Both the position numbers and the translations under genes were made by a program. Source: Heterotrichella gracilis (lineage: Eukaryota; Sar; Xanthophyceae; Tribonematales; Xanthonemataceae). From it: a DNA stretch of 64,000 bases. This document shows, in pieces, positions 1 through 64,000 of this stretch (its first letter is position 1; each line of letters opens with the position of its first letter). The notes below the pieces were generated by a model. It had not been told where the DNA came from, did not search any database, and was given only the letters and a program-made list of their open reading frames with translations. The stretch covers positions 81,650 to 145,649 of the forward strand of contig JAULBX010002445.1 of assembly GCA_032358255.1 (NCBI GenBank), given 5' to 3'.

Positions 1-464
1 TAACGTATCACAAGCAGCATGGCAACAGTAGTGGCACATAGCGAGCAAACAGTCAAACTGATGTTGGGTCGGAGCATTTTGCATGCATGCGTATGTGCAT
101 GCATGTGAAAGACTTTCACCAAGAGTTCAAGCTTGTCCTGAAATATCCTCACCCGTTTGCCTATTTCGTTAAAATTATACTGGGCTGTGCATTACCCAAA
201 AGTGAAGCGTTATATATGGCTGCCCCTGGGCTAGATTCAGGCTTAGATTGCACATATATACTGTCACCTTAAGGATTTACAGGTGTAAGTTACAAGGCAG
301 TTGTCTCGTTGTTACCTCTAAGCGCAGTTGCAACAAAAGTCACTGTTATCATTGTGAAGCTGGTCTCAGCAACTGTTGCTAACACTGAAGTGTACAACAC
401 TGTATGTCAGCACGCCCTACCCCACCCCATGAGGCCATAGGCCACAGGCCTAGCCACCGCCAAC
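1..464. other. Spacer upstream of the first gene
   Basis: No coding frame with family resemblance is visible here. The only notable sequence is a GCATGCATGC-rich stretch at 81-106, described separately. The rest is presumably the promoter and 5' untranslated region of the gene starting at 465. Confidence 0.5.
81..106. promoter_or_regulatory. ATGCATGC-rich box upstream of the 465 gene
   Basis: Two overlapping GCATGCATG cores lie in 26 bases. The same self-complementary octamer recurs close to the start codons of several other genes in this window (27111, 40013, 61472). It resembles the plant RY element CATGCATG, which B3 proteins bind. A regulatory role here is inference from position only. 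Confidence 0.3.
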
Positions 465-1430
465 ATGAAGTTCTTCAGCAAAGGCAAGGGACCATCAACG
501 TCAACTCAGGGTACAATCTCAGACCCTGTCCGCCATATCCTACATAGCCTGCAGGAGGGTTGTACCCATACCATAGAAGAGAAGGCCCTGTTCGTGTTGG
601 GCCACAAGCATAACGCGGGGCTGAGCGCCAGCCAGTGGTCTGAGCTATGGAGGCAGCTACCCTCTGACCTAAAACTGGCGACTGTGAAGTTGCAGAGAGA
701 GAGCTGGGCCAACCCTGGTGAGCAAACTGTCCACGTAGCACTCCACCTGCAACACCTCCCGTCCCCATTGCGCCATCACTGTACAGTACATCTATGTATC
801 ACAGTTCCTCTCTGGTTTCGTTCCCAAGTCACTCTGCAATCCCACCATCCTGCTTCAAGCAGCCAGTTGAGTTTCTGTTAAAAGTTAACTTTTAGGACGG
901 TCACCATGTATGCAAATTTTGCTCAGCTTCTTATCTCAAACTGCTATCAGATGCTTGCCTGCCCTGGAAGCTACTCGTTGTTGAACATGGCAACCCCCTT
1001 TGCATGCCCTGCACCCCCTACCTAGCTCTCAATCGCAGGGTCGCAAAGCGGGCCAAGCCGGGCCGGAGATCCGGCTCAAGCAGCCATCCAGGTGGCGCAG
1101 CAGCAGGAGCTGGTGGTGCAGCAGGTAGTGCAGGCAGTGCAGCAGGTAGAGCAGGCAATGCAGCAGGTAGCGCAGCAGCTACAGAAGCTACAGAAGCAGC
1201 AGCAGCCCTTGGCCCCGCCACCTCCCAGGTTAGTCGGCGACGCCAACGTGACCTCATTTTTATCAGGGCGATGAGCTGAGTCATGACAGGTGATTGAAAA
1301 CGTGCCTGTGTCTCGCACCAGGGGCACAAAGGGGAGACCAAGGAAGAAGGTGGCAGGCAAGGCGTCCAAGAGGAGCAGCTTGACAACCATTTTTGAGGGT
1401 GACGATCCATGTCAACCCACGACCCCTTGA
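465..1430 (+). CDS. Gln-rich, AT-hook-like small protein of unknown function
   Basis: The family is not recognised. Three exons join with matching phases: 465-717 (phase 1), 1039-1228 (phase 2) and 1322-1430, giving about 183 residues. Exon 1 encodes a start at MKFFSKGKG and a mostly helical-looking, moderately polar region. Exon 2 encodes a long Gln/Val/Ala heptad-like stretch (repeats of the type VQQVVQAVQQVEQAM) that looks like a coiled coil, ending in PLAPPPP. Exon 3 contains TKGRPRKK, which resembles an AT-hook (the core GRP flanked by basic residues), then a basic Lys/Ser segment and a TGA stop. A chromatin- or DNA-associated protein is a reasonable guess from the hook and the basic tail. 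The gene lies directly upstream of a broken aminotransferase, with no shared function evident. Confidence 0.55.
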
Positions 1431-1499
1431 GGGTGGAGGTGTAAGCAGCGCACCACCATTTATACTTTGCTGCCATATAGGCATGCAGAATTAGCACTG

Positions 1500-2457
1500 G
1501 GATACTACTCGCCCGTGCTGGTGTCGCAGCTTGCGGCTAAGAAGCAGGGCTAGGCAGGGCTGTTCCTGGATGCCAAGCATGACCTGCACCTTCAGGAGGG
1601 TCCTCCTGAGACACCTCTGTGTCAAGGGCAAGACGCCGGCCATCAAGGTAGTGTGGAGGGTTTGCAAACCCTAAGCAGTCAACACATCCACCCCCCCCAC
1701 ACACACACAATCCCCAGAGGCTCATTCTACACGGCCCCACACCCCACTAAACCCCATAGCACGTCCGCACTCACACCCATCCATTTATCACCCCCCAGGG
1801 ATCCATTCTGCCGGGCGTCACCGCGCCTCTGTCACGAGATTATCCGACTTCGGGGCAACACCGTGGAGAAAGTGGATGTGCACATCCTTGATGGAGGCCG
1901 ACGAGGTGTTCACCACAGGCACTGCGATGGTGCTGTGCGCGGTGGGCAGCATCACTTTCAGGGGGAACGGGCAGTTTGGCAGTGAGGGGCAGCCAGGTAC
2001 GTGGTGCCTGGTGTTTTTTGGCACTGGAAAGTTACAGTTGCATGCCTGATCTGATGCGTTCCCATTTACGCTACAAGGCGTGCAGTGCAACCTATTCGCA
2101 AGAAGGCAGCCTGCCTGGTGCTCGTGTCTGTTTTTCCACCGCTGTGATGGTTTGGTCAGGGTTGAGGGTTGAAACGCTTGTGGACTTGCTGACTGATCCT
2201 GTGTTGACTTTAACATCTATATAGCGTCATGATAGTGTCCTCCTTGGCGCCGCTTGTGCAAGCCCTACTGCTCACCTGGATTGTACGGCTAATTGCATAT
2301 AAATAAAAGATAAAGGTGAATGACATGTGCTATGTGCAGCTGAATGCACGTAATTAATAAATGATATGTGCGTGTGCAGGTCCTACCACGCTTGAGCTGT
2401 ACACCGCGCTGACTGGGCAAGGAGGAGGACCCCTTTGGCTGGGTGGTGCCGCTGTGA
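1500..2457 (+). pseudogene. Broken, 5'-truncated branched-chain aminotransferase (BCAT)
   Basis: BCAT is the PLP enzyme that interconverts branched-chain amino acids and their 2-oxo acids. Recognisable family segments appear in the right order but in shifting frames. YYSPVLVSQLAAKKQG at 1503 runs into an in-frame TAG at 1551, followed by LFLDAKHDLHLQE. Then come CVKGKTPAIK (to 1647, shifted), GSILPGVT at 1799, HEIIRLRGNTVEKVDVHI at 1833 (shifted), and MEADEVFTTGTAMV at 1891 (shifted). After an intron (1997-2379) comes ELYTALTG, then KEEDPFGWVVPL at 2419 (shifted), ending in TGA. That is one nonsense codon and four frameshifts. The N-terminal half and the catalytic-lysine region were not found. 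TAG is a normal stop elsewhere in the window, so codon reassignment does not explain it. Assembly indels are possible but unlikely, because neighbouring exons are clean. Confidence 0.8.
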
Positions 2458-3494
2458 GGGCACGTGCAGCAGGGTTGAAGGGTCGGGGTGTAGGGGTTAC
2501 GGCAAACAGCAGGACCTCTTTTCAGCTGAGTTTGAGGAGCCTTTGCCCAGGTTGTGAACCGCATTTTGTAACAATTTCGACATGGGCTGCGCCACTGTCA
2601 TGGGACACCACTCCACTACTTATCAACCACATGCATGCATATATACCAGTTGGGGAGCGTTTGCAAACTAGTCTAAGCAACTTGGAATTGGGCTTTGCCT
2701 TAGAAGTAACCCAACCCATGCCAGTACTTGGTGGCCAGTAGAACACCAGTCGAGTTCCAACAGATGTCGAGGGCTTCGGGGGCTCTCCTTGCGGCAGGGC
2801 GGGCCAAAGATAGGTATCGCCAGGGTATCGCCCACCTGAACAGTGGCAGTCGTATGGTGACGCAGCTGTTCCCTGGCACCATCAGTAGTAGATTCGTACG
2901 CTCTGTAGGTGGGTAGAGTGCCGAAGCTTGTAACAGCAAGATGTAGATACGTCGCAAGTGCGCGCCTGTATTCGGTAATGGAACCTTCAACGTTTATCAT
3001 ACTATTGCTATTGCTTGCATGACCAGCGTCTCTACACGTTCGCACGCAGTCGAAGCTGAGCTCTGCTTGCCAGTCGGGCCCAAGTGTTTACAAAGCTTCC
3101 ATCCTGAGCAACCTTCCACCGCGATTCGCGGTCGCGCGATCGCCAGCCCCTCACGAACCGATCGCCGGCCCCTCGCGACGCCACCTCAGCCAGCCCGCAG
3201 AAGGTTTCCGGACGCGTGACATCATGCCCTGCGCTTTCCTCCGGTACCAGCCTCGGTCCAGCTCAGCGCCAGCTCCGGCGGAGCTTCAAGAAGCTTCGAA
3301 AAACGTCCGGACATTGGTTCGTCGTCGGCGCCACGGGTGCAAATCTGATCCTGCCCTCGCCCAACACCCGCCACAACCGGGCAGAATCCCAAACCGCCTG
3401 GCCTCATGCAAGGCCTCAGGGCCAGAGCAAGGGGACTCTTGCACCCACCCACTTTGCTTCAAGTACCAGGTCGCAGCACACAGCTGGAGCAGGC
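2458..3494. other. Spacer between BCAT remnant and response-regulator gene
   Basis: No exon with recognisable family content is seen on either strand. The open frames here (for example 3216-3566) are short, Arg/Pro/Ser-rich and unlike any family I know. The region just upstream of 3495 is C-rich and is probably 5' untranslated sequence of the next gene. An ATGCATGCATATATA stretch lies at 2631-2645. Confidence 0.4.
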
Positions 3495-5846
3495 ATGAAC
3501 AGGGTATGCCGGATGATCAACGCTCGCTTGCTGACTGTTGCAGAGTTATCGCTGATAGGCAACTGACATAACAGACAGGTTGAGGCTGCCACCACTTGGC
3601 ACGCACCCCCATTGTCAGCGCCGAGTGACCTGTTGTCACAATTTTGCGGGAACAGCCTTTGGGCAGCTGTATCTTGAACATGACGCTTCCCAGGGTGCCC
3701 AGCTTCTCTACCCGGCCTGGATTCCCCACAGGGCTGCAGGTGGGGAACGAGGCAGGGCGTGAAAGCTTCGCGTGGGCTTGGAAACCCTTGGAATGAGGCG
3801 GTCTGACTTGACAGCTCTGTCATGCAGGTGTTGCTAGTCGAGAGGAATGAGAGCGCAAGAGAGAAGGCTACAAAGCAGTTGAAAGACCTGAGTTATGACG
3901 GTAGGTGCCGAGGGGAAAGCTGGTGCTTTGTGCACAGCCTTGTGTGGGTGCTTCCTTTCTTTGTCATGGGGCAGTATCTTCCATGCCACCTCGGTTTGCT
4001 GGCACCAACTGGCAGCATCATCCCCCTTTTCTGCAGTCACGAGTTGTAGCAGTTGTGAGGAGGCACTGGAAGCTGTCAAGGCAGCAGAATCCCCACTGGA
4101 CATCGCCCTCGTCGAGGTACGCACTCTGATATTTGCCGTTACTAAAAACCAGCCCATTGGACCAAGCGAGGCACGTCATCATCACATGACACACCTTCTA
4201 GTTTAGAAGTATTCTACGCTTGTAACCCTCGTGGGTTGCAGTGGGGCTGTTATCGCAGCACTGCGAAGCTTTGTGTGCCTCATGGCTAGACATTACGGTT
4301 GTCCGATATGTGTTGAGCGAAGCAGTGATTTTTGTACGACGTAGCAGGACAAGGTCGTTTGTGCCGTCTTGCACCCAGTGCTTTTTCACGCCGTTTTGGG
4401 TGCTTGGTTGTTCGTTTGGGTTCACTTTGCCCGTTGCACCATGTCCTCCCACCCCATGGCATCCGCCAGAATGGCCGCCAACCCCGAGGCATGTCACCTA
4501 GCACAGGCGGACTTGTTTTCTGAGGAGACCGACACCATCAAGGCGTTCCTCGAGCTCATCCAGCCTCTACCGCTGGTGCTCATGTCTGAGAACGGCCACG
4601 CGAACGAGGTGATGAAGGGGATCAAGCTGGGTGCTGTCGACTTTCTGGAGAAGCCCCTGTCCTCCCTGAAGCTTCGGAACATTTGGCAGCATGTTGTGAG
4701 GAAGGTAGGCTTGAAAGCAATGTTCTTTGATCACTTGGGTCGTATGGGCGACATCCTTGTATTCTGCACCGTTCCTTGCCACGATCTGGGAGCATTGGTG
4801 ATGTGGCTGCATGTCACCAACCTCGGGTCTGTGGGCATGCAGATGATGTCAGACATGAAGCCGAAACCCACCTCCAAGGTGTCACCCATGGAGGGCGTGG
4901 AGAAGGTGCGAGCTTTGCCTCATCTCCAGTGGGTATCACTTCCTTTTCTCATCTCTGAACACCAACTTGCACCAATGCACAGTACAACATCATTCTGCCA
5001 TATCAAACAGCAGGGTGCACTGGCGCTGAAAGCTGCTCTTCCACACAGGAGGGCTCCCCTCTGTCGCCCAAAACGCCCTCACCCTCAGCATCAGGGGCGG
5101 AGGCAGCCAGCATCACCTCCAACCACAGCAAGATGTGCGAGGGCGAGTCATCCTCCAACAGCGAGGGCTCCAAGGAGAACAAGCAGGATGGGGCGGACTC
5201 GAAAACAGCCAGCGCGCTCTCGCGGCCGGATGACGTAAAGCCCAAGGCAAAGCCTGCGCCAATCATGCCCACCCACCGGCCACCGCTGGCCATCAAGCCC
5301 ACGTCGTATTGCATGATGCCTGCGATGCAGGGCTTCATGCCTCCTGGAGGTAAGGAGTAGTGATTTGAAACCCCATCCACAGCGTGTGGACTCTCAACAC
5401 TGAGGCTGGTTTTTGCTTATTGTGCTTTTGTGGAACTGCTTTCATGCTGCAAACCCTTGACCAATATCCTGCCTGCAGGCTGGCGGGCACCCGCCAACGG
5501 CTGCGTATGGGGCACACCCGTCGCTACTCCACAAACCGGCGCTGCGCCACCCCCTCCCATGCCAGCGCCTCTGCCAGGCATGCACGCCTTCCAGCCCGCC
5601 ATGGTGCCGCCCATGATGGGCGCCATGCCGGTGCCCATGATCCCCACGCCGCACATGGTGCCTGTGGTCCCCCACGAGCTCCCCCAGACCAGCCAGACAG
5701 CCACCACATACGCGCCTGTCTTTGAGCTGGAGCTTGATGCCAGCTGCTGGGGAGAGGACAAGGCCCCCATTGGGCTGTCGCTCAAGAAGTCCCCCTCGCT
5801 CGTCGACCTCATCAACAAGTCGCTGACCTCCTCCGTGGCCTGCTGA
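3495..5846 (+). CDS. APRR2-like pseudo-response regulator lacking a GARP domain
   Basis: Seven exons join in phase: 3495-3503, 3828-3900, 4037-4116, 4507-4704, 4843-4905, 5049-5349 and 5479-5846, giving about 363 residues. The three-codon first exon (MNR) is the least certain part. Residues 4-120 form a receiver-like fold: VLLVERNESAREKA, then DIALVE where the phospho-acceptor Asp of true receivers is replaced by Glu (about residue 54), then LGAVDFLEKPL with the conserved Lys (about 103), then LRNIWQHVVRK, which closely resembles plant APRR2 and related GARP regulators. No Myb/GARP domain or SHAQKY motif follows. Instead there is a Ser/Lys/Pro-rich linker, a Pro/Met-rich stretch and a conserved-looking C-terminal motif, GLSLKKSPSLVDLI. 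The protein is probably nuclear and acts through protein contacts rather than by direct DNA binding; that role is inference. Confidence 0.8.
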
Positions 5847-8172
5847 GCTGCCCCTTGCAGCGTGCGCCCGCAGCCTGTCAGCAGCGGCTGCGGGAAGCGA
5901 ATGCGCCAGTGCCCAGCATTTATTTATTTGCGGGCAGCTCAGAAGGGATCACGGAGGCGGCAGCGGCTTGGTATTTGGAGGGCTAATCTACAGCAGCAGT
6001 GGCACTTTTAGTGCTTTGACACTATCAAGGGGAACAGCTGGGGCTGTGGGGGCAATTTGGGACAAGGGTATTGATGCGCACTCAGGCACATCGTCTCCTT
6101 TCCATCCCGTGCGTTTTTGTTACGAGGAGAGAGAGCGTGCGTGGAGTCATAGGTGGAGTTGGATGTAGGGCAGGATGGACTACAGATCATAGTGTTTCAC
6201 TCACTTCAACCTTATTCAAGCAAAAAGTATCACCATTCATTGTTGCTATCGCAACCGGCTACGTTGCTATTCGCTGCTGATGCACGTGGCACCCAACGCT
6301 TGTGCAGTCAGGCTCAATTGACATTGACTTTGCCCTTAAGAAGAACGTATCTGGGGTTTGTGGGGGGTGCTGAGGGGTTTATTTAGATTGCTTTTCTTGG
6401 CATTGGTATGCCCAGCGGGGCAGAAATGTGCTGGAATATGGTGCACATTTCTGCAGCATATTCTGCACAGTGTCCTCTGGGGAATTTATGGGGTAGGGTG
6501 CTTGGGTCTGGCATCTAGCACTTGCATTTTTTCCAGGCTCCTGGAGCAGCTATTTGAAGCAAATTTCCAGCAAGTGGTGTTGCTCCATTAACCCTGTCGA
6601 CAACACTCAAAAAAACCTTTTTAGAAATTAAATCGCTTTTTGCGTGGTACGGTCAACCTTTTCTCGCGCACTGATTGCACCGTTCAGAGCCTAATCCTCT
6701 TTTACTCAGCGCGGCAAACCTCTGGTATATCTGACGGGCCTGGCGGATTTCACCAGATTGATTTTCGTTATCGCCTTGATGCCACACAACTTTTTTTACT
6801 CGCAAACAAGCTATTGCATGCGCATTCCTCAACGCGTTGAGTGCTCTGTGCTCTACTAGCAGGCCTACTGGTTGGTCCAGTGGGTTGTGCTGGTCAAACG
6901 TACGCTGGGTTTAAAAGTGCGTGTTTGTATGGTCTTTTTTTGTGTTTTTGTGTTTTGGACTGTCCGGCATACCTCCAGGTGGTTTAGGGTTAGGGTTTAG
7001 GGTCCTGCTGGCCATGGTCCGCTGGAGGGCTTTTGTTTTTTTGCCAGGTTCTCGGTGCTTGTTCACACTTGGCGTGGTGGCACTGTTAGCGGTGTGTTGA
7101 GGGGATTTGAGGGCATGGGTTCAATTTGCATGCACCACCGGGGGGCCAAACGCTGGCATTTTCACACCTCCAAGTTATGTTACCCTTTGCGGGGTACCTT
7201 GACCATACTTACCCTGCATTGATTTGGGCTGGGGCACGAGGGTTTATTGCCAGCATGTAACGTATGCTATGCGGTGCAACTCCCTCAAGAGAGAAAGGAA
7301 GATACAGAAAGCCCCCACACACGGCAAAACCAACTTGACGATGGCCCATGGTGGGAAGTTCCATGGTGGGCTGAGCAGCCTGGTCACTTGACCAGGCTTG
7401 AGCGCATGTGGCCACTGGAGTACTGGTTCTGCCAAAATGTATTCCAAAATTGACATTGCCAACGGCGCTGCACGCCATGAGAAGTAGACACGGAAAGGGA
7501 CCCATAGAGGCGGAGTTAGGGGGTCACTGGCCATCACCAGGGCACCACAACCAGCCAGAACGGCTGGCCAAGCTGCACATGGGCCTTATTAGGCCCCGGC
7601 GTGATAATAAATGGTTGCCATGGTTACACTGAGAGTGTTGAACACTTTTCAAAACCAGTGTCCCGGGCACCACACCCACAACAGTATGGCAGCAGCCTGC
7701 TGCTTTGCCTATGGGCCATGCCCCAAGCTGGCAATCACGCAATGTTAATGCTGTCACAGTGTGCCACATGGCACATGCACTGCCATAGTGTGCCATGTGG
7801 CACATGCATGCAGCCACGGGAGGCCCAATGGGATGGGATGGCATGGCATGGCACCGTGCCACACTGGCAGTGGTGCGCACAGCCCCGGCAGTCCTCCCGG
7901 CCTCCTGAGGCTGAAGCCCAGCGCCATGGGGCATTCCATTATTGCCCCTCCCCCCTCCCCGGCCTAATGGAACCCACACAGGCAGCAGCGCTGGTGCTGA
8001 CAGGTGGCGCAGGGTCAGACCCCGCCCCCCAGGAGACCTTTCCACCCTGGGATGCGGATACCCTAGGGTCCCCAGGACAGACAAGAGCACCTCCTGGGGT
8101 TGATCCAACTGTTGGATCTGATGCACCTAGGAGCTTTCGCATGTGGCGAGTGTAGCGGGGCGCCCCCCCGGC
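5847..8172. other. Intergenic region between convergent genes
   Basis: The first several hundred bases are presumably the 3' untranslated region of the response-regulator gene. TTTAGGG-like repeats occur near 6985-7005. A 14-base inverted repeat lies at 7761-7774 and 7790-7803. At 7978-8025 there is a diverged copy of the terminal pcyA exon region (8200-8245). Long frames on both strands at 7524-8155 mirror each other, are low in complexity and are not considered genes. Confidence 0.5.
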
Positions 8173-11100
8173 TCAGTCGGACTCCCGAGGTTGCCCACCG
8201 GTACCGCTGGCAGCGCTTGTGCTGACAGGTGGCGGCGCCACGTCAAACATCACCTCCCGCATGTACCTGGCCATGGCAGCACACGCAGGGTCACATAAAA
8301 AGGTCTGGTACATGAAATGCTGGACACTGGGGGACAGGTATGTCTGGGTCGTCAGGGTTGAGTGTTGGTTTAGGGTCCAGGTGGCATTGATGCCAGCACA
8401 GGTGGGTGCCATATCTGTGGCGGCACGCACATGCATGTACTTGGCATGGCAAGTGGCATTTTCATTCTTGCACCCACCTGCCAGCAAAGTCTTCATTCCC
8501 TTTTAAAATTTTAATTTCCCCCTTTCCCCCTTCATTTTCTCCCTATTTTTGGCACCCACCTTTCGGCAAAGTCTGGTGAGAACGCCGCCTCCAGCACGCG
8601 CCTTGTCTTGTCGTTACGCAGCTGGAACTCGCAGTAGCGCTGCTGGCACTCGAGTACCTCCGCCTGCCGCTGCGCCCTGGAGGAGTAGGGTGGTAGGGTA
8701 CGGGTCAGATGGGGTAGAGCCAGCGCCACCACACAGGTGTAACGACCCCAGCGCCACCTAGGGTACCACCCACGCTCCCATACATCATCAGCCTGCTACT
8801 TTGGGGTCTTGGAGTTCACCCCCACTTGGTGGCTTAATTGTGCTGCGCCAACCTTGCAACCTGCAAGATTGCGCGCTTGGACCGTGCATCGTAAACCCTC
8901 TGCCCTACAACCCTAGCCATGGGGCAATGTCGCACAACCCCCACGCCCTCTGCCTACTTAAGGACTCAGGCTAAAGCGTGTACCCCATAATAAATCCCCG
9001 TACGTGCTCGTTTCAACGGGCTGCGCCAGCCTGGCACCCTGCAGGAACGCCCGGTGCAGGGCCACAGCGCAACCGAAACCCTAAACCCTTACACTCTAAA
9101 CCCTAGGGTAGCACCCAGCGCCCCAGGCGGCACCAACGCCAAACCTACTACTTGAGGGTCTAGGATTTTATCGCTCACTTGTTGGTTTGGATGGGCTGCG
9201 CCAGCCTGGCGACCTGCAGGAACGCGCGGTGCAGGGCCACTGCATAGCGTATGAACGAGGCCAGCTCCTCCGATGTCACTGGGCGCACGATGATGCACAG
9301 GTCCGAGAAGATGGGCATGCCCCAGGGGGGGATGGAGCGGTTGCTCTCCAGGCCAAACTCCGACTGCAGGCGCCTGCGGCAGGATTAATGTTTTGCTTTA
9401 AATGTTCAAATCCAGATCAGGGGTGTTTAGAGGATTAGGGTTTGGGGTTTAGGGCCACAGCGCAGCGGATGAGCGAGGAAAGCTCCTCGGAGGTCACTGG
9501 GCGCACAATGATGCACAGATCCAAGGAAATGGGCATGCCCCACGGGGGGATGGAGCGGTTGCTCTCCAGGCCAAACTCAAACTGCAGGTGCCTGTGGCAG
9601 GATTACGGTTTAGGTGCCGAGGGGATTAGGGTTTAGGGTTGCTTGTAAGCCAAGCTCGGACCGGGGCGCCTGGAGCAGGGTTGAGAGTCAAGGGCTTCAG
9701 AGGATCGGGGGTCAAAAATGCTTTGAGAACCCACATGCCTGCTGCTGCAACAATGATGCACATTGGCGCACAGTGAAAATCGGCAGGAAAAGATGGCAGG
9801 GGGTCTAAAGTGTGGGAATAATGACTCACGATGCCAGCTGCGCAAAGACGGGTGGCAGGGACCGGTTGCGCGCCACCGGGCATGGGTCCATGATGGCCAA
9901 TGACACTCGGTCTCCATTGCCCACCATATCCAGCGACAGGATTGGCACGTCGAACTCGGGATTGGGGTACATCACGCAGTGGAGGACCTGCATGGGATTG
10001 CGATTTGGGATTGGGTTGGGAAACAATAATCAGCTGCATTATGAACGCCCCCTGTGCTAAATGCTGCAGCAGAATTTGAAGAAATAGACTTTATTTTGAC
10101 AGATGTAACCATGCACCAGTCCCTTCCCTCCCTACCCTTTGACCACCCACCGCTTGTACCTACCCCCCTTGCACCCACCCACACCCACTCACCCCACCCC
10201 CACCTGCAGCCCACCTTGTGGATGCGCCAGCTCAAGGTGCAGCTTCCTAAACGCACAGCTGCTGTGCACGCAACTCGCAACTCCAATCTCTCCCATAAAC
10301 TCCACCAATGCATATTTCCCCCCTTATTTTTCACCCACCCACCCACCCACCCACCCCACCCCCACCTGTAGCCCATCCTGTCGGTGCGCAAGCTCGAGGT
10401 GCAGCTTCCTGAACACGCGGCTGTTGTAAGCCCGGTTCTCAATCTGCATGCGAGGCCATCCAGGCTCGTCCCGCTTTGGGGGTACCGCGTCGGAGTATCC
10501 CCACATGCCTGCCTTGCCCTCGGGGTCGCAGCTGTCACGGTATTTGAATTCCTGCAGTTGTAAAAGCTGTGTTAAGGTGTTTGATGCGCTGAGGTGAGGG
10601 ATTTATTGAGGGTTTTGAAAGGGTTCTCGAACTGCATGCGGGGCCACCCTGGCTCGTCCCGCTTGGGGGTACCGCCTCGGAGTATTCCCACATGCCTGCC
10701 TTGCCCTCAGGGTCGCAGCTGTCCCGATATTTGAACTCCTGCAAAGAATTGGAAAGGGGTTGGGAAGGGGATTTCACCCGATTCCACTTTTCTTTGATAC
10801 ATATTCTTTATTTGCTTTATTTAATTTTGATTGTTTTTCAGTCACATTTTCCAGCAGGTACAGCGCCAGCTCCATAGATGTATGGTTAAATGTGTCTATT
10901 ACAATTCTTTATCCATCCACTTCTTTTTTATTGTATATTTATGGTCCAGCGGGTACAGCCCCAGCTCCATCTCTCCAGCACCTGCCTCCACTCCCCATCT
11001 TAACTGCATATATTTAATTTCCATAACATTTATTTATTTCTATATTATGTACCTGGTCCAGTGGGTACAGCCCCAGCTCCATCTCCAGCACCTGCCTCCA

Positions 11101-11792
11101 GGCCCCCTCGATCTGCGCCACCAGGCCCTCAAAGGGGGGCGACATGGCGCCCTTGAGCCGCCAGGTGCCCATGCCAACTGCAGTGATGGCCTCCTGCTCG
11201 CTCACGCCTCCCTGCGGAATATACCAGAATGAAAAATCATCAGAAAAGCCACGATGACGACAATTCTGCAGGTCGTGTCTTGCATCTTGAAGTGGGATTT
11301 TGCAACCACTGACACCCATCAATCTTTCAATTTGGCTGTAACTGGTTTTGAATCCTGGCGCTGCCCAGTGCAATGCCCTCCGTTTCCTCCTCCCCTCACC
11401 CTTTTCACATAGCCTGCCCCCTCAGGGTCCGAGGCCCCCATCCCCTCCAGCAGCTCCTTCATGAACTCCTTCTCCGTAAACCCTCCCGAGGGTCCATCCC
11501 CTTCCTCCCCCTCCTCATCGCCATCCTCCCCTTGCGCCCCTCGAGTCTTCCCATTCTGTGAGCAGGGTCGGGGCAACCGAGGGGCGGGGTGGTGGCGCCT
11601 GCCCCAAAGGTGGGAGCCACCTGTGCCACCTATGATTGAAAGGTGGGTAATCAGATTAAGAAAAATAAATAATAGTGAGCACTCGCCGCCGCTGATGGGT
11701 TGATGTGCTGCCGGTGTATGGGAGGCGTCTCGGCATGGCATGGCGCTGCCGCCCAATTGGAAAATCACCCTGCCCTTGTAAAACACTGTCAT
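8173..11792 (-). CDS. pcyA: Phycocyanobilin:ferredoxin oxidoreductase (PcyA)
   Basis: The enzyme reduces biliverdin IXalpha to phycocyanobilin with electrons from ferredoxin, normally in the plastid of green algae. Exons on the minus strand: 11792-11400, 11211-11053, 10551-10366, 9987-9830, 9373-9179, 8676-8560 and 8266-8173, all with matching phases, giving about 433 residues. Diagnostic segments are IENRAYNSRVFRKLHLELAH, VLHCVMYPNPEFDVPILSLD, SIPPWGMPIFSDLCIIVRP, RNDKTRRVLEAAFSPDFAER and RYMREVMFDV at the C-terminus. The residues equivalent to cyanobacterial Glu76 (HLELA), His88 (LHC) and Asp105 (SLD) are all present. The N-terminal 130 residues are not family-like. They include an acidic stretch (GEDGDEEGEEGDG) and may hold a leader; the start at 11792 is the first in-frame ATG and is uncertain. 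Several introns hold truncated copies of adjacent exons. Confidence 0.92.
8820..11010. repeat. Truncated exon copies inside pcyA introns
   Basis: 9018-9071 copies the end of exon 9373-9179 and runs into a CCCTAAA tract. 9454-9598 is a longer copy of the same exon, cut on one side by TTTGGGGTTTAGGG. 10206-10265 copies the end of exon 10551-10366. 10625-10740 copies the start of that exon and stops at a degenerate telomere-like sequence. 10855-10885 and 10942-10989 copy the end of exon 11211-11053. The copies keep splice-site sequence but are incomplete and partly out of frame. Confidence 0.85.
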
Positions 11793-12897
11793 GTTTGCCG
11801 CCTTGGCAAAAAATACTGCCTATATGCAACTGCACAGCCTCTATCATGGACACGCGGGCGCATGGGTGCACACCAGCTGACACACGGGTGCATGGTGCGC
11901 ACCACAATGGTCCCAGGGTTTTATACGTGTGCGCCATCGTGCAACACGCATCGGGTACAGTGCGTGCGCGCCATCCCTTACCTAGTGCCTTTGCACTCCA
12001 TCCTAGGCGCCCGGTAACTGGGCTTGGCGCTTGTTGAGCGCTCGGCCTGCAGCAACGATCAACAGAGCAAAGTGTTGTGGCTTGGCCTGAAGTATTGTTT
12101 GACTAGGGTGACATGCTTCAGAGGGTGCAGTCATGAGGTTTGGTTCCACTGCGGCTGGCCAAAGAGTAAACAAAGTCGTGCATGTGTATATGCATGCATG
12201 CATTTCAAGACACAAGAATACCGTCCAATTCACGCCGTGACCAGGCAACTGTGCGTCCACACACGCGGGTTAAACCATATATGCGACAATATACTGCATG
12301 GAGGTGTCACCGTTTTCTCGTCTCACCTCAGTCGGCAGTGGGTGGGTGGTGGCTGCGGGACCAGACCAGCGCCATAACTACCCGTGGTGCTCGTGCTAAA
12401 GTTAGAGCATACTCTGTCTGAAAACATCGCTGAAGACGCTGAAAGGGCGGTTTTGTGAAGCCCAACTGAGCGCCCAACCCTATTTCTACTTGGTGTGCAA
12501 AGGCTAGGGCACACATGGGGGCGCGAAGTCGCTGCCTGGAATACTGTCAGATGTATCCCCTATGGAGGCTCCCGTGGCACAGTATATGAACTGCATCGAG
12601 ATACGTGTACGTTAGGCCCTGTCCTGGCTGATAAGTACAGACGCTCGCAACCCCTGACTCAAAAGCGTGCACCTAGTCTAGCTGGCACCGGAGATACAAA
12701 CTTTTGCGCTGCCCATATACAAGCCAACAGCAAGCGAACGCTAGTCTTTGCACTTCGCCAGCTGCCCCAGCGAGAGCCAAACGCTTGTTTTTGTCCCTTG
12801 CGCGCTGCGCTCCGTTGCAAGGTTGTCGTGGAGGCGAGTTTACAGGGCAGGGGGTTTTGGGCGCTAGCCCCGATCGGGTCTCCCAGCTCGTGCCAAG
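11793..12897. other. Divergent spacer between pcyA and the ABHD13-like gene
   Basis: This region should hold the promoters of both genes. A TGCATGCATGCAT box lies near 12190-12203. No coding segment was recognised; the open frames at 12495-13025 and on the opposite strand overlap each other and show no family pattern. Confidence 0.4.
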
Positions 12898-15800
12898 ATG
12901 CTGCAGCTGGTATTCCGGTGGTGTGTGCGGGCGGCAGTGGCGGTGCGTTTGCTGTTACTACCCCCGCAGTGTCTGTCTGCACCGCAGTTGGATGTGGTCC
13001 ACTCGCGTACTGGGCCTCGCAGTGACCTAGTCCTATACCCACGGCTGTGTGGTTTTCCGCAGGTGGGCGGTCTTGCGGGACTGGCGTTCACCCTGGTGGT
13101 TATCTTCCAAGAAAAACTGGTGCGCCGCGCTGTCTGTGCGCCCATTGGTTGTCAGTGCTAAGCTGCTGTGCCACACGTATGCAATGCATGCATATGGCCC
13201 GGGGTGCCGCGTACAACCTCGGCATTATCACCCCCGACATCGCCGGAATCTGGAGGGGTAGAGTTTGACGACAATTGAAAGTCTAGGCTTCACCCACCGT
13301 GGCGGTTTGAGCCAGTATTTCAATACTGCCACGTCGTTAACGGTGTGTCATATGCATGCATGCATACGCACGACCCACCTGGATAGTCAGCTTCCCTTAC
13401 GCCTTTAGGGGCGAAACACCGTGGCGGCGACTGACGTTTGAAGGCCCTGTTTCCTATTTTCCATTTAGTTCACCGAAACCGAGAAGGTCCCCAGTTCACT
13501 GCCACGTTTCCTCACCTTAGTGCGGTTTGAAAAGGAAGGGATCAGGCAGCCACACCCTACCCCTGCTGACAGCCTTGTGTGATTTCTCAGATATACGTCC
13601 CCCGCATACCTGGTGTGCCCAGCGAGTACCCCTACTTCCCCGACCAATTTGGCCTCGAGTATGAGGTGCGCCTGCTGGGTGCAGTACCCTACAACCCTGC
13701 CCATACCCGGGTTCACCCTCACCGTGCTGTGCTGTCACTGTAAAAAATGCACGAAAATCTGTACTGGTTCAACGTGCTCTGCCTGTACCTAGCTTTCCTG
13801 CCACCCACGAGTGCATACAGGTGGGGTTTTTGCCCCCGCCCACTTTGGAGCAGCCAGGCAGGAAACACCCTCCTCCACCTTTCGCGCTTTGGCATGTGAC
13901 ACATTTTATCACCGTAACATTTGACACCTGCCTGCCCGGCCCAGCATGACCTGTACATCACAGCTGCAGGTACCTCCGTGCTGCACGCCTGGCTCAAGTG
14001 CCCTTGCCCCGCCAAACATCACTTTTTTGTCGCGGATGCGCACAAGGCCCTGCCCTCGCAATTGTTGCAACCTCCTATGGAATCCTACCTTACTCATCTC
14101 GCGCTTTGCGGAACTAGCATGGGTCTAATAGGTCTAACGGCAACTTACTCATTTTGCGCTTTCCGCCCCCGCAGGACCTGTACATCACAGCCGCAGATGG
14201 CACTGTGCTACATGCCTGGTTCATGTGGCAGAAGGGGTGGACCGCAGCCCGCAGGGCCACCCGCCCCACGGTGATCTTCTTCCAGGAAAACGCAGGCAAC
14301 ATGGCCTTCCGGCTGCCCTTCATGCGCCTCCTGGCTCGCCAGCTGAACGCGAACGTGTTCATCCTCGGGTAGGTGGTAATGGCGGTGGCCGTGGTGGTGG
14401 TGAGGGCGGGGGAGGGGTTGATGGTGGTGGTTGTGGCAGCTGTGGCGGTGGTGGTGTTTATGAAAGTGGAACGCAGGCACCAGTCGTGACCTACACCTCC
14501 TGCGGGGCCTTGTGCGCCTGCTCAATGCAAATGAGTTAATCTCACAATGGGCTGAGCAAGGGACCAGCTACTGACGAAAACCCTGTTTTCATCCGTAATC
14601 CTATATTGAATATAATATAATATAATATTCCAACCCTGCACAGGTACCGCGGCTATGGGCTGAGCAAGGGAACGCCCTCAGAGGCAGGCCTCAAGCTGGA
14701 TGCCCAGGCTGCGCTGGACTATGTGGCTGACAGGCGCGATGTGGACGCAGGCAAGATCATGCTGTTTGGACGGTCGCTGGGCGGGGCTGTGGCGCTGGCT
14801 ACCACGCTGGCCAACAAGGACCGGGTGAGTGCATTAGGTTTTGCACTGGATTCTGCTGCACTCTGGGTTTCATTGTGGTGGTTTGTGTATGTGTGGCCCA
14901 TTTTAGACACATTTGGCAGAAGCCTGCCCATACTGTCACCCTTAGCCGCTGGTGCCGACCTGACTGCTACTTTTGCTGTTTGGGCGGTCGTTGTGAGGGG
15001 CTCTAGCTACCACGCTGGCTAACAAAGACCGGGTGAGTGGTGGACTGCTGTGATGCGTGCTGTGTAGGAAATGTTCTGGTTAAAGGTTGCGTGGTCACAG
15101 GGGTACCGTACATTGTTTAGGGTTCAGGGTTTAGCATTTTGCGTGGTCACATCCATCCTGGTTTTGCATGGGCGGGTTGCTGGCGGGGGTACTGTAATCG
15201 TTTAGGGTTCATGATTTTACAGCCTGAACGGCCATTGCAACATTTTCTCCCCCCCAAAACGGCCCCATTCCCTAGCACATGGGGGCAGCTGCGGTGTCCA
15301 CCTTCTGTCCGTTCGCTTGTTAAATCCTATGGCGTTTACCTGAAACTCACCCCCCACTCTGCCACCCACCCGCAGGTGCGTGCGCTGGTGATCGAAAACA
15401 CCTTCCTATCTATCGAGGACATGGCCTATAAGGCCATTCCCGTGCTGGCACCCTCTGCCACTGGTGCATGGCTTTCTGCTATAACTCGGCTGCACTGCTA
15501 GAATACATGCAACTACCCCCACCCTCAATTTACCACCCTCTCCACCTCTCATGTTGAACCCCCCCTTCATTCCTGTAGGTGCGAGCGCTGGTGATCGAAA
15601 ACACCTTCCTATCCATCGAGGACATGGCCTACAAGGCCATCCCCGTGCTGGCACCCCTGGTGGGCCAGGGCAAGGCGTTCAACTTCCTGGTGCGCAACAA
15701 GTGGCGCAACTACGAGGTTCTGCCGCAGCTAGGGGCCAAGCCGATTCTGTTCCTGGTGTCGCTGCAGGTAGGGTGATGGGGGGTGGGTTGCTTGGTACCG

Positions 15801-16694
15801 CTGCGTGTATGGGTGGGTGGCATGCCGGTGCTCGCATCCACGCATCACAATCAATTGGCTATTCTTCAATCCCCACACCCCAAGATTACCATTTTTCGAA
15901 TGCCTGCAGGACGAGCTGGTCCCCGCTTCGCACATGCACGAGCTGTTCGCGCTGCGCGAGCAGGTGCCCGGTGGCTGCCCCCACTGGGTCGAGGTGCCCA
16001 TGGCGCACTCCCACCACATGGACGCGTATGAGACAGAGAGCCGGCGGTACTGGCAGGTGCGGTGGCGCCACATTCTTGCTAGGGTTTGACTAGGGAGGTT
16101 GCACTGGTTAGTGACACGTTGCAGGGCGTGGTTGGATTGAGTGTGGCAAGTGGCGCTGGGGGTCTAGCTACAGAACTGGGTCAAAGTTGGGACGGTGCAC
16201 TCTCATGGACGCGTTTTAAGGTTCTCAAAGTTGGGTTTAGGGTTAAGGTTTGTGTAGGCTGTGCGCGCCTTCTTCCTGCAGCTCATGGCACAGGGTTGTG
16301 GGTTCTCAAATACTTTTGGGGTTTAGGGTTCTCACATCTGTCCCCCCCCGGTGTAGGCTGTGCGCGCCTCTTTCCTGCAGTCCATGGCCCTGGGTTTAGG
16401 GTTCAGATATTTAGGGTTTAGGGTTCTCACACCTGTCCCCTCCCTGTGTAGGCTGTGCGCGCCTTCTTCCTGCAGTTCATGGGGCCGCTGGAGGAGGGTA
16501 TGGAGGTGGCTGCGGAGGTGGCACAGGTGGCGCCCCAGGTGGCCCCACAGGTGGCGGCCCCGGTGGCGGCCCCTGTGGCGGCCAGTGGCAGTGGCGCAGG
16601 GGGGGAGACGTCACAGGTCCAGGCAGGGGAGGAATCAGAGGGGGACGATGACGAGGAGTACGAGAAGGTGGAGGCGGAGGATGGGAGCATGTGA
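12898..16694 (+). CDS. ABHD13/BEM46-like membrane-anchored alpha/beta hydrolase
   Basis: Eight exons join in phase: 12898-12942, 13063-13119, 13591-13665, 14175-14368, 14644-14824, 15579-15767, 15910-16056 and 16452-16694, giving about 376 residues. Near the N-terminus a hydrophobic helix (GGLAGLAFTLVVIFQEKL) is followed by the family's YVPRIPG, as in ABHD13, BEM46 and WAV2, which are single-pass membrane serine hydrolases. The nucleophile elbow is GRSLGG. The segment VIENTFLSIEDMAYKAIP matches the family region after the elbow. The acid is probably the Asp of QDELVPASHM, and the base is one of the His residues in MAHSHHMDAY. The last exon adds an Ala/Val/Pro repeat and an acidic tail (GDDDEEYEKVEAEDGSM). 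The physiological substrate is not known for this family. The first 15-codon exon is the least certain. Confidence 0.85.
13941..16392. repeat. Truncated exon copies inside introns of the ABHD13-like gene
   Basis: 13941-14010 copies the start of exon 14175. 15006-15039 copies the end of exon 14644-14824 including its donor. 15374-15453 copies the start of exon 15579. 16256-16295 and 16352-16392 both copy the start of the last exon (16452), with TTTAGGG-type tracts between them and the true exon. Each copy retains an AG acceptor or GT donor but breaks off early. Confidence 0.88.
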
Positions 16695-18000
16695 AGGGGT
16701 GGTGGGGTGGGTGCGCAGCGAGGGGCGTAGGGTTTAAGGCTGAGGGCGTGGGTGTGCAAGGGGCACATGACCCCAGGGGTCTTGCTGGCTGCAAACCCTG
16801 AATAAACCCTTAACGCCCGGCTCTATGAGGCAAGTGTGGTGGTGGGGGTGCTCTTGATTTGGACCTATTTGGCTAGGCGTGGGGCGCCGGGGTACTGGAG
16901 TATACATGTATTTTTGGGGAAAGTGACGCATGACATGTGTGTTGTACATTACAACGGGGCTGGGGTGCGTCTTCCATGACAGGGGTTGGGATTTTACGAA
17001 CAGGGCCCGGGATGCCGTGGCGCATGGGGGTGTTGGTGGGCACTGGCTTCTCCACTGGAAGATGACTAAATTAATATGGTGAACGTCGGACTACCCACAT
17101 CTATTCTAGTATGCGGTGTGCATGGCTGTAGGGTGCCACAAACCTGCGCGGATGAATGTGTTTGGGAATTCAGCAACATTCAGGAATTCTTGGGTTTTCA
17201 ACAAGTTTGGCCCTGGTGTGGTTCAAGCAGTCAGTCAGGCAGTACACTGTACGCCGCGCTTTGTTTCTCAAGGTCCAGTCTGGTTACTAGGGGCCCTTGG
17301 GCTGCTCGTTTGGTAATACAAGTTAATATAATTGGGCGCACGCGTCTGCTCTGTAACAGTACTGCACAAGGTAGTCTGATGGACTTAAAATTGCAATTGA
17401 CTGGTGCCCTACAAGTGACTGAAACTGTGGCAGTGTAGGAGGTTACCGTCGGTGCAAGAATCCTTCAAGACATGCCCAAGCGGCTGTTGGGAGGTCCTCA
17501 CGCTCAGAAGCCGTGAAGCAATATACCCACATGCAATATGCTGCCGGCTGATGTACAGTTCCAGAAGCAGGCACAGCTTGCTTCAAGGTGCACGATAAAC
17601 AGGAAACGAAGTAATACATAATCGAACTCAACTTCTAGCACCGCGTCCTGGTGGAGACGAAATGACTATAGTGTATCTGTCAAACTGAGCAGGACAATGC
17701 ACTGCAGTGATCAAGTACTGAGACAACTTTGATAAGAGTGCTGGGTTAGAAATGGCAGCAAGGCAATTCGGTGCAGGAAACGAAAATAGCAGTATTACTT
17801 GAAAAGGCCTTGCAAACGTCACACCGGCGTACTATGTTGGCAACCAGGCGTCTCCCTGAGCTGCAGTGTAAATATATTAACACAGGCCTGCGATATCAGT
17901 GTTTGTGCAAAGTAAGAACGAATAACTACGCTGTGAGAAGCAAAGGCCTTGATGTCAGTGAGCTGTAATTGGGTTCTCCTTCATATAATACAAAGCGAAT
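16695..18000. other. Spacer between convergent ABHD13-like and F-box genes
   Basis: No gene was recognised. The left part is 3' untranslated sequence of the hydrolase gene. Short open frames at 17076-17438 and 17771-17968 show no family resemblance. Confidence 0.45.
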
Positions 18001-18646
18001 TCAAGCCAGGACTGGCAAGGGGAAGTAGCGCAGCCTGCCACCGATCTCAAAGACGCCTGCTGGCCTGGGGAAAGCCACAACCTGGTAGAAGAACCTGTGG
18101 TTGAACCTGCGGGGAAGGAAAGCCAGGGTCAGGGTCCCAGTCTGTGCATGGCAAGTGGGTTGCTGTTGCCTTTTTAACCAGCTGTGGCGCATCCTCCAGA
18201 TTAGGCTTTCAAAAAAGTAGCTGAAAGTGCTTTGTTTTGCAGACTGCCTACCTGTACAGATCCTTCCAAGTGTGTCCATCGGTTGGGTTGGCAGTGAGTG
18301 GGACTCCAAACTTTTGGCAGCAGAGCTTCCTCCATATTTTCTCATCCTTTGAAGCAGCACTGCACCCAGAAAAAAGGGTTTGTACTCCAGGCCCATCAAG
18401 ATAACCCACTGCTGTACAAGCACGTCCTATATGTCTGACTCACCGGCAGCACTTTGAGATCCGTTCAAAGTTGCAAACGTCCACTGCAGCGGGGAGCTTG
18501 CGGGCAACTTTGTTCAATACCTCCAGCGGCAGGGTGTTCCACTTGGGCTGAGGCTGAGGACGAAATGGTTGGGGATCCAGACGCAGCGGGAAGCGAGGGT
18601 GGACGATGATGTCCTTGCTCCTCCTGGACGTGGTTTTAGGGGCCAT
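18001..18646 (-). CDS. Short F-box protein
   Basis: Three minus-strand exons join in phase: 18646-18444, 18359-18252 and 18106-18001, giving about 138 residues. After a basic N-terminus (MAPKTTSRRSKD) comes an F-box-like helix set: WNTLPLEVLNKVARKLPA, FERISKCCR, DEKIWRKLCCQKFG. F-box proteins link substrates to SCF ubiquitin ligases through Skp1. After the box, GHTWKDLYRFNHRFFYQVV gives a pattern often seen just after algal and fungal F-boxes, and the protein ends soon after at FPLPVLA. There is no long substrate-recognition domain such as LRR, kelch or WD repeats, so its target cannot be guessed. It is divergently paired with the RETICULATA-related gene, 590 bases away. Confidence 0.7.
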
Positions 18647-19236
18647 GTTTCAAACCCCGTATCGTGTGTGAAGCGGGTCAATGTCCGGGGTAGCCTGCCT
18701 GGTCAGTGGTTTCCGTGCACTTTGGCACGAGGGAAACGGCGTGGTTAGGACAGGGACCTACGTCCCCAGCAGGTTGCGCGACAGGTGTTTAAATGCTTTT
18801 CTGTCAACACATGAACCTAGCGCAGAGAGATGCCGTACAGCCAGACAAGCGGTGCGCGCAACGGCACTTCACCAACTCGCCTGCAAGTACATGTGTAGCA
18901 TGTGCTTTGTACGGAGGCCTGTTCCTGCTTGCGCTTTAAAGGTTTTGCTCTGCAAAAACAGAATCAGGATTTGGTGGGCAGTGTTGCATCCCGTTCACTT
19001 TTATACACTTGCTTCCCTGCAATAAAAACAGGCGTGCAATAAACGGGTCCTTTTTTAGAGAGAAGACAAAAACAGGCCTTGACTTTCTCCACCGTTGCCA
19101 AATCGTTGCAGTTGAAGAGGTTGATCGGCTGCTTGTTGCACCCATATCACTGTTCTGCCCAGCTGCAACCTCGAGGCACAAACGTCACGGTCAACCCACC
19201 CAACCCACGACCCGCTGGGGCCGCATTCCGTGCAAC
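18647..19236. other. Divergent spacer between F-box and RETICULATA-related genes
   Basis: The 590-base region separates two divergent start codons and must hold both promoters unless an upstream exon was missed. No exon, ATGCATGC box or telomere-like tract was seen in it. Confidence 0.4.
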
Positions 19237-21952
19237 ATGGCGGCCTCGATGACTCTGTCCTCGCAGCTACGGCCGTGCCAGGTCCACAGATGCATCAGCA
19301 GACCCAGGTTATCCAGCCTAAAGGTGCGTTCTGGCCTCATCCCCGCACCATTCCACCTGCAAGCCGAAACATCCTGCCCATCGGGGGGCGTGTTGACATC
19401 ACGTTTTTCTGCAGGCGTGTCGGGCGGTTCAGGTACGCTGCGCTTCGGAAAGCGAGCGCAGGAGCGCCCCCGCAGAAACCAGTGGCCAGCAAGACAGCGT
19501 GCTTCAGGTACAACAGGTGCCAGGCGTTGGGAAACAGCTAGTTGCAACCAAAGCGGAGGTGCTGCTGGCGACCGGTGGAGGCAACGGGGACGGCGCGGCA
19601 GGGAACGGTGGTGGCGGTGGTGGTGGCGGTGATGGAGGCGACGGCGAGGACGATGATGAGCTGCTGTCGTTGTCTCAGGTAGGTCCCAGGTCAGGTGCAT
19701 GGTCGTAGTCATCCCGTTGCAACCCATGATTGCAAAGTCGACCTGGAGGGTGATGTTCCCCGGTGGCTGAGCCAACACACAAGGCACGCAACCTACAAAT
19801 TATTCAAGCGGACGTTTAACTTGTGTACCACGGTGTACCAGCGACGCACGCAAACTTCTAAGTTGCTGCCGTATATGCATGCATATGTCCCAACTTGTCC
19901 TTATGCGCCATCCAGGCCGAGGAGATGGCTGCAGCCAAGGGAGTGAAGCTGCCGGAGGACTTTGTTGCTGCCGCGGTTGCCGGCGGCCTGCGGAAATCTG
20001 CCCTCACTAGCTTCATCCGCCTCCAGGTAGGGTGCACTCTTGCTCCTTACTAGGACCCTTTGACCCCCTCACACCCCACGTAAAATGTGCACTGGTTTGG
20101 ATCATCCTTGCCCGAGGTATGCCTGCATGAACCAGGTGGATATGCACTTTTAAAGGAAAGTCTTGTTGGGTGCCGTTTCTGACACCTTTTTGCCCGGGTA
20201 ACCCGCAGGCGTTTGCGCTGGCTGGCTGGTTGTCCCGCCTGCTCCCTGCCGCGCGTGACAGGCTCATCTTCGATGACAAGTTCCTGTTCAAGGTGCTGGC
20301 AGAGATTGCGATCGACTCAGGTGAGAATAGTGGCTTGCAGGGCAGCAGGCGACACTACATTTAGCTATCGTCTATGCATGCGATGCGTGCTACACCCCGC
20401 AACTGTCATTGCAGTGCCATGCGCAGCTGATGTTACCCTGCCCATACACCTTGCCCATACGACCAATGTTGACATGGGCTTTCAGTCCCCGAAACCTTCT
20501 GCAGTACCGGCTTTCCATATATCCCATTGTGACCCTAAACCCTAAAACCTGTGCCCCACCCCAAATTGCGCAAGCGCAGCAACGCCTTGAGATTCTAACC
20601 CTAAAACCCCATTTTCCAGGCTGCGCAACCGTGGCGGAGGTGCGCAAGCGCGGCAGCGCCTTCTGGGACGAGTTTGAGTTCTACATGTCCGACCTGTGTG
20701 TGGGCCTGGTGCTGGACGTGGTGCTGGTGGGGCTGCTGGCGCCTGTGGCCATGATCGGCGCCAAGCCAAGGGCAGCATCCGCAACAGGTGGGTGTCCAGG
20801 CTGCATGGGCACAAGTGAGATTTTTGATAGCATATGTACTGGTATGGTACTGGTATGTTGGCAGCCCGGGGGCGCCACATGGGTGTGTGCCGGGGCAGCT
20901 GCAGGGGGGTGCATGGCACAAACAGGTGCATTTAATGCATGGGCGCTGGATTGGCACGCAGCGTGTGGGTGTGGCATGTTGGCGCCTGTGGCTGTGGTGG
21001 GGGGAATGCCAACGGCAGCACTCGCTACAGGCGGGTGACTGGGCAGCTGGCCGCAGGGGTGCATGGCAAATTCACTTGCATTTCAAAGCATGGAGGATCA
21101 AAATGCTGCGTTGGGTGGGGCATGCTGGCGCCTGTGGCCGTTGTGGGGGGAATGCCAGGCACACAGCACCTTGCTTTCCCCACAATCCCTGCACCCACCA
21201 GCCACACCCCAGCACCCACATGCCCACCCCACCAACCCCCGCTCAACCCCACGCCACCCCCATACCCCGCAGGCGTCAAGCGCTTCCTTGGCCGCTTCCC
21301 CAGCGCGGTGTTCCAGCCGTCAGTCCCTGGGTCCCGCCGCTTCTCGGTGGCTGACCGCGCGGGGTGCCTGGTTGTGAAGGGCATGGAGTACAGCCTGGCG
21401 GGCATGGCCTGCGGGTTCATAGGCCAGGCGGTGGCAAACTCACTCATGCTGCTCAGGTGGGTGGCGGGGATTGTAGTATGGAAAGTACTACATTTAGTGC
21501 TTGCGAAGGTCAATAATCATACCGCATTTGTTTTCATCGTGCTTGCATCGCACGCTGCACACTGCAACTGGGGGATGCGCACGCGCCACCTTGCACCGGT
21601 GATCGCTGGCAGGGTACAACCTGCGTAGCTCCGCACATGCATGCTTTCCAGCCCCTGCTAGACCCCCACCCCCACCCCACCCCCCTGCAGGCGCAAGTAC
21701 GTTGGCTCCTCCGAGAAGGACGTGGAGGTGCCCCCCCTGTTCCGCACAACCCTAGTGTGGGGTTTGTTCATGGGCGTCTCGTCCAACGTGCGCTACCAGA
21801 CGGTGTTTGGCCTGGAGCGGATAGTGGACATGACAGTGGCGCGCCGCCTGCCCCAGATTGCCTACCTCACCACCATCCTCATCCGCTTCGCCAACAACAT
21901 TGTGGGCGGGGAGAATTTCATCGACATGGCGCGCTGGGCGGGCGTGCAGTAG
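19237..21952 (+). CDS. RETICULATA-related (DUF3411) chloroplast envelope protein
   Basis: Seven exons join in phase: 19237-19323, 19415-19678, 19916-20026, 20209-20320, 20620-20787, 21273-21456 and 21691-21952 (TAG stop), giving about 395 residues. The N-terminus (MAASMTLSSQLRPCQVHRC) is Ser/Arg-rich and acid-poor, as in a chloroplast transit peptide. A poly-Gly stretch and a short acidic patch follow. The DUF3411 core is clear: LIFDDKFLFKVLAEIAID, ATVAEVRKRGSAFWDEFEFY, MSDLCVGLVLDVVLVGLLAP, GMACGFIGQAVANSLMLLR, VPPLFRTTLVWGLFMGVSSN, VRYQTVFGLERIVD and IRFANNIVGGENFIDMA. Arabidopsis RETICULATA and its relatives are plastid envelope membrane proteins that affect leaf mesophyll and plastid metabolism; their molecular activity is not established. 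Several hydrophobic segments fit a multi-pass membrane protein. Confidence 0.9.
20966..21170. repeat. Two partial copies of a DUF3411 exon end
   Basis: 20966-21045 and 21109-21170 repeat the end of exon 20620-20787 (the sequence coding LLAPVAMIGAKPRAASAT and its donor), in direct orientation and diverged. They lie in the intron before exon 21273. Unlike many other exon copies here, they are not directly joined to a telomere-like tract. Confidence 0.75.
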
Positions 21953-23022
21953 ACTGGGTTGCCTCTATGGTCTGGGCCACAGTGACGTACTCACTCCATG
22001 ATGGCATGAGCGGGTACTTTGCGTGGGAGCCTTTCTGCAGACCCAGGTTGGGCGGAGAGCACGAGAGTGTTGCGGCGCAGTGGGGTTGGGGGTTTGGGGT
22101 GCAGAGGCGCGGTGCAGCAGTCAACGGGACGGGGTGGGGGGTTGGGAGGGTGTGGGGGGCGGTTGGGTTGGTCCTCACGGCTCGCTGGATTTAGGGGCGG
22201 CGGAGCTGCTGGGGTGGTGATGGGATGGATTGGCGCGCTGAGCTGGCGTGCAGTGGATCGACCGCACGCAGCGGGTGCAAGTGGGAAGGGGTTCCAGGGC
22301 CTGTCCAGGGCTGTGGTTGTTGCATGGGAGCATGGTGACAAATAAACAAACAGAAAGACATTGAATTGATTTCCCAGCTGCCAACGTAAGTGAGCAGAGT
22401 GACTAAAGGATGTGTGCAGTGCATGGACATGGCAGGGCTGCCGCAGGACTGCTGGCGGCCGCCAAAGCTGGCGCAGGAATCGCGAAACCCGCAGTGCGAC
22501 AAGTGTTTGTGTTCCCAACACCTGCAGGTTTGCCACTTTGTGCGCCAAGAAAGTTAATTGATTGGCGACTGATTGATTTGGCACCGGGCACTGCCAGCGC
22601 CATTTGGTCAGCAACATTAACGTGCAGACTGAAGACTGCATTGTGGCAAGGGCCAGATTTAATATCATGGGTTAAAACAATTGTGACAAGTCAGCCGCAC
22701 TAATATTTGAACAATCGTCGCCCATCATCAATTTATTTGAGTCATGGCATGTCGCCACACAGGAACAGTTGCTGTAGCTAGAAAACTCGCTACAGATACG
22801 GTTGTGTGTGACCATGCCGGACACTGTTTGCCATCGATTTGTCTTCTACTTGAGTCCCAATAGGGAGCCCAAAATAGTCCGACAGGCTTCAAACAGTCCC
22901 TTGCAATTTTAAGCATACCGTAACGTGAAAAATACGGTTTGAATCAAATCAAAATTATTCGCAGGCGCCTGACCATCCATTGGGCCCAGGTCACAAATCA
23001 CAGGATGCTGTTTTGGCAAGCA
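21953..23022. other. Spacer between convergent RER and Ser/Pro-rich genes
   Basis: This is presumably 3' untranslated sequence on both sides. G-rich runs occupy 22100-22200. No exon with a recognisable family was found on either strand. Confidence 0.45.
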
Positions 23023-25650
23023 TCAGAAAGGGAGCTGCCGCGGCGACATGGGCGCCCCCAGCGTCCACCCCCCACTGCCACATGGCGGCGCCACACGGCC
23101 CTGCACCTCCAGCATGTGGACCACGTGCGCCAGCTGTGCACACGTCAGCATCGACAGCGGCACCCCCCCCTCTGCACCCGCCTTGTCCCCCCCCTGCCAT
23201 GAAGGCCCATCCGCACACCTGGCTGGTGACGTGGCTGCCAGTGGATCATTGCCATGTGGCGTGGCGCCATGGGGACAGAGGTTTAATCCCCTGGGATGCT
23301 GCAAATCCTCAGTGGACAGCGCATGTGACAGGCACTCCTGGAGCACACCAGCCTCCAGCTGACACCAGGAAAAGCGCTCCAACTCCTCCCCATGCACCGA
23401 TTCTTCCCCTTGCCCTGAGCCCCGCCAATCGCCCGCTGCCGTCTGCCGCCCACACGACAGGCATGGGTGCGAGCCGCTGCCCGTTTTGCCCCTCCCATCG
23501 CCGCACATTTCACAGCGCCTGTGGCGGGTGGGGCTGGGCAGGGGCGAACCCCGCTCCACCTGTGCGGCGCGCTTGAGGGCGCAGAGTATATGCCATGTGG
23601 TGTCCCCTCCTCCGCTGCCTGCTTCGGCAGCCTCGATGCACTGCTGGCAGGGGTAGGGATGGACCACCTGTATGAAGAGAGGGGTGGGTGGGTGTGGTGG
23701 TGGTGGGTGGATGAGTAGCATGTGACCTGGGAGGTAGTGGTTGGAAGTATACTTAGCATAGAAAAGAATTACATGAACACAGAATCGACCAACATGTAGG
23801 CCACAGGTGAAGCATAACACAACGTCCTGGTGACGCATGTAATTTAAAGGGATTCAGCAGCCGGATATGAGCATTGCGGCCATGCATCACACTGGATGAT
23901 AACAGCAACTACCATGCTCCAATGCGCACAAACCCCCATGCGTGCTGTGACTGGTACTTGGCTTCAGTCCCCACCCAATGATCTGCATCAGCGCATCCTT
24001 ACATACACCCCATAGGCGCAGGGGTTTAGGGTAACACATGCCACCACCCACCTCTGCTTCAGGCTCCACCTCCCACCCAGCATGCCCACTCCTCATGGGC
24101 GTGCTGCACCCCTCCTCACCCTCCAATGAAGAGCCAGCACTGCTCTCGAGGCTGCCAGGTGTCAGCACCAGGGTGGGCAGCACTTCTGGAATACCCTGCG
24201 GTGGGGTTTCGCACCCCTGCCGCTGGCTGTGGCCCTGGCTGTGGGAGGGGTGCCCCTCCGGTTCGATGTAGGGGGTGGTGGGTATCGTGCCGCTGTGGCT
24301 GTGGTGGGGGTTTTGGGAGGGTTTTTGGAGGACGTGTGAGGTGTAGCCGTGGTCTGATAGGAAGGAGGACACCAGGGAGAGAGCTGGGCGGGGTGGAGAG
24401 GGGAGGGGAGGTGGTGCGGGGGCCTGGCACCGGGCATGACTGGCCTCATCCTCAGGAGCATCATCGGCGCCCTGCTGGGGTGCTGTGGTGGGTGGTGGTG
24501 TGGGTGCTCTGGAGGGTGCTCTGGTAAATGCTGGGGAGGCGCAGCCGCTGGCATGGTGACGACTGTGCTGTGTGGGGGGCATGTTGGCTGGCGAGCTGCG
24601 CATGAAAGGCAGTGAGCCAAACGCGCCCAAGCTCCAGCCCCGTGTGGGTGTGGTGTGAGGGGTAGGGTCTCCCGTAGGATTTTGCTTGCGGCGCAAGGGC
24701 GTGCCCGGTGTACTCTGACTGCTGCTGGGTTGGGGCTCCGTGTGGTATCCACCAGGCTGGGTGTCCATTACCCTACCCAGGGTTTCTATTGCCCCAGTCG
24801 CATCCGCCACTGCCTGGTAGGGGACTGTGCTGCTGGGTGGTGCGCCTGATTGCCCATCTGTTTGGTCAAGTGGAAGCGAATCACCTGGGAACTCAATGAT
24901 GCCCCGCAGCCCCAGGTGGCGAGGGCTGCTGGACTCAACTGAGCGCTTGATGGGCGAGGTGATGGCGCCGGCTGCGGGTGACAGGGGCTGTGAGGTACCA
25001 CAGCCTGGCTGTGTAGTCCTGTTTTCCCTTGGTTTGGCCAGGCACTCAGTGCATGGCACCTGGGATGGTGCTGTGGATGGTGCCGTGGATGCGCTTTGAC
25101 ACGCAGGTTGCGGCACCACTGCCTGCGCCCTGGCTGCTGTGGTGGTTGAACCGCGCTGCGGCGGTGAGTGTGGGCTGTCTGTGGGTGGAGTCCCAGGGCT
25201 GGAGTGGTCTGTCGTGGTGTCTACTGCCGGGTGTGCTACGGTGCGCACGAGGTGGCTAGGGTTTGGAGGAGGGTTTTGGCAGGCACCCTGCCGCCGAGGG
25301 CTGGTGCTAATGCTGATGCTGGCTTGCGCTGACGTGGCATCCACCGTCACTTGCGTGACACTGCGCACACTATGTGTTCGGTGTGGTGAAGAAGTTGCTT
25401 TCTTCTCTGGAGCTGCAGCCGCATCTGGCTTGATACAAGCCCCACCTGCAGCTGATGCGAGTGACCCTGGCCTGCAGGGGACTGCATGGGGCTTGACAGT
25501 GCCCGCATCTGGCTTGCATGGGGGTGGCTTGATGGGGGACTGGTGCAGCGCCTCTGCAGCCTCTGCTTGTACCCGCGACTCAAAGGCTTGCACCAACGAC
25601 AGCACGCGCCCGGTACCCTGGGGAGGGGTGCCGCTGGTTTTACTGGCCAT
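23023..25650 (-). CDS. Large Ser/Pro-rich protein of unknown function with C-terminal Cys motifs
   Basis: The family is not recognised. Two minus-strand exons fit: 25650-24052 (533 codons, starting MASKTSGTPPQGTGR) and 23667-23023 (214 codons plus TGA), joined at phase 0 across an intron. The start was taken at the second in-frame ATG (25650) because it begins a compact, Ser/Ala-rich N-terminus; an upstream ATG at 25692 is also possible. Near the N-terminus, RVLSLVQAFESRVQAEAAEA is a likely amphipathic helix. The middle is low-complexity Pro/Ser/Thr/His and probably disordered. The second exon has YPCQQCIEAAE and, about 40 residues later, CEMCGDGRG and CLSCGRQ, four CxxC-like pairs that could bind zinc. 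A scaffold or regulatory protein is possible, but no function can be assigned. Confidence 0.55.
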
Positions 25651-27198
25651 GTGGCAGAGCCGTTGCGCAGGGTAGCACCTGGAGAGTAGCACCCAGCGTG
25701 AGTGACCATATGGCCACGCTTGTGTGTGCAGTCAAAGCGCAGGCGGTTTGTGTGCTGGGTTGAGCAGTTTGAACCAAGCAATAGAGGTACTGGGCAGCTT
25801 ACCTCTGAGCAAGTGGTGTTCATCTGCGCCTTGGCAACCGGGGTTAACAGTACTGTTGGTCCTGGGACTGATTGGGTGGAGAAGGCTAGGGTGTGGGCTG
25901 TTGACCTCACCCAACTGGGCACCAGCAGCTCCTAGAACGGCTGCCCATACACGCTAGAGGAGCCAAAAACCTGCAGCCACGGGGCATATTCGGAGCCTGA
26001 CCGTAGTACTACAACCGATTGGAGCTGCTTTGGGTCGGTTGCGGTCCCCCATGGTACGTGACAGCTACATGCCCGCCTACGCGGCTCATTCACTGAAACC
26101 AACCGTTCAGTGAACCCCTGCACGCACGGTGCACCTATCTGCTGTTGCTGTGTGTCAGGTACCCTCTGGGTGGTTCGTGTGGCTGTTTAACAGAGGACAC
26201 CCGGGCAGACACACACCTAGGCACGCTGACTGGGATGGCCTACAGCTAGCTACAAAACTTGTAACAGCTTACGTTGCAAGATGGGCAGGCGCCAGGCTTA
26301 CTAGAGCCGAACTGACCTCCTTATATTATTGATATCTATCGTGCCCTTGCTCTTATACGGTGTCGCTTCCCACCTATCTCGAAAACACCGTACAGGTTGG
26401 TTTGGGACAAGAACGGACGAGGCCACCTATCAGCATGCAGCTTGGGGTTTGCAGCAGACAACATGCGCGAGAGTGCCTTGTTACTGCCCCGACTGGTGGC
26501 ACGTCATACCCGAAGCAAAGTGTTTTGGGGTGCTTGATCAACGGCCGTTAAACCCATGTTGCAAAAGTCAACAAGGGATAATACCGGTCCCCAACCCAAG
26601 GTAGGGTATCCTCGCATGGCATATATGTTCAGTTTAAACCACACTCCAGTTTCTTAAACAGGCCTTCTGCTGACTGGTTACGGCACTACCATTGGGCACA
26701 GCAGCCGCGTGCGTCGTGGGTGTGGTTTTGGGTGGGCGCGGCGAGCCAGTTCTTTAGCCCATGGTACATGGTCATGGTGCCATCTTGAAACGTATTAAGG
26801 CGTTTTCAGCTCCGTCGGGAGCCTAAACGGTCACTTGCACCTTCCAAAACAGAAGTGCAATACTCCTTAACATCTCGACCTGTACTTGAGCTAGTTTGGT
26901 GGCGTATACACCGCGCCCAGGGGTACTCCGCGCTCGGAGCATGTTGAGCTAAGGGGCGCTTGCTCCAAAGTAAAGGTTAGTCACCCTTACTGCACCGCAA
27001 ACCAGGACACGCTGAGATATGCGAGACTGCACAAGATCTGCCTGCCATCGGTCGTTGGTTCTCTGCATCGCCTTAGCATAAGCCACATCGTTCCCAACTG
27101 CTCCCACCCATATGCATGCATAGCGCATGCTGAGTGCCCACGAAGGTCTTCCTTGGCAAAGCTGGTTGAGGTCTTGTCTGCTTGGTTCTTGGAGGAAA
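25651..27198. other. Divergent spacer upstream of the MINDY gene
   Basis: No exon was recognised on either strand; the open frames are short and unlike known families. It should contain the promoters of the Ser/Pro-rich gene (-) and the MINDY gene (+). An ATGCATGC box at 27111-27130 lies about 70 bases before the MINDY start codon. Confidence 0.4.
27111..27130. promoter_or_regulatory. ATGCATGC box before the MINDY start
   Basis: TATGCATGCATAGCGCATGC lies 69 bases upstream of the ATG at 27199. It shares the octamer seen at similar distances before three other genes. Regulatory function is inferred from position only. Confidence 0.35.
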
Positions 27199-30100
27199 AT
27201 GGAGACGGGTGCTGTCGCTTCGTACCAAATAAAGTACACGCAAGTCCTGGGGCGACAAGTGCCGGTGGTATGCCAAAACGACAACGGGCCATGCCCTCTC
27301 TTGGCGATTGCCAACGTGCTCCTCCTGAGGAACCAAATCAGCCTGCCTCCAAACGCCCCAGACGTATCCCAGGTATGACCCACACGCAGGTCGTCACCAA
27401 AACCTTGCAAGGGGGAGTCAGGCAGGGTCCACAAGTGGAGGTTTGTAGTGACTCATGCCACACACCATGCTAACATTGAAGCGGGTGGTTGCATACATAC
27501 ATAAAGGAGGGGTCTACTTGGGGCTGGGTCTTGGTAGCGGCGTGAGAATGACTGGACTGTATGGCGTGGGGCCACTGGTTGTGGGTGCATCCCTCCATCA
27601 GGGCACACATGTCACCACAACTGTGAATGTAAGCGTGACTTTTGGTACCCCACTGCTGATGTCACAGGAGCGGCCGATTGCCCTAGTTGCAGAGAGGCTC
27701 CTAAAAATGCCCTGGCGTGGGCTACAGGTCGTGAATGCCTCCGTCCTGGGGTACACATGTTACGATAAGTAGAACTGTGACTTACCCTACTGCACTGCAT
27801 GGCGCAGGAGCGACTGATAGCCCTGGTGGCAGAGAGACTCCTGGACTCCAACAACGTGGAGGGCACAGATGCGCCTCCCGAATACGTGGCCAACCTCCAA
27901 AGGAACATCGCGGATGCCATCGGCAGGCTCCCCAAGCTGAGCACTGGCATTGACGTCAACGTGCGCTTCCATGGGGTCAAGGACTTTGAGTTCACCGATG
28001 AGATCGCCATCTTTGATCTGATGGACATCGGACTGGTGCACGGGTGGTTGGTGGACCCCCAGGTGCGTGGGGAAAACCCTAGGCGTCACCGTAAACCCTA
28101 AGCCCTAGGTGTCAGCACAACACCCTAAACCCTAAGCGCGCGCTTCCATGGGGTCCAGCTTGGGCTAGGGCCCTAGAGCTTTGGGTTCCCTAACCCTAGG
28201 GCTTTGGGTTCCTGAAGGACATGGGCCTGGTGCATGGCTGGCTGGTGGACGTCGGTGCAACAAGAGCTATATTGAGTTGAAACCCTAAACCCTAATCTCT
28301 ACCCTGTGCAGGACGCCTTGACGGCAGCAGCAATTGGCAACAAGAGCTACACCGAGCTAAAACCCTAAACTCTAAACCCTAGCTCTAAACCCTAACTTTA
28401 AACCCTAAACCCTATCCCGTACCCTGTGCAGGACGCCCCGACGGCAGCCGCCATCGGCAACAAGAGCTACAACGAGCTCGTGGAGGAGATCATCACGCAC
28501 CTGGGGGGCGAAACACCCTCCACCCCCACCCCCACCCCCGCCTCCACCACCCTGGCTGTGGACCAAGCCAGCCTGGCATCAGCGCTTGCATCCGCCATGG
28601 CAGCAACCACTAGTGGGCAGCAGACCCCTGCGCTACCCTTGCCTGAGGTGAGTGTGTGCAGCTAACCCTAAGCCCTAAACCCTAAACCGCCATGGCAGCA
28701 ACCACCAGCGGCCAGCCGGCTGCTGCGCTGGCCTTGCCTGAGGTGAGTGTGTGCACAAGTTAACCCTAAACGCTGGGCTCTACTTCTTAAATGCATATCA
28801 GCAGTACAGCCAGGTGAGCAACCAGCCTTGCACCAGGAAGCGCGATGCAACCCTGCCATGGCATGTACCACCCTGATTGCCTAGGGACGATTTAATCAAA
28901 TGATCAACTTTTGAAGGAAACGTCACTCAACGATCACTGCGCTGTGCCCACTGTGCAGCACAACCAACCCTGAAAGCCCGGGGACAGTCGTATTTTAATG
29001 ATCTACTCCAATGTTAATAAAATTGTAACCAACCCAACAATCACTGCGCTGTGCCCACTGTTGCAGCCGCAACCCGATGCACCCAGTTCTGCAGAGGAGG
29101 TGGCACCCCCAGCACCCGCCCTGCAGCTGGAGGTCATTCCCGAGTCCAGTCCTAAGGGGGTGGATCGGCCGCAGGATGGAGTCAGATCGCCGCTGGAGGC
29201 ACGGCCCTTGACCTTCTCACCTTCGGTAAGTGGACACGTGTCCTCAGCCAGTTAGATCAACCCCACGATTAAACCCTTGCCATTGTGGCTGTAGTAATAG
29301 TCACAATCCTCAACACCTGCTCCATTCCTGTCAATGCTTTTCATTAATACAATTGTTTCTCGACCTTCACACCCTCATCTGCACATCAAGCGGAGGCGGG
29401 TGGGTTTTGGTGGCGAGCTGTCCTACGCTACGCCACATCTTGCGCCCCCAGCTGTCCCCTCAACGCCTGAGCCATACCCTTCCGATTACTTGTAGCTGCC
29501 GTTCCGCAGACTTCCAACACATAAATCACCTTTATTTACCCGTTTCTTTTTCCATGTGCAGCAATCTGAGCTTTGGCGTGCTGCTCCCACGCGTCCTACA
29601 GCACAGTTGCCATGATGAACCAGATGATGCATACCCTCTCCTTGTCCTTGCAATTGTGGTTGTTCACAACTCCAATTCCAATCGCAACATATGATTAATA
29701 CGCTGAAATTGTCATGAGGTTGTAATCCTGTGTGTTTCCACGTGCAGCAGTCGGAGTCCAGCTTTGGCGAACTGACCTACGCGGCCTCCTACGGCACCAG
29801 CGCCATGATAGACCAGATGATGGGGGGCATCATCCACGACACCCTGCTCAAATCATTCGACAGCTACCACATGATGTCGCCTACCAACAGCAATGGGGGG
29901 CGATCCAGCGTGAACCAGCCGGGGTCGGATTGGCCCACGCCGCTGGCCTCGCCGCTGGGTCAGGGGTTGGAGAGCCTGGCGTCGCCAGGTGTCGGCGCCG
30001 CAGGTGCGCTGCTCAGGGTTTGAAGTTTAGGGTTTAGGGTTCTGATTGGCCCACGCCGCTGGCCTCGCCGCTGGGCCAGGCGCTGGAGAGCCTGGCGTCG

Positions 30101-33100
30101 CCATGTGTCGGCTCCGCAGCCTGGTAGGGTTCAGGGTTCACCCCAGGTGCGCTGCTTTCAAAACTTGTTGTTTTATTTTATATTTCACGCGGTTCAGAAA
30201 CAGTCCCTTCTGTTATGTGTCTGCAACTTGTCAATCATGTTGTCCTCTGCTTGCTCCTGTATTTGGACCCTTCCCTGTCTGCTTAGTTGTGGTATGTTGC
30301 TCCTGAATTGTTCTTGCCCTTTTGCCCTAGTTTCCGCAACTCACACTCCAATCCCGGCTGTCCCTGGTCTGCCTTCCTTTTTCTGTTTTCTCACCCTGCA
30401 CCTCCCCCACAGGGCCGCCAGTGAAGGTGGGGTTGACAGTGGAGGAGGATACGGAGTGCGTGCGGGTGGAGTTTGCGCAGCTGGGGCTAGGGCTGGGGTG
30501 TGCGCCCGCGGGCCCGCCAAGGGGGACGTCGGAGGGGGAAGTCAAGGGGACAGAGGCAGGGGGCGTAATGGAGCCCGTGGGGGGAGCAGAGGCTCTTGCG
30601 GAGACAGAAACCCTGGGGGAGACGGAACCTGTGCCCGGCAGCGGTCCATCCTCCTCCACCCCCATTGCGCTAGAGAGCGTCGGGGAAAGCGGTGAGGAGG
30701 GCGCAACCGGCGCGGCGCTTCTGTCCCGGTACCACGCAGCCCTGGGGGGCATTGCAGGGAGGGCCGACCCCGCCGCCGCCGCCGATGCCGCCGTCGATGT
30801 CGATGCGGATGCCGATGCATCGGCGGCCGCCCTTGACGGCAGCGCGGAAGGCACGCATTCCGATGCCGCGGTTGTCGCGCTGGACAGCTTTGCGGAAAGC
30901 AGCACCGGCGCGCCGCAGGGCGGCTCTGATGTGGCGGCGGTTGCAAGTGGAGCGCCTGTATCGCCTGGCGGTACAAGTGAAGGGCTCGTGCCGCCCGGCG
31001 GTGTACCTGAGGCGGCCGCTGGTTTTGGCAGCAGGATTGAATCCCCTGCGTCAACCACGCTTGACAGCACAAGCCAAGTGCCCGGCGTCGCAAGCGAGGC
31101 GCCTGCAGCGACCAGCAGCCCGAGCGAAGCGCCTGGGAGCCCCAGCGAAGCGCGCGCAACCGCGGGCAGTTCAAGCGAGGCCCCCGCTGCAACCAGCAGC
31201 AACAATGTCAGCGTCTCAAGCAGCATCGATGACTCGTTGGCGGCTGCCACTGCGGCAGGGGTTGCTGCGGCTGCGGGTGCGGCGGTTGGAGGGGAGGTGG
31301 GGCACATGGAGTCCAGTGGCAGCAGCAGCGGGCCGGTGGGGGATGACGGCGCGGAGGCCGGACGGCGCCGCGCGGCTGCGCTCCTTGCTAAGGTACGCTG
31401 GGCAGGGCGAATAATTCCTGCTGTCCCAGTTTCTGCTGTGTTTTTTACCTTTTTTCTCCGTGTAACCCTGCAGCACACCCCTACGACACATGTGGCATCC
31501 AGTCAGCGGTCTGAACCCTTAACCTTGGACCTAGCAGGATTTCCTTGAGTACCACTCCAGCCAGCTCACCTTCTACGGGGTGCTGCAGCTGCACGAGTGC
31601 CTGCGCACCAATGAGCTGGCGGTGTTCTTCCGCAACAACCACTTTAACACCATCTTCAACCACAGCAGCGGCCTGTTCATTCTGGTGACCGACCAGGTAA
31701 ACGACTGGGTTTATGGCCATGCCTAATCTTCCGTTGTTGTTGCGCCCGTCCATACACAGGGTGCCATGTTGTTCATGTAGTACATCAAGGATGTAAGGTT
31801 GAAGCGATTTTCGATGATCCTTTTGGTTTTCATTGTGCATTGTTGCTTTCCGAGATAAGGTATCTTGTATGAATGTAATCATTCGTTATGTTGTTATTGC
31901 TGGCCAGGTGTATCTTGACTAATCTGTTTTTCCCCCCTTGTTTTCACTTATTAATTTCCATTGCTGACCAGGGCTATCTGCGCGAGCCGCGTGTGGTGTG
32001 GGAGAAGCTGGATGCGGTGGACGGGGACACGCACTTCTACACTGGGGATTTCACGCCATTTGAGTCTCGGCAGCCCAATGACGAGATGGCGGTGGCGCGT
32101 GTGGTGTACGATGACGTGGCAGCAGGTGAGCAAAAACCCTTACCTGGGGTTTTGGGCCTTGGATGTAGGATTTAGGGCGCATGGTGTACGATGGCGTTGC
32201 AGGAGGTGAGCAAAACCCTTACCTGGGGTTTTGGGGGCTGAAACTGGCACTAACATGGAGGGAGCAAGGGGTGGGTTGCCGGAAGTCATCACCAGCATGC
32301 TGTCACTAAGCTTTCATTTGTGCAGCGGAAGCCTCCTAGAGGGGTAAGCAACGCAAGCCGGATACACTACCAATACATTCTGTGTGTGGCACGCCCAACA
32401 GCTCCACGTTAATCCCCACAAGCTATATGGTTATATTGATGTATCTGATCATTGGTTCGATGTGCAGTGGAAGCCTCCGAGGGTGGTGCGCAGCACAAGC
32501 CCGACACCGACGCAGACTTTGCGCTGGCCCTTCAGCTCCAGGAGGAGGAGGAGGCGCGCATGAGGCATGCAGAGGAGCAGGCGCAGGCGCAGGTTAGTGT
32601 CTAGGGTTTTAGGGTTTGGGTTTAGGTTTAGGGTTTTAAGGGTTAAGGTTGTTCATCCCCCAGGAGCGGGTGCGAGTGCAGGTGCAGGTACTGAAGATAT
32701 AAACCCTAAACCCTAGACCTGTGCTGGCTCTGCAGCTCTAGGAGGAGGCGGCGTGCTGAGAGCCGCTGAGGTGCAGGCGCTCGTACCCAGAACCTAAACC
32801 CTAGCCACAGGTACTGGAGGGGTCTGGGCTGTGCGCACTCCGCTTAACTACAACCCTACTGCGCCAGACACCCCAATATACCCGACACCCTAGCACACAC
32901 CAAAACCATACCCTTGCCCCTGAAGGCTTTAAAACCCTAGACCCTAGGCCAACATACTCCTGATGTACTGAAAACCCGAATTGTCCCTGCAGGCCTCTGA
33001 GCAGCCGCCACCTGGCAGCTCCCCACAACGGCAGCGCCAGCAGCAGGCGGGTGCTGGCCGTGTGCAGCAGGGGGGGAGAATCACACAGCCCCAAGGGGAG

Positions 33101-33244
33101 GGGCCTGGGGCATCGGAGCGCAGCGCGCGCTGGTATAGGGGCAGGCGGGGCAGCGAGGGGGGGAGTGGGAGTGGAGGTGGGGGGGTGGGGGGTGGGAGTG
33201 GGGGCGCTGGGCGGGCCCAGAGCGACAAGTGCAGCATCATGTAG
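27199..33244 (+). CDS. MINDY-family (FAM63-type) Lys48-specific deubiquitinase
   Basis: MINDY enzymes are cysteine proteases that trim Lys48-linked ubiquitin chains. Exons: 27199-27372, 27808-28062, 28432-28647, 29067-29225, 29748-30003, 30413-31392, 31538-31696, 31972-32125, 32468-32592 and 32993-33244, all phase-consistent, about 909 residues. The catalytic motif QNDNGPCPLLAIAN puts Gln at about 26 and the nucleophile Cys at about 32. The catalytic His is in ELAVFFRNNHFNTIFNHSS (about 715), followed by LVTDQGYLREPRVVWEKLD, the family's second hallmark. DADFALALQLQEEEEARM near the C-terminus is a ubiquitin-binding helix as in MINDY-1. Between the two catalytic halves lies a roughly 450-residue insertion, mostly exon 6 (326 codons), of Ala/Ser/Gly/Glu-rich low complexity. 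The protein ends CSIM, a CaaX-type prenylation box, so membrane attachment is likely. Confidence 0.92.
27665..32345. repeat. Exon-end copies and telomere-like tracts in MINDY introns
   Basis: Direct-orientation partial copies: 27665-27702 (start of exon 27808), 28135-28155 and 28206-28244 (inside and end of that exon), 28241-28270 and 28306-28362 (start of exon 28432), 28681-28760 (end of that exon with donor), 28926-28970 (region before exon 29067), 29562-29632 (start of exon 29748), 30041-30125 (end of that exon), 32176-32215 (end of exon 31972), 32322-32345 (start of exon 32468). CCCTAAA or TTTAGGG tracts abut most of them, the clearest being 28360-28420. None preserves a complete exon. 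Confidence 0.9.
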
Positions 33245-34103
33245 AGGGGAGGGGAAGCAGGCTACGATGGTTTTGTATCAGGAATGCACGGGCGCTAAGC
33301 CCCAATTGTGCAGGATCATGCAGGGATAACTATTTGGCAGCTGGTTGGTTTTTTTTGTGGGGGATGGTGTTGTCAACGTTGGGATGGTTTGGGGTTTCCG
33401 TGCGTTCCAACTGTACCCTGATCAAGGGTGATAGGCGTGGTGGTGTGCTGGGACTTGGACACAGGGTTTAGGATGGGGTTTGGAGTAGCGTAGCAAATAT
33501 GTAGGGGGGATCATTATTTATGTTGCGGTGGAGGCTGTGGTGGCGTGCGTGTACTGTATGTCAAGAGAACAAAAGATAATGAACGCACGTTTGCATAGAA
33601 CGCGGCAATTGTTGTAGGTGTAAAGCATAGGCACTATGGAAATCTGTCATGAAAACCCTATTCTGGGAGAGGGAAAGGCAGCAGTGGCGGGTGCATTGCA
33701 TGTTGAAATCCTGATGTGGTGAACTGGGCTGTGGATATCAGATGTGGCGGGGCTTAAAATGGCTGGCATAGTATGCCTCCACCGTCCCCACATTGTGAAG
33801 TCCACAAGGCTTAGCTTGCTGTACCGGTTTTGCTGCTGCCAAATGATTTGAGTACTACTGAGTTCTGGATGCCATCACAATCCATTGAGCATATGAATAA
33901 TAGTTGCAACCTCAACAAACCATTCACAAATTGATTGAAATTGAGATTGAACAAGGCTTGGCTATCTTCAAGCTCCAAGTTGGCCACACCATCTTCAATT
34001 TTGACTTAAAGTCAGGCCGCATGGCAATGGGCACATCTATTACCGTTAAACAAATTTCTAATTATTAGATGCTATGAGACCGGGTCCGATCTGGTCATGA
34101 GTC

Positions 34104-34145
34104 ATCAGCCAGGGGCCCCATTAAGTAATGGGGCCCCTGGCTGAT
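34104..34145. repeat. Palindrome with 19-base perfect arms
   Basis: The arms at 34104-34122 and 34127-34145 are exact reverse complements separated by AAGT. A related half-copy, CCCCATTAAGTAATGG, recurs near 34196-34211. It could form a strong hairpin or mark a decayed transposable element end. No transposase gene lies nearby. Confidence 0.8.
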
Positions 34146-34370
34146 TTGGATCCAATGCACTAAATCATTGTGGACCAATGGTTGATCCAATGGACCCCAT
34201 TAAGTAATGGTTGAGCATGCCATTGTCCAAACTGGAAGTGCTGGCCCATGGGCCACGAGGCTGGCCCTTGTTCCTCAATAGGGTATCCTAATCCTGCTGT
34301 GGCCGAATTTGATCGATATCATCACGGTGAGTCAGTCAGACTCTGGTCCCAAACCAGGTCCTGTTGATGC

Positions 34371-34600
34371 ACTCCAACTGTGCAGCTGACATCCACTTGA
34401 GCTGGTGCCCGGCTTGCAAAACTCTCTCATGGTTGCAATGCAATGCAATGCATGGCATGGCATGTGCCTACAGTAGAGTAACTCCAGCAGCCATGGAGCC
34501 ATGGCACTGCAGCCATGATGGCAGGGGTCCGCTCCGGAGCCATGGCGTCACAAGCGCGTCTCAGGCTCCGCCGCAAGCCTGCAGGGGTAGGTTATGGTGT
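34371..34600. repeat. Dispersed repeat, copy 1
   Basis: This stretch (from CTCCAACTGTGCAGCTG to GCCTGCAGGGG) is clearly related, in the same orientation, to 37488-37650. Shared blocks include the Pro-Leu-like CATCCACTTGAGCTGG, GCATGTGCCTAC and CAAGCGCGTC. Neither copy has an open frame of note. It may be a short non-autonomous element or a duplicated spacer. Confidence 0.7.
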
Positions 34601-35104
34601 AGGGTATAGGGGTGTAAAGTGATCGTAGGGTCCACTCCACACGCCTACATGCCACTGCGGGTGAGATGGGAGGAGGTGGGCATAGGAGGGGGGCGCTTGC
34701 ATCTGTTTAAGGGTTTAGGGTTTAAGGCTTAGAGAGGAAGTGTGCACACAAGGGCAGTGCTTCAATCCCCTGCAACTCCGCATGCTTTCGCCCTATACCC
34801 TACCCCCCTACCTGCCTCGCGATTGCTGTGTTCTCTGGGTGCTGCCACTGCCCTTGGACACCGCCGCGCTTTACCCTAAACCCTAAACCCTAAACAGCTT
34901 TGGATTGCCCAGATGCAAGCCTCGTCGGCAACGCTCCTGACTCGACCTGCATCCACATGAACCAGTGTCCAGAGAATCCTTCCTGCAGGATTGGATGGCG
35001 GACCAATGGCGCCGCCCGTGGTCTGCGGGGCGCGGGTGCAGACCGCGCGGCAACATGCGCCCACCCAAGCTGGCCAGCAGGGGTTGAAACGACTTACCTG
35101 CCCT

Positions 35105-36250
35105 TTACGCCTTGAAGAGAGCGTTTAAGGCTGTGTTCACCAAGTGAGGCATGGCTATGATGGTTGCCACAGTGATAATACCACTGAGAAACAGCCAGAG
35201 CGCGAGTCCGATCGTAACCTCGTTTCTCGCGAACCACCTCACCAACCGCCACAGCTGGAACCACGCCTGCACATCCACACAGCGCCTGTTTGGTGTGACG
35301 GAATGCCAGCGGCAATCCTATCCTGCAGTGTGTGGGAGGTAGCTTGAGGACGACGTGCACCAACCCAAGCTGCAGCAAGCAAAGATGGCCAGGGTATGGG
35401 CACCCTAAACACTAAACCCTAAACCCTAAAAAAGATGGCCAGGGTATGGGCAGTGTCACCTGCTCTCTAGCTTTTAAAGAAAGCGTTCAACGCTATGTCA
35501 TCAAGTGAGGCATGGCTATAATGGAGGTCACAATAATGAGACCACCGGAAAATAAGCCGGCAGATTTAGGGTTTGAGGTTTGTGAATAATTTCCAGACGT
35601 TTAGGGTTTAGGGTTTGTGCTGACCTGCGGTTGTTTTGGATCCTCCACATGAAGAGAAGGGCCGGGTGAGCTGGTGGTAAGTGCAGATAAACATGCAGTG
35701 CCGGTAGGCTCTATCACATCCAGGACTTCAGCTGGTTCCTGGTTGCTCTCAGCAAAATTTCTGCCGCTGGCTGCAGCCAACTCCCTCACCTCCTTGTCGT
35801 TCTTTTGAACCAGCTCCTTGAGCTCGTCCAATGCCAAATACACACTTTTTCAGGTAATGTACTGACCAGGCCTTTGGTGAGCAGGATGGGACCACCCAGC
35901 ACATTCCTGCATGCAGCAATCCTAAACGCTCGACTCTAAACCCTAAACCCACCCAGCACAATCCTGCGTGCAGCAACCCTAAACCTTCAAGGAGGGCACC
36001 CTTGGTGGGCAGGAGGATTGGCTAGCTATCACCAGGCACTGTGGACAATCACCACACGCACCAGTTCAACCCTCAAAGCGGCCAGCCTCTCACAGCAAAC
36101 GCCCACAAATAGTGCGCCTGTGCCAACCGCGCCCGCCACTGCCACCAGTGCTGTGAACTCCCGAGGCGTGAGCTGCGCCCAAGCGGCGGCCACGGGAGTG
36201 CGGCAGCTGGTCTTGGTGCGGGAAGGGGCCCGGGCGGGGTACGGGTGCAT
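35105..36250 (-). CDS. Tentative small membrane protein with coiled-coil segment
   Basis: The model is incomplete. Segment 1 (36250-36062) starts MHPYPARAPSRTK and holds a hydrophobic helix, FTALVAVAGAVGTGALFVGV, ending at a GT donor. Segment 2 (about 35845-35640) reads LALDELKELVQKNDKEVREL, a charged coiled-coil-like stretch, then a Thr/Ser/Pro linker. Segment 3 (about 35300-35105) reads DVQAWFQLWRLVRWFARNEV, then WLFLSGIITVATIIAMPHLV and a TAA stop. Each looks coding, but I could not find splice sites that join segment 1 to 2 in phase, so an exon is missing or the gene is decayed. A diverged copy of segment 3's end lies at 35455-35580. I recognise no family; a two-helix organelle membrane protein is the best guess. 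Confidence 0.35.
35381..35452. repeat. 22-base perfect direct repeat around a telomere-like filler
   Basis: Bases 35381-35402 and 35431-35452 are identical. The 28 bases between them are made of CCCTAAA units with one variant. The exactness suggests a recent event. The layout matches insertion of telomeric repeats at a staggered break with duplication of the overhang. Confidence 0.9.
35455..35580. repeat. Diverged copy of the tentative membrane-protein exon end
   Basis: This resembles 35090-35200 in the same orientation, and on the minus strand still reads LFSGGLIIVTSIIAMPHL. It then meets stop codons, so it is a decayed duplicate. Confidence 0.7.
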
Positions 36251-38096
36251 CCTCCGCACAGTGCCCACCTGGCGTCAAACTGCATAGCAATGAGGAAGGA
36301 CTCGTAATCAGTGCACATGCTCAAGTGGGGTGGAGTATGGAGGTTCTCGCAGCCAGTTGACGTCTTCTAGGTGGTCCCATTGACGTCAAAAAGGGGGGTT
36401 GCGTGCTAAGCGTGGGTGTGCATAAACATCCACTCGTGGACACCACAGTTGCGTTTGCACAGCAGCATAGCAACTGGACAGTGCCAGTAGATAGTGGATA
36501 TATAGTCTACAAGGAGACCTGACAGCACTGACCAGATTTTGAGCATGTTGCGAAAGTCAAAGTTTGTGGACGGGGCGTCTCCATGGGGTGGCAAAGTAAC
36601 CGACAAGCTTGGGCAGTGCCCCACAGCAATGGCTGCTGATGTGAAAGGTTCTTGTAGCAATATACAGCAAGTCCACCCGAGACACTTGGCCTGACGACGC
36701 CGACAAGGTCAACCTGTTCTTGGGGTAAGTAATGTAAAAACAGCAGTTGTTTGTGTTGCACCTCGAGGTCTAGACCCATATGTTGCATCTGATCAAAACT
36801 ACATGTTCACTTCATAAAACGCTTGATAAACCAAAACTACAGTGCGTCCTTCCAAGGTCATGCTTTTAAGTTAAACTCAATGGGTCGAGTGCGTTGGATT
36901 TATCAGTGTCTTGCTATCTCATGTCCTTTTTCTGCATGCATAGTGCTTTTTATGCATGCATGCATTCTGCATGACATTCTGCGTGACTTCACACTTTGGC
37001 GAAGCTGTGGCTATTGTACGTACAGTGTACTGGAAGGGCCTTCAACGTAGGGTGACCTGCCACGAACAACTTGTTTGCAGACACTGTCCCTGCACAGTCC
37101 TTTCCACTTGGGTGTTGGGAAACATATGCATGCATGCGTCGGAACGCAGCAGCTGCGTCCTGGGCACGCCTACATGCAAAGCTTACACGGTCCGTTGTAA
37201 TCTTTGTGATTCAAGCTCTACACGCTTCTAGGCCCGTGTCGGCAACACATACAAAAAGTGGAACTATACTTTTCGCAAAAGTGAAAAATAAACAAGATGT
37301 CAGAACAGCCCCAGCTGAGCCTCGAGTTGGGGCCACCCGCAAACTCAGATAACCTGGAAAGGCCACAATTCCAACCCAAGGGCTGCTGAGCAACGATGTG
37401 TCTTTCCAGCCACTTCCAACAGCATGGGTATGCATCTTGCTCGCCGTTTGATGCAGCGACCTCTATGAAAATCACCAGTGGGAACTGCTGCGCTCCAACT
37501 GTGCAGCTGGCATCCACTTGAGCTGGCGTCCAGCTTGACAGTCTTTCTCATGATTGCGATGCATGGCATGTGCCTACTCCAGCAGCCAGGGAGCCATGGC
37601 TGGGGTCCACTCCACAAGCGCGTCCCCACCAAACCACAAGCCTGCAGGGGTTTGGGGCACGGTTTAGGGTTTAGGATGTGGTTTAGAGTACGCACGCGTC
37701 CTCGCCATACCACAAGCCCGCATGCTACCGCGGATGAGGCAACAAATTCGCACACCAAAATGCGTACATATTTTTTCACAATATTTAGCCACGCAACCTA
37801 GTCGACCTGTACTGCCAGCAGCCCATAATTGTGTGTATCCAATGTGAGATGGCACGTGCAATGCACGATGCCCCATTTGGACTGCCATGCATACTTGGTG
37901 CAGCAATATGGGTCTAATAGGTGCGTATCAGATCCACACGCTGCTGCAACCATACACCCCAAGCCCTCGGCCCAAAACCCTCAACTTCTCACCCTGACCC
38001 ACACCTGCCACAAGCATGCTTCATGCAGATCTGCGGGTGAGGTTGACGCTAGTCTGATTCACGCTCGCCATGCCCTGGGCTGCAGCAATCCTAGGC
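36251..38096. other. Spacer with dispersed repeat copy 2
   Basis: 37488-37650 is the second copy of the dispersed repeat at 34371-34600. ATGCATGC boxes occur at 36940-36966 and 37126-37138. The last coding exon of the nucleoside diphosphate kinase gene was expected in the right part but was not found. Confidence 0.45.
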
Positions 38097-39180
38097 CTAT
38101 GCCCTCGACCCTATCCCCTTACCTGCTTCACGCTCGCCATTCTCTGGGCTGTCACTGCCGTGAACGACGTTGCGCCCAACCTGCAGAAAGGTAAGCCAAT
38201 GTCAGATCATCTGACTACATTGCCATAGCGAAACTTTGCTGCCCAAATCCGAATAAAGCCCAACCGCGGGCACCGCTGGGCGGGCAAAACTTTACAGGGT
38301 CGATGGCAAAGTCAACTAATTGATAGCATTCCTCACAAATTCTTGTTGTATTTTGTGTCAAGATGTCACACTTGCAGCGCAACTGTTCACGTGCACAGCA
38401 TTATTATTATAATATCTATTTTTTAGTCCTGCTTACCTGCACAGCAAAGTCCCCGCGGATGGTGCCTGGCTCGGACTCCAGTGGGTTGGTGGCACCGATG
38501 ATCTTGCGGGCAGACTTGACCACACCCTGCCCCTCCCACACCTGCACGACAACTCCACAGTTTTAATGGAACGTGCATAGTGGAAGATTGCACCACTGTA
38601 ATGACCGCTTTTCTTACGGCGAGCCATCGCCCCTGTCATCAGCGCAGCACTCACTCAAAAAGGTTTGTGTCCATATGCAGTGTATCCTACCATGGCGACC
38701 ACCGGCCCGGATATGATGTAGTCCGCCAGGGCTGGAAAAAAGGAGTTTGCTGCTCAAGACATTACCTTGCATTGTACTCAGTTCTTGTTCAAGTGCGTCT
38801 GGCTAGATGTCGCCACGAGGCACTTGTGCAACATGGGCACAACAGAACTGGACTACCATAAACCATAGAGGGTGACGAATACCTACCATGGCGACCACCG
38901 GCCCGGAGATGATGTACTCCACCAGTGCTGGGAAGAAGGGCTTGCTGCTCAGGTCCTTGTAGTGCTCCTCAGCAATCTCCCTGGGCACGGTCATGAGCTT
39001 GAGACCCTTGAGGGTAAATCCCTTGCGCTCAAAACGGCTGATGATCTCGCCCACCAGGCCCCGCTGCACGCCGTCGGGCTTCACCATGATGTAGCTGATC
39101 TCTGTAGGGAGGGTATTTGGGTTTGAGGGTTTAGGGTTTAGGGGGCAGAGGCGGTAATGTAGCTGATTTCTGCAGAGGTG
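38025..39180. repeat. Partial exon copies around the NDPK exons
   Basis: 38025-38075 copies the end of exon 38180-38123. 38669-38775 copies the end of exon 39101-38887, including its donor, and is clearly mutated. 39146-39180 copies the start of that exon after a TTTAGGGTTTAGGG tract. Confidence 0.8.
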
Positions 39181-39679
39181 TCACCATCACCCCCCACCAT
39201 GTACCCGCAACCAGAGGCACACACCAAAATGGGCAATGTGCGGGGAAACCGTTACACTACTGCCAGGAGGATTACAACCATCCCTTTACGTTGCTATTGC
39301 ACTCCCAGGAGTATAACAGGTAGTGGCCACTCTGCAGCAGCCAGAATACGCCATGCATGTGATGTCCGTGTTTCGCGGCAGAAGGACGCACATTACGCCC
39401 ACACAGATGGCCCACTTCAAATGCATAATATTCTACAGCTGATTGCACTGACGTACCTGACCGCACGTCCACAGCGCCAGCCCTGGCAACGTTCACGGTT
39501 CCCCTGTACCTTGAGGAGACCTGCAGGCTGCGCAGCGACGAGCAGATGCTCCCGGTTGAGGAGAAGGGCACTGGCTTGAATGCCTTGAAGGCTGACGCAG
39601 AGGCGCGCACGCTGTGGGCCACGGGCCTGGCAGCTGCGATGCTGACAGTCCTGGTGGCGAACGACGTTGAGGTGGCCAT
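38123..39679 (-). CDS. Nucleoside diphosphate kinase with organelle leader (last exon not found)
   Basis: The enzyme transfers the gamma-phosphate of ATP to nucleoside diphosphates through a phospho-histidine. Minus-strand exons: 39679-39457, 39101-38887, 38541-38437 and 38180-38123, joining in phase. The N-terminal 74 residues ([19 protein letters not shown], Ser/Arg/Ala-rich) look like a chloroplast transit peptide, so this is probably the plastid (NDPK2-like) form. The core reads [58 protein letters not shown] and [16 protein letters not shown]. The active His is in NVVHGSD and the ATP-site Lys in KPDG. The normal C-terminus (about 25 residues, ending with a Trp-rich motif) is not visible; reading through the last donor would add only GKGIGSRA before TAG at 38097. 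Partial exon copies at 38025-38075, 38669-38775 and 39146-39180 are diverged. Confidence 0.85.
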
Positions 39680-40102
39680 GGTGATGGACTGAGCTAGGTG
39701 CCAACACAAAGTATAAGCACACGTTGCAGTAGTTAACAACTAAGAGCGTATTATTACTTGTCAGTATGCTCACTTAACAAGAACTATCGAAGTTCTGTTC
39801 AGGAGATTACTCAGAGCTTTGGCTAGAAGTGTGTGCCACCTGTGCGAGTTGTGTGGCCAGCACTGGCGTGGCAGTTTATTTTAACTAAATCCCCAGGTTT
39901 CGACTGATGTCCACCAGTTTGCGTCAATCATACGCCAAGCCATACGCTGTTAATGTCAACCCACTGGCAAGCTCGTAGGCTTCTCTAAATCTGGGTCTGC
40001 GAACGTCTCCCACGCATGCATGCATTGTGCATGGCATGTTGATGAAACATATGCATGCCGTGCATGCTCGCCACCACATCAACACCTCGCCAGCGAACAG
40101 GA
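39680..40102. other. Divergent spacer between NDPK and GAA1
   Basis: 423 bases separate the two start codons, so the promoters probably overlap. An ATGCATGC cluster at 40013-40033, with further GCATG repeats to 40070, lies within 100 bases of the GAA1 ATG. Confidence 0.45.
40013..40033. promoter_or_regulatory. ATGCATGC box before the GAA1 start
   Basis: CGCATGCATGCATTGTGC starts about 90 bases upstream of the ATG at 40103. It also sits about 330 bases upstream of the divergent NDPK start. Regulatory function is inferred from position. Confidence 0.35.
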
Positions 40103-43100
40103 ATGGGCAGCTTAAAGCCTAAATTACTGCGCACGCTAGTGAGGGCTACCAGGCACCTACCAGTCTTTTTGTACGCTGCGTCCCTGGTTGCCCTCTGCCT
40201 CCTCCCTGCCTTTCCAAGAAAGGTGTTCTTCGACGAAAACGCGCTCCTCGTAGGACAAGCAGGCTCTGAAATAAGGTAACAATTCTATTGTATTTGTCTG
40301 ACGTGTCAAAGCACTAGGGCACAAGCTGACGGGCTGCTAGTTGAAGGAGGCCTCGTTGAGGTGGACCAAGGACCCCCATGACCCATAAACCATGTCCTCA
40401 ACCCCTCTCTCTTGGCCCATGTGCTCTAGCCCATACCCAGTCGCCACAAGCCCCTTCTCATGACCCATTTCCCTTAAACCTCCCCTAACCCATGTACCCA
40501 TACTGGCCCCGCAGAAAGTCAGATGCACTGAGACAGGCATTGAGGTGGTTCAAGAAAGGAGAAGGGAAAGAAGCAACTCCCTTCAACCTGTTGCTGGAGG
40601 TTCTAAAGAACAACAACCTCCGCCTCTACAACCTCACCACCAGCCAGTGGGGCCTTGAAGGACACACCTCCTGCACCACTTGGCACACAGCGGTGCACAC
40701 AGCCAGGGGCGATGGCACCGAGTCCACCGTGGTTGTGACTCCAGTCTGTCAGGGACAAACCTGCGGAGTGGACAGCTTTGGAAATAAGTTTGCAATTGCT
40801 CTGGCGGCAAGCACATTAAGATACCTGAGCAAGGTTCCCTGGTTGGCAAAAGATGTTGTGTGGGTGTTTCCCGATGCGGGGTGCAACCTGCTTGAAAGCA
40901 CAGAGGTAGGAGTGCAAAGGGCGCATTTTAACCCCTAACCCTAAACCCTGCTTGAAAGCACAGAGGTATGTTTGCAACGGGCGGGAGCATACCTAAACCC
41001 TTTACCTTGGTACCCCGCAAAACCCTTGAGCAGCACATGCTGGTAGTGGCTGAGCGGGGTGTGTTTAGCTTACGGCTGTAATCACTTGATAAAAACCTCC
41101 ATGGTCATGCATTCCATACGCCCACATGTGCACGCGCCTCAATTCCCACATTACCAGGGTTAAGTGTTTAGGGTCTCACCCATTCCGCCACCCCCGCAGG
41201 CTTGGCTGGCACACTACCACGGCGACCTCCCCTCTCCTCCCCCTTTCCCCCCTTCCGGCCTCATCCAGCAAGCCCTCATCCTGGACCTGCGCCACGCGGG
41301 CTCCAGTCTGGCGGGCCTGGAAACCCTAACCGAGGGTTATGGTGGCCAGCTGCCCAACATGGACCTTTACTACCTTGTGGCCTATCACGTGGCTAGGGAG
41401 ATGGGGGGTGGTGGTGTGCACATGGGGGTGCACAGGCAGGGCTGGGGAGGGGGGCTGGAGTCTGCGCTGCGCTCCCTGCTGGGGGACCAGGTAGGGTGGT
41501 GTAGGGTGTAGAATTCTCATATTGCGTGTACTGCCAATATTGCTGCTAGATTCATTGCACTCTTTTGCAATTTCCCCCATTTCCTTCCTAGTGCCAAATC
41601 CTGTGCACGAGTATCGCCCAGCCCTAGTGTGCCAATATGAGCTTGTCCAAGGAATGGTAAATTCCTCCCCCTTCAGCCGTCCACCTACCTATCCACAATG
41701 GCTATGCTGCCATGTGGCCGCCAGCTAGCTTCTGGCGTGCCCACAAACAGTAAACCTTAAACTCTCAACTTGATCCTCTTGCATGGTCAATTCCTGCAGG
41801 ACTCCGCCTACCCCTCCAAGCTGGCGCTGATGCTGCAGTCAGGCTGGCAGCTGGCGGCAGGCGCACCCACAAACCCTTGACCCTAAACCCTAAATTCCTG
41901 CAGGCCTCCGCCTACCCCTCCAAGCTGGCGCTGATGCTGCAGTCAGGCTGGCAGCTGGCGGCAGGCGCACCCACAGGCGCACATGCGGTCTTCAGGCAGT
42001 ACGGGGTGGATGCGGTGACAGTGGCTGCGGTGCAGGAAATCGAGGTAGGTGGGTGGGTGGGTGGGTGGGTGGGTGCTCACCACTGGTTCAGGGTTTAGGG
42101 TTAGGGTTTAGGGTTTAGGATGAAGAGTTTAGGTGGGTGGGTGGTCTACCGCTGGGTACCACCCCACCATCCTTTGCACATATTGTTGCAGATGTTTATT
42201 CCACATCCTGTCCAAAGACCTTGTGTAGGGGCACACTTTGTTCAAGAATGGGACTAGGCCCTGCCACCAATTGCCACTGCACTGAAGCACGCCCTGCGCA
42301 GATGCAATGATATATGCAGGATACTCCACACCCAATTCAGCCTAACCTGTTGTAAACTACGTCACCGTATTCAAAGCCGCTGCAATGCCCTGTGCAGGGC
42401 GCCCCACGCCCTGTCCGAAGTCTTGGTCAAATTCTACCACCCCTGGCAACTGCGCTTGAGCACATCCTGCGCAGCTGCAACAACCTGGAGGAGAGGCTGC
42501 ACCACTCCCTCTACTTCTACATGTTTTTGTCCCCCTGGGAGTTTGTGAGCATCGGCACCTACATCGCTCCCCCTGCCATGCTGCTGATGGCGGTGGCGGT
42601 CAAGGTGAGGAACCCTAGCCGAGGGTATCCCTGCCATACATGTTATAAATATGACAAAACTGTGCTAGGATCAAAGTGCCTGGTGCCGCATGGGGGAGGC
42701 TGGCTGTTAGTCTAGCTGTAATGGTGGATGGACGTGTAAATAATCCCATACTAGTTTGGTAATTGGAAGGCAATTAGCTCAGGTAACCGTTGTGCTTGCT
42801 GGCTACCAGCTGAATGAGAGCTCACTCGATGCATGCAGGTGCTCATCCTGGCTGCCAGGCACCAACCACCCACCTACGATCAACCGCCCTACGATCAGCC
42901 GCCCTGCGATCAGCCGCCCCACGATCAGCCAGGTTTGCAGGCGGGGCGGGCCATCGCTGCAGCACTTGTCTTCCACAGTGTTGCTGGCTGGGGAACGTAT
43001 TATAGCGCGCGGGTGTCTATCACGGGGAGGATTTCACAGCACCCACCCCACTTTGATCAAGTGCTTCCCATTTGGCTCTCCTATTGGGCCTTGGCTGCAG

Positions 43101-43603
43101 CCCTTCCGCTGTGGGTGTCATGTCAAACCCTAAGGGATTCTGCACCAGGGCTCAGGAAAGCGCCCCTGTCCACACCCCTTGGCAAGGGTGCCGCCGAACC
43201 ATTAAATGCAGCAGCTGACCCTACGCCAGGACCCGAGCATGGCGGTCATGGTGGAGGTGGCACAACGCATCGGCAAGTGGGGACGCAATGGTCACCCCTG
43301 ACAATAACTCCATCAGGAGGATGTGAGGACCGTGCGCAAGTGGGTACCATTGCCAGTGCCGCTGGCGAAGGCGTCCCTGGCTTGGGTGATGCACAGCAAA
43401 ATAGCGGTTGCCAGCTTGGTGATGGTGATGTTCAGAGAGGTTGGGCTCTCTCAAATTGCTTGTCCCAGTTGTGGTGGTACGCACTGCTGGTGGCCTCTGG
43501 CAGCGCCCTTGTCGGGCTGCTGTGCGCCCTCCTGGTAGTGAACGCTGCCCGGGCATGCCTGGTGCTGCTGCTGCTGGGGGCGCCCATGTTCGCGATGCTG
43601 TGA
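40103..43603 (+). CDS. GAA1: GPI transamidase subunit GAA1
   Basis: GAA1 is the multi-pass ER membrane subunit of the transamidase that attaches GPI anchors to proteins; it has an M28-peptidase-like luminal domain. Exons: 40103-40275, 40515-40905, 41200-41490, 41904-42044, 42398-42604 and 42839-43603, all in phase. The N-terminus has a hydrophobic helix (FLYAASLVALCLLPAF) followed by PRKVFFDENALLVGQ. Also visible are LRLYNLTTSQ, FAIALAASTLRYLSKVPWLA, VVWVFPDAG, ALILDLRHAGSSLAGLE, LPNMDLYYLVAYH and the family signature LHHSLYFYMFLSPWEFVSIG with TYIAPPAMLL. The last exon starts with about four tandem YDQPP-like pentapeptides and ends in hydrophobic segments (WYALLVASGSALVGLLCALL). In its second half another frame is also hydrophobic, so the last 130 residues may be mis-modelled or frameshifted. 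Length (about 655 residues) suits the family. Confidence 0.88.
40949..41871. repeat. Truncated exon copies in GAA1 introns
   Basis: 40949-40970 copies the end of exon 40515-40905 right after a CCTAACCCTAAACCCTG tract. 41789-41871 is an 83-base copy of 41893-41975 (the start of exon 41904 with its acceptor) differing at one base. The two are separated by 21 bases of degenerate CCCTAAA sequence. Using the first copy as exon would hit a stop within the filler. Confidence 0.92.
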
Positions 43604-44386
43604 CCACCGATGGATTTGGGTGCTGCTAGCTAGCCCTTGGCTGCCATGCGTAGCCTTGTTTATGACCACTTTTTCACTAAATATTCTCTTTCTATTGCAC
43701 TACTCATCATCGCGCGTCACTGACCAGGTCCTTGGATGCATGGCAGTGCACCCATCATAGTACCACGTGGCATACAAACTCTAGAGCTGTGTTGCTTTAA
43801 ACTTTAAGTTTGGGCCCTGGGGCCGAGCATGTCCTGGCAGGATGGATCCATGGGTGACACTGTCACAATCCTTAGTACGTGATATATTTATCGTATATAC
43901 CAAGGTACTACCATATACTAGACTGAGTTTGAGACCATGATGATTGTAAAGTCAGTACTCTATAGCTATGAACAACATTACAAGCCACACTAAGGATTAC
44001 ACTGTGTAATGCCACTGTCAAAGTTGGCGGACCAAAATCTGTTACAATAAAATATACAGCATTTTATATACAATCGAGGTTTCCGCGCTCCGCAACATTA
44101 TTGCGGCAACAGTTGCGCGTAAGCAAAAATAATATGGTACATGCTGCTATCATAGGTGAATTGAACTGGTGAATACATACCAGATTCAGGACCTATGGTA
44201 TACACAATGACAATTCCAAGTCTGAGACGATGAAAATAGCTTGTCCGGGACGATTTACTACACCATGGAATCTATGCAGCCCAGCAACGGTGCAGATCCA
44301 AAACTGTACACAACAAATTTCTAAAAATGGGAAAGAAACGAGCCAGGTCTGTACTACAGAAGTTCTACTATACCAATGGCATGAAA
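43604..44386. other. Spacer between convergent GAA1 and transporter genes
   Basis: This is presumably both 3' untranslated regions. It is more AT-rich than its neighbours. No exon was recognised. Confidence 0.45.
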
Positions 44387-47300
44387 TCAATGCAGCCCAT
44401 CCACATTGCCCGCATGCGACCCCCCCTCCCAGTCCCCACCACCCCCCTCCTCCCCCACCAGCTCCACCCCACCCTCCCCATCCAGCCCCTCCCCCAACCC
44501 CGCACCGCCACCGAGCCCCATCGGCATCCCCGGGTGCGGGTCATCGGGATCCACCATCGGAATGTACCCCCGATCCCCGCCCATTCGCGGCAGATTTCCG
44601 GTCCCCGGTAACGCGCCCCCATCCTCCCTGGGCCTCAGCCAGCGCTGGGTGAATAATATGAGAAGCGGGGAGGAGAGGGTGAGCAGGCCAATAATGAGCC
44701 ACATGGCTCGCCCGTTGCACATGGTGGGGTCTGGCGGGGAGGGGGATGCGTCTTGGCATGCGCCCGTGTCGGGGCAGTAGCGCTGCAGCAGGGCGCCTGC
44801 GGCAGGGAAGAGGGCTTAGGGGTAGAATTCCATCTGTAGCGATGAAGAAATGAGAAGGATTTGTGCCGTGCTTAGGGGCTTAGGGACGTGCTCATAGCCT
44901 AAACCCTAAACCAGTATAGGCACCCCTTGCCCCGCTCCTGGCGGCATGCTCATATCCCTACGCGTACATTCTAAAACCCTAATGTGGGCAAATGTCTACT
45001 ACACTAAACCCTGAACGCCACCACCACATGCACCGCGCACCTGACAGCATGCCAGTTGGCAGCTTGGCGGCAAAGAGCGGTGCCGATGCCAGTGCGGTGA
45101 AGATCCCCTCCCGCCCCTGTGGCGCCACCGACATGCTGTAGTCGTACCAGCGGGGGGACCACACCGCCTCGCCCAGGGAGAGCAATATGGTGAAGATGAC
45201 GGGGGACCAGGCTGCAACGTGGAGATGGGGAGTTGTGTCATGCTTTGCAGCTGCCAACAGTTGTCGATAGGGCAGACATGCATTCTGCGACCAGGTTTGC
45301 TGCCTAGCATGCAGGTGGGATATAAACCTTCAGGGTTTTACAATGTTCACACCGCACACCAAGGGGAGTGATGTAACAACGATGGTGTCAGGGATCCAGG
45401 CTACAGAGAATAAGCTCAGCAACCCTTGTACATTCCAAAAAGGGTGTCCCGCAAGTGTCGCTATTATTATCGGTAATAAAACTGTGCCCTTACCACTGTC
45501 CATGCCTGTGCACCCTAATCCCTACCACCTGCCCCTGCTGCATGCCCCGTACCTGCATCAGCCACCACCATGGCAAAGGGAGACAGTGAAGAGAAGTAGG
45601 AGCCGTAGTGAATCAGGTAAAAGTGGCTCAAGTCGGTGGTCATTGCTCACATGTCCCAAACAACATCCCTCACGCATCCCCACCGTCATGTCATTTCCTC
45701 ACAAGTAGCTACCATTACCCATCACACACCCCTACCAAGAAGTCATTCCCTCCATAAACCCTAACCTTGTCCCTACCTGCATCAGCAACCACCATGGCAA
45801 AGGGAGACAGCGAGGAAAAGTAGGAGCCGTAGTGTATCATGTCAAAGTGGCTAAAATCGGTGGTCATTGCGCCCACGATGGGCACCAGTATGATGATCAT
45901 GAAGGGGTTGATGCCATACACCGCACCCACAGGGTAGTCGCACCCAAACTTCCTGCACCAGAGATTAGGGTTTAGCGGTTGGATTGGGGATTAGCATATA
46001 GAGTTTAGTGTTGGTGACATACGCTGTACCCACGGGGTAGTCGCACCCAAACTTCCTGCATCAGGGATTAGGGTTAGGGTTTAGGGTAAAGGGTGGATGC
46101 TGTACACCGCGCCCACAGGGTAGTCGCACCCAAACTTCCTGCAGGCATAAATTAGGGCTCAGCAATTGGTTTTAGGGTTTAGCGTATAGGTTTTAGGGTG
46201 GATGTTATACACCGTGTTCACAAGGTAGTCGCACCCAAACTTCCTGCTCAAGAGGTTAGGGCTCAGCAGTTGGAAGGGTTTAAGGTTTAGGGTTTAGTGT
46301 AGACTCCTTAAATTGCACCCACAGCGCAGTCCACCCATACAGCCTGCACCAGGATTAAGGGTTTAGCGTAGATGCCTCACCCAGTCACACCCAACCTCTC
46401 TTACACCAGGCATAAAGATGTAGGGGTGCAGGTGTGCCACTTTGTGTGGATTCGCGGCGTTGCATTGTGCAACATTATCCCAAGCCATAATTGGTCACAT
46501 GGCTTCAAACACGCGCAGATGATGCAGCTGTTTCAGCAGTACACCGGGGTTCGCACCTACCTCTTTTCGTATTTTGGCAGCGTTGCATCCAGGTGCCTGA
46601 AGATCTGCTTGAGGTTGATGGTGACCAGGCACATCCCCAGGTACTTCCAAAACTCACGCAGCACGCACACCCCCTGCATGCAACATTGCTGACGTCAGCG
46701 TTGTCACACATGTGACATGAGCGTGCACCTTTTGTGCTGTATATATTTACGTATACATATGCTGTGTCACACTTGCACTTGATTTTTGTGGGCGTAAATA
46801 ACCCTAAACCCTGTACCCAAAGGCATGCTGGGACCGTTTGCGATTGGGACTGTAACACTGCATTTTTCTGTCTTCTTTCTGTACCGCTCTCACCTTGAGC
46901 GACTCCCAGCCAGCCACCACACCCTGCCACAGCGCCTCCCTATCCCACCCCCAGGCGGGCAAAACCCTCTTGTAGGGTATCGCCACAGGGTCGGAGGGTG
47001 CCGGTGCAGAGCCCAGCACCGGCTCCTTCTCCCCTTCCACAGGGTTTGCTTGGTGTGGGGGGGCTGTTTCCACCTCTTGCAGCATGCAGGAGATGATGAT
47101 GCCAGCTGCAGACCCAATGCACCCTGTGGAAATTTAAGCAGGTAAGGCATGCATTTCAGTTGTTCTGTGAAAGTCTCATACAAGAGACCGAGACTGCCTA
47201 ACAAGGTAAACACCCCTCCCTGTGACTGCACAATGCACACCGACCTTCCCTCTATCTCACTTCCGTCCATCACACATGATGCCACATACCGCCTGTTTCT

Positions 47301-49202
47301 GCTGCTGAGCAGGTGGTGCGGCGCCACCCCCGCCAACCCAAACTCAACCTGAGCATGACTGCGAAAAAGTCCATGACCATGCCAAACAGCTTTTCATGCA
47401 ATGCACCATGTGGGCATTTTTGCTTGGCCGGATCTGTCACCACAAATGCACCCACGTGGTACCAGAACGTACCCTACCTGATGCCACAAACAGCCTGTTG
47501 CCGCTGCTGAGCAGGTGGTGGGGGGCCACCCCCGGCAGTCCCAGCCCATTCTTGAGCGTTATGGTGAACAAATCCATGACCAGGCCCACCCCAAATGCCG
47601 CAATGTTCATGAAGGCGTAGAACAGGGAGAATGCAAACCCTCGGTTGCCCTGCACAGCGGGTGGCTTATTGATAGTTATACCATTATTAATTTTTATAGT
47701 CTTTATATTTTAGTTCATGAATGTGGAGAAGGCAAACCCTCGGTTGCCCTGCACAGCGCGCGATACTGATGATAATGGCATTATCATTTTCTAAGTCGTA
47801 ATATTATTGTTCATGAAGGCGCAGAACAGGGAGAACGCAAACCCTCGGTTGCCCTGCACAGCGGGTGGCTTATTGATAGTTCTACCATTATTTATTTTTA
47901 TAGTCTTAATATTTTAGCTCATGAATGTGTAAAAGCGAGAGAAGGCAAACCCTCCGTTGCCCTGCACATTGCGCGGCGCCATCAAACGAAAGTAAATGGT
48001 ACTAATGGAATAGTAAATGCTAGCACAAGAATACCGATTGCCCTGCTTAATAATGCGGCACTAACGATTGCGGTACTTTGTAGCTTATTGTTATTAAGAA
48101 AGGTAAAATGAACAGTACATGCGTATGCGTAATGTGCATCCACCTGACTGCTACACCTGGTGACAACTGCAAGTCATGCTGTCGGGGCACTGCAAATCAG
48201 CGTCTTTGAATACCAGATCAAATTACAGCCCCCACCATGAGCTCACCTTGCTACATGTGCGTGTGCCATCACCGTGGTTAGGGTTTGGGTGTCGGTTTAG
48301 GGTTTGTGAGCTTGAAGGGCACCTTTCTACCTCGAAAGCGTGCATACCTGTATGTCGATGGCATGATCAAGACTAGGCTTGAAATACAGGGGTACAAGGT
48401 TTGCATGGCGCCTGCCTACCTCGCTGGTGTACCTCTTGATGCCGATGGTCATCACAGGCACTCCCAGTGCCCCAGCCATGGTCATGGGCCCCAGCAGCGC
48501 ACACTTCATAACGGTGATAGACTGCGTGGTGGCCACAACCCACCTGGGGAGGCAGGCGGAGGAAAGTATAATAAAAGCAATTGAACAGAACATTTTCACC
48601 TTATTTAATTGATTGTTTTTCCGTGTGAAGTGCAGCACCGATGAAGTTTGGGGAAAAGGTTAACACTATACCCTAACCCTAACCCGCAAAACCCCACACC
48701 CTACCTGGACACCAGGTGTAGCGTGATGCACAGCACCAGGAAGTGGCGCACTCCCAGTGAGTCATTGCAGGGTGTTACCCGTGGGACCCCAACCCTATGC
48801 TGCCAAACCCTAAACCCTAAACCCTACCTGGACACCAGGTGCAGAGTGAAGCACAGCACCAGGGAATGTCGCACCCCCATGAAGTCTATGAGGCCAGACA
48901 GGATGAAGCCATACAGGGTGAGCAGGGTGCCCCACAGGCCATACAGCTCGCCAGCCTGCAGGGGGTGGGGTTTAGGGTTTTGGGGTTGCCTGGGCTGTGC
49001 ACCAAGGTGTGTGGTTTGGGAGAACAAGTGTAGAGCGTTGGGTGCGTAGGGAAGGCCAAGGCAGATTTGTATTGTAGGGTTGCTCGTCACCTTGTAGTCA
49101 GATATGCCAAACTCGTCTGTCATGTACAACGTGAAGACCACCGACAGCGAAAAGTAGTTGTACGACTCCAGCACCTTGAGCAAAAACACCAGGTGGAGGT
49201 CC
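44387..49202 (-). CDS. Major facilitator superfamily transporter (5' end not found)
   Basis: Minus-strand exons in phase: 49202-49091, 48955-48828, 48543-48420, 47649-47478, 47123-46894, 46673-46561, 45952-45777, 45211-45041 and 44796-44387, coding about 545 residues. The first exon found starts inside a codon, so a short N-terminal exon lies upstream. The order of features fits a 12-helix MFS or peptide-transporter-like carrier: LESYNYFSLSVVFTLYMTDE, AGELYGLWGTLLTLYGFIL, then GLIDFMGVRHSLVLCF (helix 2-3 loop), KCALLGPMTMAGALGVPVM, NRGFAFSLFYAFMNIAAFGV, a large central loop, INPFMIIILVPIVGAMTTDF, VIFTILLSLGEAVWSPRWYD, and MWLIIGLLTLSSPLLILF at the last helix. A Gly/Glu-rich cytosolic-type tail of about 80 residues follows. 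The substrate is not evident. Introns carry many exon copies. Confidence 0.82.
45543..48755. repeat. Exon-boundary copy arrays in the transporter introns
   Basis: 45543-45650 copies the end of exon 45952-45777. 46014-46330 holds about four further copies of that exon's start (core GTAGTCGCACCCAAACTTCC on the plus strand) at roughly 90-base spacing, each followed by TTAGGGTTTAG-type tracts. 47290-47395 is an almost complete second copy of part of exon 47649-47478. 47663-47960 holds three more copies of the start of that exon in an AT-rich tandem array. 48705-48755 copies the end of exon 48955-48828. Confidence 0.88.
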
Positions 49203-50586
49203 CTGCGTCAAGGGAGCGTCACCAGTCTTATAAGCCTGCCTTGAAGTCTGCGCAGGGCTCAACCTCCACATTCTGCTATAAAACCTGTAACGACAAACCA
49301 ACAACCCAGAACCCATCCTGTAGCGGTGTTCTGAGGAGGGGTCTGGTTGGTTCAAACCCATGCATGCATATGCAGTCAACCCATGCATGGAACCACTGCC
49401 GAGTCGTACCGAGGGCATCCTTTCAGGCTCAGAAAGCCCTGTTTGGTTTGATTGTAGCAAGCTCGAAGTGCCCCTTTCAAGGCCATCACGGCAAGTTGGC
49501 TTGTGCCGAGCGAACCCGAGTTACCCCCATCATTTGCAAGCATGCAAAGTGAAGCCAAAGTTTTCTACATCTCGGGCTCGACCTGTTCCGGAGCGTTCGA
49601 CACGTGGGTTGTTTGCACTGTGAACGGGCACCGTTTGCACAGTTGTATGCTATGGCCCATACCCATAGTATGCAAACGTTGAACACAGGCCCGTGACTCA
49701 GGCCTGTGACTCATTCCCGTGAAACCCTAACCCTCAAACCCTAAACTCATACCCTGGCCATCCTGGCCCGGCAGTGATTGGCGAAACTTTGCTGCAGTAT
49801 TAGCATTCAACGTATGCTTGACAAGTAGAAGGAGGTATATACCGTAATGGCAGCACTGCGCAGTCAGAACAGGATCACTGGCCAGACATCTCCGAGACAG
49901 TGTCAGTGAGAGTGTCGGTGAATACAATAGTTGCTAAAATTGCCGCTATTGCACAAGACATATCAAATAAATACACGCGCCTTTGCAATAGCAAACTATG
50001 TCCTGCATTCCAGACACGCCTGACCTTTGCATAAGAAGCCGCACTGTGGTACCTTCAGGGATGGTACATGCTCGTGGTGACGATGTATTGCAGTAGCATA
50101 TGTACCATTTACCAACACCTGAGACCATCACCAAAGCACCGTAATGCGGGCTTGTTATGCAAAGGCCAGGCGTGCCTTTAAGAAAGGGACAAACCCTCGA
50201 TGGAGGTAAAAGCTGGCAAGAGGAGGCGGTGTTTGCCGTGAGGGAGGTGAGCAATGCATCGGCGCTGAGCATTCGGCTATCCAGGTTAAAAGCTTAGTCA
50301 ACTACTATCCTGCAACTCTATTGCTGGTACCTCCCCCTCCCTTTGCCATGGTTGAATTTATGCCGCAGGGTCAGCAGCTGACGTGGGCGCTCCACACCCT
50401 AAACCCTAAACCCCAAACCCTAACAAAGTCCAGCAGCGCTTCAGCTAGCTCAGCGGGCTTCTCTATGTGCGGGAAGTGGGAGCACGCCTCGATCCACACC
50501 AGCTGAAGAGTGACAATTCCTTCCCAATAGCTCCCTTGCAGGGACCTTGACCAGGAAGAGACGAGCGCTTCCCCCCCTCACCACGT
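49203..50586. other. Spacer between transporter and hydrolase genes, with an exon copy
   Basis: The missing first exon of the transporter should lie in the left part; I could not identify it. 50395-50505 is a copy of the last exon of the hydrolase gene (50640-50700) interrupted by CCCTAAACCCTAAACCCC. An ATGCATGCATATGCA box is at 49361-49375. Confidence 0.5.
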
Positions 50587-53500
50587 TTACCTTGATGTCA
50601 CAGGGTCAGCAGCTGGAGTAGATGCTCCAATAAAGTCTAGCAGCGCTTCAGCTAGTTCCGCGGGCTTCTCTATATGGGGGAAGTGGGAGCACTCCTCGAT
50701 CCACACAAGCTTGGAGTCAGGGATCTCCCGCCTGAACAGCTCCGCGTTCTTGGGATCCAGCACAGAGTCGTTGCGTCCCCACACAATGAGAGTTTCCTGC
50801 GGCCAAGTAAAACAAATATAGTTCAACATCAACAAATCTACACACATTGGGTGTCCTGCGGTAAACATTACAGCCCTAAAGCGAGATTCATCACGCACGC
50901 ACAAACTCGCCAGATAGATCAATGCTGCTGGGTATACCCCACTCCGATCCACTAGCCAAGCTCTCATTGGACAACTCTTTCCAATGTGGTGGATGGTGAC
51001 CAAACAATCGTGCTTATACCCTCTAAAGCCCTAAATCTATGACACCATGCCCCTTTAGTTGTCTAGGCAACCCTCAACCCACAGCATGGCCACCGACAAA
51101 CCCTTGCCTGGGGTATCCTGGGGATCAGGAGTAGCCCCCGCTCTGCATGACGGCATCCTTCCCTAGGATTATCAACCCACACCATGGCCACCGAACAAAC
51201 CCTTACCTGGGGTATCTTTGGGATCAGGCCGCTCACAGAGTAGCCTCCGCTCTGCATGAATGTATAACGTACAACCCTGACATATGAGACCATGCCCCTT
51301 AAATTGTCTATGCAACCCTTACCTGGGGTATCTTTGGGATGAGGCCGCTCACTGAGTAGCCCCCGCTCTGCATGAAGGCCACGTTGGCGTCCTGCCAGCC
51401 TGGCAGCCATGTGTGCAGCCGCCCCACCAGCATGGCATCCTCAGTGGCGAATGCCTTGTCATAGTAGCTCATGTCGTTTGCAAAGGTGCGCAGCGGGACG
51501 CTCCTCAGCAGCTGCCACAGGCACAGCACTCTTAAGTACTTGTGTTCATTTAATATGCCATGGGATTGTCCCTATATAAACAGATGTAAACACATCAACA
51601 CTAACCTCTGAATCTACTGTAGATCTAGGCCTCGAGGCCGCTTTGTGCTACAGTAACACTGTCTTCCCACACCATAAAGGAGTGCACTTAACCAACTTGG
51701 AAACAGTGAACAGAAGGGCAATGCTCTTCTCTTCGCTTGATCCTCTTCCTTGACCAACGCGCCTGTCCAAGGACAGGCTGCGTAGTTATTTATTTATTCA
51801 TTTATTTAACACTGTCTTAAACCCTTCAGAGTAAATCACAGACCCTCAACCCTATGCCACGCCTTGACTCTGAGCTCTGACAGGCAATGGTGACCCATTC
51901 CATGGATTTGCCCTTGCGCACCCACACTAAACCCTAAACCCTAAGCACACCTTGACTCCCAGCTCTGACAGAAAGCGCGGCATGATAAACAAGAGCCCCA
52001 CTACAATAATGCGCTGCAACACATGACGAAGATTACGACACCCTCACTCCCAGCCCTGCCAGGAGCGCCACCGCATCGCTATAACCTTGCACATCCGTCC
52101 TTAACCCTAAACCCTAAACCACAAGCGCACCTTGACCCCCAGCTCTGACAGGAATCGCGGCATGCTGGACAGGGGCCCAACCCCATCAATGTGGCCTTGT
52201 GCATCCACCAGCACCAGCTTTGCAACTGCATCGGGGTGGTTGACTGCAAAGTCGATGGCAGCTGTACCCCCGAGGCTGGTACCCACCAAAACCATGGGCC
52301 TGCCCACCTGTAATGCAGGCAAATGGGTCAGTCATCCACACTCTGTGAGGGACATTGGCCATGTATACATGCCGTAGATTCCAGGCGCGGAAGTTCCTTT
52401 AGGGTCAAGGGTGAAACCTACACCCTCCAGCTGTGCCCTGGACTGCTTCGGGGTGGCTGACTGCAAAGCTGGTTGCAGCTGTACCCTACACCCTAAACCC
52501 TAAAGAAGGGTTGCCCCCCATGCTAGTGCCCAACAAGACCATGGGCCTGCGCACTGGTGGTAGTTGTTGACCACGCCCAGGGTCACGCTTGATCAGATAC
52601 AGTAACCAGGGCACCACTGTGACTGCAGTTGTACCGTGGTGCAGTACATCCGCACCTGTTCCTTCCAGAATGCATACAGGTGGCTGCGCTTCTGTTGGGG
52701 GCCCAACGGGATGTCTGCATCCCCGCCGAACCCGGCATCCGTGAACCCCCACCCCACCAGGTCCACCGCCCACGTCTCTGCATGCTGCTCCAGCCGAGGC
52801 AGCAAGTACCTGAATAAGCAGCAGGAAACAGGTTCTAGATATGAAACAGCGGGCGTGTAAAGGCAAGACGCAGATGTCAGCAGACCCAACAGCTCAACAG
52901 ATATTCTTTAGGGTCAAGGATTAAGGGTTTAGGGTTCAGGAGCACGCAGCAGGAGCAAGGAGCAAGCGGCAGAATACCCGACCTGGGGCACGAGCTGCCC
53001 AAAGCTATGTAGGGTTGACGGTCAGGGTTTACACACTTTAGGGTTAAGGTTAGGGTTAGGGTTAGGGTTTACCTGAACTCTAGGCAGGAGCTATCAAAAC
53101 TGTGGAGCAGCACCACCGGGGGGATATCCTGTAGTGCAGGGTCTCTGCTGCTTGGTCCCCCATTTGCTGCATTTTCTGTTGCTTGGCCGCTGGTGCCCGG
53201 CCCTATGTACGCTGTTTGTACCGTCCGCTGCATGGCGGGGACATATGTGGGGCACCGCCGCAACCGTTGCGCCATGCTGCAGGCGTACGGGTTGTTGATC
53301 TCGGCTACCTGCTCTGGGACGAAGTCTGGGTAGCTGGTTGTGGTGAGGGGGGCTGGCAAGGCTGAGGCTATGCGGGTGGCCTGCGACAAACAGACAGACA
53401 CAGCATGCGAGCTTCAGCAAGCAAGGTCTCGGTTCAGGTGCTCATGAGAGCGGAGTGTGTCTTGCAAAAGGAGAACGAGAGGTGCAACACGCAAAGGCCT

Positions 53501-53778
53501 CTGCAACCACAAGCATGAGGAGGGCAAGTGAGCGCAGCACGCAGCAGAGGTCTCTGCAAAAAACATGCACTGCAGTAACATTGTGCATGCAAGCTTGAGC
53601 GACCCACTAAGGTCCTGCAGGGCACAGCTTTGCACGCAGCGTGCTCCTATACCTTGGCTGCTCGCTGTGGCCTTGCTCCACCGAACGCAGTCCGCTGGTT
53701 GGAGTGTGGCTTGGCAGACACCCATGGAGTGGTTGACTGCATGGCGTACACCATGGGATTGGACGCGGCATTGAACAT
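50587..53778 (-). CDS. Plastid-type alpha/beta hydrolase
   Basis: Six minus-strand exons join in phase: 53778-53653, 53380-53073, 52809-52656, 52307-52131, 51511-51323 and 50796-50587, giving about 387 residues. The first exon (MFNAASNPMVYAMQSTTPW, then a Lys/Arg/Ala-rich stretch) looks like a chloroplast transit peptide. The mature part begins SALPAPLTTTSYPDFVPEQV, a pattern I associate with plastid hydrolases. Family motifs: PPVVLLHSFDSSCLEFRYLL (oxyanion region), AETWAVDLVGWGFTDA, the nucleophile elbow MVLVGTSLGGTAAIDFAV, the acid in IVWGRNDSVLDP, and the base in ECSHFPHIEKPAELAEALL. The Ser-Asp-His triad is therefore intact. The substrate is unknown. Several introns contain partial copies of adjacent exon ends. 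Confidence 0.88.
51092..52560. repeat. Exon-end copies in hydrolase introns
   Basis: 51092-51155 and 51200-51262 copy the end of exon 51511-51323 with its donor. 51855-51890, 51943-51985 and 52036-52075 copy the end of exon 52307-52131. 52440-52475 and 52505-52560 copy its interior and start. CCCTAAACCCTAA tracts sit between copies at 51927-51945, 52102-52120 and 52490-52505. Confidence 0.88.
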
Positions 53779-55329
53779 GGTGTCCAAACGACGGGTGATG
53801 CCACGCACTGGGTTGAACGTCAACGGTTTAAACAGGCAGTAACATCCACACTGCTCTGCCTTGCATTGAGGTTGCCTGCAGCCAGTTTTTCAAAGTATTC
53901 TGGCCAAGCTGGTTGAAGCTACCCCGTTGTTTATCTTGCAAGCGGAGTATGCTGTACAGCACCGAGTACCGCACTCTTAGGCGCCTTAGTACTACCCAAC
54001 AGCGCTGTTGGGTAGTACTTGGGCTTGCATGCATTGATGAGTTGGACCCACACTCCTGTGCCCGCATATGTAGCAGATAAGACCTTCCACCCTCCGGTTC
54101 CAGAGCTCAGGGTGTGCTACCCCTCTTCGAACCCAGTGGACAAGCTTGGATTATTCAAACCAAAGTGACAAACCTTGTCCTCTTGTCGCATGCCATCTTT
54201 TGTTTGCAGCCTTCATGGCATGGCATCATGCCAGTGCATGCAGCATATTCCACACTACCGTACTATTACAACTACAACTATCACGCTACCAGAGTGCACT
54301 CTTCACGCGATGCCCGCACACAACTCTCGCACTGCGCTAGCCAGTGACCTGTGCAACCGCCCAAAAAACGTTGCCTGACATTTGTAAAAAAGCACAACGA
54401 ATCAGACGTAATACCTCACAACTACAACGAAGGGCACCTGTCCCTGTTTTGGCACCACCACCTTACCCTAAATAAGGGTATTCCCCTGAATATCCATCAC
54501 CCGGTGGGCCCATAACAGCCTTGCCTAGAGACACCGGCGCAAGTTCAATATTGGCAAAAGAAGGCTCTGCACACAAAAGGTGACACACTGGCACTGCCTG
54601 AAAGGAAGATAATATACGCTTAGACTAGGTCACAAGGCACCCGCACAGGTGCCGTCACATATGTATCAGATAAGATGACCTGCCCACACTCTGCGGGCTC
54701 ACTACAGAGGACTGGCAGGCCCCACACTACTACTGGGCGCACACATGCGAAACACCCATGCATAACACCACATAGGGGATATAATACACGCGTGCTAGGG
54801 TAAGGGAATTTTCAGGCCGGCGCTCAACTCTACAAGACAAAAATACTTGGCTTGTCCCTCAAAAAAGGGGTGTAACCCTAGAGCAAAAGTCGCTGAAAAT
54901 AAAGCAGGCGGCTGTTCACCGGCTCACAGACAAGACCAAAACAGCTAACGAAATGCCAGGCTCTGCTGGCGACATTCACTTCTACCACAGATAAAACCAA
55001 AAATTGCACCTCCACTATCTGCATACCAGATGTGTAAACCGGGGCGTCTGTTGCAGGGTACTTTATGCTGGAGGAAAATCAACAGCAATCATTTTCAGGA
55101 AGTGAAAGGTTTCAGTGGCACGGCGTTGTGAAATCATTTGTTTCCCCGCTAGGACCTTTCTCTGACAATTATCCCAGACATTTATCTCGATTATCTCGAT
55201 ACTAAGGCGCACAGCTATCACACTCCTCCAAATGAAGAAAACAATACACAATTTGGCCCACAGCAGCCCGCTACCTCTGTTCACTGGCTCACAACACACA
55301 CGCGCACACAGTCCCGCGGCCCGCGCCCC
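53779..55329. other. Spacer upstream of the hydrolase and downstream of the RNA-binding gene
   Basis: It contains the hydrolase promoter and the 3' untranslated region of the RNA-binding protein gene. A 32-base perfect palindrome lies at 53988-54019. No exon was recognised in 54100-55300. Confidence 0.45.
53988..54019. repeat. 32-base perfect palindrome
   Basis: The sequence reads the same on both strands from AGTACTACCC to GGGTAGTACT with no spacer (centre AGCGCT). It lies about 210 bases upstream of the hydrolase start codon. It could be a cruciform-prone site, a dimeric protein-binding site or the scar of a mobile element. Confidence 0.85.
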
Positions 55330-56955
55330 CTAAAACGCCTTGTACCCAGGCTTCCCCCCCCGCATTCCCGACCCCCCGAAATCCATGCGCTCCGCTGCCG
55401 CCTGCATCGCCGCCATGGCCGCCGCCTCCGCCGTCTCGTCCTGCCGAGGCACCGCGCTCTCGATGGCGATCACCGAGCCCCTGATGTGGTGCGCGCCATG
55501 CGCCACCACCCGCTGGATGGCTCCCTCGGTCTCAAACGTCACAAACCCAAAGCCCCGGTGCTCGCGCTTGTTGTTCTTCTGGCGGGGGAGATACACGTCC
55601 ATCACATACCCAAACTTGGTGAAGTACTCCTTGACATCCGCCTCGGTGGTGTCCTTGCTCAGCTTGCCAATGAACAGCCGGGGACCCGCGCGCGCATCGG
55701 GGGGCCCCATGGCGCCCATGGAGGGGCCCGGCAGGCTGCCGTAGGAGCGGGAGTTGGCCAGGTGGTTGGATGCCAGCTGGCTGTTGAAGGACAGCCCTGC
55801 GCTGGCCAGGAGGCCATGGTTCTGCGTGAGCAGCGCGGCGGTGCTGCTGGGGAGGGAACCCGCGGAGGAAGAGGAGGACAGCCCCTTGTTGAGCTCCGCC
55901 AGGGACATGAGGGAATCCCTGCTGGCCGCCTGCATGCGGTTCATGGACCCAGGTTCCAGCCCGTGGTACTGGCCGGACCCCCCGCCGCCGTTCATGGCCG
56001 CCTGGGCGTGCGCCAGCTGCTGCTGGAGGCTCATCCCCATGTCCACCCCCTGGGATGAGGGTTGCAGCCCCAGTCCCTGGAGGGCCTGGATGTTGGCCGC
56101 CTTGCTGGCCAGCGACTGCATCATGCTGGAGCTGTTGATGTCCACCGGGGATGCGGCCTGGGGCAGCTGCATCCCCGTGGGGGAGCCGTTGTTCCCCGGG
56201 AAGCTGCCCGACAGCCCGTTGGCTTGCAGCATGCTGTAGGCGTTGCTCAGGCTCTGCTGCGACATGTTGCCCATGCTGCCCAGCAGGGTGTTGAGCGCGC
56301 CCGAGCCCATGCTGTTCAGGCGGCTGGTGCTGCCGGGGGACATGCTGAGCGCGTACTGCAGGCTGTTGGATTTGGACAGGGACCCATTGGTGCGGTCCTT
56401 AGGCGTGGCCCTGTCGATGGCGATTTCCTGGCCGTTGAGCACATGTGGGCTGGACATCACGTGCTCCACGGAGTCGGGTGAGGCAAAGGTGACAAAGCCG
56501 ATGCCTCTGTGGCCCGACTTGCTGGCGTCCTTGGGCATGTAGGCGTCCTGGATGGCCCCAAACTGCTCAAAGTAGGCCCTGAACTGCTCCTCTGAGACGG
56601 TGGGGGGTATCCTAGCCACAAAGACCCGGGTCACCTTTTGCTGGCTCACCTCCCCCCGGGGCAGCGCGAACTTGGCCTCGCAGCGCCTGCCGTCTATCTG
56701 GTGCTCCATGAGCGACACGCGCTGCGCGTCTGTGGGGTAGACGTAGGTGACAAAGCCAAATCCCCGGGACTTGCCCGTGCTGCGGTTGCGCATCACCGTG
56801 GCGTCCTCCACTGGCCCAAATTGGGAGAAGTAGTGGAGGAGGGTGTCCTGTTCTGTGTCCCAGGGCAGCCCCAGGATGACCAGCTTTCTTTGCTCCACAT
56901 CGCCTGCCAGTGGGAGGCCCCCCATCCCATCCTGGTCTGCCTCAAGTGCCTCCAT
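55330..56955 (-). CDS. RNA-binding protein with three RRM domains
   Basis: A single uninterrupted coding exon of about 541 residues, unusual beside intron-rich neighbours. The start was placed at the ATG at 56955 (MEALEADQDGMGG), because the longer frame opens only with GTG. RRM1 (about 20-100) has LVILGLPWDTEQD and RNP1 KSRGFGFVTY. RRM2 (about 107-185) has TRVFVARIPPTVSEE and RNP1 GHRGIGFVTF. A roughly 230-residue linker rich in Ser, Gly, Met and Gln follows. RRM3 has RLFIGKLSKDTTEADVKEYF and RNP1 EHRGFGFVTF, then an Ala/Met helix and the end MRGGKPGYKAF. Two close N-terminal RRMs, a long linker and a C-terminal RRM recall CELF/Bruno-type organisation, though the domains also resemble hnRNP/Musashi RRMs. 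It probably binds mRNA and regulates splicing, stability or translation. Confidence 0.9.
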   Translation of the reverse strand: MEALEADQDGMGGLPLAGDVEQRKLVILGLPWDTEQDTLLHYFSQFGPVEDATVMRNRSTGKSRGFGFVTYVYPTDAQRVSLMEHQIDGRRCEAKFALPRGEVSQQKVTRVFVARIPPTVSEEQFRAYFEQFGAIQDAYMPKDASKSGHRGIGFVTFASPDSVEHVMSSPHVLNGQEIAIDRATPKDRTNGSLSKSNSLQYALSMSPGSTSRLNSMGSGALNTLLGSMGNMSQQSLSNAYSMLQANGLSGSFPGNNGSPTGMQLPQAASPVDINSSSMMQSLASKAANIQALQGLGLQPSSQGVDMGMSLQQQLAHAQAAMNGGGGSGQYHGLEPGSMNRMQAASRDSLMSLAELNKGLSSSSSAGSLPSSTAALLTQNHGLLASAGLSFNSQLASNHLANSRSYGSLPGPSMGAMGPPDARAGPRLFIGKLSKDTTEADVKEYFTKFGYVMDVYLPRQKNNKREHRGFGFVTFETEGAIQRVVAHGAHHIRGSVIAIESAVPRQDETAEAAAMAAMQAAAERMDFGGSGMRGGKPGYKAF

Positions 56956-58767
56956 GGACTTAGCAAGGCATGCAGCGTGGGGTGATGGCGTCCAAGGCTG
57001 CAGCACCGAGGCCCTGAGGCTCCCTGGTGTGGACTCCAGTTCAGAAACACCGGTGGAATCAAAGGGGGTTCACCCGTTGTACCCTGCAAAATGAAGAAGG
57101 GGTGTGGTGAGTAATGGGATGCCAGAACAGGTTGCGATGGCCAAGCACTGTTGCAGAAGCTGCCAAGTTGACAATAGGAATGGAAACCAGGTTGAAAGAG
57201 CAGCACAGGCCATCGAGGGCAGCTTATGAGGAGTGGAAGTGGCCACGTGGGCGAATGGGTGATGGCCCCGCGGGCACTTGGTGGGCTGAACACCAGCCCG
57301 TTTGCGACAGGCAGCGTGTCTCCCAACGAAACCATCGATACCGAGTTCCATCAAGGCGTCACACTCACCAAGGGGTCTACAACCAAAGTCCAAGACCTCT
57401 GATGCCCGGGGTGTTTTGGTACGCTCACTGGCCAGTTCCTGCCTTTCGGGAACGCAAGTCACAATTTGGACCTGCGAGCATAACGAAGCGTTAGCACAAT
57501 AGGGCAGGACGCGTTGTTGGTGACCAGTGTGTGTGCGGGCGCGCTCACTTGCCCATGCAAGGTACCGGCAGTAGGTCCCACTGCAAGCTATGATGGGTCG
57601 CTGGAGAATGGGTTCGATTCACGGCAAACTTGGGCAGACAAAGTGCAAAGCAAGGGAAGCAATCAAAACGCCAAGGTCAGGGTGCAAGGAAGGGAGGTGC
57701 ACCGGCAGAGGGGTGGAGGACAAACGGATGGCTGGCAAAAGGTATCAAACGAGCAAACGTACCTCGTCAGAGCCCACACTGGCAGCCTGCTTGTCTGCTA
57801 GCCAGTAGCTTGCGCATGCACAGTCCGATAACTACGGACACGATGCCATGGGTCCTCAGCTTGCAAGCCCTGCGGGTTATGCCCTTTGAGCGGTGCCTGG
57901 TGGTGGGTTTACCTTCGAAGAGTTGTGGGCCTGTATTTTGTGCAGGTTGCAAGTGCGACGCTCGGTACTCCTGGTACAGCGCTGTACCATTTCACATGTC
58001 TCGCCGCACGTGAACGACAAGTTTGTAAAGTTTGCCTAAATGCCAGGCTGTCCTGCTTCCGAGATAAGTCTTGGCCCAATTATCGGCGTCTGACAGGTGT
58101 CTGATCATGCTTTTGATGGAGTTTCAGTTCATTGGAGCCCAGAAGCTCAAGAGGTGAGCGGTGAGCGACGTCATGACAGCTCAGCGCACGTGTAGCATAT
58201 GGCTGTGTACCATTTACAAGGCTAGCTAGCTGTGAGGACCAAGCGCTGAGCACCCTGTCTCAACGGGACTGAGCTAGCACCACGCTGTGTGATGCCTCGG
58301 TAGCGCCCATCCAACCGCACAAGTGAGGGTATTGGGCAAAGCAGAGGCTCAAGGCCCCTCTGGCACTGGCACTGGCATTGGCATTGGCTAAACCTGCTAC
58401 AGCTACACCTGTAGGGGGTGCTGCTGTGCTGCTACAGCCACACTTGTAGTAGCCTTGAGGCTGTGGGTATATACAGCTACAGATCTCCTTCCCAACCAAC
58501 TACCCACTCACAGTAACGCCACACCTCTGCCCGGCAAGCCATGCATGCCATGCTGCTGGCCAACGGTCAGTGACCCAAGGGCCGCACTTCAATACGCTCA
58601 TTCAGCTGAAAGCACACCGTTTTGTGCATGGCAGGACAGTGTCCCTCTCCAGGAAAAATTGCAGCCCACCTCGGGGATAAAAACACGCTGCCTTGCCTCA
58701 GCATATGACGCAGCGTGCAGGAAGAGACAGACCGCACACCAGCAAGTTGGCATGGCTGGGAGCGCTG
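56956..58767. other. Spacer between RNA-binding and methyltransferase genes
   Basis: The left part should be promoter and 5' untranslated sequence of the RNA-binding gene. Simple GGCACTGGCATTGGC-type repeats occur at 58360-58390. No exon was recognised. Confidence 0.4.
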
Positions 58768-61396
58768 TCAATGCATTGCACCTGTTGCGTCCTGCGGCAG
58801 CGCCTTCAGCAGTGCCGAGCACAAGCCATGCAGCGCCGCGGCCTCGTTGCGGGTGAGCTGAGCACGAGAGAGCGCTGCTCGCAGGTGGCCCAGGGTGCGG
58901 CGCTTCCTGCCGTGGTTGCCCTTCGACCCGCCAGGCGCGCCCTCCTCAGCCCTGCATGCACACATGGCGCGGCGCTTGGCATGTGCATGCCGTCACTGCA
59001 TGCACGCATGTGCCACTGGCTGTGCCATCTCAACTGCCCTGAGCACAAACGGCGGCCCCGCACATCCTTCATGTAAGCAGTGTACCAATTACTGCCACAT
59101 CCACTGCGCCCATCAAAACCCAGCCCCATGCAATAAACATACCTGAGTCCCTGTACCATGCGATGCGCGCAAAGCACAATGCAACCCACATACCCGAGTC
59201 CTGCTCGCTCCACCACCCGTGCCCAGCGCTGCACCAGCATGTCAATCTCGCCAGCAGGCACTGGCAAAAACTTCTGTGCATGCCATGTGGCATCCTCACC
59301 GCCTGCATGCCGCCCATGTCGTGGTTTACGTCGTGCTCTCAAGGGTACAGGGGGCAGGTCTGCATCGGATGCATCCACTGCCTTGTGTCATACAAGCGTG
59401 CCCCATGAACGAATCTCAACACGTGATCCTGGTTGGCAGCTTGTTTCGACATTGCGGCGCACAATAAAATAAAATACTCTTAAAAATGACGACAACTTGT
59501 TTTTTTGTCAACCTAGGCAGCGCATGTCTATGCATGACATGCTGCAAACCATGTTGGAGCCGCACATGACCCCCAGCATGCCTAGGCCACTCACATGCAT
59601 TTATGCTTGTTTCTCACCTTGACCCATGTCCTCAACCGCCTGCATGCGCCGCTCAAACAGCTGCGACAGCACCACACACACCGCATGGGACAGGTTGAGA
59701 GAGGGCTGCACGCGCCCCGACGGAATGCTGCACGTGTGCGAACACTGTGCCACCTCCTCCGCGGAAAGCCCACTCTCTTCCCGCCCAAATACCAGGGCTA
59801 CCGGTGCACTCTCTAAATGGGGCGCCTCCTGTTCCAACCCCCCTGTGGTTCCTTCACAGGGCTGCTGTTCTGATGGTGCGGCCTGTGAATCCCGGCCATC
59901 ATCCCCAGAGGTAGCCCTGTCATCCCCAGCTCCAACTGCACTGCTTCCACTACCCTCCCCCCTGCTGTCATCTGATGGTGCCGATCGCGAGGCCGATTCA
60001 GCCACATTTGGCTCATCATCCTGCGCTGCTGGTGATGTGCCGGCCCCGGTGCTGTGGGGTGGTTGGGCTGGGATGAGCTGTGGGAAGGCTGACAGGAGTG
60101 CTGACAGGCTGGCGAAAGTGTGCCGCGAGTTGGCGGTTCGCCGAGTAAACCCAATGCTACCTGCGCGGCATGAAACTGTTGGTACAAGCATTCCACGATG
60201 GAAGATGCAGAGCGCCATTGTTGGCCATGCGGCGCGATGATAAGATGGTGCAGGAGGTGTTGTTGGGCAAAGCTTGGTGCACCTCCATCTGGGGAATGCG
60301 CCAAGGTTATATATTAGGGTGTATCATAAGTTATGAATCATGATGCAAGCCAGCATTCCATGGTGCTGCAACCATGACCTACCTGAAGTGTCAGCAAGTG
60401 CCTCAGACAGTGCGTCCACTATGGTGATCCTCTCACTGAGCGTGGATCCAACCGCCACCTGCGGTGCGGCACCGGTATGCTGCTCAACCCCATGTGTCAC
60501 CACGTGTGTCACCCATGCCATATCCCCAGCATGCTGTTCATGCCCCAGCATTTGACAAATCTAATAGCACTGCATGAATCCGTCGTGTTTATGCTCTGCT
60601 GTGTAAAAGGCATGCCAAACATGACCTGGGTGGCAAGGCGGCTTTGACAATGGCACTGGCATCGGCATTGACATAAGGAATGGCATTGCGGTGCTGGCAG
60701 ATGCAAAGCATCGAAGTGTGCCCTAGCCATTTTATAAGGCGGCGTACCCTCAACACCTCCTCTCCGAATGGGTCGCACCGAGGAGCTACCAGCCACAGGT
60801 CCAATGCCTGCAGCATGGCATGACAACCGCGTGAAGCTAATGCGCCTGGTACTTGGGCTTGCGTGCAGTTGCCCACTGTGCTAGAGGGGCACACCAAACG
60901 CATGCTATATGCTACAGCAGAATAGCATGGTGTATGCTACAGCTTGTGCAACGGCAGTGAAAGGATGTGACCGTCGTGGACACACTGGGTGAAAGCATTG
61001 GAACCGCACCTCAAAGTTCTCACACGACCTCAGCACGGCACCAATGTTTGTTGGGTTCTTAGGAGCAACAAGCACAACTCTGACATCGTCAAGGAACGGT
61101 GGTGGGTCGAGCTGTGAGACATCCAGGAGCTTGTCAGCAAAAACTCGTAACCCACAATAGTGCCAAGGATGTGACCCACAGAGGGAGCTCTTGTGTACCT
61201 GCTGTGAATGTTTGACCTTGCTGCGCTGTATCCGTTGTGTCAGCCAGATGCCCTGACCCTGGGTATCGGCTGTGGACGCAGTGCACCGCAGCCTCTGTGC
61301 ATGCCCATGCCTGGCGTGACCAAGGTGGCAAGAAGCTGTGGGTGTTTGAAACAACAGCATGCTGGACGCTGACGCTGGCTGCGTGCGATTTGACAT
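58768..61396 (-). CDS. SpoU-type RNA 2'-O-methyltransferase, TrmJ-like
   Basis: SPOUT methyltransferases transfer a methyl group from S-adenosylmethionine to a ribose 2'-OH of tRNA or rRNA. Six minus-strand exons join in phase: 61396-61010, 60807-60748, 60458-60383, 60160-59618, 59359-59194 and 58951-58768, about 471 residues. The three SpoU motifs are present: PKNPTNIGAVLRSCENFE (motif 1), ALVFGREESGLSAEEV (motif 2) and PSLNLSHAVCVVLSQLFE (motif 3). VAPRCDPFGEEV and GSIGFTRRTANSRHTFASL fill the region between. The C-terminal helix (RAALSRAQLTRNEAAALHGL) matches the TrmJ C-terminal extension. About 75 residues of Ser/Asp/Gly-rich linker separate motifs 1 and 2. The N-terminal 90 residues look like an organelle leader. 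Upstream in-frame ATGs to 61546 make the start uncertain. Confidence 0.87.
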
Positions 61397-62060
61397 AAAC
61401 GTTTCTGGCAGCGTGTTTTCAGAGGTCACAGAGCCCTGGTGCATGTAGCCCAAGGGTTGAAGCTGAAGCATGTGCATGCATGCATTTTTGCCCGACTTAT
61501 GCCTCAGTAGTCTGCTCGAGTTTGGGGTCTGCTGCTGCTGATGCACTACCTATGCCGTCTCTCCCCGTTGCATGAGCGCTGTGCAACCTGCACCCGGTCT
61601 ATCTAAAGACATGATTGGCAAGCTCAGGACCCACCAAGGCCCTGACTTAGACCCCTTGAGGGTTTTTGTGGGTCCCAAGGGGCTGAACCGTTTTGGGCAT
61701 CACCGCACAGCCACTCGTGTGGACAGCACGGACGTCAAAGGGCACCAGAGACCCGCCGATGGTGGCATATTAGGTTGTTCTTGCCAGCAGAAGCACGGCG
61801 TTATTCGTTGTGAAACAGTTTGTTGTTTTGCGTGGTTGCCATCGTGCATGCATATTGACCCTCGAAATCCCCTGGCTGTGGACGTGTGAACCCATTTTGT
61901 AGCAAACGCAAGGTTGCAAAACACCGAAGTCCTATATAGTTATATTGGCTGTCACCTTAACTTTATTCCCAGTTCAACGAGGTTATGGGAGGGTGAAGCT
62001 GTTTGTGGTTCGCACTCTCTTGTTTCTACCGAGACACCGTTTAGGGGCTTTGTTGTCAAG
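61397..62060. other. Divergent spacer between methyltransferase and plastid-protein genes
   Basis: It holds both promoters. A GTGCATGCATGCATTT box lies at 61472-61487. No exon was recognised. Confidence 0.4.
61472..61487. promoter_or_regulatory. ATGCATGC box upstream of the methyltransferase gene
   Basis: It lies about 80 bases before the chosen ATG (61396, minus strand), a spacing similar to the boxes before the MINDY and GAA1 genes. If translation starts at 61546, this box would be coding instead. Confidence 0.3.
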
Positions 62061-63821
62061 ATGTTCAGCCTCCAGCTGCAATCTGGAGCTATGCAGTCCT
62101 TGAGTTCCCGAAAAGTGGGTCTGCAGCGAGCCAATCTGCCCCGACCACAGACAACCACAACTGCCAGCCTCACGCATGGCAGGGTAAGGCAAGGATTGCC
62201 ATCAGAGGGACGCTGTTCAACCTCCGGGTCGTGTTTTGGAAGCAGCTTCAGCAAGCCATCGCTTCTTTTGCAAGGCTCCAGGCGGAGGAGGATATGCAGT
62301 GGTGTCAGGGGCCAATCAGGTATGACAGGATCGACTACTTTAGTAAGCATGCTGTTGGCATCACTACAGACTGTACCTGCACAAGTCAGAGTTTGTGCAA
62401 CTAGCTTAGAAGCCATATTAAATATTTGGGTATGCCCAACTTCAGTCCAAGAGCCTCTAGATGTGTAACATGGCCTTAAAGCTAGTGGCTCTTCTGCCAC
62501 TGTTAGAGTTTGCGTTGACAAGTGGTAGCCAAACCTGTTGTGCCACTTACCATACGTTTGGTTGGCACACTGCTGTACTGGGTGTCTTCAGCAGCTGACA
62601 CCTCCTTTCGATGCAGGTAACCTTGGCCAGATGAAGCCTGTGCAGTCTGAGAGTGAGAAGCTGCAAGGGGCTGTGCGGGAGAAGGTGTCAGATGCCATCC
62701 AATACCTGCAGTTCCGGGCCACAGTGGGCGATGTGGCTGCCCGGGCTGGGGTGAAACTCTCTGAAGCTGAAACGGCTCTCCAAGCGATTGCAACTGACTC
62801 ACAAGCCACACTCCAGGTACTTGAGCAGGCATCATTGTGGTGCACAGGTTTTCCTTTTCCGGGCACCCTTGTGTTGCACAGGTTCCCCTTCCTCTGCCCC
62901 GTCCACTATTCCAGGTTCTCTTTATGAACAAGCCAATAGCGGCTCTTTATCATATACGGTTATTTATGCAGGTAACGGACCAGGGAGACGTGGTGTATGT
63001 GTTCCCCAACAACTTCAAGCAGCGGGTGATCAGCAAGTCCTTCCTGCTCAAGTCTCTGCCTGCCTGGCGAGCTGTGCAGTCTGCTGCGTCCTACGCCGCA
63101 CGCGTGACGTTTGGCACTGCGCTCATCGCCTCAGTGCTGGTGGTCTGGGCGGCCATCATCGCGATCTCCACCTCGAGGGACGACGACAGTCGTGGGAGGT
63201 GCGTGAGCTGCCACGCAAGCATACTAGAGTTTTGGGAGTGTGGTTCATACGTGGTTAGGAACTTAACCCAGTACAGATATTAAGAGGGTTTTTAGGGCAA
63301 ATCAGTCATGAGCGAGCCAATCTGGGCTTTGTATAATGAATTGGTCCCATATATTTAGCAATGCAGCCACACCGGCACGGTTTTGCACAAGGCACACGTG
63401 CACGTTTGTAGGTTGTTGCGCTATTCAATGGTAGGCGAGTTGTGCGAGATGCTTCAGTCCATTGCTGGGGTGCCCTACCACGTGCCTACAAGACCCTAAA
63501 CCCTAACATGCACATGTCGGCCTGGACCTGTGTAAGCAAGTACACTGCTTCCGCAAAGGCGCCAGGCCCAGCTGGTGTCCCCCCTGCCAACCGCACCCAT
63601 CGTTTTGCAGGAGAGGGGGCGGCTCCTACTCGCGGGGCCCCAACATCAGCATGTGGTTCAACGTCAGCGACATGCTGTGGTACTTTGACCCCTGGTACTA
63701 CCGCAACCAGCGCCTGCGCCTGGAGCAGGGCCAGGAGCTGTCCTTCGTAGAGTCCATCTTCTCATTTGTGTTTGGGGATGGGGATCCCAACATGGAGTAT
63801 GACGCCAAGAGGTGGCAGCTG
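62061..63821 (+). CDS. At5g03900-like plastid membrane protein, 3' part outside window
   Basis: Four exons join in phase: 62061-62319, 62617-62816, 62972-63198 and 63611-63821; the last ends at a GT donor, so the gene continues past the right edge. About 299 residues are visible. The first exon (MFSLQLQSGAMQSLSSRKVG, Ser/Arg-rich) looks like a chloroplast transit peptide. The second has a winged-helix-like segment (AIQYLQFRATVGDVAARAG). The third has VTDQGDVVYVFPNNFKQRV and a transmembrane helix (ALIASVLVVWAAIIAI). The fourth has NISMWFNVSDMLWYFDPWYY and FVESIFSFVFGDGDPNMEY. These match the conserved plastid family of Arabidopsis At5g03900, described as an iron-sulfur biosynthesis-type protein, though its biochemical role is not established as far as I know. 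Confidence 0.85.
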
Positions 63822-64000
63822 GTGCGTGCAGGAGGGTAAACTGGCTGACGGCACACTATTCTCAAGTGGTGGCAATGTATACATGGGCGTCCAGGGGTGC
63901 ATTTTATGTGCGGCACATTGATCTCCTAAATGTATGGTGTTTGGTAGGGTAGAGGGGGCAAAGGGGGTAGGTAAGCCTAGGGCCACGTGGGCTGACCTAC
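63822..64000. other. Intron of the At5g03900-like gene, cut by the window edge
   Basis: The sequence starts with the donor GTGCGT and runs to the end of the window without a visible acceptor-exon pair. Confidence 0.6.

Follow-up and report, generated by a model that had tools for sequence, protein, structure and literature searches.

The introns in a 64-kb stretch of Heterotrichella gracilis DNA (the window, meaning the whole of the stretch that was analyzed) contain truncated copies of the edges of neighboring exons, and many of these copies are joined to one another by short tracts of the telomere-like repeat TTTAGGG or its complement CCCTAAA. In this arrangement, denoted X-telomere-X (or X-tel-X), the same sequence X is found on both sides of a tract. 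The copies are adjacent and almost always in direct orientation, and this is the geometry that the filling in of a staggered break would leave. The best explanation, and in our judgment a probable one, is a staggered break with telomeric addition to one end, fill-in of the overhang, and end joining.

Materials and Methods

Repeats were surveyed by self-comparison of the window and in twenty 10-kb tiles (200 kb) of the same genome that were chosen by position. A repeat pair was considered local when its copies were <2 kb apart, and pairs farther apart were left out. Low-complexity pairs were dropped when the dinucleotide entropy was <3.0 for the window or <3.2 for the tiles and for the junction 10-mer count. 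Overlapping copies were left out of the latter count, which covered 108 pairs from the window and the tiles.

In the anchored test, a telomere-like tract had to lie between two copies of one flank, with each copy within 6 bp of the tract. The flank tests left out tracts with <300 bp on either side, and the unanchored flank-similarity test left out loci L006 (which overlaps L005), L029 (which is inside the window), and L030-L032. An additional 27 loci (7 of L001-L008, plus L033-L052) were picked by matching patterns of three or four repeats in a fixed register.

Results

Self-comparison of the window gave 45 local, non-simple direct repeat pairs, some of which are overlapping pairs within one array, and 0 local inverted pairs. 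The pairs extend from 8,792 to 52,554, are spaced by 57-392 bp, and are ~70-99% identical. These values are in line with the original prediction, made from the sequence alone, of at least 30 copies in direct orientation between 8,990 and 52,560. The twenty tiles were found to contain 87 direct and 2 inverted local pairs. Pairs were present in 16 of the 20 tiles and absent from 4, and 23 of the 87 are in a single tile (L019); the pattern outside the window is widespread but uneven. The pairs are thus all direct in the window and nearly all direct in the tiles, with adjacent copies, as tandem duplication from staggered-break fill-in requires.

The window has 44 exact telomere-like runs of at least 11 bases, with 24 reading CCCTAAA and 20 reading TTTAGGG. 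When degenerate tracts of at least 14 bases with full flanks were considered, 17 of 44 were found to have the same sequence on each side, both copies lying within 6 bp of the tract. The earlier statement that many copies end precisely in such repeats was right, and "most" would have been wrong. Alignment of the two flanks of each tract, which had been suggested as a check on the prediction, demonstrated that 65 of the 154 tracts in the window and the sampled loci are X-telomere-X, compared with 1 of 924 mismatched flanks (Fisher p = 6e-60). Both copies abut the junction in those 65 cases, as a fill-in duplication requires, and X is 16-276 bp in length with a median of 70 bp, near the 20-150 bases that had been anticipated. 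Counted by cluster (tracts within 300 bp), the anchored duplication is present in 39/94 clusters. The two tract strands are about equally represented among the anchored events (34 C and 31 G), which fits the fill-in model because either end could be extended.

The unanchored test gave similar flanks for 59/154 tracts versus 0/154 mismatched flanks, 0/154 inverted flanks, and 35/600 random positions. In a first run with 100 tracts, 35 had similar flanks versus 0 mismatched, 0 inverted, and 10/100 random, and at a looser score of 45 the values were 68/154 tracts versus 1/154 inverted and 41/600 random positions. An exact telomeric 10-mer is present in 39 of the 108 non-overlapping pair junctions from the window and tiles, where 10.8 would be expected at random, and it is more common in the more identical pairs (2/14 at 60-75% identity and 4/7 at ≥95%). 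The other 69 junctions have no exact telomeric 10-mer, and therefore many duplications may need no telomere. Conversely, 89 of the 154 tracts have no anchored duplication and the share of tracts with similar flanks does not climb with tract length, and therefore insertion without duplication seems to be common too.

The cleanest example of the arrangement is found on the plus strand, and its two copies are more alike than those of any other pair in the window. The first copy of X (41,789-41,871) has a 3'-splice-site-like sequence and an exon-like start that is cut by the tract. The second copy (41,893-41,975), recognized by self-comparison and by reading of the sequence, is 98.8% identical to the first, and its open reading frame runs on downstream. 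A CCCTAAA tract (41,880-41,894) lies between the two, the outer edges are without telomeric sequence, and the anchored score is 152. On the minus strand, a 161-bp repeat pair (9,233-9,393 and 9,451-9,611; 87% identical) in the gene that the original prediction named as a putative pcyA has telomere-like sequence in the gap.

Gene identity was checked for the ABHD13-like, MINDY, and alpha/beta-hydrolase genes, the pcyA, DUF3411, NDPK, GAA1, and transporter names of the original prediction being putative. In the ABHD13-like gene (plus strand), the 3' splice site of an exon at 14,163-14,227 is copied at 13,936-14,000, with a gap that is free of telomeric sequence. An exon end with its 5' splice site (14,760-14,831) is copied downstream at 14,974-15,039, as determined by self-comparison and tblastn, and the exon start at 15,577-15,656 has an upstream copy at 15,374-15,453 that is 95% identical; tblastn finds both. 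At 16,233-16,482 on the same strand, an exon-like start, recognized from its reading frame only, is copied twice in a serial array with TTTAGGG tracts between units of ~97 bp.

In the MINDY gene (plus strand), self-comparison and homologues identified two truncated copies of an exon start, each ending in CCCTAAA, before the homologue-matched exon (28,257-28,478). An exon end with its 5' splice site is followed by a CCCTAAA tract at 28,663-28,689 and then by the copy (28,592-28,769). Another exon end in the MINDY region and its copy (29,921-30,119; 92% identical) are separated by a TTTAGGG tract at 30,024-30,042, and a further exon end with its 5' splice site and copy (32,102-32,235; 93% identical) has degenerate telomeric filler. 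The exons at the last three places are assigned from the reading frame.

The remaining examples are on the minus strand. At 45,902-46,370, self-comparison and the anchored test revealed serially arrayed repeat copies together with TTTAGGG tracts. The last exon piece of the hydrolase and its downstream copy (50,422-50,711) are 90% identical, with a tract at 50,396-50,413 near the far end of the copy. One hydrolase exon end has serial copies of the 5' splice site downstream (51,038-51,379), including a copy that tblastn finds at 51,263-51,207. Self-comparison showed that another has two downstream copies (51,842-52,181), with CCCTAAA tracts at 51,927-51,944 and 52,103-52,120. An upstream exon copy (52,442-52,554) is split by a telomeric tract at 52,490-52,504, through which tblastn reads. 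The parent exon (52,128-52,307) serves as a stand-in for the empty site, and this split copy is an example of tract insertion without duplication, inside an exon copy.

Enrichment at exon boundaries, another of the checks that had been suggested, was determined for three genes. An exon is involved in 19 of the 22 repeat pairs, 12 of these 19 being underlain by homologue-confirmed exon stretches, and 3 are intron-only, whereas uniform placement predicts ~68% intron-only pairs. The faster, unseen decay of intron-only duplicates that had been offered to account for a bias to exon edges is therefore probably not the whole cause. The duplicated spans make up 41-47% of the intron length in the three genes, and the alignable copies make up 21-31%. 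No wholly new intron was noticed during the classification of the repeat pairs.

TTTAGGG is a genuine terminal repeat in this genome since arrays of it begin contigs C70 and C140, and the same repeat is also internal. The three-repeat telomeric word has 834 exact genome matches (overlaps included) versus 0 for the reversed word. The four-unit word has 180 exact matches in 68.5 Mb when overlaps are counted; the 100 matches listed represent 53 separate places as counted by eye, two of which are contig ends. Matches to a telomerase RNA-binding domain and to a Ku domain are present in the genome, as are PolA-family matches, possibly including polymerase theta.

An alternative to synthesis of the filler by telomerase at the break is the capture of telomeric DNA that already existed, or copying through a template switch, by polymerase theta or otherwise. 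The presence of the PolA-family matches is compatible with such a source, and so are the registers at which the tracts begin and end. These are symmetric in unselected sequence (70 runs of at least 14 bases from the tiles and window; chi-square p = 0.60) and modestly polar genome-wide (start 170 versus end 212, p = 0.036; start 219 versus end 164, p = 0.006). The bases next to the long tracts point in the other direction. There is a preference for the junction T|GTTTAGGG, with T before 76 of 100 runs of at least 21 bases that start at the last G (the first 100 of 219 matches, by eye), and T after 27 of 100 such runs that end at the middle G (the first 100 of 164 matches, by eye; Fisher p = 4e-12 for the contrast). 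A T at the 5' end of the G-strand and not at the 3' end could result if synthesis was primed at one end. Among local runs of at least 11 bases, T precedes a last-G start in only 14/32. The evidence for telomerase itself as the maker of the tracts is mixed, and a captured or copied filler is rather unlikely in our estimation.

Three other measurements on the tracts were set aside. The register polarity of the local runs of at least 21 bases (start at T1 or T2 in 1/37, end at T1-T3 in 27/37) was discarded as biased because all 27 additional loci were chosen with fixed-register patterns. Junction microhomology was abandoned because neighboring tracts in the arrays drew the alignments into telomeric sequence, and 18/62 and 12/62 values were at the ceiling of 7. 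Head-to-head tracts within 40 bp, which extension of both ends would be expected to produce, numbered 1 versus 2 in the opposite order, too few to use.

In only 17 of 62 anchored events is the tract confined to the space between the copies, and many of the others fall within serial arrays, X-(tel-X)n. Therefore, amplification of units already holding a tract is possible, and the arrays may reflect repeated events, unit amplification, or an order in which the tract came first. In this last scenario, telomere-like tracts of earlier origin would be fragile, and the neighboring sequence would be duplicated when a break occurred or replication stalled there at a later time. Interstitial telomeric sequences are reported as prone to breakage (PMC11626172). 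A same-strand tract is present at one or both outer edges in 44/62 anchored events (17 + 17 + 10), which gives X-tel or tel-X units, and neighboring tracts within 400 bp share a strand in 91/116 cases. However, many of the outer-edge cases are in arrays of at least three copies, which repeated insertion explains equally well, and the 17 events with a tract only between the copies include the pair at 41,789-41,975, whose identity is the highest in the window. We regard a tract-first origin as unlikely.

The telomere-like motif could also be intronic by chance, in a conventional minisatellite that expands through unequal exchange or slippage. Such growth could produce serial arrays such as those at 16,233-16,482 and, with tracts, at L019:3187-3790, the tile that supplies 15 of the 24 anchored tracts found in tiles. 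X differs between loci, yet some loci are arrays of at least three units. The flanks of different tracts are unlike one another (0/154) while the heptamer is constant, and this makes slippage very improbable. An assembly artifact, in which haplotypes or mis-joined reads are placed side by side, is the least probable of all: the assembly consists of 903 contigs, but the copies are ~1-30% divergent, many are cut at telomeric tracts, the pairs are spread over most of the tiles, and a 1-kb query from the cleanest locus gives only the match to itself and short matches that overlap a further telomeric tract within the query.

Discussion

In the mechanism that we favor, the DNA would break on both strands, for instance through two offset nicks, so that the single-stranded ends are long and complementary. 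Telomerase would add a few TTTAGGG repeats to one 3' end, and CST-type fill-in of the overhang followed by end joining would leave the added tract flanked by X at each end. Where an exon edge falls within X, the copy beside the intact exon would stay in use and the other would become an intronic pseudo-exon; duplications within exons would mostly be purged by selection. Recurrence at the same places would give X-(tel-X)n arrays and longer introns. We infer the staggered breaks, the role of telomerase, the fill-in, the end joining, and the choice of splice site, and the tract and the duplication presumably arose together rather than successively. The original prediction of telomeric insertion at staggered breaks stands insofar as tract and duplication coincide in a direct, adjacent geometry; it is weakened by the 89/154 tracts that have no anchored duplication and by the low number of single-tract events (17/62).

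More tentatively, telomere-maintenance enzymes may routinely act on internal breaks in this organism. The X-tel-X scars and tandem duplications in the genome would then number in the thousands or tens of thousands (extrapolated from the 200 kb of tiles) and would be aimed at exons or splice junctions, and intron growth would largely be a by-product of telomere-style repair where exons had broken. This broader proposal is doubtful; if it is true, the positions at which genes break are recorded in a form that can be read. The telomeric filler is a direct mark of break-repair events, and the surviving copy of X is likely to represent the sequence before the break, even without a sister genome. 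A single genome therefore allows study, over evolutionary time, of where breaks fell, how long the overhangs were, and how the ends were repaired, and whether breaks favor exon edges can be asked in the same way.

Intron growth is usually attributed to transposons and slippage. In rice, Vaughn and Bennetzen reportedly described patch-mediated tandem duplications as natural insertions and ascribed them to staggered nicks; the tandem duplication is alike, but telomeric filler and a bias to exon edges are not known to be part of that account. In human and mouse cells, fill-in of complementary 3' overhangs at Cas9 breaks by CST-guided Pol alpha-primase has been shown to give small tandem duplications (PMC8355091). 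Those duplications are direct and adjacent, as they are here, and the telomeric filler is a feature of the present case.

Introns enlarged by repeated staggered breaks are described for the neointrons of Daphnia, with internal direct repeats in 55/90 (PMC4202315). The repeats shared with exons are 4-12 bp there, and the term "telomer" is absent from the text of that source, whereas X is 16-276 bp here and is accompanied by telomeric filler. Direct repeats of 4-30 bp at or near the borders of 213 introns have been read as traces of break repair (PMC11782384), in contrast to the longer exon-edge copies found here within the intron, often beside telomeric repeats. Tandem genomic duplication of gene sequence is reported to give rise to introns (PMC4974935) and alters intron structure as it does here, where existing introns are lengthened. 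In the open-access literature consulted, we found no description of intronic exon copies joined by telomeric repeats, which does not prove absence.

The interstitial telomeric sequences of primates and rodents provide the closest measure of scale. These are short tracts inserted at breaks, some with duplication, as in the present case (PMC2246262). Insertion with target-site duplication is given there as a minority, at 6/130 rodent and 4/25 primate loci, versus 65/154 anchored tracts here; the mammalian assignments rest on empty sites, and ours do not. The density is also higher than in mouse, with 180 four-unit matches (overlaps included) in 68.5 Mb versus 306 loci with at least four units in the mouse genome (PMC2246262). 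The earlier impression that the scale looks exceptional thus agrees with a scale that is high relative to mammals. Each step of the mechanism has already been described in other systems, and it is the scale and the concentration at exon edges that are new.

Telomere-like Tracts and Duplicated Flanks

The assembly that contains the window comprises 68.5 Mb in 903 contigs. TTTAGGG is the telomere repeat of this genome, since CCCTAAA arrays stand at the start of contigs C70 and C140; in contig C173, a TTTAGGG array reaches base 89,502. There are 834 exact matches to CCCTAAACCCTAAACCCTAAA in the assembly (overlaps counted) and none to its reversed control.

The 154 tracts analyzed came from twenty 10-kb tiles of the same genome (59), the window (44), and the loci around longer tracts (33 and 18). 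The 300 bases to the left of each tract were compared with the 300 bases to the right after the telomeric letters had been masked. At a score of at least 50, the two flanks were similar for 59 of the 154 tracts, versus 0/154 for flanks from different loci, 0/154 for inverted flanks, and 35/600 for random positions. In the anchored test, where one copy must end and the other must start no more than 6 bases from the tract, a duplication was found for 65/154 tracts versus 1/924 for the control. The duplicated flanks in these events are 16 to 276 bases long, with a median of 70. Counted by tract clusters, anchored duplications were found in 39/94 overall, 12/38 in the tiles, 11/26 in the window, and 10/19 and 6/11 in the two long-tract sets. 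The other 89 of the 154 tracts have no anchored duplication, which counts against a simple reading of every tract.

An exact telomeric 10-mer was found at the junction of 39 of the 108 non-overlapping pairs (10.8 expected), more commonly among pairs of higher identity, and degenerate telomeric sequence is present in some further junctions. The clearest examples are at 41,789–41,975 of the window, where two 83-base copies, 98.8% identical, are separated by a 21-base gap containing CCCTAAACCCTAAA, and at locus L047, where a 40-base TTTAGGG run is flanked by a short stretch that is repeated exactly.

Two further results run against the simple reading that each tract marks one insertion with duplication. 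Flank similarity is flat over tract length (18/50, 11/37, 13/26, 6/13, and 11/28, from short to long), and the outer edges are free of telomeric sequence in only 17 of 62 strongly anchored events. Many of the remaining events sit in arrays of the form X-(tel-X)n, where X is the duplicated flank and tel the tract. These arrays may reflect repeated insertion, amplification of a tract-bearing unit, or breakage at a pre-existing tract.

Local Direct Repeats

When the window was compared with itself by BLAST, 45 direct and 0 inverted local non-simple pairs were obtained, which bears out the earlier claim that the partial copies lie in direct orientation. The twenty tiles, chosen by position as the sole criterion, gave 87 direct and 2 inverted pairs, and thus the phenomenon is widespread but uneven. 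The pair density is approximately 0.4 per kb in the tiles and 0.7 in the window; four of the 20 tiles have no pairs, and 23 of the 87 are within one tile. That tile (L019, G000:C11:60001-70000) is a local hotspot that also has serial arrays with CCCTAAA tracts. At 47604-47975 of the window, sub-copies of a repeat are separated by an AT-rich stretch (TTATTGATAGTTATACCATTATT) without telomeric sequence, perhaps another type of junction filler.

Exon Edges and Intron Size

For the ABHD13-like, MINDY, and hydrolase genes, exons were located from splice motifs and from tblastn searches using two homologues per gene; the reading frame was used where no match was obtained. Named hits among the best for the ABHD13-like protein were from Coccomyxa (55% identity), Trebouxia, and Myrmecia, and those for the hydrolase were from Micractinium (63%) and a "Tetstr1" protein (64%) that we take to be from Tetraselmis. 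For MINDY they were from Closterium (48%), Ostreobium (53% across half of the query), and Bryopsis (41%), with land-plant matches scoring just below the green-algal ones. We take the genome to be that of a green alga with no close relationship to any of the named hits. Within the MINDY gene region, a long open frame of low complexity at 30430-31411, with abundant Ala, Gly, and Ser residues, is a putative exon.

With exon edges set by hand to an accuracy of about ten bases, one copy overlaps an exon in 19 of the 22 pairs in these genes, the pair at 28925-29067 by one edge base. Twelve of the 19 are on exon stretches supported by tblastn; the other seven are supported by frame and splice motif (first bases 16251, 16252, 28592, 28925, 29549, 29921, and 32102). 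We read at least two of the three non-exonic pairs as copies of copies. Under uniform placement with the lengths from the anchored test, 66–70% of the intron-only and edge classes combined should be intron-only. The probability of finding 3/22 is 2e-7, with the pairs partly non-independent. Pairs that contain an exon, with one copy under selection, are expected to be lost at about half the rate; we think that this reduces the excess of exon-overlapping pairs without abolishing it.

Relative to the intact exon, 3′ splice-site copies are found upstream and 5′ splice-site copies downstream, the arrangement required of a tandem duplication that crosses the junction. Some truncated copies were detected directly, the residues VRALVIENTF... 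being matched twice by tblastn (15,322-15,453 and 15,540-15,767). In the hydrolase copy at 52,554-52,438, also found by tblastn, a telomeric tract breaks the reading frame, which continues beyond the tract. This case is an insertion that lacks a long duplication, and its empty site is the parent exon. Alignable copies make up 21–31% of the intron bases in the three genes, and duplicated spans cover 41–47%.

Proposed Mechanism

The substrate of telomerase is a 3′ overhang. In human and mouse cells, fill-in of complementary 3′ overhangs by CST-guided Pol alpha-primase, followed by joining, gives small tandem duplications, and long 3′ ends at telomeres are filled in by CST-Pol alpha (PMC8355091). 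At a break with complementary 3′ overhangs, extension by telomerase, fill-in by CST-Pol alpha, and joining would produce X-tel-X in a single step, and the tract could point either way. The orientations in the anchored events (34 C and 31 G) agree with this scheme. The genome has matches to the RNA-binding domain of telomerase and to Ku, as well as several PolA-family matches. At locus L036:575-615, TTTAGGG and CCCTAAA meet head-to-head within 3 bases, the pattern that would result if the two ends of a break were each extended and then joined.

Telomerase is the likely maker of the tract, and this is the least secure step of the mechanism. In its favor, T precedes 76 of the first 100 listed of the 219 G-strand runs of at least 21 bases whose first base is the last G of the heptamer, versus T following 27 of the first 100 listed of the 164 long runs that end at the middle G (both counted by eye), and the whole-genome register counts differ modestly (170 vs 212 and 219 vs 164). 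The preceding T may stem from a preference in priming, or it may have been copied from a base beside the template in the telomerase RNA. Against it, the end registers are symmetric in the unselected tiles and window (70 runs, p 0.60), and T precedes the last-G start in 14/32 local runs of at least 11 bases, less frequently in these shorter runs than in the long ones.

Comparison with Known Systems

Among the papers listed in literature searches, seen mainly as titles and abstract openings, we found no account that combines long flank duplications, telomeric filler, and exon edges across many regions of a single genome. This combination is probably new; telomeric insertion at breaks is already known. 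In mammals, some of the insertions come with a target duplication, at 6 of 130 informative loci in rodents and 4 of 25 in primates, and the mouse has 306 loci with four or more units (PMC2246262). The short direct repeats of Daphnia neointrons have been attributed to staggered breaks (PMC4202315), and direct repeats of 4–30 bp near splice sites have been described for 213 introns (PMC11782384).
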